Shown: one piece after another, positions 1-35,336 of the stretch
Numbering within the stretch: the stretch's first letter is position 1
Layout: each line of letters begins with the position of its first letter
Assembly: GCF_000239295.1 (NCBI RefSeq)
Contig: NZ_JH417825.1
Coordinates: forward strand, 1 to 35,336
Origin: Flavonifractor plautii ATCC 29863
GTDB lineage: Bacteria; Bacillota; Clostridia; Oscillospirales; Oscillospiraceae
Reading direction: 5' to 3'
Length of the DNA: 35,336 nt
The notes under the pieces: generated by a model
Databases searched by the model: none
What the model was told of the DNA's origin: nothing
Seen by the model: only the letters and a program-made list of their open reading frames with translations
Translations under genes and position numbers: made by a program

Positions 1-25
1 GTGTGCCCGATGGAATCGGGCACAC
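1..25 (-). terminator. Hairpin at window edge, probable terminator of the sigma/anti-sigma pair
   Basis: A perfect 10-bp stem (GTGTGCCCGA paired with TCGGGCACAC) encloses a 5-nt loop. It lies 14 bp beyond the stop of the anti-sigma-like gene. The U-tract expected on the minus strand would fall outside the window, so termination is inferred from position and stem strength only. On the plus strand a short TTTT follows four bases after the stem. Confidence 0.5.
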
Positions 26-39
26 GCCTTTTGTCGTTC

Positions 40-606
40 CTACTCCGCAGAAGAATGTGTTTGGGCATCGGCCGGCTCAGACACCACCGACACTGCCGCA
101 TCTGTGATTTCCTCTCCGGCTCCGGCCACATTGGCCACCCACACTGGTTTGCCGTCCTCGTCCAGGGTAACCACCACCTGGGCCTGGGTCCCGTTGTCGT
201 TGTCTTCCCAGACATAGCGCCCATCCTGGGTCAGGGAATCGGTGATGTCGGTCTCCACTCCGTCCACAATCAGAATGGTGCGGTCATCCCGCTCCTCCAG
301 GGACGCCTCCGGGAGGCACAGTCCTCCCGTCCCCTCCTCCGTATTCACCGGGGAATCCGCCCAGGCCTCCCCGGCGACCGCAGCGTCGCGGAGACTTGTG
401 AGATAGGTCATAATCGCCTCGGAATTGGCGGCGCTCACCGTTACCACCAGCATGGCGGCCACGGCGGCGGCCACCAAGCCCAGACGCATGGGACGGTGGA
501 ACTTGCGCTTCTTTTCCTGCTCAGTCATTTGGATAACCTCCTCTAATTTTTCCTCGGATACATGCAGCTCCGAGCAGAGTTCACGGTATTGATTGGGTTC
601 AAACAT
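40..606 (-). CDS. Membrane-anchored protein, probable anti-sigma factor
   Basis: This is a 188-aa protein I cannot assign to a named family. It has a charged N-terminal segment (about residues 1-40, rich in E/K/R), one hydrophobic transmembrane segment at about 41-59 (RLGLVAAAVAAMLVVTVSA), and an acidic extracytoplasmic C-terminal part. Its start overlaps the end of the upstream ECF sigma gene by 8 bp, so the two should be translationally coupled. A short cytoplasmic head, one membrane span and coupling to a sigma gene are the usual layout of an anti-sigma factor that holds its sigma factor at the membrane. That role is inferred from context; no zinc-binding ZAS motif (HxxxCxxC) is visible. 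The ATG at 606 was chosen over an upstream in-frame start because a GGAGGG ribosome site precedes it. Confidence 0.65.
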   Translation of the reverse strand: MFEPNQYRELCSELHVSEEKLEEVIQMTEQEKKRKFHRPMRLGLVAAAVAAMLVVTVSAANSEAIMTYLTSLRDAAVAGEAWADSPVNTEEGTGGLCLPEASLEERDDRTILIVDGVETDITDSLTQDGRYVWEDNDNGTQAQVVVTLDEDGKPVWVANVAGAGEEITDAAVSVVSEPADAQTHSSAE

Positions 607-1090
607 AGCCCTTTCCCTCCTCTTCTTCGGACAGCTCCCTCCGCAGCCGCTCCCTGGCCCGCTGGAGCCAGGTCTGCACCGTGGACGGATTGGCATGAAG
701 GGCCGCGGCGACCTCCTTGACGGAGCAGCCCTCGTAGTAATACAGATAGATGGTCAGGCGGTACTTGGTCTCCAGGCCCATGACGGCCTGGAACAGCTCG
801 CGTTTGGCGGGGTCGTCGGACACCGGCGCGTCCCACTGCTCATCCAGCGGCACGGCGCGGCTCCGCCAGAAGGAGCGCAGAAGGCGACGGCTCTCGTTCA
901 CCGCCACCCGCAGCAGCCAGTGCTTCCGGTGCTCCTCGCTCTCAAAGCGGTCGCCCTGCTGGTAGAGCTTGAGCAGGACGGTCTGGGTCACGTCCTCCGC
1001 GTCCGCCCGGTTCTTCAGGGCGTGGTAGGCAACCCGGTAGAGCATGTCCCCGTAGGTGCGGGCCACCCGCTCGAATGTCTCGTCTGTCAT
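599..1090 (-). CDS. ECF-type RNA polymerase sigma factor
   Basis: The 163-aa protein has the two-domain layout of extracytoplasmic-function sigma factors, which direct RNA polymerase to a small regulon when released from an anti-sigma partner. Region 2 is visible near residues 10-75, with the DAEDVTQTVLLKLY helix (region 2.2/2.3) followed by HRKHWLLRVAVNESRR (2.4). Region 4 covers about 105-155, with a helix-turn-helix around GCSVKEVAAALHANPSTVQTWLQR. No region 1 or 3 is present and the length is normal for the group. The gene overlaps the downstream membrane protein by 8 bp. A 14-bp perfect palindrome lies 29 bp upstream of the start and may be part of its control region. The regulon and inducing signal cannot be read from the sequence. 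Confidence 0.9.
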   Translation of the reverse strand: MTDETFERVARTYGDMLYRVAYHALKNRADAEDVTQTVLLKLYQQGDRFESEEHRKHWLLRVAVNESRRLLRSFWRSRAVPLDEQWDAPVSDDPAKRELFQAVMGLETKYRLTIYLYYYEGCSVKEVAAALHANPSTVQTWLQRARERLRRELSEEEEGKGYV

Positions 1091-1118
1091 GGGTACTCCC
1101 TTCCTTGCGGTCGTCGTT

Positions 1119-1132
1119 TGAAAGGCCTTTCA
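1119..1132. promoter_or_regulatory. 14-bp palindrome upstream of the ECF sigma gene
   Basis: TGAAAGGCCTTTCA is a perfect palindrome 29 bp upstream of the sigma-factor ATG. A second short inverted repeat (CCCGCC AGG GGCGGG) lies at 1142-1156. Such a palindrome could be an operator, or part of an autoregulated promoter. No clear sigma-70 -35/-10 pair was found here. Confidence 0.35.
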
Positions 1133-1174
1133 CTGAGAATACCCGCCAGGGGCGGGAAATATCTCAGGCCGGGC

Positions 1175-1215
1175 AAAAAAAGAGGGCGGAATTTCCCTTT
1201 TCGGAAATCCGCCCC
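1175..1215 (-). terminator. Rho-independent terminator of the MATE gene
   Basis: Read on the minus strand, a GC-rich stem (GGGCGGATTTCC paired with GGAAATTCCGCCC, one bulge) is followed by TCTTTTTTTG. It begins 6 bp after the MATE stop codon. Stem and T-run together make a canonical intrinsic terminator. Confidence 0.88.
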
Positions 1216-1220
1216 CGGTC

Positions 1221-2528
1221 TTACCGGCCCAGACGCCGGTAGACCGTGATATACATGGTGAGCAGGCAGGCCAGCCCGCCGAGCACGTTGGAGACCGGCT
1301 CCGCCGCGAAAACCCCGTCCACCCCCATGCCCAGCCCCGGCAGCAGGAGCGTCAGCGGGGCCACGATGAAGGCTTTGCGCAGCAGGGAGAAGAACACCGC
1401 GCTCTTGGAGCGCCCCAGGCCCACGAACACCGACTGCCCGATGAACTGGAAGGACATGCAGAAGAAGGCGGCGAAATAGAGCCGGAAGGCCGGAATCCCC
1501 GCGGCGATCAGCTCCGGCTCGTCGTTGAAGATGCGGATGAGCAGCTCGGGCACGGCCATAACCAGCGCCCACGCCGCCACGGAGTAGCCCACGGTAAGCA
1601 CCGTGGTGAACCGGATCCCCCGGCGCACCCGCTCGTACTCCCCCGCGCCGTAGTTGTAGCCCAGCACCGGCTGACAGCCGTTGGTGATACCCTGCACCGG
1701 CATGGACACCACCTCCCGGATGGAGTTGATGACGGTCATCACGCCCACATAGAGGTCGCCGCCGTAGTGCTGAAGGGAGGCGTTGCACAGCACCTGAACC
1801 AGGCTGTTGGTCATGGACATGGCAAAGCCGGAGGCGCCCAGGGCCAGGATGCGGCGCACCCGGGCGGCCTGGAGCCGCAGGGTGTTCCACCGCAGCCGGA
1901 GGAGCACCCGCCGTCCGGTGAGGAACTTCAGCACCCACAGGGCAGAACAGCCCTGGGCGAGCACGGTGGCCAGGGCCGCCCCCCGCACCCCCATATCCAG
2001 GGCAAAGATGAAGATGGGATCCAGCACGATGTTCACCGCCGCGCCCAGGGCCACCGTCATCATCCCCATGCGGCTGAAGCCCTGGGCGTTGATGAAGGGG
2101 TTCATACCCAGTCCGATCATCACAAAGAGGGTGCCCAGCAGATAGATGGTCAGGTAGTCGTTGGCGTAGGGGAAGGTCAGATCGCTGGCCCCAAAGAGAT
2201 AGAGGATGGGCCGCCGGAAGGCCAGCCCCAGGGCCGTCAGCCCCGCGCCGAAGAGGAGGAGCAGCGCAAAGGAGTTGCCCAAGATGCGCTCGGCCTCCTC
2301 GTTCTCCCCCTTGCCCCGGTGAATGGAGCACAGGGGCGCGCCCCCCATGCCGCACAGGTTGGCAAAGCCCATGAGGATGGAAATGATGGGCAGGCACAGC
2401 CCCAGCCCGGTCAGGGACAGGTGCCCCGGCAACCGGCCCAGGTACATGCGGTCTACAATATTATAAAGGATGTTGATGAGCTGCGCCACCGTCATGGGGA
2501 GCGCCATCTGAAGGATGTTCCGCGCCAT
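1221..2528 (-). CDS. MATE family multidrug/toxin efflux transporter
   Basis: A 435-aa polytopic membrane protein of the MATE (MOP superfamily) type, which exports cationic drugs or metabolites in exchange for Na+ or H+. The N-terminus MALPMTVAQLINILYNIVDRMYLG is typical: the first helix carries P and Q, and the second a NIVDRMYLG segment. About twelve hydrophobic segments are arranged as two six-helix halves, with the repeated pattern reappearing around residues 225-260. Length is normal (430-460 aa). It sits alone, with its own promoter (2613-2641) and terminator, between the sigma-factor pair and cysS. Substrate specificity cannot be inferred. The ATG at 2528 follows a purine-rich AGGGGGAG ribosome site. 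Confidence 0.92.
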   Translation of the reverse strand: MARNILQMALPMTVAQLINILYNIVDRMYLGRLPGHLSLTGLGLCLPIISILMGFANLCGMGGAPLCSIHRGKGENEEAERILGNSFALLLLFGAGLTALGLAFRRPILYLFGASDLTFPYANDYLTIYLLGTLFVMIGLGMNPFINAQGFSRMGMMTVALGAAVNIVLDPIFIFALDMGVRGAALATVLAQGCSALWVLKFLTGRRVLLRLRWNTLRLQAARVRRILALGASGFAMSMTNSLVQVLCNASLQHYGGDLYVGVMTVINSIREVVSMPVQGITNGCQPVLGYNYGAGEYERVRRGIRFTTVLTVGYSVAAWALVMAVPELLIRIFNDEPELIAAGIPAFRLYFAAFFCMSFQFIGQSVFVGLGRSKSAVFFSLLRKAFIVAPLTLLLPGLGMGVDGVFAAEPVSNVLGGLACLLTMYITVYRRLGR

Positions 2529-2612
2529 GCTCCCCCTGGAAAAGTCGTTCTGTGTCTGCCTCTCCGTCCTTCTCCCCCCTTTTCCCGCGCTTGAATCCGC
2601 TATAATGGTTCT

Positions 2613-2641
2613 ATTTTATCAATATCCCGCCTGTTTGGCAA
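2613..2641 (-). promoter_or_regulatory. Sigma-70 type promoter of the MATE gene
   Basis: On the minus strand TTGCCA (2641-2636) and TAAAAT (2618-2613) are separated by exactly 17 bp. They lie about 85 bp upstream of the MATE start codon. Confidence 0.65.
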
Positions 2642-2684
2642 GGGAAGTCCCTTCTGCGCATGTGTAAACACGAAGCGAAGCAAA

Positions 2685-2709
2685 GAGGAGACCGTTTTCC
2701 GGTCTCCTC
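2685..2709 (-). terminator. Hairpin after cysS, probable terminator
   Basis: A perfect 9-bp stem (GAGGAGACC paired with GGTCTCCTC) with a 7-nt loop lies 11 bp beyond the cysS stop codon. The T-run on the minus strand is short (CTCTTTG), so termination strength is uncertain. It could serve both directions. Confidence 0.55.
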
Positions 2710-2720
2710 CCTTTGATGGC

Positions 2721-4130
2721 TTAGATCCGCGTCCAGGTGGTGCCGTCCTTGCCGTCCTTGATCTCCACACCCATGGCGCGGAGCTGGTCGCGGATGGCGT
2801 CGGCCTCGGCCCAGTTCTTGGCGCGCTTGGCCTCCAGGCGCTTGGCGATCAGGGCCTCGATCTCCTCCGCGCCCTCCACGGGGGCGGCCTGCTGGGCCTT
2901 GAGGGCGTCGGCGTGGGCCAGCAGCTCCAGGCCCAGGACCTGGTCGAAGCTGTCCAGCGCCGCCCGCTTGGTGGCGTCGTTCACGCCGGCCTTGAGCACG
3001 TCGTACAGGGCGGTGACCCCCAGAGAGGTGTTGAGATCGTTGCCCACCGCCTCAAGGAAGTCGTTCTTGAACCGCTCCACGGCCCCCTCGTCCACAGTTC
3101 CCTCACCGCTCAGGGCGGCTACACGGGCCACCAGCTTGTCATAGGCGGCCTTGGCGTTGTCCAGGTTCTCCCAGGAGAACACCAGCCCCTTGCGGTAGTG
3201 GGACTGGAGGCAGAAGAAGCGGTACACCAGCGGATCATACCCCTTCTCCTCCAGCAGGGAGACGGTGAGGAACTCCCCCTTGGACTTGCTCATCTTGCCA
3301 GAGTTGGTATTCAGGTGGTGGATATGCACCCAGTATTTGCACCAGGGGTGGCCCAGGTACGCCTCCGACTGGGCGATCTCGTTGGTATGGTGGGGAAAAG
3401 CGTTGTCGATGCCGCCGCAGTGGATGTCCAGGTGCTCCCCCAGATACTTCATGGAGATACAGGAGCACTCGATGTGCCAGCCGGGGTAGCCCACGCCCCA
3501 GGGGGAGTCCCACTTGAGGGCCTGATCCTCGAACTTGGACTTGGTGAACCACAGCACAAAGTCGTTCTTGTTGCGCTTGTTGGCGTCCTCCTCCACGCCC
3601 TCACGGACGCCCACGGCCAGATCCTCCTCGTCGTGGTCGTTGAACACATAATACTTCTCCAGCTTGGAGGTGTCGAAGTAGACGTTGCCGCCGGCGAAGT
3701 AGGCGTAGCCCCTGTCAATGAGGGAGGAGATGACCTTGATATAGTCACCGATCATGCCGGTAGCGGGCTGCACCACGTCGGGGTACTTGATGTTCAGCTT
3801 CTTGCAGTCGGCAAAGAAGGCATCGGTATAAAATTGGGCGATCTCCATCACGGTCTTGTGCTCCCGCTGGGCCCCCTTGAGCATCTTGTCCTCGCCGGTG
3901 TCGGCGTCGGAGGCCAGGTGTCCCACGTCGGTGATGTTCATGACGCGGGTGACATCATAGCCCGCATAGCGGAGCAGCTTCTCCAGCACGTCCTCCATGA
4001 TATAGCTGCGCAGATTGCCGATGTGAGCAAAATGGTACACTGTGGGGCCGCAGGTGTACATGGACACCTTGCCCGGCTCGTGGGGGACAAACTCCTCCTT
4101 GGTGTGGGTTGCGGAATTGTAGATTTTCAT
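2721..4130 (-). CDS. cysS: Cysteine--tRNA ligase
   Basis: A class I aminoacyl-tRNA synthetase that charges tRNA-Cys with cysteine in the cytoplasm. The 469-aa protein is full length. The catalytic signatures are present: CGPTVY with zinc-ligand C27, the HIGH-type motif as HIGN at 36-39, the WHIECS segment (C222), the H247/E251 zinc-site region in FPHHTNE, and KMSKS at 279-283. The C-terminal DALR-like tRNA-binding region runs to about residue 470. The ATG start overlaps the cysE stop in an ATGA arrangement, so the two are translationally coupled. The operon is controlled by the upstream T-box leader, so cysteine-tRNA charging regulates both cysteine synthesis and charging. This matches the known cysES arrangement in other Firmicutes. 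Confidence 0.97.
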   Translation of the reverse strand: MKIYNSATHTKEEFVPHEPGKVSMYTCGPTVYHFAHIGNLRSYIMEDVLEKLLRYAGYDVTRVMNITDVGHLASDADTGEDKMLKGAQREHKTVMEIAQFYTDAFFADCKKLNIKYPDVVQPATGMIGDYIKVISSLIDRGYAYFAGGNVYFDTSKLEKYYVFNDHDEEDLAVGVREGVEEDANKRNKNDFVLWFTKSKFEDQALKWDSPWGVGYPGWHIECSCISMKYLGEHLDIHCGGIDNAFPHHTNEIAQSEAYLGHPWCKYWVHIHHLNTNSGKMSKSKGEFLTVSLLEEKGYDPLVYRFFCLQSHYRKGLVFSWENLDNAKAAYDKLVARVAALSGEGTVDEGAVERFKNDFLEAVGNDLNTSLGVTALYDVLKAGVNDATKRAALDSFDQVLGLELLAHADALKAQQAAPVEGAEEIEALIAKRLEAKRAKNWAEADAIRDQLRAMGVEIKDGKDGTTWTRI

Positions 4131-4777
4131 AGATTCTTACTCCTTGCCTGTTCATCCATCAGTTGTTCCAGCCATTCCAGCCGGGAATTCAACGCCTGAA
4201 GCTCCTTCTGCACCGGGTCGGTCACGTGGATCTGGTCCACCTGCCCGGCGAAGTCCACCTTCTCCCCGGCGATGCGTACCACCCGGGCGGGGACGCCCAC
4301 GGCGGTGGCCTCCGGCGGTATTTCGCTGAGCACCACCGCGTTGGCCGCGATGCGGGAATTGTCCCCTACTTTGAAGGGGCCCAGCACTTTGGCTCCGGCG
4401 GACACCATCACATTGTTCCCCAGGGTGGGGTGGCGCTTGCCGTGGTCCTTGCCGGTGCCCCCCAGGGTGACCCCGTGGTAGAGCAGGCAGTCGTCGCCGA
4501 TCTCGGCCGTCTCGCCGATGACGATGCCCATGCCGTGGTCGATGACCAGCCGCCGGCCGATCTGCGCGCCGGGGTGGATCTCAATTCCCGTCCAGCAGCG
4601 GCTCCACTGGCTCACCAGCCGGGCCAGGAAGAAGAGCCGGTGCCGGTAGAGAAAGTGGGCAAGCCGGTGGTAGATGAGCGCGTGCACGCCCGGGTAGAGC
4701 AGAAAAATCTCCAGCCGGCTCCGGGCCGCCGGATCGCGGGCCTGATAGGCCCGCAGGGTCTCGCCTAGCCGCGTCAG
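4127..4777 (-). CDS. cysE: Serine O-acetyltransferase
   Basis: Transfers acetyl from acetyl-CoA to L-serine, making O-acetylserine for cysteine synthesis. After a short helical N-terminus (TRLGETLRAYQARDPAARS) the conserved segment YPGVHALIYHRLAHFLY leads into left-handed beta-helix hexapeptide repeats. These include IEIHPGAQIG, the active-site stretch LVIDHGMGIVIGETAEIGD, and LLYHGVTLGG. About 216 aa is normal for the short Firmicute form. The start is unusual. Upstream ATG codons in frame lie inside the T-box terminator hairpin. Downstream of it, an ideal AGGAGG (4791-4786) has no ATG or TTG in frame. A CTG at 4777 sits 8 nt after the AGGAGG, while a GTG at 4786 overlaps that site. I chose the CTG; GTG 4786 and ATG 4813 are alternatives. 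The gene is coupled to cysS. Confidence 0.93.
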   Translation of the reverse strand: MTRLGETLRAYQARDPAARSRLEIFLLYPGVHALIYHRLAHFLYRHRLFFLARLVSQWSRCWTGIEIHPGAQIGRRLVIDHGMGIVIGETAEIGDDCLLYHGVTLGGTGKDHGKRHPTLGNNVMVSAGAKVLGPFKVGDNSRIAANAVVLSEIPPEATAVGVPARVVRIAGEKVDFAGQVDQIHVTDPVQKELQALNSRLEWLEQLMDEQARSKNL

Positions 4778-4791
4778 TCCAAACACCTCCT

Positions 4792-5026
4792 GAAAAACAG
4801 AAACGCCTCTCATGCCGGACGGCATAAGAGGCGATACAAATCGCGGTTCCACTCTCATTTCTCACTCAAAGGCCGGTAACGGGGCCAGCCGGGGGGCATC
4901 CATATCCCCCGCGCTCCCGGACGCACATTCCCCAGTTACCCCCTGGGCGCGCTCTCAGCCGGTGACGCTCCCTCTCTGGCGGGTACTCGCTGGGTACTAT
5001 TTCCGTTCCTCACGCGATTCAACTGT
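4792..5026 (-). promoter_or_regulatory. Cysteine T-box leader (tRNA-Cys-sensing riboswitch)
   Basis: The hallmark T-box sequence AGAGTGGAACCGCGA lies at 4855-4841 (minus). It is followed by the terminator stem CGCCTCTTATGCC / GGCATGAGAGGCG (4833-4821 with 4816-4804) and the T-rich TTTCTGTTTTT. Upstream are features expected of stem I: an AGTA element and the CAGAGAG...GGCTGAGAG distal-loop region. The probable specifier region contains TGC (4925-4923), a cysteine codon, which agrees with the downstream cysE-cysS genes. Uncharged tRNA-Cys should bind, stabilise the antiterminator and permit transcription. The assignment is firm; the specifier position is read by eye only. Confidence 0.93.
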
Positions 5027-5032
5027 TCTAGT

Positions 5033-5061
5033 ATACTACCACGTTCCGGGAAATGTGTCAA
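5033..5061 (-). promoter_or_regulatory. Sigma-70 promoter of the T-box-cysE-cysS operon
   Basis: TTGACA (5061-5056) and TAGTAT (5038-5033) are spaced by exactly 17 bp, a near-consensus pair. Transcription would start near 5026, at the beginning of the T-box leader. Confidence 0.85.
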
Positions 5062-5073
5062 GGCGCTTTGCGG

Positions 5074-5102
5074 TTGCAATTCAGGGGGATTTCTGTTAGT
5101 AT
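5074..5102 (+). promoter_or_regulatory. Sigma-70 promoter of the zinc-ribbon protein gene
   Basis: TTGCAA (5074-5079) and TAGTAT (5097-5102) are spaced by 17 bp, about 42 bp before the ATG. The -35 boxes of this promoter and of the divergent cysE promoter are only 12 bp apart. Confidence 0.7.
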
Positions 5103-5143
5103 GGGGCTGAAACCACACGCTTTCACGCAAAAGGAGGCATCTT

Positions 5144-5638
5144 ATGGCCCTGATTTCCTGTCCCGAGTGCGGAAAAGAGGTATCCGACCGGGCTCCGGCC
5201 TGCATTCACTGCGGCTATCCCCTCTCCTCCGCCGCACCGTATGCGGACTTCCGCCCCATCACAGGGCCCAACCGCTTTACCGTCCGCCTCACCGCCCGCC
5301 CCGCCTATCCGGATGCCCGCAGCAGAACGCTCCGCGCCCTCATGAAGGAGCTGGGCCTCTCCAGGGAGCAGGGCAGGTATCTGCTGGAGCAAGTGCGCCG
5401 GGAGCCGGTTCCCCTGCGGGAGGGCCTCACCGAAGAGGAGGCCCTTGCACTGCTGGAGGTCTTCCGTCGGGCGGGCGCTCCCGTCCAGTTGGTGGATGGG
5501 GCGGTGCCGGAACTGCCCCAGCGCCCCTCTCCAGTGCCGGGCGATGCCCTGACCTTCACTTCCATCGTATTCGCCACACTCACCGCCCTGGTCATCTGGT
5601 CTCTGCTGACTCTGCTGTTCACCATTCTGTTCGGCTGA
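5144..5638 (+). CDS. Zinc-ribbon protein with an L7/L12-like middle domain and a C-terminal membrane anchor
   Basis: The 164-aa protein starts with a zinc ribbon (C6, C9, C20, C23 in the CPEC ... CIHC pattern). The middle part (about residues 45-125) resembles the C-terminal domain of ribosomal protein bL12: a beta strand, then helices around SRTLRALMKELGLSREQGRY, then EGLTEEEALALLEVFRRAGA and a final strand VQLVDG. That pattern matches the order and spacing of bL12 by eye; a structural search would be needed to confirm it. The last 25 or so residues are hydrophobic and form a single membrane anchor. A good AGGAGG ribosome site precedes the ATG. It is the only plus-strand intact protein gene in the window, has its own promoter, and its end overlaps the convergent hydrolase by 20 bp. 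Function is unknown. Confidence 0.85.
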   Translation: MALISCPECGKEVSDRAPACIHCGYPLSSAAPYADFRPITGPNRFTVRLTARPAYPDARSRTLRALMKELGLSREQGRYLLEQVRREPVPLREGLTEEEALALLEVFRRAGAPVQLVDGAVPELPQRPSPVPGDALTFTSIVFATLTALVIWSLLTLLFTILFG

Positions 5639-6410
5639 CCGGGGGTTCCTCCAAAAAGGGCCGCACCCGCTCCAGCCACTCCTCCGGGCGGTAGACCGCC
5701 AGAGTGCCGTGGTCGGCCCCCGGAATCGCGCGGACGCGGCAGGACGGCACCCTGGACTGAAACAGCCGAGCCGACGCCTTGACGCAGGCCATCTCCCGCT
5801 CGCCGTACCAGTACTCCACCTGGGCGGCAGTGTCCGCCACGGCGTCCTTGAGACGGTAGGCCCCCATATAGGTGCGGTACATGGTCTCCAGCGTCTCCCG
5901 CCGCAGGCGGGGCATATCCCGGAGGTACAGCGCCTCCAGCTCCGCCGGAAAGCGCAGCCGAGGCATCCGCCGCAGCAGGGCCATCTGCATCCGACACGCC
6001 CCCCGGCCGAACAGCAGTCCCCACCCCAGCCGGAGGGAGGCAATACAGAATGCCGCCATGCGGGGCTGAGGAATACAGAGGCTCCCGTCGATGAGGGCCT
6101 TTTCCGTCAAATCGGGCCGCCGGGCCAGCAACTCCATCACGATCTGCCCGCCCAGGGAGACCCCGCCCAGGAAAAACAGCCGGCCGTCACAGCGGGCGTC
6201 CACATAGCGGAGAATTTCCTCCGCGCTGGCCTCGGTGGAGACATAAGGCCGGGCGTACTCCTCCCCATGTCCGTCCAGGGTGGGCAGGATCACATGGTAG
6301 TCCTCCGCCAGCCGGCGGGCCTGCCGCAGGTAGTTCCACCAGGCGTTTCCGCCGCCGTGGATGAGCAGGATGCTGGGACGGCCCTCCGCGCCGAAGGTGT
6401 GAAAGTTCAT
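5619..6410 (-). CDS. Alpha/beta hydrolase family protein
   Basis: A 263-aa cytoplasmic alpha/beta-fold hydrolase without a signal peptide. The oxyanion-hole strand ILLIHGGGNAWW occupies residues 14-25, the nucleophile elbow GVSLGG places the catalytic serine at S85, and the catalytic histidine is most likely H234 in GADHGTL. A cap region between residues 110 and 200 is rich in arginine and methionine. The family includes esterases, lipases and C-C bond hydrolases, so the substrate is open. It is the last gene of the minus-strand run that follows the hexapeptide transferase. A strong hairpin lies in the 68-bp gap before it. Its 3' end overlaps the convergent zinc-ribbon gene. Confidence 0.88.
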   Translation of the reverse strand: MNFHTFGAEGRPSILLIHGGGNAWWNYLRQARRLAEDYHVILPTLDGHGEEYARPYVSTEASAEEILRYVDARCDGRLFFLGGVSLGGQIVMELLARRPDLTEKALIDGSLCIPQPRMAAFCIASLRLGWGLLFGRGACRMQMALLRRMPRLRFPAELEALYLRDMPRLRRETLETMYRTYMGAYRLKDAVADTAAQVEYWYGEREMACVKASARLFQSRVPSCRVRAIPGADHGTLAVYRPEEWLERVRPFLEEPPVSRTEW

Positions 6411-6431
6411 CGGTTGTTCCCTCTTTTCAGA

Positions 6432-6468
6432 ACAGGTCCGGCTGTTTTATGCAAACAGCCGGATCTGT
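6432..6468 (-). terminator. Strong intergenic hairpin, possible attenuator or terminator
   Basis: A 16-bp stem (CAGATCCGGCTGTTT on the minus strand paired with AAACAGCCGGACCTG, one G-U wobble) has a 5-nt loop. It lies between the acyltransferase stop and the hydrolase start. No proper T-run follows on either strand, so it may be an RNA-processing or partial terminator element. Confidence 0.4.
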
Positions 6469-6478
6469 CATTTCTGCG

Positions 6479-7108
6479 CTATTGGGGGTCGTATTTCCGG
6501 CAGAAGGCCGCCGCGTCGTCAAAGTCCCGCAGGCGCTCCCTCAGCATGTCGTGGCTCCAGTCCCACCAGCGGATGCGCTCCATGGCGGCAATCAGCTCGG
6601 GCGGGTAGCGCCAGCCGATGTGCCGGGCGGGTACTCCGCCCACGATCTCGTAGGGCGCCACGTCATGGGTCACCACGGCCCCCGCGCCCACCACCGCGCC
6701 GTCGCCCAGGGTGACGCCGCCCATGAGCACCGCGTTGTGGCCCAGCCACACGTCGTTTCCGGTGACCACCCGGTGGTTCTGCCTCCGCCAGTCGATCAAA
6801 GCCGCGTCATCCGGCCCCAGCCCGTAGTGGGAGCAGCGGTAGGTAAAGTGGTGGGCCGCCGCCCGGAGCTTGGCCGGGTGCTGCACCGGGTTGATGCGCA
6901 CGCCGGTGGCAATGGAGTTGAACTTGCCCAGGGCGGTATAGATGATGTCGTTGGAGCCGAAGCAGTAGGTGTAGTCCCCCACCTCGGTCTCCTCCAGCAC
7001 ACAGTGGTCGCCGATCTCCACATAGCGGCCGAACCGGCAGTTTTTCGTCTGGGAGGTTGGGTGGATCAGCGGCCGGTCGGGGCAAAGCTCTTTCGTAAAA
7101 TCCAGCAT
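6479..7108 (-). CDS. Hexapeptide-repeat acyltransferase, similar to the phosphonate-cluster transferase family
   Basis: A 209-aa left-handed beta-helix transferase. The N-terminal half has repeats such as FGRYVEIGDHCVLEETEVGD and the segment KFNSIATGVRINPVQHP. The C-terminal half has the xenobiotic-acetyltransferase block TGNDVWLGHNAVLMGGVTLGDGAVVGAGAVV and GGVPAR. The HFTYRCSHYG and DWRR segments between the halves are characteristic of the family often found in phosphonate (phn) gene clusters (as in TIGR03308). Members are presumed acetyl-CoA-dependent O- or N-acyltransferases; CatB-type chloramphenicol acetyltransferases are a related alternative. No phn genes are in the window. The gene start overlaps the pgsA stop by 1 bp (TAATG), so it is translated from the same message. 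Confidence 0.85.
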   Translation of the reverse strand: MLDFTKELCPDRPLIHPTSQTKNCRFGRYVEIGDHCVLEETEVGDYTYCFGSNDIIYTALGKFNSIATGVRINPVQHPAKLRAAAHHFTYRCSHYGLGPDDAALIDWRRQNHRVVTGNDVWLGHNAVLMGGVTLGDGAVVGAGAVVTHDVAPYEIVGGVPARHIGWRYPPELIAAMERIRWWDWSHDMLRERLRDFDDAAAFCRKYDPQ

Positions 7109-7635
7109 TACAGGTTACTCCAGTCCACCACATCTTTGTTCTTCACAAAATACTCCGCGCCCGAGTAGACAGTGGTGACCAGGATCACCGCCGCGCACAC
7201 CAGATCCAGCGCAGGCCGGGCAATGAGCAGCATCAGGCAGATGCACACCATGGTGGAGGCCGTCTTGACCTTGCCCGACCAGGCGGCGGCGATTACCCGC
7301 CCCCGCTCCACGGCGATGAGCCGCAGGGCAGTGACGGCGAACTCCCGCACGATGACCACCAGCAGCACCCAGGCGGGCAAGCGGCCCGCCTCTACGAACC
7401 AGAGCAGGGCGGCCATGACCAGCACCTTGTCGGCCAGAGGGTCCATAAACTTGCCAAAGTCGGTGACCTGGTTGTAGTGGCGGGCGATGTAGCCGTCCAC
7501 AAAATCGGTTACGCTGGCCAGAATAAAGACCGTGAGGGCGAAATACATGTGAAAGGGGAAGCGGAGATAGAGCAGAATCAGGAACACCGGGATCAGCGCC
7601 ACCCGGAGCATGGTCAGCTTATTGGCGGTATTCAT
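7108..7635 (-). CDS. pgsA: CDP-diacylglycerol--glycerol-3-phosphate 3-phosphatidyltransferase
   Basis: Makes phosphatidylglycerophosphate, the committed step to phosphatidylglycerol and cardiolipin, at the inner face of the membrane. The CDP-alcohol phosphatidyltransferase signature is complete: D44, D47-G48, A51-R52, G61, D65 and D69 in the pattern DxxDGxxAR(x8)GxxxDxxxD. Several hydrophobic helices surround it, and 175 aa is the usual length. It begins 4 bp after the rimO stop codon, an arrangement (rimO-pgsA) common in Firmicutes. Confidence 0.96.
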   Translation of the reverse strand: MNTANKLTMLRVALIPVFLILLYLRFPFHMYFALTVFILASVTDFVDGYIARHYNQVTDFGKFMDPLADKVLVMAALLWFVEAGRLPAWVLLVVIVREFAVTALRLIAVERGRVIAAAWSGKVKTASTMVCICLMLLIARPALDLVCAAVILVTTVYSGAEYFVKNKDVVDWSNL

Positions 7636-7639
7636 TGCT

Positions 7640-8959
7640 TCACTCCTCTATCTCGCCGGTGAGATCCCCGTCGCTGGTGCCGGTGATGCGCACCCAGACG
7701 AACGCCCCGGCGGGCACCAGGCCGCCGGCGGTGAAGTACACCTTGCCGTCCACGTCGGGGGAGTCGGCATAGGTGCGGCCCACATAGCAGCCCATCTCGG
7801 CATCAAAGCCCTCGCACAGCACCTCCAGGCACTCGCCCAGGCGCTCCTCGTTGAAGGCGTCCATCACCCGGGACTGAAGCTCCACCACCAGCTCCACCCG
7901 GCGCTCGGCGGTGGCGGCGTCCACCTGATCCTCCATCTCGGCGGCGGGGGTGCCCTCCTCCGGTGAGAACTGGAAGATGCCCGCCCGCTCGATACGGGCC
8001 TCCCGCAGAAACTCGCACAGCTCCTCAAACTCCGCCTTCCCCTCGCCGGGCAGGCCGCAGATAAGAGAGGTGCGCAGCACCAGACCAGGCAGGCGGTCCC
8101 GCAGCTTGGCCAGCAGGGCGAGGATCTCCGCCTTGGTGGAGCGGCGGCACATACGCTTCAGGATGCCGTCGTTGATGTGCTGGAGGGGGATGTCGATGTA
8201 GTTGAGCACCTTAGGTTCACGGGCGATGACGTCGATGAGGGCGTCGTCCAGATCGTCGGGGTACAGGTAGTGCAGGCGAATCCAGTGAAAGGGCAGCTTG
8301 CACAGCTCGGTGAGCAGCTCCCCCAGCATCCGCTTGTGGTAGAGGTCGATGCCGTAGCGGGTGATGTCCTGGGCGATGACGATGAGCTCCTTCACCCCGG
8401 CGTCGGCCAGGGTCTTGGCCTCCGCCAGCAGGGACTCCATGGTACGGCTGCGGTAGCGGCCCCGCAGCTTGGGAATGATACAGAAGGCGCACCGGTGGTC
8501 GCAGCCCTCGGCGATCTTCAGGTAGGCGGTGTAGGAGGGGGTGGCGGGGATGCGCGCCCCGTCCTCCTCCGTGTGGTCGATATCCCCGAAGCGGTGGGGC
8601 GTGCCCCCGGCCATCAGCTCCTCCAGGGCGGGGACGATCTCGGTGTAGCTGCCGGTGCCCATGACGCCGTCCACCTCGGGCAGCTCCTCCATCAGCTCGT
8701 CCTGGTAGCGCTGGGACAGGCAGCCGGTGACCAGCAGCTTGCCCAGCTTCCCCTCCTTTTTCAGCTCGGCCAGCTCCAGGATATTCTGAATGGCCTCGCT
8801 CTTGGCGGAGTCGATAAAGCCGCAGGTGTTGAGCACCGCCGCGTCCGCCCCCTCGGGCTGGGCGGTGATCTCATGCCCAGCGCTTCGGACCAGTGCCATC
8901 ATCTGCTCGGTGTTCACCAGATTCTTGGCGCAGCCCAGGGATACAAATGCAACCTTCAA
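7640..8959 (-). CDS. rimO: Ribosomal protein uS12 methylthiotransferase
   Basis: A radical-SAM enzyme that adds a methylthio group to a conserved aspartate of ribosomal protein uS12. The 439-aa protein carries the N-terminal MTTase domain with cluster cysteines C10, C46 and C80, the radical-SAM triad CxxxCxxC at C153, C157 and C160 (CDHRCAFC), and a C-terminal TRAM domain from about residue 370. The N-terminal VSLGCAKNLVNTE and FIDSAKSEAI segments distinguish RimO from MiaB. The start codon is TTG, 9 nt after an AAGGAG ribosome site, so no ATG is available at the true start. It is followed closely by pgsA. Confidence 0.95.
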   Translation of the reverse strand: MKVAFVSLGCAKNLVNTEQMMALVRSAGHEITAQPEGADAAVLNTCGFIDSAKSEAIQNILELAELKKEGKLGKLLVTGCLSQRYQDELMEELPEVDGVMGTGSYTEIVPALEELMAGGTPHRFGDIDHTEEDGARIPATPSYTAYLKIAEGCDHRCAFCIIPKLRGRYRSRTMESLLAEAKTLADAGVKELIVIAQDITRYGIDLYHKRMLGELLTELCKLPFHWIRLHYLYPDDLDDALIDVIAREPKVLNYIDIPLQHINDGILKRMCRRSTKAEILALLAKLRDRLPGLVLRTSLICGLPGEGKAEFEELCEFLREARIERAGIFQFSPEEGTPAAEMEDQVDAATAERRVELVVELQSRVMDAFNEERLGECLEVLCEGFDAEMGCYVGRTYADSPDVDGKVYFTAGGLVPAGAFVWVRITGTSDGDLTGEIEE

Positions 8960-8972
8960 TGAAAACTTCTCC

Positions 8973-9548
8973 TTATACGATCAGATAGCGGCCGTCCCGC
9001 CGGGGCGGCATTTTGGGCTGCTGGTCGGGGTAGCCCAGGGTGACCGCTGCCACGAACTCCCCCTTGTCGGGGGCGAAGCGGCGCTGGAACGCAGGGCCGA
9101 AGCCCATACGCTGGGGCGCGGACAGCCAGCAGGAGCCGATGCCCTTGGCCCAGGCCGCCAGCAGCACGTTCTCGATGGCGGCGGACACGCTCTGCATGGC
9201 TCCGTCCCGATCGGGATAGTCCGGCTTGAGCATGAAAACCAGCAGGCACACCGGCGCCCCGCCCAGGGTGGACAGGAAGCGGTTGGTGATGCCGATCTGC
9301 TCCGGGTGGCGGGAAAAGCGCTCCTCCAGCACAGGCTGGAATTTCTCCACCACGCCGCCCATGATGGCCTTGACCTCCTCCAGCGCGGCGGGGTCCTGTA
9401 CGGCCACAAAATACCAGTGCTGCATATTGACGGCGGAGGGGGCGGTGGCCCCGGCGGCCAAAATCTCCTTCAAATCCTCTATGGAGACCGGCTCCGGCCT
9501 GTACTTCCGGATGCTGCGGCGGGTCAGCAGGGCTTCCATCGTGTCCAT
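8973..9548 (-). CDS. Nitroreductase family protein (FMN-dependent oxidoreductase)
   Basis: A 191-aa protein of the NfsA/NfnB-type flavin fold. The start METALL-type region reads MDTMEALLTRRSIRKYRPEPV, where RRSIRKY is the classic FMN-phosphate-binding segment. APSAVNMQHWYF follows, then the C-terminal GIGSCWLSAPQ and VTLGYPDQQPKMPPR segments. Such proteins reduce nitroaromatics, quinones or other electrophiles with NAD(P)H; the physiological substrate is unknown. I chose the ATG at 9548, 6 nt after a GGAG site, over an upstream GTG at 9566. It stands 13 bp before rimO and 42 bp after recX, so it is probably in the same transcript. Confidence 0.9.
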   Translation of the reverse strand: MDTMEALLTRRSIRKYRPEPVSIEDLKEILAAGATAPSAVNMQHWYFVAVQDPAALEEVKAIMGGVVEKFQPVLEERFSRHPEQIGITNRFLSTLGGAPVCLLVFMLKPDYPDRDGAMQSVSAAIENVLLAAWAKGIGSCWLSAPQRMGFGPAFQRRFAPDKGEFVAAVTLGYPDQQPKMPPRRDGRYLIV

Positions 9549-9590
9549 GGTCTGCTCCTTTCTCACATGCGGCGGTCCGCCGCGTTCTTC

Positions 9591-10238
9591 CTACCATTCC
9601 TCCGGCTCCGCACCATAGCGGCGCAGGCCGGCACTGATGTCCTCCCAGCGGTAGCCCCGGCGGGCCAGAGCGTCGGCTGCCCGCCGGCGCACCTTGGGGT
9701 CGGAGAGCTCCGCCCCCCGCAGCTTCTTCTGCAAAAAGGCGTCGATGGCCTCCTCCGGGCCGGACAGCCCCTCCAGAGCGCCGTCCCAGTAGTCCCGCGG
9801 CACCCCCCGGCGGTAGAGCTCCTCCCGGATGCGGCCGGGACCGTAGCCCTTGGCAGCACAGTGCTCCGCCACCGCGCGGGCATACTGCCCGTCGTCCAGA
9901 TAGCCCAGCCCCTCCAGCCAGTCGGCCGCCGCCTCGGCGGCCTCCCGGCCGCAGAGGGGCTCCTTCTCCCGGTTCCGGGGGCGGGCGGTGAGCTTTTCCA
10001 CCAGCTCCTTCCGGGAGAGGGGGCGGGCGGACAGCAGCTCCACCGCCTTCTCCCGCACCCGGGCGGCGCGGGCGGCCTCGGTCAAGGCGGACAGCTCCGC
10101 CCCGCTCAGCTCCTTTCCGGTGCCCAGGCCGAAGGCCACCACCTCACTCTCCCCCAATCGGAGGATGGTTCCGTCCTCCAGGTGGCAGAGCCAGCGGCCC
10201 TCCACCCGGCCGGAGGGGGCCAGCTTACGAATCCGCAT
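9591..10238 (-). CDS. recX: RecX family regulator of RecA
   Basis: Modulates RecA filament growth and activity by binding in the filament groove. The 215-aa protein shows the three-helix RecX repeats, visible in [66 protein letters not shown] and the final [13 protein letters not shown] block. The N-terminal 60 residues form a beta-rich extension. Its start lies 14 bp inside the recA coding end, so recA and recX are translationally coupled as in many bacteria. The ribosome site within recA is weak (GAGG directly before ATG), which would keep RecX low relative to RecA. Confidence 0.93.
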
Positions 10239-11337
10239 CCTCGAAGTCCTCGGCGGAGATGTCCACCGCCCGGCCTGCGGCCTTGGCCGCGGCCCGGGCC
10301 TGGCTGCTCATGAGCTTGTAGGCGTTGCGGCGGATGTCGGCCTCCAGCTTGTCGCACACCTCCGGATTGTCCTTCAGGTACTGCTTGGCCGCATCACGGC
10401 CCTGGCCCAGGCGGGTCTCCCCCATGGCGAACCAGGAGCCGGATTTCTGCACCAGATCCAGCTTGGCGCCCAGATCCAGGATCTCGCCGATCTTAGAGAT
10501 ACCCTCGCCGTACATGATATCGAACTCCGCCTCCTTGAAGGGAGGAGAGACCTTGTTCTTGACCACTTTGGCCCGGGTGCGGTTGCCAATGATCTCCGAG
10601 CCGCTTTTCAGCGACTCGATGCGCCGCACGTCAATGCGGACGGAGGCATAGAACTTCAGCGCCCGGCCGCCGGTGGTGACCTCCGGGTTGCCGTACATCA
10701 CGCCTACCTTTTCGCGGAGCTGGTTGATGAAGATGACCACGCAGTTGGTCTTGGCGATGGAGCCGGCCAGCTTGCGCAGAGCCTGGCTCATGAGGCGGGC
10801 CAGCAGGCCCACGTGGGAGTCGCCCATGTCGCCCTCGATCTCGGCCCGGGGGGTGAGGGCAGCCACGGAGTCCACCACCACCACGTCAATGGCGCCGGAG
10901 CGCACCAGGGCCTCGCAGATCTCCAGGCCCTGCTCGCCGGTGTCGGGCTGGGAGATCAGCATGGAGTCAATGTCCACCCCCAGGGCCCGGGCATAATAGG
11001 GGTCCAGGGCGTGCTCGGCGTCGATGAAGGCCACCTCGCCGCCCCGCTTCTGGGCCTCGGCCACGATGTGGAGGGCCAGGGTGGTCTTACCGGAGGACTC
11101 GGGGCCGTAGATTTCGATGATGCGCCCCCGGGGGACGCCGCCGATGCCCAGCGCCAGATCCAGGGACAGGGAGCCGGTGGGGATGGCCTCCACCACGATG
11201 TCGGCGTTGTCGCCCAGGCGCATGATGGAACCCTTGCCGTAGGCCTTCTCGATCTGGGCCATGGCGGTCTCCAGGGCCTTCTTCTTATCAGCGGCGGGGG
11301 CAGCGGATTCCACCGCCGCCTTCTTCTTGTCTGCCAT
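10225..11337 (-). CDS. recA: Recombinase A
   Basis: The ATP-dependent strand-exchange protein and SOS co-protease. The 370-aa sequence includes a lysine/alanine-rich N-terminal extension of about 20 residues, then the Walker A motif GPESSGKT at 78-85. The [23 protein letters not shown] (loop L1 region) and [23 protein letters not shown] (L2 region) segments follow, and the acidic C-terminus ends in [11 protein letters not shown] strong AGGAGA ribosome site precedes the ATG. A hairpin (11361-11380) separates it from prmC. I see no clear LexA-type SOS box in the short leader, so SOS control, if any, would have to act at a promoter further upstream. Confidence 0.99.
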
Positions 11338-11360
11338 GTGTGTACTTCTCCTCTCACGGC

Positions 11361-11380
11361 GGGCGGGCCGCTGCCCGCCC
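11361..11380 (-). other. GC hairpin between prmC and recA
   Basis: A perfect 8-bp stem (GGGCGGGC / GCCCGCCC) with a 4-nt loop directly follows the prmC stop codon on the minus strand and ends 23 bp before the recA ATG. No T-run follows, so it is more likely an mRNA-processing or stability element than a terminator. Confidence 0.45.
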
Positions 11381-12244
11381 TTATGAATTCAAAACGCCCT
11401 CCACCACCCGGCCGATGCCCTGGGTGTCCTGGAAGGTCTGAATCTGCTCAAACTGATTTTGGGCCAGAATGGCCCCCACGTCGCCGGCTTGGCCGATGCC
11501 CACCTCAAACAGCAGGGCTCCGCTCAGCCGCAGGGCGGCCCCCCACCGGGCGGCGATGGCCCGGTAAAAGTCCAGTCCGTCGGCCCCGCCGTCCAGGGCG
11601 GAGCGGGGCTCGTAGTCCCGCACGCTCACGTCCAGCTCCGCGATATCCCCGGTGGGGATATAGGGCGGGTTGCAGGCGATCACGTCGAAATCCCACAGGG
11701 CCGCGTCGGGCGGCTCCAGGGCGTCGGCCTGAACGCAGGTCACCCGGGCGTTGAGCTCGTTGCGGCGGACATTCTGCTTGCACAGCCGGAGGGCCGCCTC
11801 GCTCACATCGGCCAGCACCACCCGGCAGCCTGGCACGTTGGCGGCCACCGCCAGACCCACGCAGCCGCTCCCGGCGCACAAATCCAGCACCCTCGCCCCC
11901 TCTCCGGCGGCCCGGGCCAGCAGGATGGCCCGCTCGGCCAGCACCTCGGTGTCCATCCGGGGGATCAGCACGTCGGGGGTGATATCCAGGCCCAGGCCAT
12001 AGAACTCCCACTCCCCGATGAGGTAGGCCACCGGCTCCCCGGCCAGCCGCCGCTCCAGCAGCTCCGCCAGCTTCTCCTCCACCGGGTCGGAGGCATAAAG
12101 GGCCATATCCCGGTAAAACTGCTCCCGGCTCTTGCCGGCCGCACAGCAGACCAGCTCCCGCGCCTCTAGCTGGGCGCCCTCCACGCCGGCCTCTCTCAGC
12201 CGCTTGCGGGCATCCAGGTAGAGGTTGTTGTACGTGGCCGCCAT
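11381..12244 (-). CDS. prmC: Peptide chain release factor N5-glutamine methyltransferase
   Basis: Methylates the glutamine of the GGQ motif in release factors RF1/RF2. The 287-aa protein has the N-terminal helical PrmC domain, then a Rossmann methyltransferase with SAM-binding motif I as [10 protein letters not shown] (121-130) and the catalytic NPPY at 192-195, followed by [23 protein letters not shown] (88-100) is the family signature that precedes the SAM-binding domain. In many Firmicutes prmC sits beside prfA and the YqhQ-type protein; here the YqhQ-like gene is upstream but recA follows instead of prfA. The start is an ATG with a GAGGAG site 10 nt before it. Confidence 0.95.
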
Positions 12245-12302
12245 ACAGAAACCACTCCTCTGTCTCTCTCTAATTTCCTCTCTCCAGGGGAATACCAGGC
12301 GG

Positions 12303-12338
12303 TTATCCGCCCATTTTCTTCATGGGACAACCATGCAT
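12303..12338 (-). CDS. Possible 11-aa peptide ORF in the prmC leader
   Basis: Between the DUF1385 gene and prmC there is an ORF encoding MHGCPMKKMGG, preceded by GTGAGGCG, a moderate ribosome site. A still shorter ORF (MRHQQK) lies upstream near 12395. No evidence of conservation is available from one sequence, so this may be chance or a leader peptide. The rest of the 169-bp gap holds only a weak hairpin. Confidence 0.15.
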   Translation of the reverse strand: MHGCPMKKMGG

Positions 12339-12413
12339 CGCCTCACGTGGGCTCTGCCGTCTGGGCGGCACAGCGGTTTTATTTCTGCTGGTGCCTCATC
12401 CCGCCGGTCCCCT

Positions 12414-13394
12414 TTACCACTGATCCTTCCCCTTCTCCTCCGGCAGCACCAGTGTAAAGGCACGGATGCCCACCTCGATCATGGAGTCGTCCGGCTCAAA
12501 GGTAGTCCAGTTCTGGAGCCACATGCCGGGAGCGGACACCAGCCGGGTGAGCCGGTTGTCGTAGCGCCCCACCACACGGTTCAGCTCATAGGTCAGGCTG
12601 ACAATCACCGGCAACAGCAGCAGGTGCAGCCCCATCCTCGCAAACGTGTTTGTCACCTCCACAAAGGAGAACAGCACGCTGGACAGCAGGATACTCACCA
12701 CAATCACCACAAAGAGGAAGCTGGTTCCGCAGCGGGGGTGGTGGCGTGGCTGAATACGCACGTTCTCCACCGTCAGGGGCAGGCCGTGTTCATAGCAGAA
12801 GATGGTCTTGTGCTCCGCGCCGTGGTACTGGAACACCCGGTGGATGTCCTTCATATGGGAACAGAGCATCAGATAGCCCATGAAGATGACGATACGCACC
12901 ACGCCCTCCAGCAGGTTGCGCAGCCACATGGGAAGGGGAAGGGCCAGGCCCACCAGTCCGGTGAGGGCGGTGGGCAGCAGGATGAACAGCCCCACGGAGA
13001 AAACGATGCCCAGCACCACCGCCACGGTGATAAAAAAGGAGGCGGCCTTCTCGCTGCCCAGGTGTCTGTCCAGCCAGAGCTCGAACCGGGAGGGCTCCTC
13101 CGGCTCCTCCTCGTCCTCCGGGAAAAAGGAAGCCGAGTACATCAGCGCCTTGACGCCGTTGGCCAGGGAGGAGCAGAAATTGAAGACACCCCGGAGCAGC
13201 GGCAGGCCCAGGGCGGGGTGCTTGTCCTTGATGAGCACCCGCTCCTCCACCTGTTCCTCCAGCTCGCCGTCCGGCTTGCGCACCACAACGGCCTTCTTCT
13301 CCGGTCCCAGCATCATGATCCCCTCAATGAGAGCCTGTCCGCCAATCATGGTCTTATAGGCTGTGGCGCAGGATTGCTTTGTTTCATTTGGCAT
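12414..13394 (-). CDS. DUF1385 (YqhQ-like) integral membrane protein
   Basis: A 326-aa polytopic membrane protein of the DUF1385/YqhQ family, whose biochemical role is not established. The N-terminal block IGGQALIEGIMMLGPEKKAVVVRKPDGEL is the family signature. Several hydrophobic segments follow (about residues 115-145, 160-180, 225-260), together with the conserved YHGAEHKTIFCYEHGLPLTVENVRIQPRHHPRCGTSF region, which is rich in His, Cys and Glu and suggests metal binding. It is first in the minus-strand run that continues into prmC and recA. Its promoter overlaps the terminator of the preceding operon. Confidence 0.88.
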   Translation of the reverse strand: MPNETKQSCATAYKTMIGGQALIEGIMMLGPEKKAVVVRKPDGELEEQVEERVLIKDKHPALGLPLLRGVFNFCSSLANGVKALMYSASFFPEDEEEPEEPSRFELWLDRHLGSEKAASFFITVAVVLGIVFSVGLFILLPTALTGLVGLALPLPMWLRNLLEGVVRIVIFMGYLMLCSHMKDIHRVFQYHGAEHKTIFCYEHGLPLTVENVRIQPRHHPRCGTSFLFVVIVVSILLSSVLFSFVEVTNTFARMGLHLLLLPVIVSLTYELNRVVGRYDNRLTRLVSAPGMWLQNWTTFEPDDSMIEVGIRAFTLVLPEEKGKDQW

Positions 13395-13439
13395 TCGTAC
13401 ACTGTTCTCCTTAACTAATTGGATTCAATCGTTTCGTCT

Positions 13440-13468
13440 ATTGTACCAAACCCGCGCCCCGATTGCAA
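13440..13468 (-). promoter_or_regulatory. Sigma-70 promoter of the DUF1385-prmC-recA run
   Basis: TTGCAA (13468-13463) and TACAAT (13445-13440) are spaced by 17 bp. The -35 box lies in the loop of the upstream operon's terminator hairpin, and the spacer covers one stem arm. It is about 46 bp upstream of the DUF1385 ATG. Confidence 0.65.
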
Positions 13469-13481
13469 GGGGCGCGGGTTT
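13448..13481 (-). terminator. Terminator hairpin after the histidine kinase gene
   Basis: A perfect 13-bp stem (AAACCCGCGCCCC / GGGGCGCGGGTTT) with an 8-nt loop begins 30 bp after the kinase stop codon. The T-run is short (TTT), but the stem is very stable. It overlaps the next promoter. Confidence 0.65.
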
Positions 13482-13510
13482 GAAGTTTAGAACTTTTGTT
13501 CGATTGACGC

Positions 13511-14914
13511 CTAGGTGCGGATCGGCAGGCGGATCGTCACAATACACCCGCCCCCCTCGGCGTTGCCGATCTCCAGGGTACCCTCGTGGCGGGTGATGAT
13601 CTCGTCACACACCGCCAGGCCAATGCCGGAACCCCTCGCCTTGGAGGACCCCTTATAGAACTTGTACTTCACGTGGGGCAGCTCCTCGGCCGGGATGCCG
13701 GGACCGTAATCCCGGATGGTGATGACCGCCTGGTCCTCGTCCCGGGCGATGGCGGTATCAATGCGCTTGCCTGAGCCGCCGTGCTTGGCGGCGTTGTCCA
13801 GCAGGTTGCAGAAGACCTGCCGCAACCGCTCCGGGTCCCCCGCGATGGGCGGAAACTCCTCGTCGCAGTCGAAGTGGTTGAGTTCAATGCCCTCCCGCCG
13901 GAAGAACTCCCGGTAGGTATAGACCGCATCCTCCAGCTCCGCCTTGATGTCCATGGGCTCCACTGACAGGGTGAAGCGTCCGTCCTGGATGCGGGAGAAC
14001 TCCAGCAGCTCCTCCACCATGTTGGTCAGCCGCCGCGCCTCGGAGACGATGATCCCCATCCCCTTCTTCACATCTCCCGCGTCCCGCACCTCGCCGTTCA
14101 TGATGGTTTCCGCCCAGCCATTGATCGCGGTCAGGGGAGTACGCAGTTCATGGGACACTGACGATATAAACTCGTTTTTCATCTTTTCGCTCTGGTTGAT
14201 CTTCAGCGACATGTCGTTGATGGTGTCGGTGAGGGCGACGATTTCGTCGTCATAGCGTTTCTCAATCTGTACGCCGTAGGAGCCCGCGGCGATGCGCTTG
14301 GCGGTTTCCGTGATGCCCGCCACCGGGTCTACGATGGAGCGGATGAAGTAGAGGTTGGAGAAGTACACCATGCCCAGGATACCCAGACCGATGCCCAAGG
14401 CGATGGCCACGATGATGATAATCTGCTTGTCCACCTTATTCAGGGAGGTGACATACCGCATGACCCCAACCACCTCCCCGTCGATCATCAGGGGGCTGGA
14501 GGCGGCCATGATGTGCTCGCCGGTGCTGGGGTCGGCGCCGATCCACACCTTGGTGCGCTTCATGCTGATGGCCTCGGCAATGTCCGGCGTTCCGGGGGAG
14601 CGAAAGGCCGTCAGGTCGGAGCTGGAAAAGCGAATCTGGCCGTCGGCATCCAGATACTCCACCTCCAGCTTGTCGCTGTTGGGTTCCCCGGCCACCACCG
14701 CCCGGGCATTGTCGTAATACTCGGCTTCTGTGCGGTAGTAGTCAAAGCTGCTGATGGCGTTTTCCGCCTTCTGCTTGAGAGACTCACTCAGGGTGGAATA
14801 ATAGTAGCTCCCCATCGCGGCGGAGAAGGCCTCCACCGCCAGCAGCACGATAAACAGCACCACACTGATGGAGTTCACCATCCACCGCTTTCGGATACCT
14901 GTAATTTTCTTCAT
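13511..14914 (-). CDS. Sensor histidine kinase with HAMP domain
   Basis: A 467-aa two-component sensor. It has a first membrane helix at about 15-35, an extracytoplasmic sensor domain of about 130 residues, a second helix at about 165-187, and a HAMP linker (VDPVAGITETAKRIAAGSYG). HisKA follows, with the phosphoacceptor H255 in SVSHELRTPLTAINGW. The HATPase domain has the N box (CNLLDNAAKHG), G1 (IRDYGPGIP) and G2 (KARGSGIGLAVC). It is WalK/ResE-like in layout. The response-regulator gene lies just upstream and a lipoprotein gene precedes that, suggesting an envelope or surface stimulus. The start is uncertain: ATG 14914 is used; a GTG at 14932 is an alternative that adds six residues. Confidence 0.94.
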   Translation of the reverse strand: MKKITGIRKRWMVNSISVVLFIVLLAVEAFSAAMGSYYYSTLSESLKQKAENAISSFDYYRTEAEYYDNARAVVAGEPNSDKLEVEYLDADGQIRFSSSDLTAFRSPGTPDIAEAISMKRTKVWIGADPSTGEHIMAASSPLMIDGEVVGVMRYVTSLNKVDKQIIIIVAIALGIGLGILGMVYFSNLYFIRSIVDPVAGITETAKRIAAGSYGVQIEKRYDDEIVALTDTINDMSLKINQSEKMKNEFISSVSHELRTPLTAINGWAETIMNGEVRDAGDVKKGMGIIVSEARRLTNMVEELLEFSRIQDGRFTLSVEPMDIKAELEDAVYTYREFFRREGIELNHFDCDEEFPPIAGDPERLRQVFCNLLDNAAKHGGSGKRIDTAIARDEDQAVITIRDYGPGIPAEELPHVKYKFYKGSSKARGSGIGLAVCDEIITRHEGTLEIGNAEGGGCIVTIRLPIRT

Positions 14915-14969
14915 GGATCTTGTTGTCACCACCTGGGTTTGGTTCTAGATCCCGGCCGCCCGGCCGGCA

Positions 14970-15656
14970 TTAAAAGCCCCACTTATATCCATAGCCCCAC
15001 ACGGTGGTGATATAAGCAGGATTTGTGGGGTCGTCTTCGATTTTAATGCGCAGGCGTCGGATGTTTACGTCCACGATCTTCAGCTCGCCGAAGTAGTCCC
15101 GTCCCCACACCGAGTCGAGAATTTCCTCCCGGGAGAGGGCTTTTCCTGGGTTGTCCATAAACAGCTTTATGATGGAGTACTCCACCTGTGTAAGCTTGAC
15201 CCGCTGTCCGTTTTTCTCCAGGGTACGGTTGCGGGTGTTCAGCAGGAAAGGCGGCTGGCTGATCTCACCGGTATCCACCGGGTCCCCTCCGCCGGTACGG
15301 CGGTAGAGGGCATCGATGCGGGCGGTGAGCTCCGCCGGAGAGAAGGGCTTGGTCACATAGTCGTCCGCCCCGGTCATCAGCCCGGTCACCTTGTCCATCT
15401 CCTGCGTGCGGGCGGTGAGCATGATAATGCCGATGTTGTTGTCTCCCGCCCGGATACGGCGGCAGACCTCAAATCCGTCCATGTCGGGCAGCATGATGTC
15501 CAGCAGCGCCACCTTGATGTCCGGGTTGCGCTTGAGCTGGGCCAGCGCCTCCTCCCCGGTCTCGGCCTCGATGGCCTCATAGCCGGCCCGCTTAAGGTTG
15601 ATGACCACAAAGCTGCGGATGTTCGCCTCATCCTCCAGCACCAGTACCTTTTTCAT
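14970..15656 (-). CDS. OmpR/PhoB-family response regulator
   Basis: A 228-aa transcription factor activated by phosphorylation from the adjacent kinase. The receiver domain has acidic residues E8-D9, the phospho-acceptor D53 in LLDIMLPDMDG, and the conserved lysine in YVTKPFSP. The C-terminal winged helix ends with the typical GYGYKWGF block, and recognition-helix residues lie around VDVNIRRLRIKIEDDP. AAAGGAGG precedes the ATG. It lies 40 bp after the lipoprotein gene and 55 bp before the kinase, consistent with a three-gene operon. Confidence 0.96.
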   Translation of the reverse strand: MKKVLVLEDEANIRSFVVINLKRAGYEAIEAETGEEALAQLKRNPDIKVALLDIMLPDMDGFEVCRRIRAGDNNIGIIMLTARTQEMDKVTGLMTGADDYVTKPFSPAELTARIDALYRRTGGGDPVDTGEISQPPFLLNTRNRTLEKNGQRVKLTQVEYSIIKLFMDNPGKALSREEILDSVWGRDYFGELKIVDVNIRRLRIKIEDDPTNPAYITTVWGYGYKWGF

Positions 15657-15696
15657 CCCGTTTCCTCCTTTCGCACACAGGCGTCCGCCGTGGGCG

Positions 15697-17076
15697 CTAA
15701 TCGCTGGTAATCAGGGCGAAATTGGCCTTTACGCCCTCCTCGTCCAAGCCGCAGTCCCAACCACTCTCGATCAGGCGCGCGGCATAAATGGTCTCCTTCT
15801 CCTCCCCGGTGTTGGGCAGGAGAAAGCGGTCGGCCATGTTGGCCCGCATTACGCGGTTGTCGCCGGTCAGCTTGTAGATGACCAGGAACGGCACCGGCGC
15901 TGTGTCCGCGCTTCCCTCCCAGTAAGAAAAGATTACGGCCCGCTCGCCGCCGCCCGCCAAGTCGCTGCGGGAGAGCGTCACCTTCCCCGACCACGCCTCG
16001 GGCAGAACAAAGTACCAGCCGTCCCGGCTGTTGTGGTAGGTGGTATATACCAGATGAGAAACCCCGTTGATGTCATACTGCCACCAGCGGATGGCCCAGA
16101 AGTTGGGGGCCGTCCCCACATTGTTGGGATCGGGGAGCGCATAGGCGGATGGCAGCTCCAGTATGCCGTCGTGGTTGATGTCGGTATAGGATACCTTCGT
16201 GCTCTCCACCTCGGTGGACCACCGGATGGTGCTGTCGCTCTCGCCGGTGTCCGGCTCCAGGGTCACATTCTCCAGCCCCCCGTTTTTCCAGGCGAAAATG
16301 TCGGTGATCTGCCCGTTTTCAGCGTAGGTGGAGGTGACAAACAGCGCCGGCGCCATGTTCTGGAGATAGCCCGTCTTCATGCTGACCAGCTTCTCCACCC
16401 CGTTGGACAGTGGTGCGGAGGCGTCCAGCTCCAGGATACCATCCCGGAAGTTATAGACCTCCACCCGGCTGCCCGGCGCGCTGTTGACAAAGCTCTCTGC
16501 CTGGCCCACTTCCCCTGCCGCCATCTGGAGCACGAGGATTTCCTTCTGCCCATCCCCGTCAACGTCATAAATCTGGAAGCCGGCGTGGTCGGTGCGCATC
16601 AACTCAAGCACCTCATAACGGTCGATGGAGTAAGCCGCCAGGGAGTGCCTCTGCCCCGCTGTCTCCCAGTCCACGATGAGCTCCTTGGAGGGGCTGTCGT
16701 CAAGGTTCTCATAGTAGATGGAGTCAATCGCATTTCCTGAGCCCTCAATCACGGCCGCCACCTCGTAGTTCTCCCCCACTTGGCGGTAGATGTAGATCTT
16801 CAGCGGCCGCTCGTCCGCACTCACCCGGAAAAAGGCAATAGCCTCCTGTACGCCATCCCCGTCCAAATCCTGAAGCTGCACCTTCTGGGTCAGCTCCCCG
16901 CTGAGGGGCGCGGCGTACTCGCCCCCTTGCGTGAGCACCTTGTTGATCTCATTGTCCAGCTTCAGATAATCGTCGGGCGCCTTGGGAGGCGCGTAGAATT
17001 CCTCCACCGACTGGGAAAAACAGCCGGTCAGAAACATCAGCAACCCCGCCGCCAAAAGCAGCCTGCATTTTTTCAT
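15697..17076 (-). CDS. Secreted lipoprotein of unknown function, first gene of a two-component operon
   Basis: A 459-aa protein with a type II signal peptide: MKK, a hydrophobic core, and lipobox LTGC with lipidated C19. The mature part repeats beta-rich modules containing DxDGDG-type calcium-loop-like motifs (DLDGDGVQEAIAFFR, DVDGDGQKEILVLQ, DINHDGILELPSAYAL), which suggests an FG-GAP/VCBS-like beta-propeller fold. Because it leads the operon of a response regulator and a histidine kinase, it may be an accessory sensor, or a surface protein co-regulated with them; this is inference. A GGAGGGG site precedes the ATG. Confidence 0.85.
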   Translation of the reverse strand: MKKCRLLLAAGLLMFLTGCFSQSVEEFYAPPKAPDDYLKLDNEINKVLTQGGEYAAPLSGELTQKVQLQDLDGDGVQEAIAFFRVSADERPLKIYIYRQVGENYEVAAVIEGSGNAIDSIYYENLDDSPSKELIVDWETAGQRHSLAAYSIDRYEVLELMRTDHAGFQIYDVDGDGQKEILVLQMAAGEVGQAESFVNSAPGSRVEVYNFRDGILELDASAPLSNGVEKLVSMKTGYLQNMAPALFVTSTYAENGQITDIFAWKNGGLENVTLEPDTGESDSTIRWSTEVESTKVSYTDINHDGILELPSAYALPDPNNVGTAPNFWAIRWWQYDINGVSHLVYTTYHNSRDGWYFVLPEAWSGKVTLSRSDLAGGGERAVIFSYWEGSADTAPVPFLVIYKLTGDNRVMRANMADRFLLPNTGEEKETIYAARLIESGWDCGLDEEGVKANFALITSD

Positions 17077-17117
17077 CGTCGGAACCCCTCCATGGGATAA
17101 GTTATAAAATCAAGATT

Positions 17118-17123
17118 ATCATA
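17118..17123 (-). promoter_or_regulatory. Extended -10 promoter element of the lipoprotein operon
   Basis: TGCTATGAT on the minus strand provides a TG-extended -10 (TATGAT at 17123-17118), 42 bp before the lipoprotein ATG. No convincing -35 lies at the right distance, which is compatible with an extended -10 promoter. Confidence 0.4.
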
Positions 17124-17191
17124 GCACATCTCTACCGGAAATGGTATGTTAATTAACCGATTATTTTCTGATTTTCCTCCATCGAAAAGAC

Positions 17192-17220
17192 TTGCCAACC
17201 GCTTCAATGTCGTGTATAAT
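17192..17220 (+). promoter_or_regulatory. Sigma-70 promoter of tRNA-Leu
   Basis: TTGCCA (17192-17197) and a consensus TATAAT (17215-17220) are spaced by 17 bp. The start site would be about 10 bp before the mature tRNA 5' end. Confidence 0.85.
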
Positions 17221-17236
17221 ATTTTGCAGTCCCGTT

Positions 17237-17323
17237 GCCGGTATGATGGAATTGGTAGACGTGACGGATTCAAAATCCGTTGATGGCAACATCGTGTGGG
17301 TTCGAGTCCCACTACCGGCACCA
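17237..17323 (+). tRNA. tRNA-Leu (anticodon CAA)
   Basis: A class II tRNA: the acceptor stem GCCGGTA pairs with TACCGGC, the discriminator is A, and CCA is encoded. The anticodon stem ACGGA/TCCGT carries the loop TTCAAAA, giving anticodon CAA, which reads UUG codons. The long variable arm (TGATGGCAACATCG) and TTCGAGTCC T-loop are typical of leucine tRNAs. Confidence 0.97.
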
Positions 17324-17326
17324 TCC

Positions 17327-17372
17327 TAGACAAAACCTGCGTATAACGATAGTTATATGCAGGTTTTGTCTA
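17327..17372 (+). terminator. Long stem-loop directly after tRNA-Leu
   Basis: A 14-bp perfect stem (TAGACAAAACCTGC / GCAGGTTTTGTCTA) extends by a further 7 pairs (one G-U) to a GATA tetraloop. It begins 4 bp after the tRNA CCA. The only T-run is inside the stem, so it may terminate tRNA transcription poorly, or be an inverted repeat left by a mobile element. Confidence 0.5.
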
Positions 17373-17451
17373 TACTTGGTAAAAGTGTATTAAAACCACA
17401 GCATAGAACTGGCTACCATTACATATTGCAAGTGTCAGCAAGCAGATTTAA

Positions 17452-17778
17452 AGAGATGGTATCTCTCTTAAACCTGCCTTTATTTATGTTTTGGAAAGTG
17501 AGGTACCTGTGAAACTTCCGTATGGCTACGTTTTAGCTGGCAAGGAAATCACTGCGCATGAAGAAAAAACAGATGCTGTCCGCGGTATATTTAAATACTA
17601 TCTTGCTGGAGCCAGCTTAGGAAAGATTGTTAATATGCTCTTTGCAAAAGGACTTTCCTTCTCAACCGGTCATTCCGAATAGACCAAGGCCGCTATGGAA
17701 AAGCTTCCCGTTAACAAGAAATCTATTACAATCGTTGGCATGAAAGTATATTGGGATGCTCAATCGAAGAGGATGTAA
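17452..17778 (+). pseudogene. Remnant of a large serine recombinase
   Basis: The residues LPYGYVLAGKEITAHEEKTDAVRGIFKYYLAG and SLGKIVNMLFAKGLSFSTGHSE match the start of the Recombinase domain (PF07508) of large serine integrases. The catalytic resolvase domain is absent. An in-frame TAG at 17680-17682 interrupts the reading where a Trp is expected in the family; after it TKAAMEKLPVNKKSITIVG looks like family sequence continuing to a TAA at 17776. The catalytic core and most of the C-terminus are lost, so this is a decayed fragment next to the tRNA gene. The base composition is clearly more AT-rich than in the surrounding genes, which supports a foreign origin. Confidence 0.7.
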
Positions 17779-17845
17779 AATATTATTCCATGTAAAGTTC
17801 TCTCCTCCAATTCCGTACTGCCTTATTTCCACACACCGAAACTTT

Positions 17846-17977
17846 TTAATATATACCGATCAGATATTCAATGATATAGATTTTAGGTATCTTAAACGAT
17901 TTCCCAATCTTCATTTAGTGGATTGCGCCATCCTTCAAAAGCTCATACGCCGTCTTCTTACCGATTCCGCTTTGAAA
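17846..17977 (-). pseudogene. Remnant of an excisionase-like HTH gene
   Basis: Minus-strand reading gives SGIGKKTAYELLKDGAIH, then an in-frame TAA (17917-17915), then MKIGKSFKIPKIYIIEYLIGIY and a stop. This is the MerR-like winged HTH of conjugative-transposon excisionases (Xis), interrupted once. The N-terminus cannot be followed. With the recombinase fragment it marks a decayed mobile element; no intact integrase is present. Confidence 0.6.
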
Positions 17978-17988
17978 TCTAAACAGAA

Positions 17989-18033
17989 AGAGATGTTCCA
18001 AAGGTATAGTGACCTCTGGAACATCTCTTTTTT
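17989..18033 (+). terminator. Rho-independent terminator in the mobile-element relic
   Basis: A perfect 12-bp stem (AGAGATGTTCCA / TGGAACATCTCT) has a 16-nt loop with a small inner AGGT/ACCT pairing and is followed by TTTTTT. It ends plus-strand transcription. The gene it once served is no longer recognisable; it lies about 210 bp beyond the recombinase relic. Confidence 0.8.
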
Positions 18034-18298
18034 GGTAGCTTAATTATCTTTAAATTTACGGTACAAGCACGAAAGCCCTCTCCTCCCAGCCGCTGCTTTG
18101 ACTGTACGTTGTAATATTTTCCAAAGTTCTATTTTTACTTTTTAGTCTAATTATAGTCATTTATACAATTAAGCATGATTTTTTTCATACCTAATAATTG
18201 CTGTTTGACGCTTGACCCTATAACTTCATCTAAACTTAGATGGAGCATTTTTCTCAACAAGAGTGCTTCAGGAGGGCATCCTTATGTCCAGAATATAA
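18034..18298. other. AT-rich gene-free stretch
   Basis: No ORF with recognisable protein sequence was found. The only structure seen is a small hairpin (CATCTA AACT TAGATG) near 18226-18241. Composition resembles the neighbouring mobile-element relic rather than the flanking GC-rich genes. Confidence 0.5.
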
Positions 18299-18336
18299 GC
18301 AACACCCCGTCTGCCGAACCACAGGAGGGGTGTTGC
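18299..18336 (-). terminator. Hairpin closing the sigma-54 operon
   Basis: A perfect 10-bp stem (GCAACACCCC / GGGGTGTTGC) with an 18-nt loop lies 46 bp after the VOC gene stop. On the minus strand it is followed by TTATATTC, a weak T-rich tail. It is the best terminator candidate for the long catabolic operon. Confidence 0.55.
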
Positions 18337-18381
18337 CCATACTTAATCTATGAACTTATTTTCTCAAAAGACAGGAGCACC

Positions 18382-18849
18382 TCAATTGCGCAACCACGCC
18401 TTCTCCAATACTTCTACAATCATCTGCGTCCCAGGCATACGGGCGTAGCAGCATCGACGGTACCCCTTTTCATCCTCGGTCTCCGACTCAAAAATGATCT
18501 CGCCCCCCTGGCCCACGATGAAATCCCGATAAGCCGGGTAGTCCTTGACGTAGTAGGCGGTGTGGTGCATCCCGCCTCCCACCTCATCTACGAAGCGCTT
18601 ATGTTCAATCTCGCCAAAGACGGGCTGGAGCACCTCCAGCTTCAGGCTGTCGGTCCAATCCAGCATGGCGATCCGAATCTGGCAGCCGGAGATTTTCTCC
18701 CCCCAGGCCCATACATTCATGGGTGTGAAGTCGTACACCTTCCCGGCGCCGTCGATCCCGAAGATCTGACGGATCTCCTCCAGCGCCCGGTCCATATCGG
18801 CCACGACGACACCCACATGGCCCACGGGCGGCAGACGGTCAATACTCAT
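18382..18849 (-). CDS. VOC-family protein (glyoxalase/epimerase fold), last gene of the catabolic operon
   Basis: A 155-aa vicinal-oxygen-chelate protein. The likely metal ligands are H11 (GHVGVVV), E72 (LKLEVLQP), H95 (MHHTAYYV) and E146 (MIVEVLE), the layout of methylmalonyl-CoA epimerase and glyoxalase-like enzymes. The N-terminal PPVGHVGVVVADMDRAL is typical. Members use a divalent metal to enolise or rearrange small carbonyl compounds, so an epimerase or isomerase step in the operon's pathway is plausible but not shown. I chose ATG 18849, 8 nt after AAGGAG, over an upstream GTG at 18858. A small GC hairpin (18873-18891) separates it from lplA. Confidence 0.85.
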   Translation of the reverse strand: MSIDRLPPVGHVGVVVADMDRALEEIRQIFGIDGAGKVYDFTPMNVWAWGEKISGCQIRIAMLDWTDSLKLEVLQPVFGEIEHKRFVDEVGGGMHHTAYYVKDYPAYRDFIVGQGGEIIFESETEDEKGYRRCCYARMPGTQMIVEVLEKAWLRN

Positions 18850-18910
18850 ATTATCCACTCCTTGCTGTTAGACGCGGCCTTCCGGGCCGCGCCCTGTTTT
18901 TGATGGGGCC

Positions 18911-19897
18911 TCAGCAGAGCATTAGCCCGCAAAATTCATCCAGGTCCATGTTCTGAAAATATTGCCCGATTTCCCCCGCCGGCACCGCCGCCCGCAGGGC
19001 TTCCTCCCGCAGAGGACAGCCGATCAACCGCTGGGCCAGCTGGTCGGGTTCCTTTCGGGAGAAGAAGTCCCCATAGAAGGACAGCGCCTGGATTGCCCCC
19101 TCCTTCAAATCCAGGCAGACCCGGATCTCGCCGCAGCCCTCTACCCTGCGGCGCTTGTCGATCTGACACCGGGGGGAACTTCCATAGTTCCACTCCCAGC
19201 GGTCGTACACCGCCTGCCGGATACGCTCCACCTGGTTCAGATCCCCCCGATCCAGCTCATAGGGGACTAGGTCACATACCTCTCCCAGGCAGGACCACAG
19301 CCGCTCCATGAAGGATTCTGTGGGCATCGGCTGATGCATATAGGGCTTGATGTTGGTGACCCGGCTGCGCACCGAGGGCAGGCCCTTGGAGGTCAGCTTG
19401 TCCCGGCTGGGAGCCAGCGCTGAGGACACCACGCTCAGGTCAGAGTCATACAGGAGCGTGCCGTGGTGCATCACCCGGCCCTCCTTCACATACTGGGAGT
19501 TGCCCGAAAACTTTCTGCCCCGGATGGTCATGTCATTTCGGCCGTTCAGCTCCGCGGGCACCCCCAGGCTCTCCAGCGCCCAGATCACCGGGCGGCAGAA
19601 GGTGGAGAAGTCAAAGTCGCTGCCCGTATGGTCGGCGATGAAGGTGAAGTTCACGTTCCCCAGGTCGTGATAGACCGCCCCGCCCCCGGACAGCCGGCGG
19701 ACCACTTGAATCTGGTTGGCCCGCACATAGTCGGCGTTGATCTCGGCGAAGGTATCCTGGTGCTTGCCCACCACGATCGTCCGGTCGTTGCGCCAGAGCA
19801 TGAGATAGGACCGGTTCCGAGGCATCTGGTCAAAAATATACTGCTCCAGCGCCAGATTGAAGCGGGGGTCGGTGCTGGGGCTTTGGATGGCACGCAT
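18911..19897 (-). CDS. lplA: Lipoate--protein ligase
   Basis: Activates free lipoate with ATP and attaches it to a lysine of lipoyl domains. The 328-aa protein has RRLSGGGAVYHDLGNVNFTF (67-86), the family's core lipoate/adenylate-binding motif, and K129 in RGRKFSGNSQ, equivalent to the catalytic lysine. A C-terminal accessory domain follows. It lies in the same transcript as E2 and E3, whose lipoyl domains need this modification, so it probably serves this complex. This argues for lipoate scavenging rather than de novo synthesis, since no lipA or lipB is nearby. The E3-like and ligase genes are separated only by a small esterase gene. Confidence 0.95.
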   Translation of the reverse strand: MRAIQSPSTDPRFNLALEQYIFDQMPRNRSYLMLWRNDRTIVVGKHQDTFAEINADYVRANQIQVVRRLSGGGAVYHDLGNVNFTFIADHTGSDFDFSTFCRPVIWALESLGVPAELNGRNDMTIRGRKFSGNSQYVKEGRVMHHGTLLYDSDLSVVSSALAPSRDKLTSKGLPSVRSRVTNIKPYMHQPMPTESFMERLWSCLGEVCDLVPYELDRGDLNQVERIRQAVYDRWEWNYGSSPRCQIDKRRRVEGCGEIRVCLDLKEGAIQALSFYGDFFSRKEPDQLAQRLIGCPLREEALRAAVPAGEIGQYFQNMDLDEFCGLMLC

Positions 19898-19918
19898 CGT
19901 GGCACAGGCTCCTTTCTC

Positions 19919-20488
19919 TCACAGGGATCGAATGAGCGCCGCGGCCGTCTCCGCCATCAGGCAGTGGCCGGCGGCGTTGGGGTGGAGGCCATCCGGCTGA
20001 AAGAGCCCCTCCTCTCCCCATCGGGTGAAGGCCCGGTCGAAGTCCAGGACCGGCAGACGGAAGGCGGCGGCAAAGCGGCGCAGCCAGCTCTGGTACTCGG
20101 CCAGCAGCTCTGCCGCCCGCTCCGGCATCAGCTCCGCCCACTCCCGCCGAATGGGCCGCCGGAGCCCCGGCGGGATCCCGATCAGCGGGAGGCCTCCTCT
20201 GGCGATGATCAGGTGGGCCATGGCCCCCATGTTGGCCCTGGCGCCCGCCAGATCCCCGCCGTAGGCGATATCGTTGGTTCCGCCCATCAGGAGGACCGCG
20301 TCCGGGTGCTCCCGGACCAGCAGATCGGGCAGGACGGCCAGCATACCGCCGGTGGTGTTGCCGTTGACACCCCGGCCCAGCAGCTCCGCCCCGGTCTGGG
20401 CGGCGCACAGCGCCGTCCAGACCAGTCCCCGCGGGAGGCCGAAGCCATAGGTCAGGCTGTCACCCAGGCAGAGGATCCGCCCTGTCAC
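19919..20488 (-). CDS. SGNH/GDSL-type esterase
   Basis: A 189-aa cytoplasmic hydrolase of the SGNH fold, lacking a signal peptide. Block I is LCLGDSLTYG with nucleophile S11, block II a glycine (GVNGNTTGG), block III GGTNDIAYGG, and block V DGLHPN with the catalytic Asp and His. The start is GTG, overlapping the upstream lpdA stop in a GTGA arrangement, so translation is coupled. Its substrate is unknown; release of an ester or thioester intermediate or deacylation are possibilities. Its position between E3 and lplA is unusual for a dehydrogenase operon. Confidence 0.9.
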   Translation of the reverse strand: MTGRILCLGDSLTYGFGLPRGLVWTALCAAQTGAELLGRGVNGNTTGGMLAVLPDLLVREHPDAVLLMGGTNDIAYGGDLAGARANMGAMAHLIIARGGLPLIGIPPGLRRPIRREWAELMPERAAELLAEYQSWLRRFAAAFRLPVLDFDRAFTRWGEEGLFQPDGLHPNAAGHCLMAETAAALIRSL

Positions 20489-22179
20489 AGGGAATTGATG
20501 GCCCGTCCGTTCCAGGCGGCCATAAAGGCCTCGCCCAGGGCCTCGTTGACCGTGGGATGGGGGTGGATGGCATGGATCAGCTCCTCAGCGGTGCCCTCGG
20601 CGGCCATGGCCGCCGAGATCTCACCGATCATGTCGGTGACGTGCTGACCATAGAGGTGAGCGCCCAGGATTTCGCCGGTGTCCGCCGCCACGATCACCTT
20701 GAACAGGCCGTCCGTGTCCCCCGCGATTAGGGACTTGCCGTTGGCCGCCATGTTGAACCGCCCGATCTTCAGCCCGTCGCCGTACTTCTCCCTGGCCTGG
20801 GCCTCGGTGAGGCCGATGCAGGCGATCTCAGGCTCCAGATAGACACAGGATGGGATCCGGTCATAGCGCATCTCCTCCCCTTGGCCGCAGATGTCCGCCA
20901 CTGCCACCATACCCTCGTGGGAGGCGGTGTGGGCCAGCATAACCTTCCCGTTCACGTCCCCAATGGCATAGATATGGGGGATGTTGGTGCGCATATGGGC
21001 GTCCGTCCGGATCGCCTTCCGGTCGAACTCGATGCCGATCCCCTCTGCGTTGAGGCCCTGCGTGTTGGGAACACGTCCCACCGCCATGAGCACCATATCC
21101 GACTTTACCTGGCAGTTCTGCCCCTCAAACTCGTAGTACACCGTGTCGTCCTTCACCCGGCTGACCTTTGCGCCCAGCCGGAACAGGATCCCGTCCTTGG
21201 TCATCCGCTTCTCCGCCAGCCTGGAGACCTCGATGTCCACCATGGGCAGGATATGGTCCATCAGCTCCAGCACCGTCACCTTACTGCCCAGACGGTTCAG
21301 GAGATAGGCGAACTCCACGCCGATCACACCGCCGCCGATCACGGTGACCGAGGCGGGCACCTGATCCAGGTCCAGGGCCTCGGTGCTGGTCAGCAGGTGG
21401 TTTTCCCCCTCCAGCGCGAGGAAGGGGGGCATGAATACGCTGGAGCCGGTGGCGATGATGATGTTGGCCCCGGTGATGCTCCTGCCGTCCACAGACAGGG
21501 TATGGGTATCGGCAAACGAGGCCATTCCCTCCACCACCGTTACCTTATTGCCCCGGAGCAGACCCTTGACGCCGTTGACCAGGGTTTTGACCACGGCTTT
21601 CTTTCTGGCCTGCAAGGCGGCCATATCCACCGCGATCTTGTCCGCCTCCACGCCCGTCACCGCGAAGCGGGCGGCATCCTTCACCTTGTGGTACACGTCG
21701 GCGGTCTGAATCAGCGCCTTGGTTGGGATGCAGCCCACGTTCAGGCAGGTGCCTCCGAAACCGGCCCCCTCGATGATGCAGGTTTTTTTCCCGCACTGGG
21801 CCGCCTTGATCGCCGTCTCATAGCCGCCGGGGCCGGCACCGATCACGACCACGTCGTAGTCGTATCCGGCCGGCTCCGCCGGGGCCGCGGGCGCGGCCTG
21901 GGGGGTGGCGGGGCCGTTGAGGACGGCATTGGGGTCCTCCCCCGGAGCGCCGATCACGGCGATGGGGGTGAACACCTCGGCGAAAGCCCCCTCCTCCAGC
22001 ATGAGCTGGAGGACGGTGCCGTCCGCTGTAGCCTCTACGGGCATGGTGGTCTTGTCGGTGTTAATCTCAAAGAGCACCTCGCCCTTCTTTACCGTTTCAC
22101 CCACCCGCCTGTGCCACTTGACCAACTGGCCCTCGTCCATATTGAAGCCCAGCTTGGGCATGATGATGATCTCTGCCAT
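20485..22179 (-). CDS. lpdA: Dihydrolipoyl dehydrogenase (E3) with N-terminal lipoyl domain
   Basis: Reoxidises dihydrolipoamide on E2 with NAD+. The 564-aa protein has a lipoyl domain at 1-80 (lipoylated K43 in TDKTT), an alanine/proline linker at about 86-105, then the flavoprotein. FAD-binding GAGPGG is at 114-119 and the redox disulfide at C145/C150 in GGTCLNVGCIPTK. The NAD-binding VIGGGVIGVEFA segment comes later, and the C-terminal dimer interface carries H541 and E546 in HPHPTVNEA. A lipoyl-domain fusion to E3 is known in some Firmicute and other complexes. The first 80 residues are nearly identical to those of E2. The esterase start overlaps its stop codon. Confidence 0.96.
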   Translation of the reverse strand: MAEIIIMPKLGFNMDEGQLVKWHRRVGETVKKGEVLFEINTDKTTMPVEATADGTVLQLMLEEGAFAEVFTPIAVIGAPGEDPNAVLNGPATPQAAPAAPAEPAGYDYDVVVIGAGPGGYETAIKAAQCGKKTCIIEGAGFGGTCLNVGCIPTKALIQTADVYHKVKDAARFAVTGVEADKIAVDMAALQARKKAVVKTLVNGVKGLLRGNKVTVVEGMASFADTHTLSVDGRSITGANIIIATGSSVFMPPFLALEGENHLLTSTEALDLDQVPASVTVIGGGVIGVEFAYLLNRLGSKVTVLELMDHILPMVDIEVSRLAEKRMTKDGILFRLGAKVSRVKDDTVYYEFEGQNCQVKSDMVLMAVGRVPNTQGLNAEGIGIEFDRKAIRTDAHMRTNIPHIYAIGDVNGKVMLAHTASHEGMVAVADICGQGEEMRYDRIPSCVYLEPEIACIGLTEAQAREKYGDGLKIGRFNMAANGKSLIAGDTDGLFKVIVAADTGEILGAHLYGQHVTDMIGEISAAMAAEGTAEELIHAIHPHPTVNEALGEAFMAAWNGRAINSL

Positions 22180-22192
22180 GACACTCCTCCAC

Positions 22193-23500
22193 TCACATCA
22201 GAATCTGGATAGGATGCTCCAGCAGCTGCTTCATATACTCCACGAACTGGGAGGCCAGCAGACCGTCAATGACCCGGTGATCCACAGACAGCTGTATGTT
22301 CATCATGGGCCGGATGGCGATGGCGTCCTCTCCGTTCTCGCCGGTGACCACAACGGGGGTCTTGCGCACGGAACTGACCGACAGGATCGCCGATTCGGGC
22401 GCGTTGATGATCGCGGTGAAGTTGCCGATGCCGAACATCCCCAGATTGGAAATGGAGAAGGTACCCTCGCTGTACTCCTCCGGGGCCAGCCGGCCTTCCC
22501 TGGCTCTGGCCACCAGATCCTTGCTCTCCCGTGCCACGTCGGTGAGAGTCTTGTTCTGCACATTCTTAATCACCGGGACGACCAAGCCGTTGTCACCAGC
22601 CACGGCAGTGCCCACGTTGATGGACTTGTAGGTGACGACCTGGTCGTCCTTCAGGGTGACATTGATGCCGGGGAATTTCTTCAGGGCCTTGCAGGCCGCC
22701 ATGGTCAGCAGGTCGGAGACGGCGATCTTTACCTCGCTGGTCTCGTTGAGCCGCTTGCGGAAGGCGGCCAGCTCGGTGGTGTCCACCGCGTCGGTAAAGT
22801 ACAGGTGGGGCGCAGTGAATTTGGACTGGGCCAGCTTCTCGCCGATGATCCTGCGCACACCCTTGTAGGGAACGGCGGAGGCCACCTGTCGGGTGTCCGA
22901 CCCGGCGGAGGCAGGCGCGGCCTTGGCGGCCGCGGCCTCCACGTCGGCCTTCATGATCTTGCCGGCGGCGCCGGTACCCTGGACAGCGGCCAGATCCACG
23001 CCCATTTGCCGGGCCACCCTGCGGGCCAGCGGGGATGCCTTGAGGTCCTTATAGGTGATCCCGCCCTGGAAGCCGGTGCCCTTGATCTGGGTCAGGGAGG
23101 CCGGGTCGATGCCCTCGTCCTGGACCAGCTTTCGGGCCTTGGGTGTCAGTTTCAGAGACTTCATGTCCACCGGCGCGGCAGGGGCCGAAGGAGCGGCGGC
23201 GGGCGCGCTTCCACCGGCCTGCCCCTGTCCGGCGGAAGCCAGGGCGGCATCCGGATCCTCCCCCGGTGCGCCGGTCACGGCGATGGGGGTAAACACCTCG
23301 GCGAAGGCACCCTCCTCCAGAATGATCTTCAGGAGGGTGCCGTCCTCGGTGGCCTCCACGGGCATGGTGGTCTTGTCGGTGTTGATCTCAAAGAGCACCT
23401 CGCCCTTCTTTACCGTCTCGCCCACCTGCTTGTGCCACTTGACCAACTGGCCCTCGTCCATGTTGAAGCCCAGCTTAGGCATGATGACGACTTCAGCCAT
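22193..23500 (-). CDS. Dihydrolipoamide acyltransferase (E2) with two E3-binding domains
   Basis: Transfers the acyl group from thiamine-bound E1 through lipoamide to CoA. The 435-aa protein has a lipoyl domain (1-80, K43), a linker rich in Ala/Pro, and a peripheral subunit-binding domain at 118-153 (LTPKARKLVQDEGIDPASL...GTGFQGGITYKD). A second similar domain at 155-190 (ASPLARRVARQMGVDLAAVQGTGAAG) follows, and then the catalytic domain with HRVIDG (H408, D412). AAGGAGG precedes the start. It is homologous to acetoin-dehydrogenase AcoC and to PDH E2; the acyl substrate cannot be decided from sequence alone. Confidence 0.95.
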   Translation of the reverse strand: MAEVVIMPKLGFNMDEGQLVKWHKQVGETVKKGEVLFEINTDKTTMPVEATEDGTLLKIILEEGAFAEVFTPIAVTGAPGEDPDAALASAGQGQAGGSAPAAAPSAPAAPVDMKSLKLTPKARKLVQDEGIDPASLTQIKGTGFQGGITYKDLKASPLARRVARQMGVDLAAVQGTGAAGKIMKADVEAAAAKAAPASAGSDTRQVASAVPYKGVRRIIGEKLAQSKFTAPHLYFTDAVDTTELAAFRKRLNETSEVKIAVSDLLTMAACKALKKFPGINVTLKDDQVVTYKSINVGTAVAGDNGLVVPVIKNVQNKTLTDVARESKDLVARAREGRLAPEEYSEGTFSISNLGMFGIGNFTAIINAPESAILSVSSVRKTPVVVTGENGEDAIAIRPMMNIQLSVDHRVIDGLLASQFVEYMKQLLEHPIQILM

Positions 23501-23512
23501 TGCGATGCCTCC

Positions 23513-24493
23513 TTACACCATCTCGCGGATCTTGGCCGCGATCTTCTTCTCGTCGGGAATCAGCGGGAACTCCAGCGCGGGGCTGAAGGGCAGGGGCACG
23601 TCGGCGGTGCCCATCCGCTGGATGGGGGCGTCCAGATCATAGAACACGTCGGGCATGATCCGGGAGGCGATCTCGCCGGTGATGCCGAAGCTGAGGTGGC
23701 CCTCGTCTACGATCAGCAGCTTGCCCGTCTTTTTCACCGACCTGATGATTGTCTCGGTGTCCAGGGGCACGATGGTGCGCAGGTCGATCAGCTCGGCGCT
23801 GATGCCCTCCTTCTGTAGCTGCCGGACCGCCTTCTCCGCCTTGATGGTCATCATGGAGTTGGTGACCACGGTGATATCGGCGCCCTCCGTGACGATGCGG
23901 GCCCTGCCGAAGGGGATGCACACATCCTCCTCCACCTCCGGGACATCGTTGAACTTGGTGGTGTAGAGCATCTTGTGCTCAAAGAACATAACGGGGTCGT
24001 TGTCCCGGATGGCGGTCTTGAGCAACCCCTTGCACTCGCCGGCGGTGGAGGGGACCACCACCTTGACGCCGGGGATGTGGGCGGCCCAGGCATGGATGGA
24101 CTGGGAGTGCTGAGCCGCGGAGGAGCGTCCGCCACCCAGGGGCAGGCGCACCACCATGGGCACGTTGCACTGGCCGCCGGACATGTAAGTGATCTTGGCC
24201 ATCTGGTTGAAGAGCTGGTCGCCGCAGACCATCATGAAGTCGGCGAACATCAGCTCCACCACCGGGCGCAGGCCGGTCAGGGCCGCGCCAACGCCCATGC
24301 CCACGAACCCCTGCTCAGAGATGGGGGTATCCTTTACACGCAGATCACCATACTTGTCCCGCAAACCCACGGTGCACTTGAAGTTGCCGCCGATGACGCC
24401 GATGTCCTCGCCCATCTGGAATACGGTATTATCCCGCGCCATCTCCTCGTCCAGGGCCTCCCGGATGGCGTCTCTCACCATCAATTCTCTCAT
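23513..24493 (-). CDS. Thiamine-dependent dehydrogenase E1 beta subunit
   Basis: The beta half of the E1 heterotetramer (acetoin or 2-oxoacid dehydrogenase) that cleaves the substrate on thiamine diphosphate. The 326-aa sequence begins MRELMVRDAIREALDEEM. It carries the activating glutamate E60 in ISEQGFVG, the FADFM region, and a C-terminal transketolase-C domain around LIDLRTIVPLDTETI. The ATG at 24493 follows GGGAGG at 8 nt, and an upstream in-frame start is rejected. It is 20 bp from E1 alpha and 12 bp from E2, so the complex genes are tightly linked. Confidence 0.95.
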   Translation of the reverse strand: MRELMVRDAIREALDEEMARDNTVFQMGEDIGVIGGNFKCTVGLRDKYGDLRVKDTPISEQGFVGMGVGAALTGLRPVVELMFADFMMVCGDQLFNQMAKITYMSGGQCNVPMVVRLPLGGGRSSAAQHSQSIHAWAAHIPGVKVVVPSTAGECKGLLKTAIRDNDPVMFFEHKMLYTTKFNDVPEVEEDVCIPFGRARIVTEGADITVVTNSMMTIKAEKAVRQLQKEGISAELIDLRTIVPLDTETIIRSVKKTGKLLIVDEGHLSFGITGEIASRIMPDVFYDLDAPIQRMGTADVPLPFSPALEFPLIPDEKKIAAKIREMV

Positions 24494-24513
24494 GATCTGA
24501 ACCTCCCTTATTA

Positions 24514-25488
24514 TCAAACAGATGCGGCGATATCTACAAACACATCCTTGTAGGCCTCGGACACGTCGGGATAATCGCTCTCCTCGGCGAACTTACAGAC
24601 CTGGGCGATCTCCTTCTCCACAGAGGCGCGGATCTCTTCAATCTCGCCGTCGCTCAGCAGTCCCTTCTCCTGCAGCACCACCAAGGGCTCGCGGGCCTTC
24701 CATGCGGCCAGCTCTTCAGGGGCGCGGTACTCGCCGGGGTCGCCCACGTGGTGGCCCTGCCAGCGGTAGGTCTTGCACTCGATGAGGGTGGGCCCCTCGC
24801 CCTTGCGGGCCCGCTCAACCGCCCTGGAGACGGCCTCGTACACCGCATAGACGTCGTTACCGTCCACAGCCTCGCCCGGAATCCCATAGCCCTCGGCCCG
24901 CTTATAGAGGTCATGCTCCTTTGTCACCCGGCGGATATCCACCGAAATGCCGAAGAGATTGTTCTCAATAATATAGACGATGGGCAGGTTCCAGGCAGCG
25001 GCCATGTTGATGGACTCATGGAAGGTCCCCTCGTTGGACGCGGAGTCACCGAAAAAGGCCAGGGTGACCTGCTCGGTGCCCCGGAGCTTGGCGGAGTAGG
25101 CCGCGCCAGTGGCGATGGGGATTTCGCCGCCCACAATGCCGTTGGCGCCCAGGATGCCCTTGTCCATGGCCATAATGTGCATGGAGCCGCCCTTGCCCTT
25201 GGAGTAGCCGGTCTTTTTTCCCAGGATCTCGGCCATCATCCGGTCCAGATCGGCGCCTCTGGCCACCAGGTGGCCGTGGCCGCGGTGGGTGGAGCCGATA
25301 TAGTCGTCCTCACGCAGAGCGACACACGCCCCGGCGGCCACCGCCTCCTCCCCCAGATACAGGTGCGCCAGGCCTGGCATCAGGCCCCGCTTATAGAACT
25401 CAAAGACCTCCTCCTCGAAGCGGCGCATCCGGTACATTACGGTATAGAACTGCTTTGCCAGCTCCTTCGGTTCCTTTTTCGTGCTCAT
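24514..25488 (-). CDS. Thiamine-dependent dehydrogenase E1 alpha subunit
   Basis: The 324-aa alpha subunit binds thiamine diphosphate through GDSASNEG...ENN (G147, D148, N177) and contains STHRGHGH near residue 66 and GLAHLYLGEEAV near 39. The ANGIVGGEIPIATGAA block and the HHVGDPGEYR segment resemble acetoin dehydrogenase AcoA more than mammalian PDH E1 alpha, by my recollection of the families. The phosphorylation-loop serines of eukaryotic enzymes are not relevant here. It is the first subunit gene of the complex and lies 50 bp after the SDR gene. A GGGAGG site precedes the ATG. Confidence 0.94.
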   Translation of the reverse strand: MSTKKEPKELAKQFYTVMYRMRRFEEEVFEFYKRGLMPGLAHLYLGEEAVAAGACVALREDDYIGSTHRGHGHLVARGADLDRMMAEILGKKTGYSKGKGGSMHIMAMDKGILGANGIVGGEIPIATGAAYSAKLRGTEQVTLAFFGDSASNEGTFHESINMAAAWNLPIVYIIENNLFGISVDIRRVTKEHDLYKRAEGYGIPGEAVDGNDVYAVYEAVSRAVERARKGEGPTLIECKTYRWQGHHVGDPGEYRAPEELAAWKAREPLVVLQEKGLLSDGEIEEIRASVEKEIAQVCKFAEESDYPDVSEAYKDVFVDIAASV

Positions 25489-25538
25489 ATATTTTACCTC
25501 CCAATGTCAGTTGATGACCCGTTCTCGTTCAGACAAAG

Positions 25539-26276
25539 TCAGCGCATCACCGTGCCGCCGTTGATATCCACGATCATGCCAGTGACATAGCGGCTGTCCT
25601 CGCTCGCCAGGAAGCCCACCACGTCGGCCACGTCTTCAGGGGTACCCAGGCGCCTCATGGGGACCATGTCGTCCCGATAACCGGCGTTGCGGGTCATCTC
25701 GGTCATGATGTAGCCGGGGGCCACCGCATTGACGGTCACCTGATAGGGCCCCATCTCCCCGGCCAGGGACTTTGTCATGCACCAGACCGCAGCTTTGCTG
25801 GCGGCGTAAATCGGCGAGGCGGCCAGGCCGCCCGTCTCGGCGGACTGGGAGGCCATATTGATGATCCGCCCGGCCTTTTTCTCCTTCATGGTGGGGATCA
25901 CCGCCTTGCAGAAGAACACATCGCCCATGAAGTTGATGCCGAAGATTTTGTCCCAGTCGGCCTTGGTGTACTCCACAAAGGGCTTCTTCAGGGACAGGAT
26001 GCCGGCGTTGTTGACCAGCACATCCACCGTACCGAACCGTTCCAGCACCTTTTGCACGGCGGTGTTGACCTGCTCCTCCTGAGAGACGTCGCACTGCACG
26101 GCCATGGTGTCCGCGCCATACTGCCCGGCCAGCTCCTCGGCGGCTGCGACGGCGGCCTCCTGGTTGATGTCCACAATGGCCACCCGCATTCCATCCTTCA
26201 CCAGCCGCGCGGCGATGGCCTTGCCGATGCCCTGGGCTGCCCCGGTCACGATCGCTGCCTTGCTCATAAGCGCCAT
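25539..26276 (-). CDS. Short-chain dehydrogenase/reductase (SDR)
   Basis: A 245-aa NAD(P)-dependent oxidoreductase. The dinucleotide-binding motif TGAAQGIG lies at 11-18, NNAG at 89-92, and the catalytic triad is S143 or S145, Y157 and K161 in the pattern YAASK. It has an ARLVKDGMRVAIVDIN segment with D37 at the end of beta-2, which suggests NAD preference (inference). Close relatives include 3-oxoacyl-ACP reductases, acetoin/diacetyl reductases and sugar-acid dehydrogenases, so the substrate is open. AAAGGAGG precedes the ATG by 8 nt. It precedes E1 alpha in the same operon. Confidence 0.92.
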   Translation of the reverse strand: MALMSKAAIVTGAAQGIGKAIAARLVKDGMRVAIVDINQEAAVAAAEELAGQYGADTMAVQCDVSQEEQVNTAVQKVLERFGTVDVLVNNAGILSLKKPFVEYTKADWDKIFGINFMGDVFFCKAVIPTMKEKKAGRIINMASQSAETGGLAASPIYAASKAAVWCMTKSLAGEMGPYQVTVNAVAPGYIMTEMTRNAGYRDDMVPMRRLGTPEDVADVVGFLASEDSRYVTGMIVDINGGTVMR

Positions 26277-26303
26277 GAGAATCTCCTCCTTTTATCATTG
26301 CGC

Positions 26304-26381
26304 CCAGTCCCGCTCCCCCGGCCAGAGGGATTCCCCCGGCGATCCCCGCCCTTTAAGGCGGGGACAGGCAACCGGGACTGG
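26304..26381 (-). other. Branched stem-loop between the iron ADH and SDR genes
   Basis: An outer 9-bp stem (CCAGTCCCG 26304-26312 with CGGGACTGG 26373-26381) encloses an 8-bp inner hairpin (TCCCCGCC / GGCGGGGA, 26343-26364) in the 112-bp gap. There is no T-run, so it is not an obvious terminator. It could tune mRNA stability between two parts of the operon. Confidence 0.5.
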
Positions 26382-26388
26382 AACGGTC

Positions 26389-27507
26389 TTAAAACAGCTC
26401 CTGATAGATCTTCAGCACCCGCGCCTCGTCCAGAGGGACGAAGTTGTTGGCCATCAGGCGGCCCTGCTCGGTGACCACGCTGTGGGCGAAGACGGGCAGA
26501 TCCTCCCTGGTCACGCCGTACTCGCGGAGGGGCCGCTTGGGCAGGATCTGATCCAGCAGCTTCTCCAGCTCGTCATAGACCACGTCGGGCATACAGCCCA
26601 GCAGGTCGGCCAGATACTGGTTGAGGACTGCAATCTCCCCGTCCCGGCGGAGCTCCATGTAGTTCTTGAGCACCCCTGTAAACATGGCGTAGTTGCTCTC
26701 GCCGTGGGCCACATGATACTTGCCGCCCAGGGGATAGCTGGTGGCGTGGACGGCGGCGCAGCCGGCGGTGCCAAAGGCCAGGCCCGCATAGTTGGAGGCC
26801 AGCAGGAAGTCGTTGAGCAGAGAGAAGCGGCTCTCCGGCCCCTTCTTGGCGATGGTCTGATAGCCCCGAATGATCATCTCAATGGCCTTATAGCCAAAGA
26901 GCTTGGTGTAGGGGGTGGCCTTGGGGGACAGGGCGGACTCCACCGCGTGGACCAGGGCGTCGATGGAGCTGGCGGCGAACACCTTGAACGGCAGGCCCTC
27001 CAGCAGCTGGGGGATCAGCACCGCGTAGTCGGCGTACATGGCGGGGCTGACCAGGCCAAGCTTGGTTCCTATGCGGGTGCGGGCCATGATGGAGATATTG
27101 GTCACCTCGCTGCCCGTGCCGCAGGTGGTGGGGATGATGATCAGCTCCCGCTTCTTTTCCAGATCGGGGGCCTTGTCATAAAGGTCGTCCACCCCCTCGC
27201 CGTCAGAGACGGCCAGCACCTTGGCGATGTCGATCACCGTGCCGCCGCCGATGGCGATCACCCGCTTACATCTGGTCTTGGCCGCGTCGGCCAGGATCGC
27301 ATCCACCATCACGTCGGTGGGCTCCCCGGCGCCATACTTCTCCTGGAAGATCACATGGCAGTTCAGGTTCTCCATACAGCCGAAGTAGGGCTCATAGATA
27401 TAGGCGTTGCTGAGGATCAGGTCGTCTCTGTTGAGGCGGAACGCCTCGGCAAACTCTTTGCAGGTGTCGAAGCCGTACAGAGTCGGCTTCCAGATCATTT
27501 CCAGCAT
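26389..27507 (-). CDS. 4hbD: Iron-containing alcohol dehydrogenase, 4-hydroxybutyrate dehydrogenase-like
   Basis: A 372-aa group III metal-dependent dehydrogenase. The nucleotide-binding motif is GGGTVIDIAK (87-96), and the metal ligands are likely D183, H187, H254 and H268 (SIDALVHAVE ... HATSYPL ... HVAHGE). Segments FQEKYGAGEPTD, IPTTCGTGSEVTN and RPLREYG resemble Clostridium kluyveri 4-hydroxybutyrate dehydrogenase, by my recollection of that sequence. That enzyme interconverts 4-hydroxybutyrate and succinate semialdehyde with NAD. The true substrate here may differ, because the neighbouring genes encode an acetoin-type complex. Fe2+ is the likely cofactor. The start ATG has an AAAGGAA site. 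Confidence 0.85.
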   Translation of the reverse strand: MLEMIWKPTLYGFDTCKEFAEAFRLNRDDLILSNAYIYEPYFGCMENLNCHVIFQEKYGAGEPTDVMVDAILADAAKTRCKRVIAIGGGTVIDIAKVLAVSDGEGVDDLYDKAPDLEKKRELIIIPTTCGTGSEVTNISIMARTRIGTKLGLVSPAMYADYAVLIPQLLEGLPFKVFAASSIDALVHAVESALSPKATPYTKLFGYKAIEMIIRGYQTIAKKGPESRFSLLNDFLLASNYAGLAFGTAGCAAVHATSYPLGGKYHVAHGESNYAMFTGVLKNYMELRRDGEIAVLNQYLADLLGCMPDVVYDELEKLLDQILPKRPLREYGVTREDLPVFAHSVVTEQGRLMANNFVPLDEARVLKIYQELF

Positions 27508-27566
27508 AGCAATGTTCCTTTCTCGATTTCAGAGCGTGATCGGATTTCTCCAGCCTCTCCGCCTGG

Positions 27567-28916
27567 TCACACCAGGCCGAAGAGCATATACAGGGCCACC
27601 GTCAGCACACAGCCCAGCGTCGTCAGGCCGATGTTAGTGACGAAGAAATAGGGATAGGTCTCCTTGGGGGTCTGGTCGGTGTAGATGTTGGCCGTCACAT
27701 AGCCGCCGGAGTGGGGTAGGGAGTCCAGGCCGGCGCCCGCCCAGGTGATGGAGCGGTGGAGGATCTGCGGATCGATTCCCTGCGCCTGACACAGCTGCAC
27801 ATACTGGGGACCAAGGGCCGCCAGGAACACGGACAGGCCGCCGGAGCAGGAGCCGCAGGCCGCAGCCACGATGGCGGTGGCCACGCAGGCAGAGATCAGT
27901 GGGTTCATATCCAGGCTCAGTGCGAATTCCTTGACCAGCTCGAAGCCATGGGATCCCTGGACTACGCCGCCGAAGCCGGTGACCACGGCGGTGTTCATCA
28001 GGGCGATCAGGCTGTTGGTGGCCGTATCATTGACCGAATCGCGGAAGGCGTGGATCCGCTTGTGGAACAGGGCAAAGGCCAGCAGGCAGCCCAGGGCCAG
28101 GGACTGGATGACGATGTAGTTGGTGCTCCAGGTGACAGCGTCCTTCAGCACCTGCTGCATCACAAAGATATACAGCACCACGAATAAGATAGGAATGACA
28201 GCCAGACCGAAGGGCAGCATCCCGGTGCGGTCGGAGATATCGATGGCCTCCAGATCGTCTTTTCGTCCGGGGACGAAGCCGATGCCGGCCGCCTTCAACC
28301 GCTTGTCGTTCCACTCCAGCCATACCATGCTCAGAGCGAAGATGATGCAGGAAACAACGATACCGTTGAGGGGAGCAGCGTAGGCCGTGGTTCCCAGTAC
28401 CTCAGTGGGCATGATATTCTGGATCTGTGGGCTGCCCGGCAGGCCCACCATGGTGAAGGAGGCACAGCCGGCGAACAGCGCCGCAGGGAACAGCCGCTTG
28501 GAGACGTTGCCCTCCTTGAACAGAACCAGAGCGATCGGGTACAGGGTGAACACCACCACGGCAAAGCTGACGCCGCCATAGGAGAGGACGGCAGAGGTGA
28601 TAACCACAATCAGCAGGGCCCGCTTGCTGCCCATCAGATCCACGATTTTACAGGCGATGGATTTGGCCGCACCGCTGCTCCCCATCAGTGCGCCGAACAG
28701 CGTGCCCAGGAAAAACATCAGGAAGTAGTCGCCCGCATAGTTCTTCATAAAGGTTCCGTAGTGGGTGCTCAGCGCCTCCCAAAGGTCCATGCGGTTGGTG
28801 ATGACGACAACCAGCGCGCCCACGATGGACGTGGGGATCATGCCCCAGCCTTTAAAGCCCATCATGATCAGGACTGCCAGCCCCAGGACCAGGCCCAGTA
28901 TGGAGATAATGTCCAT
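27567..28916 (-). CDS. GntP-family permease
   Basis: A 449-aa integral membrane transporter with about twelve helices, of the GntP/CitMHS-related group that takes up gluconate and other small hydroxy acids with protons. The N-terminal MDIISILGLVLGLAVLIMMGFKGWGMIPTS, the SVLSYGGVSFAVVVFTLYPI region and the GSCSGGLSVFLAALGPQY segment (glycine-rich, before PHSGGYVT) fit the family. Its place between the zinc and iron dehydrogenases indicates that it imports the operon substrate, probably a short hydroxylated acid; this is an inference. A GGGAGG-type site precedes the ATG. Confidence 0.93.
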   Translation of the reverse strand: MDIISILGLVLGLAVLIMMGFKGWGMIPTSIVGALVVVITNRMDLWEALSTHYGTFMKNYAGDYFLMFFLGTLFGALMGSSGAAKSIACKIVDLMGSKRALLIVVITSAVLSYGGVSFAVVVFTLYPIALVLFKEGNVSKRLFPAALFAGCASFTMVGLPGSPQIQNIMPTEVLGTTAYAAPLNGIVVSCIIFALSMVWLEWNDKRLKAAGIGFVPGRKDDLEAIDISDRTGMLPFGLAVIPILFVVLYIFVMQQVLKDAVTWSTNYIVIQSLALGCLLAFALFHKRIHAFRDSVNDTATNSLIALMNTAVVTGFGGVVQGSHGFELVKEFALSLDMNPLISACVATAIVAAACGSCSGGLSVFLAALGPQYVQLCQAQGIDPQILHRSITWAGAGLDSLPHSGGYVTANIYTDQTPKETYPYFFVTNIGLTTLGCVLTVALYMLFGLV

Positions 28917-28963
28917 GATTCTCCTCCCTCTTTATTTGCAGACTTGTTTTAATCGTTTCGGGG

Positions 28964-30004
28964 TCACTGCGTCTCGATGATTACCTTGGTGTCCAGGCCG
29001 CGGGCGGCCTTCATGGCCTCAAAACCCGCCTGGACCTCCTCCAGTTTGATGCGGCGAGAGATGTATTTCTTCACGGAGATCCGGCCAGAGGCCATGGCGC
29101 TGATAACGGTCTTGAATTCATCGAAGTTGTGGCCCTTGCTGCCACGGAGGAGCACCTGCTTGAGCACCAGCCGCTCATAGTCCAGAGGGAACTGAGCATG
29201 GGGCAGGCCCACGGCGGTGGCCCGCATATAGAACTCCGGCTTGAGGGCGCGCAAGCCGGTGTTGAAGGCGCTGGGCACCCCCACGCAGTCAATCAGCAGG
29301 TCATAGCCGCCCCCCGAGATATCCAGCAGCTGCTGCTCCAGGTCGGGGGCGTCGGCAGCCACCACATGGTCAGCCACCTGATAGCCCCGGATGATCTCCC
29401 GCTTCTGGGGGTTGAGCTCTGAGACGGTGATCTCACTGGCGCCGAAGGTTCTGGCCCACTCCGCGCAGCTCATGCCAATGATCCCGCCGCCCAGGATGAG
29501 CACCCTGTCGTTGGGCTTCACCTGACTGACCTGGATGGCATGAAGGCCCACCGCGAAGGGCTCGGCCATGGCTCCCTCCTCGTTGGTCACATTATCCGGA
29601 AGCTTGACCAGACTGTGGGGGAACCAGGTGGTGTACTGGCTGTAAGCGCCGGGATGGCCCAGCTCGCCGCCCTTCCAGGTGAAGACCCTGCGGTTGGTGC
29701 AGTGGTCCCAGTCGCCAGCCAGGCATGCCTCACAGTGGCCGCAGGGCTCCTGACATACGTTTTGGGTGTACCCGGCCACCCGGTCGCCCGGCTTGAGGGC
29801 CCGGTTGGTGCCTGGGGCCACTACGACGCCTGAGTACTCGTGTCCGATGACCACCCCACGGTATCGCTCGCCCTCGTGCCAGTAAGAGGTATCCGTGCCA
29901 CAGACGCCAACATGGGTCACCTGGAGCACCGCGCATCCATTGCTTTTCAGCTCTCCTTCCCGGATCTCGAACCGCTCGTTGCCGCTCAAAACGGCATACT
30001 TCAT
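28964..30004 (-). CDS. Zinc-dependent alcohol dehydrogenase (MDR family)
   Basis: The first gene of the operon. The 346-aa medium-chain dehydrogenase has catalytic zinc residues C35 and H55-E56 in the GHEYSG motif, a structural zinc lobe with C88, C91, C94 and C102 (plus C84), and the NAD-binding GGGIIGMS loop near residue 165-175. Relatives include L-threonine, sorbitol and (R,R)-butanediol dehydrogenases; sequence alone does not decide between them. The ATG at 30004 has a GGGAGG site 8 nt upstream; longer upstream frames are not supported. It lies about 94 bp from the sigma-54 start site. Confidence 0.93.
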   Translation of the reverse strand: MKYAVLSGNERFEIREGELKSNGCAVLQVTHVGVCGTDTSYWHEGERYRGVVIGHEYSGVVVAPGTNRALKPGDRVAGYTQNVCQEPCGHCEACLAGDWDHCTNRRVFTWKGGELGHPGAYSQYTTWFPHSLVKLPDNVTNEEGAMAEPFAVGLHAIQVSQVKPNDRVLILGGGIIGMSCAEWARTFGASEITVSELNPQKREIIRGYQVADHVVAADAPDLEQQLLDISGGGYDLLIDCVGVPSAFNTGLRALKPEFYMRATAVGLPHAQFPLDYERLVLKQVLLRGSKGHNFDEFKTVISAMASGRISVKKYISRRIKLEEVQAGFEAMKAARGLDTKVIIETQ

Positions 30005-30109
30005 CGTGATCGCCTCCCATTCTTTCGATTTGTCCCCGTGGGTCCTGCTCCGCCAGCAAACGGGGACGGTCATCTGCGTACCGCACCCGGTCTTGTTTTT
30101 GATAAACAC

Positions 30110-30124
30110 GCAAATGCCATGCCA
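30110..30124 (-). promoter_or_regulatory. Sigma-54 (-24/-12) promoter of the catabolic operon
   Basis: On the minus strand TGGCATGGCATTTGC matches the -24 GG and -12 GC elements with exactly 10 nt between the GG and GC dinucleotides. It lies 106 bp upstream of the zinc dehydrogenase ATG, downstream of an enhancer array and of a gene for a sigma-54 activator. Confidence 0.88.
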
Positions 30125-30195
30125 ACTCTTCCCCTCCGCAAACCCTTGAAAAACCAAGGCAAACCGGGACTTCTCTGCCCCAGTGCGCCACAGGA

Positions 30196-30271
30196 GTGTG
30201 CCACATATGTGACAAAAACTGTGACACAGCCGCACATGGCGCACAGTTGTGTCACAGTTTCATTTGTGTCA
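30196..30271 (-). promoter_or_regulatory. Enhancer array for the sigma-54 activator
   Basis: A perfect 12-bp inverted repeat (AACTGTGACACA 30217-30228; TGTGTCACAGTT 30248-30259) has its arms 31 bp apart centre to centre, about three helical turns. More half-sites flank it: TGTGTCA at 30265-30271 and a TGTGCCACATATGTGACA element at 30198-30215 with an internal CACATATGTG palindrome. All lie 75-160 bp upstream of the -24/-12 promoter, the usual distance for activator sites. Confidence 0.75.
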
Positions 30272-30280
30272 TACGGTATA

Positions 30281-32251
30281 TCAGATCCGATGCGAGCTGT
30301 AATCGATGTGATACCGTTGGAGCTTTCGATATAAAGTTCTTCGGCTGATGCCCAGCAAGCGGGCCGCCTCCATGACGTTCCCGTGGGTGCGGTGGAGCAT
30401 GTCCTGGATCCGCGCCGCCTCGTCCTCCCCCTCGCCCCCAGAGGGGGACTCTCCCGCCGCCGCGGGCACAGCCGGCGAGGGCGCCGATCCCTGGAAGGCC
30501 CGGACCTCCGGCGGGAGCTCGGCGGCGGTGACCAGTTCCCCCTCGGCCAGGTAGACCGCCCGCTCCACGCTGTTCTCCAGTTGGCGCACGTTCCCCGGCC
30601 AGGGGTATGCCTCCATCATGGCCAGGGCCTCGGCCGTGAAGCCCTCCACCCTTCCTCCAGGACGAATGTCACTGTACTTGGCCAGGAAGAAGCCCGCCAA
30701 CTGCCTCACGTCTCCCGTCCTCTCCCGCAGAGACGGGATATTGATCCGAAAGACATTGATCCGGTAAAACAAATCCTCCCGGAAGACTTTGCTGTCCACC
30801 AGCTGCTCCAAATCCCGGTTGGTGGCAGTTATCACCCGCACGTCGATTCTCAGCGCCTTGGAGGCCCCGATCCGGCGGACTTCTCGGTTTTGGAGCACCC
30901 GCAGCAGGGTGATCTGGACATCCACCGGCATATCCCCGATCTCGTCCAGGAAGATCGTCCCGCCGTTGGCCAGTTCGAACTTGCCCGCACAGCCGTCCCG
31001 CCGGGCCCCAGTGAAACTCCCGCCCTCATAGCCGAACAGCTCGGCCTCGATCAGGCTCTTGGGCAGTGCGCCGCAGTTGACTGCGATGAAGGGCCCCCGG
31101 CGACGGGAGCTGGCGTTATGTATGGCCTGGGCAAAGAGCTCCTTGCCCGTGCCGCTCTCTCCGGACAGGAAAACCGAGGCGTCGTTCTGGGCGGCGATCT
31201 TGGCCATGCGCACTGCCTCCCCCATGGCCGGAGAGATGCCGATGATGTCCTGGAATCTGAAATGGGCTTCGTTGCCCATAATGTTGTTGACCCGCTTGTG
31301 AAGGCTGGACAACTGCTCAATCTGCGCCACATACTCCTGGTGGCCGGTGCTCTCCACCGACAGGGAGATGGTGTGCTTGCCCTCTCCCCGCTCGAAGGAG
31401 ATGGTGCGGTTGGATAGGGAGGTCTTGATATCCTCCGCCGTGACCGCCCCACATCCCAGCACCTCCAGAAAGTCAGCTCCGCTTAGCTCAGCCGGAGCGA
31501 GGGCCAGCTGCCGAGTGGCCTGTGTATTAAAGGCTACCACATGGAGGGACTCGTCCAGCAGACACATGGCCGTGGGCACCGTCTCGATGATAGCGGACAA
31601 GTTGCGGTAGCTCTTGGACAGCTGGTCGTAGGCATCTTTCAGCTTCAGTTGCCGAGAAATGGCATCTGCTGCGGCCACCACCATGCCCAGAGTGTGATCG
31701 TTCACATGCTCCGCCATGCCGGACAGGCAGACCACGCCGCCGATGTCTCCATCGGGCAGAAAGACCGATGCGCCGGAGCAAGCCCAGTTGGCATGTACCT
31801 CGTAGTAGTGCTCTGCCCCAAAGACTTGGAGGGGGATCCGGTCCACCAAGACCGTGCCGATCCCGTTGGTGCCCAGCCGGGATTCGCTGCGGCAGGCCCC
31901 CTTGACCAGCCCGTTCTCCCGGGCGGTCCGGGAGATGTCCTCGTCCCCCCGGGCGTAGAGGATATAGCCCTCCTCGTCACTGAATAGCAGCAGAAACTCC
32001 GAGCCCCGTATGAAATCGTACAGCCCATCCAGATAGGGGAAGGCCACCTGACACAGACTGTTCCGCCGGGCGATCCGCTCCTCCACGGCATCCAGTGGCA
32101 GGATCTCCTTATTCCCGTGCTCCATGGGCACATGGGACCCCCAGCAACGTTTCCACGACCGTAGGATCTCCGGCCGTACCGCCTCGTCCGGGATAGGAGT
32201 ACCGCTGCGCAGGAAATTCTTTGCCTCTTGGATTAATCGTTGACTCGTCAA
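30281..32251 (-). CDS. Sigma-54-dependent transcriptional activator, AcoR/DhaR type
   Basis: A 656-aa enhancer-binding protein that activates sigma-54 RNA polymerase by ATP hydrolysis. It has an N-terminal GAF-type sensor region (about 50-200), a PAS-like region (about 220-310), and an AAA+ domain with Walker A GESGTGKE at 364-371, the sigma-54 contact loop as GSFTGA (411-416, usually GAFTGA), and Walker B GTIFLDE (431-437). A Fis-type helix-turn-helix sits at 626-648 (NVMEAARLLGISRRTLYRKL). The likely start is TTG 32251, 9 nt after AAGGAG; a GTG at 32281 is the alternative. It should sense the operon's substrate and bind the enhancer array just downstream of its stop codon. The promoter is at 32317-32345. 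Confidence 0.94.
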   Translation of the reverse strand: MTSQRLIQEAKNFLRSGTPIPDEAVRPEILRSWKRCWGSHVPMEHGNKEILPLDAVEERIARRNSLCQVAFPYLDGLYDFIRGSEFLLLFSDEEGYILYARGDEDISRTARENGLVKGACRSESRLGTNGIGTVLVDRIPLQVFGAEHYYEVHANWACSGASVFLPDGDIGGVVCLSGMAEHVNDHTLGMVVAAADAISRQLKLKDAYDQLSKSYRNLSAIIETVPTAMCLLDESLHVVAFNTQATRQLALAPAELSGADFLEVLGCGAVTAEDIKTSLSNRTISFERGEGKHTISLSVESTGHQEYVAQIEQLSSLHKRVNNIMGNEAHFRFQDIIGISPAMGEAVRMAKIAAQNDASVFLSGESGTGKELFAQAIHNASSRRRGPFIAVNCGALPKSLIEAELFGYEGGSFTGARRDGCAGKFELANGGTIFLDEIGDMPVDVQITLLRVLQNREVRRIGASKALRIDVRVITATNRDLEQLVDSKVFREDLFYRINVFRINIPSLRERTGDVRQLAGFFLAKYSDIRPGGRVEGFTAEALAMMEAYPWPGNVRQLENSVERAVYLAEGELVTAAELPPEVRAFQGSAPSPAVPAAAGESPSGGEGEDEAARIQDMLHRTHGNVMEAARLLGISRRTLYRKLQRYHIDYSSHRI

Positions 32252-32316
32252 GATCGTAAACTCCTTTCTTGATGTCCCCACGGCCCCATATCCCAGGGTC
32301 CCGCTAAAATAATATT

Positions 32317-32345
32317 ATTGTAGCAAGGTAACATATAAAAATCAA
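32317..32345 (-). promoter_or_regulatory. Sigma-70 promoter of the activator gene
   Basis: TTGATT (32345-32340) and TACAAT (32322-32317) are spaced by 17 bp, giving a leader of about 60 nt before the TTG start. An AATAATATTATT palindrome lies just downstream of the -10. Confidence 0.7.
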
Positions 32346-32682
32346 TGACACTATCTTTATGTATAGCAAAATCGCTGGCGGAAAGGCTGGTGCCAAGTCG
32401 TAGTCGCCGACTTCTTGAAAAGCTGAGATGCGGAGGATCGTGATACCTGTTTCCCCCCCGCCGCCCCGTCCCCGAAAAGGTCATTTGCTCCAAATCATCG
32501 TCCCGGAAGAAGATGCCCTTCAGGTTGTTGAGGACAATCTGGATCGCCCGTTTAGATGTGTCCCATACCCGGGCGTTGTCACTCCCTTTTGCTGGGCAAG
32601 TGTTGACTGTACCTGCCCTGCCGGGTCCGGGCCGTATGTCTCCAGGGCGTAGATCACGGCCAGCTCCTGGCTCAACAACTGC
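32346..32682 (-). other. Gene-free stretch with possible unidentified relic
   Basis: Upstream of the activator promoter there is no intact gene. A minus-strand frame carries TSKRAIQIVLNNLKGIFFRDDDL, which vaguely resembles phage VapE/primase-type sequence, but the match is too short to rely on. The rest shows stops and frame changes, as expected of decayed DNA. Confidence 0.3.
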
Positions 32683-33050
32683 GGGGACCTTGTATTTGTA
32701 GTGGAGCCGGTCGGCGTCCTTTTCGTACCACTCCCAAAACCATTTATTAAATTCCTCAAACGAGGTAATGACGGAACCGAAGCAGAGGCATTGCGGCGGC
32801 TGTAACCAACCTTCTTCTCTACATTGCCCTTTTCGTTGCCGGAAGCCGGATTGCAAAAATCAGCCCGGAAAATGCAGTGGAGCATAAATCGGGTAAAGCC
32901 CTCTGTCAGAACACGCTCACCGTCTTTCAATACCTGAGCAACAGCCGTGGTCATATTGTCAAAGCGCAGTCTGAGGGGAATACCCCCAATGTACTCAAAA
33001 ATCCGCTTCATGCCTATCCGCAGGCACTCTTGGTTTTGGGGCTGGAATGC
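32683..33050 (-). pseudogene. Remnant of an IS21-family transposase (istA)
   Basis: Minus-strand reading begins AFQPQNQECLRIGMKRIFEYIGGIPLRLRFDNMTTAV and continues DGERVLTEGFTRFMLHCIFRADFCNPASGNEKGNVEKKVGYSRRN, which matches the integrase-type core of IS21 IstA. A frameshift near 32780 moves the homology to SFEEFNKWFWEWYEKDADRLHYKYK in another frame. An in-frame stop lies just upstream at 33051. No istB partner or terminal inverted repeats were recognised. The fragment is inactive. Confidence 0.8.
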
Positions 33051-33263
33051 TTACGATACTCCGTAGTTAGATCTGGGGAAATTTGATATACTGGATTTGA
33101 GCCATTCGTAACGCCTTTCTGCTACCCCCCTTATGGTTATCCCACCTAAGAGGTAGCGTTTATTTCAGATGCTGACAATGGCTCATTTTAATTCGCCATT
33201 AGGGCGCTCACATTTTGGGTAGCCTTTGCTACAATTTTTATTTTGCCGAAAACACTTTTGGCC

Positions 33264-33298
33264 ATAGGACCCGCCTGAGATACAGGCGGGCCCTATGG
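33264..33298 (-). terminator. Hairpin in the ECF downstream region
   Basis: A 17-bp stem with a single mismatch (GCCATAGGACCCGCCTG paired with CAGGCGGGCCCTATGGC) and a 5-nt loop lies between the IS21 relic and the ECF gene. No long T-run follows, so its role is unclear. Confidence 0.4.
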
Positions 33299-33340
33299 CG
33301 GTTTGACGTTTAAACAGTAAGGACAAATCAAAGCGGCAAG

Positions 33341-33377
33341 AAAAAACATGCGGCGCTCGGTTGAGCGCCGCATGTTT
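33341..33377 (-). terminator. Rho-independent terminator of the ECF transporter gene
   Basis: A perfect 15-bp stem (AAACATGCGGCGCTC / GAGCGCCGCATGTTT, loop of 4 nt) is followed on the minus strand by TTTTTTCTTG. It lies about 90 bp after the ECF gene stop. Confidence 0.85.
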
Positions 33378-33468
33378 TCAGCCTTTTCTCCGCCTATGTT
33401 CTATTTCTCCATCCAGGCATATCATCCTACCTTTGACAAAAGGCAGCAAAGTCGATTCCAAGCAAGTA

Positions 33469-35336
33469 TTATACCTCTACCATTCCATACTTGACCTTAA
33501 TGCGGTCCAGCTTCTCCAGCATGGGCTCTGCCCCAAACCAGAGAAAAAGCCAAGTGGCAGCCGCCTGGATACAGTCGAAGGGGAGTCCGGAGATGTAGTA
33601 GGTCAGCAGGACCTTTTCATTGAGCTCTCCCACCCAGGTGAGGGCGGATGCCGGATTCATGATTCCGCCGTAGATCAGTATGGCGGCCAGCGCGCCAAAC
33701 ACGCATAGCGCGCCCCGGTTTCTGCGCAGGAGTCCCTTTCGGAACAGAAGGCCTGCCAGGAAGCCAATAATGCCCATGGCGAACATTTGCCAGGGAGTCA
33801 GCGGGCCCTGTCCAAAGAGCACATTGGAGGCCAGCATGGTCATTGCGCCCACTAGAAACCCCGTCTCTCCCCCGAAGGCAACACCAGCGACAATCGTTAA
33901 CGCCATCACCGGCTTAAATTGCGGCAGCATGAAAAACGCCGCCCGTCCTGCAATGCCAATGGCACACAGGACCGCTATGATCACCAGTTCCCTGGCCTGC
34001 GGCTTTCTCCCCTCAAAGATCAGGAAAAACGGCAGCATACACTCCAACAGCACCATCAGAGAGATGAAATAGTATTTTTTATTCCCCAAATAGAACACTC
34101 CGATATATAGGGTCAGCGGGATTAGCAGTAAAATCAGCACGGCTGCCACAATGGTCCGCTTAGCCAGCTTCCGCTTGGCCCTGGGCACCTGGAGGACATA
34201 ATCCTTCCGGTGGGACCGGCGCGTAATGCAGGCAGCAAACAGGAACAACGAGAGAATAAAGAGCGCATACAGAAACATTTGATGGTTTGCCAGCTCTGTC
34301 ATACCGCCTGCGGTGATCAATTTGGTCAAATCTGTGATGTTCATGAAGGACAGGAACAGGAGGAAGGCCATAGCTCCTGTCAGCGCCGCGCCCAGCTTGC
34401 GCCACCAGGTCAGCGGTTTTGGTTTGGAGTACGCGCCGGCCTCCTCCGGCTCCGGGAGCGGCTCCCTGCGATCCGGGAGTTCCGGCACAGGCGGGAGCGT
34501 CCCGCCGCAGGCCAGTATGACGTCCTCCGCTGTCACTGCCTCCGGGAGCAGGCCACGGGCCATGCGGTTGGCCGAGGTCGTGTAGAAGCTGTTGCCGGAG
34601 AAAAAAGCCCGCGGCGGGGCCTCCGTGACGATGGAGCCGTCGAAAAACAGGGCGCAGCGGTGGGCATACCGGGCGCAGAACTCAATGTCGTGGCTGACCA
34701 TGAGCAGGGCAACCTCCTGTCGCAGGAGTGTCTGCAAAATCTCAGCGAATGTCTGCTTAAATTCCGCGTCCAGCCCCTTGGTGGGCTCGTCCAGCAGCAG
34801 GATTTCCGGTCCCAGCAGGAGCACCTTTGCCAGAGCCGCCCGCTGCTGTTCGCCGCCGGACAGGTCGTAAGGGTGCCGGTCGAGCAGTTCCTCCAGACGG
34901 CACAACCGCACCGCCCAAGCGATCCGCTCCTCCTGCGCCTTTCTGGAGAAAGCCCGGCCCTTGAGAATCTCAATGAGGTCCTCCCGGACGGTTTTCTTCA
35001 CAAAAAGCGCCTGGGGATTCTGCGGCAGCACACCTACCCTCCCAACCAGCTTTACCTCCCCCCGGTAAGGCTTCTGAAGTCCGGACAGCAGCTTCAGACT
35101 GGTGGTCTTTCCGGTGCCGTTGCCGCCCAGTAAGGCCAGGAACTCTCCTCGCCTCACCGTAAGGCTCAACCCTTTCACCACATCCGGCAGCTCTTTTTCG
35201 TACTTGAACCACAGCCCTTCCGCCGTGATGGCCGGCTCATCCGGATACACATGCCGGGACTCGGCGGGCAGTTCTCCCAGCGGATGGCCGTCAGCAAATC
35301 CGGTCAGCCAATCCCGGCCCTCCCGCACCGTGACCG
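33469..35336 (-). CDS. Fused ECF transporter: ATPase, membrane segment and S-component-like domain (partial)
   Basis: The open frame runs through the right edge, so the N-terminus is missing; about 620 aa are visible. The first part is a complete ABC ATPase with Walker A GGNGTGKTT, signature LSGGEQQR and Walker B ILLLDEPTKGLD. A linker at about residues 270-310 precedes hydrophobic helices. The C-terminal 200 residues (RELVIIAVLCAIGIAGRAAFFM ... MTMLASNVLFGQGPLTPWQMFAMG) look like the substrate-binding S component of energy-coupling-factor vitamin/metal transporters. The upstream part likely continues into another ATPase domain, since an ECF module needs two. The imported vitamin cannot be read from sequence. 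Confidence 0.88.
   Translation of the reverse strand, partial: VTVREGRDWLTGFADGHPLGELPAESRHVYPDEPAITAEGLWFKYEKELPDVVKGLSLTVRRGEFLALLGGNGTGKTTSLKLLSGLQKPYRGEVKLVGRVGVLPQNPQALFVKKTVREDLIEILKGRAFSRKAQEERIAWAVRLCRLEELLDRHPYDLSGGEQQRAALAKVLLLGPEILLLDEPTKGLDAEFKQTFAEILQTLLRQEVALLMVSHDIEFCARYAHRCALFFDGSIVTEAPPRAFFSGNSFYTTSANRMARGLLPEAVTAEDVILACGGTLPPVPELPDRREPLPEPEEAGAYSKPKPLTWWRKLGAALTGAMAFLLFLSFMNITDLTKLITAGGMTELANHQMFLYALFILSLFLFAACITRRSHRKDYVLQVPRAKRKLAKRTIVAAVLILLLIPLTLYIGVFYLGNKKYYFISLMVLLECMLPFFLIFEGRKPQARELVIIAVLCAIGIAGRAAFFMLPQFKPVMALTIVAGVAFGGETGFLVGAMTMLASNVLFGQGPLTPWQMFAMGIIGFLAGLLFRKGLLRRNRGALCVFGALAAILIYGGIMNPASALTWVGELNEKVLLTYYISGLPFDCIQAAATWLFLWFGAEPMLEKLDRIKVKYGMVEV

Follow-up and report, generated by a model that had tools for sequence, protein, structure and literature searches.

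The acetoin system AcoABCL/AcoR, the 4-hydroxybutyrate (4HB) branch of GABA fermentation and a side reaction of pyruvate dehydrogenase (PDH) are the described systems closest to the locus analysed here. The side reaction leads to 4,5-dihydroxyhexanoate in succinic semialdehyde dehydrogenase deficiency and mitochondrial disease, and with porcine PDH, succinic semialdehyde and pyruvate are joined to the keto-hydroxyhexanoate acyloin (accessible text of PMC12918946). As far as that text goes, this 2026 preprint does not decide between three fates of 4,5-dihydroxyhexanoate, namely catabolism, reclamation and a metabolic dead end (PMC12918946).

The locus lies in a 35,336-nt stretch of Flavonifractor plautii ATCC 29863 DNA (the window). 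It shares with the acetoin system the order E1 alpha (E1a), E1 beta (E1b), E2, E3, the lipoate ligase, the sigma-54 activator and the -24/-12 promoter. In contrast to that system, it has its own 4HB-linked E1 clade, in a tree without proven acetoin dehydrogenases, and adds a 4HB-type iron alcohol dehydrogenase (Fe-ADH), a GntP permease, an SGNH hydrolase and two further dehydrogenases. With GABA fermentation (4HB dehydrogenase, AbfT, AbfD) it has in common the Fe-ADH family and AbfT and AbfD homologues in the genome, but its succinic semialdehyde would derive from acyloin cleavage and not from an aminotransferase. The compounds and the ThDP chemistry are those of the PDH side reaction, which forms the acyloin accidentally, whereas the pathway proposed here would cleave it in a dedicated manner. 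We know of no described pathway for 4,5-dihydroxyhexanoate catabolism.

Layout and control of the operon

The first-pass annotation had described eleven minus-strand genes with short gaps or coupled overlaps, and this cluster was confirmed at 30004-18382, the gaps in operon order being 47, 59, 112, 50, -4, 12, 13, -4, 21 and 61 nt. All the listed functions are present, each on the minus strand. The zinc-type medium-chain alcohol/polyol dehydrogenase (Zn-ADH, 28964-30004; profile matches), a candidate for secondary hydroxyl oxidation, starts at ATG 30004 behind GGGAGG, which corrects the longer GTG start of the ORF. It is followed by the GntP-family permease (27567-28916), with proposed hydroxy acid uptake, which scores 48.8 bits with PF02447, above the cut-off, and 47.6 bits with the gluconate symporter model TIGR00791 (cut-off 292.75), then by the Fe-ADH (26389-27507) and by an SDR dehydrogenase nearest to FabG-type enzymes (25539-26276), for which a second, stereospecific hydroxyl oxidation is proposed. 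As in Aco operons, adjacent E1a, E1b, E2 and E3 genes of the PDH superfamily come next: the ThDP-dependent E1a of the putative acyloin-cleaving complex (24514-25488; profiles and tree), E1b (23513-24517), whose TTG start overlaps E1a by 4 nt and which also has an ATG at 24493, E2 acyltransferase with one lipoyl domain (22193-23500; profile matches), and E3 dihydrolipoyl dehydrogenase with an N-terminal lipoyl domain (20485-22179; TIGR01350 above cut-off). Three genes assigned by profile matches close the cluster: an SGNH/GDSL hydrolase, a proposed substrate lactonase or esterase (19919-20488), lipoate-protein ligase A (LplA, 18911-19897), and a VOC (Glyoxalase_4) protein, a proposed epimerase or isomerase (18382-18849), whose start was corrected to ATG 18849.

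The AcoR-type activator claimed upstream is borne out by its GAF, PAS, sigma-54 AAA+ and Fis HTH domains (Pfam) and its GSFTGA motif, which mark an AcoR/DhaR-like enhancer-binding protein (30281-32251, minus strand); TTG 32251 behind AAAGGAG is the more likely start, the ORF reaching GTG 32281. As in Aco operons, this activator is accompanied by a -24/-12 promoter, TGGCATGGCATTTGC (30124-30110, minus strand), the window's only exact TGGCAN6TTGC match. One such match is not rare by chance (shuffle mean 0.45; at least one in 36 of 100 shuffles). However, 24 of the 38 relatives' loci that entered this count (out of 43 in the group described below) have a site scoring at least 17/18 in the 400 nt upstream of E1a, compared to 47 of 1900 random stretches, and it is this recurrence, the single match being unremarkable, that settles the promoter call of the first-pass annotation. 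TGTGAC/GTCACA words, seen by eye at 30208-30256 (minus strand), are candidate activator sites; the upstream stretches of 38 relatives contain 40 of them, the random mean being 4.3. It is also possible that transcription of the activator gene stops here, at a perfect 10-bp inverted repeat (30257-30248/30228-30219) with TTTTT behind it.

Separate promoters or terminators between the genes had been named as evidence against a shared transcript. In a scan restricted to loops of 3-8 nt, all terminator-like minus-strand matches inside the operon lay within ORFs and none between genes, and the scan for sigma-70-like minus-strand matches inside the operon gave none. The LplA-VOC hairpin lacks a minus-strand T-run, and a stem-loop after VOC (18299-18336, minus strand; 10-bp stem and T-rich tail, by eye) is a likely terminator. 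In summary, the sequence supports a sigma-54 catabolic operon around an Aco-type complex, with a putative single transcript.

The iron-type dehydrogenase and the E1 clade

A 4HB-type enzyme had been claimed, and its solved kin and neighbours place the Fe-ADH as a probable 4HB dehydrogenase/succinic semialdehyde reductase. By far its best solved match is PDB 30sm, "Cvir-Hbd2" (E 1.5e-146; next 5.4e-29), on which the literature searches run here showed no paper. Over residues 2-370 this chain matches the Fe-ADH of locus L052 exactly; the L052 enzyme and that of the window share 62% identity, and L052 contains a 4HB-CoA dehydratase. This dehydratase occurs in six of twelve clustered Fe-ADH loci (L052-L056 and L058), four of them with a 4HB CoA-transferase; a class III aminotransferase (GABA-type, by eye) is also found in L052, L054 and L055. 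Since a close named relative and a genomic link to 4HB-CoA dehydratase coincide, the Fe-ADH most likely reduces succinic semialdehyde. It scores 107.6 bits with the 4HB dehydrogenase equivalog NF058672 (cut-off 500), and the models for sulfoacetaldehyde reductase (146.8) and ErcA (139.7) score above this value and below their own cut-offs. Sulfoacetaldehyde or lactaldehyde reductase was rejected because the NCBIfam scores are far under the cut-offs and the solved kin and neighbours disagree.

The genome of the window has a dehydratase match (78% to the query from L053, itself most like PDB 1u8v) and a CoA-transferase match (74% to the query from L051, whose own nearest matches are solved 4HB CoA-transferases); the two lie on another contig. 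Neither AbfT nor AbfD was found on the window's own contig, so they are absent from the operon, and this location counts against the pathway proposed below.

The window's E1a falls within a supported clade (44 rows, support 97/98) in a tree without any validated AcoA, and group-special residues include Lys33 of E1a and Lys62 of E1b. We compared a group of 43 loci (L072-L114, of which L113, without 4HB genes, lies just outside the clade) with 37 controls; the loci are the best 80 of 109 relatives, so that the controls are the next-best relatives and not a random set, and the counts cover the retrieved stretches. An Fe-ADH of the window's kind, a 4HB CoA-transferase or a 4HB-CoA dehydratase is present in 7/43 group loci (L072, L074, L075, L076, L080, L082 and L099) and in 0/37 controls (p 0.013), and counting beta-hydroxyacid dehydrogenase too gives 19/43 against 0/37. 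L080 and L099 have both CoA-transferase and dehydratase in the E1a locus, and L072, L074, L076 and L082 have one of the two. In Anaerosalibacter the pair lies directly before E1a; in L080, the order along one strand is activator piece, dehydratase, CoA-transferase, E1a, with about 40 nt between the last two, and in the family genome G019 the CoA-transferase directly precedes E1a. At the genome level the dehydratase is found in 35/41 group, 13/35 control (two genomes with both kinds removed) and 14/290 class genomes, a count confounded by kinship, part of the group being Family XIII-like.

These sequence comparisons give good support to a link between the E1 clade of the complex and the 4HB pathway, and the aldehyde that the complex releases is therefore probably succinic semialdehyde and not acetaldehyde. 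Hence, of the claimed acetoin-type dehydrogenase centre, the Aco-type complex stands, while the product probably differs.

Fe-ADH (4/43) and beta-hydroxyacid dehydrogenase (12/43) never share a group locus. Both are missing from 17 of the 30 group loci whose flanks are ample, which speaks against the pathway proposed below, as does the presence in many group loci of a DddP-like M24 enzyme (12/43; best match in the window genome only 32%) and a cupin (9/43) instead. On the E1 tree each of the two labels requires four changes, and 93 and 94 of 500 shuffles are as low (L072 counts as Fe-ADH here on account of L050, a different contig of its MAG, where an Fe-ADH lies beside an activator); the choice of reductase therefore does not follow the E1 tree. 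Other neighbours are SGNH hydrolase (5/43; controls 1/37) and LplA (15/43; controls 6/37). A VOC homologue (34%) is found in L099 only (1/43), between SDR and Zn-ADH. In the Treponema locus L075, AtoDA-type CoA-transferase and thiolase genes (by eye) are present and the 4HB pair is absent.

The proposed comparison of gene order across the family gave a divided answer. Within the family the order is not conserved: G019 alone among 299 other genomes has an E1a above 53% identity, and the two of its contigs that were read showed no SDR, Zn-ADH or GntP of the window's kind. At E <= 1e-120, E1a is found in 1/391 class and 2/394 order genomes (own genome counted in both), and all matches in 298 plasmid records are below 60% identity. 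The E1a-E1b-E2-E3 block, the activator (28/43 loci) and the promoter (24/38) nevertheless recur across phyla, and Bacilliculturomica L099 brings together 8 of the 12 gene families in 20 kb, along with a free piece of E3 carrying the lipoyl domain and, additionally, 4HB dehydratase and CoA-transferase.

Alternative readings

Our tentative preference, held at somewhat under even chances, is that the operon degrades a carboxylated acyloin or its diol via succinic semialdehyde to acetate and butyrate. Plain acetoin/2,3-butanediol catabolism, in which Zn-ADH and SDR would yield acetoin, the complex acetyl-CoA and acetaldehyde, and Fe-ADH ethanol, appears unlikely. Activator and complex are both of the Aco type, and in Clostridium a sigma-54 regulon of AcoR and acoABCL has been predicted (accessible text of PMC6615313). 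The SDR resembles acetoin reductase and budC, although it is nearer to FabG-type enzymes, and the Zn-ADH, for which a search found no close solved relative, weakly resembles R,R-butanediol dehydrogenase; the two occur together in 4/43 group loci (L102 weakly) and beside an Aco-type complex outside the clade in control L131 (Zn-ADH 5/37, SDR 2/37 among controls). However, the Fe-ADH kin adjoin 4HB genes and the sole close solved relative has a hydroxybutyrate-dehydrogenase-like name, 4HB genes recur with the group loci and in none of the 37 controls, and a carboxylate-type permease would be unnecessary. The earlier doubt that acetoin or 2,3-butanediol accounts for GntP and the 4HB-type enzyme is thus supported by the Fe-ADH kin and the 4HB-linked clade. 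GntP itself is found in 0/43 group loci and, just before E1a, in 3/37 controls (L122, L129 and L132), so this type of permease also accompanies Aco-type complexes outside the clade.

The same cleavage could act on another acyloin or diol of succinic (or glutaric) semialdehyde, higher or differently substituted, with an acyl half other than acetyl. The sequence leaves the acyl half unfixed, and the accessible text of PMC12918946 raises 4,5-dihydroxyheptanoic acid as a possible product of this type, but the operon has no gene for longer acyl-CoA processing and acetyl gives the simplest balance, which makes this quite improbable. A complex that acts as a pyruvate- or 2-oxoglutarate-type 2-oxoacid dehydrogenase, with alcohol dehydrogenases of separate function in one operon, is very improbable: the top family models are PDH E1 alpha/beta and E2, but the scores stay under the cut-offs for E1a (TIGR03182, 370.4 against 393.85 bits) and E2 (TIGR01349, 359.5 against 445), such an enzyme yields no aldehyde for the Fe-ADH, and sigma-54 control and the group-wide 4HB linkage are unlike housekeeping PDH. 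E1b passes the subfamily model NF006667 (386.7 against 321 bits) but not NF008854. Conversion of 2-oxoglutarate to succinic semialdehyde by the complex was rejected, since a 2-oxoacid dehydrogenase makes acyl-CoA and the operon has no acylating reductase.

Proposed pathway and its meaning

In the preferred acyloin route, the substrate would induce the operon, the SGNH hydrolase would possibly free the hydroxy acid from a lactone and the GntP permease would import it. Zn-ADH and SDR would oxidise the outer hydroxyl of substrate stereoisomers, perhaps assisted by the VOC protein as an epimerase, and LplA would keep the complex lipoylated. We infer that E1-E2-E3 splits the alpha-hydroxyketone, releasing succinic semialdehyde and an acyl-CoA; with the best candidate, 4-hydroxy-5-oxohexanoate formed from 4,5-dihydroxyhexanoate, the products would be acetyl-CoA and succinic semialdehyde. 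The Fe-ADH would reduce the latter to 4-hydroxybutyrate, and the two enzymes whose genes lie on the other contig, CoA-transferase and 4-hydroxybutyryl-CoA dehydratase, would carry this on to crotonyl-CoA and butyrate. The net reaction, C6H11O4- to acetate, butyrate and H+, would release two electron pairs and take up two, in exact redox balance.

The exact substrate is the least certain part, and a dedicated catabolism of 4,5-dihydroxyhexanoate and its 5-keto form, reversing the accidental PDH acyloin reaction, seems to us rather unlikely. No window gene names the substrate. Hydroxybenzoquinone (aromatic-ring cleavage), quinate, inositol and catechin-derived gamma-valerolactones were set aside, as nothing in the loci singled them out.

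If the proposed route is true, some anaerobe complexes that can be annotated as acetoin or pyruvate dehydrogenase feed a 4-hydroxybutyrate route, and relatives in the same clade, paired with different reductases, would remove further acyloin by-products. Gut bacteria would then own a butyrate-forming route from acyloin acids, and a human mitochondrial-disease metabolite would be turned into acetate and butyrate by a bacterial complex. The operon supplies enzymes for probing the fate of 4,5-dihydroxyhexanoate and, if the proposal holds, gut bacteria could alter the levels of this biomarker.

Operon organisation, control and distribution

Eleven closely spaced genes were confirmed on the minus strand between 30004 and 18382, with gaps of -4 to 112 nt, in the order Zn-ADH, GntP permease, Fe-ADH, SDR, E1a, E1b, E2, E3, SGNH hydrolase, lipoate ligase (LplA) and VOC protein. 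E3 (20485-22179) bears an additional lipoyl domain, which is 86% identical across 87 residues to that of E2 (22193-23500), a likeness suggesting that the two were duplicated, or homogenised by gene conversion, not long ago. The activator that the first-pass annotation placed upstream was recovered on the same strand, with GAF, PAS, sigma-54 AAA+ and Fis domains and a GSFTGA motif.

The -24/-12 site at 30124-30110 matches the consensus exactly, although a single exact match in a sequence of the window's size was seen in 36 of 100 shuffles and is hence not rare by itself. We compared E1a relatives, 109 of which were detected in named genomes; the 80 best were taken as loci, with stretches of up to 10 kb either side: 43 with a closer E1a (L072-L114, the group) and 37 of the next-best relatives (L115-L151, the controls). 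The promoter also claimed in that annotation held up: of the 38 group loci entered, 24 have a site scoring 17 or more out of 18 no further than 400 nt ahead of E1a, compared to 47 of 1900 random stretches from the same loci. TGTGAC/GTCACA words, of which the window's 277-nt intergenic stretch has three copies, number 40 in the 38 group upstream stretches (random mean 4.3, maximum 13 in 500 draws). Since both elements recur in relatives, sigma-54 control of the operon is very likely real.

In an E1 tree of 88 rows, a clade of 44 (support 97/98) comprises the window, the group without L113, and L018, which comes from the same MAG as L072; its taxa are Bacillota, Spirochaetota and MAGs labelled Planctomycetaceae. 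The two MAGs so labelled (loci L077, L079, L142, L146) each hold one clade and one non-clade E1 locus and also carry a 72% identical 4-hydroxybutyryl-CoA (4HB-CoA) dehydratase; their loci reflect either wide transfer or mis-binned contigs. Among the best 80 of 109 relatives, the E1a closest to that of the window (89-90% identity) belongs to the Oscillospiraceae MAG G019 (L072). Because G019 alone among 299 other genomes of the family sample has an E1a above 53% identity, and five other genomes of the genus gave no E1a match at E <= 1e-30, the operon is rare and patchily distributed. A broken transposase-like remnant, which gave no Pfam match and by eye resembles an IS21-type IstA, lies within 32282-33468, immediately upstream of the activator. 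The GC content of this stretch is 49.6%, against 61.5% for the window and 62.5% for the operon, and horizontal acquisition of the operon is possible. The adjoining ORF (33469-35328) combines an ABC ATPase domain with a region close to the C-terminus that matches ECF substrate-specific (S) components; ECF transporters are not usually fused in this way.

Association with 4-hydroxybutyrate genes

The 4HB-CoA dehydratase (query from L053, nearest solved chain PDB 1u8v, E 3e-225; genome matches at E <= 1e-60) was found in 35 of the 41 group genomes, that of L113 being among the six without it, and in 15 of the 37 control-locus genomes, or 13 of 35 once two genomes also holding a group locus are dropped (35/41 versus 13/35, Fisher p 1.6e-5). 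This association is partly confounded by kinship, because Family XIII-like bacteria are abundant in one half of the clade, the other being mixed. Of 290 other class genomes, 14 also have the dehydratase; none of these 14, matched by handle number, has an E1a at E <= 1e-120 in the class sample, a pattern to be expected of a complex that supplies the 4HB route optionally.

The link is also seen beside the loci themselves. Among the best 80 of 109 relatives, an Fe-ADH of the window's kind (L074, L075, L076, L099), a 4HB CoA-transferase homologue (L072, L074, L076, L080, L099) or a dehydratase homologue (L080, L082, L099) was found in 7/43 group and 0/37 control loci (p 0.013). In Anaerosalibacter (L080), an activator piece, the dehydratase (6848-8299), the CoA-transferase (8679-9959) and E1a (from 10001) follow on one strand. 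In G019, the CoA-transferase directly precedes E1a on the same strand (L051), and on another contig (L050) an Fe-ADH directly follows an activator at the contig end. One region of Bacilliculturomica massiliensis (L099) holds eight of the twelve window gene families, namely activator, E1a, E1b, E2, SDR (44% identity), VOC (34%), Zn-ADH (33%) and Fe-ADH (51%), together with the dehydratase and CoA-transferase; GntP, SGNH, LplA and a full E3 were not seen in it, and a 98-residue ORF, followed by a 130-nt N run, corresponds to E3 over the lipoyl domain alone.

Other partners are less specific. In the same best 80 of 109, group and control counts were 4/43 and 5/37 for Zn-ADH of the window's kind, 6/43 and 2/37 for SDR, 15/43 and 6/37 for LplA, 5/43 and 1/37 for SGNH, 1/43 and 0/37 for VOC, and 0/43 and 3/37 for GntP, whose match in the controls (L122, L129, L132) stops about 50-70 nt before that of E1a. 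As controls carry them too, the permease, lipoate ligase, SDR and Zn-ADH are general companions of Aco-type complexes, and the specific link is to Fe-ADH, CoA-transferase and dehydratase. A beta-hydroxyacid dehydrogenase of the tartronate-semialdehyde-reductase type occurs in 12 further group loci and 0/37 controls (best 80 of 109) and shares no locus with Fe-ADH in the group, suggesting that the two may be alternative reductases for the aldehyde half. This idea is limited, as 17 of the 30 group loci whose stretches reach 4 kb or more ahead of the E1a start and 6 kb or more beyond it have neither. A DddP-like M24 enzyme, often accompanied by the beta-hydroxyacid dehydrogenase, a double cupin and a sodium symporter, is present in 12/43 group loci (L075, L077, L083, L088, L093, L096, L097, L098, L105, L108, L109, L111) and 0/37 controls (best 80 of 109), in L050 and, as a piece, in L076. 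The L105 copy scores 112 bits against the DddP model (cut-off 600), and the 11 other group copies are 73-79% identical to it.

Among solved chains, the window's Fe-ADH is closest to 30sm, "Cvir-Hbd2" (E 1.5e-146; runner-up 5.4e-29), whose residues 2-370 are the same as in the Fe-ADH of G132 (L052), a protein 62% identical to that of the window. In L052, its gene forms a row with an aminotransferase (by eye) and, past one opposite-strand gene, the dehydratase. Six of 12 clustered Fe-ADH loci hold the dehydratase, four of them with the CoA-transferase; the six without it are L047 and L048 of the window's own genome, L049, L050, L057 and L059. A class III aminotransferase, judged by eye, gives L052, L054 and L055 the layout of GABA fermentation. 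In the Fe-ADH tree, the Aco-linked Eubacterium enzymes (L074, L076) group with five dehydratase-linked ones (98/94), the window's enzyme falls in a neighbouring group of six (100/99), the fork uniting both has 88/92, and L099 and L058 belong to neither, branching at an open fork. No paper on Cvir-Hbd2 was found in the literature searched. "Cvir" presumably stands for Clostridium viride, which ferments 5-aminovalerate, and a five-carbon semialdehyde is therefore a possible substrate.

A candidate substrate and the acetoin alternative

Because the complex would work beside a probable succinic semialdehyde reductase, the Fe-ADH, its aldehyde product is best explained as succinic semialdehyde, and its substrate as an alpha-hydroxyketone that ends in CH(OH)-CH2-CH2-COO-. 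Among such compounds the simplest would be 4-hydroxy-5-oxohexanoate, formed from 4,5-dihydroxyhexanoate by C5 oxidation. This route would give each operon gene an inferred job: SGNH would open the gamma-lactone, GntP would import the acid, whose stereoisomers would be oxidised by Zn-ADH and SDR and perhaps epimerised by VOC, the E1-E2-E3 complex with LplA would cleave the acyloin, and Fe-ADH would take up the electrons. By our own arithmetic, the conversion of C6H11O4- to acetate, butyrate and a proton would be redox-neutral overall.

According to a preprint (PMC12918946), porcine pyruvate dehydrogenase converts pyruvate and succinic semialdehyde to a keto-hydroxy acid, which a dehydrogenase not identified there is believed to reduce to 4,5-dihydroxyhexanoate. 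The latter acid was first found in succinic semialdehyde dehydrogenase deficiency, as threo and erythro forms, is raised in mitochondrial disease and occurs in healthy people too; the preprint leaves its catabolism undecided. The side reaction makes the same bond, whereas the complex proposed here would work in the opposite direction. The gamma-lactone is solerole (PMC7510106).

The chief rival is plain acetoin/2,3-butanediol catabolism. Against our own reading, Zn-ADH and SDR are generic, GntP occurs among the controls but not in the group (best 80 of 109), the M24 and cupin partners are unexplained in many group loci, and the 4HB CoA-transferase and dehydratase lie outside the window's operon. 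In the excerpts available of a sigma-54 survey of Clostridiales (PMC6615313), AcoR-acoABCL for acetoin stands separate from XanR with abfD-nifU-hyp-ach-golB, with no mixture of the two regulons. In the literature searched, outside which most subscription papers fall, acetoin dehydrogenase, succinic semialdehyde and 4HB dehydrogenase never occurred together, nor did acetoin dehydrogenase, 4-hydroxybutyrate, butyrate and gut; acetoin dehydrogenase and 4HB dehydrogenase co-occur in two papers, which by their listing concern Bacillus or Bacillales.

Possible 4-hydroxybutyrate inputs elsewhere in the genome

In the own genome (3.82 Mb in 242 contigs), contig C200 carries a dehydratase 78% identical to the L053 query and a CoA-transferase 74% identical to the L051 query, a sequence closest among solved chains to 4HB CoA-transferases; a NifU-like gene and a PAS-containing regulator (both by eye) lie with them. 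This cluster (L163, 5795-10789), in which CoA-transferase, a glycerol-dehydrogenase-like Fe-ADH, the NifU-like gene and dehydratase follow in that order by eye, resembles the XanR regulon as excerpted from PMC6615313.

Two more Fe-ADH paralogues, 75% each, lie in other activator-linked clusters. Contig C112 (L047, 1277-8882) places one of them beside an SDR, a ThDP enzyme resembling acetolactate synthase and, by eye, a symporter-like gene, and a sigma-54 activator is encoded divergently; this would be a second, differently built 4HB input, perhaps through a 2-oxoacid decarboxylase or acyloin lyase. On contig C120 (L048, 3947-16827), the third paralogue has as neighbours two GntP permeases, a pair of activators, a protein of the acetoacetate decarboxylase family and an HMG-CoA reductase of the degradative type (TIGR00532, 500 bits); part of this region looks like mevalonate catabolism. 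Since both further paralogues sit in activator-linked clusters, several inducible inputs may converge on one module leading from 4HB to butyrate.
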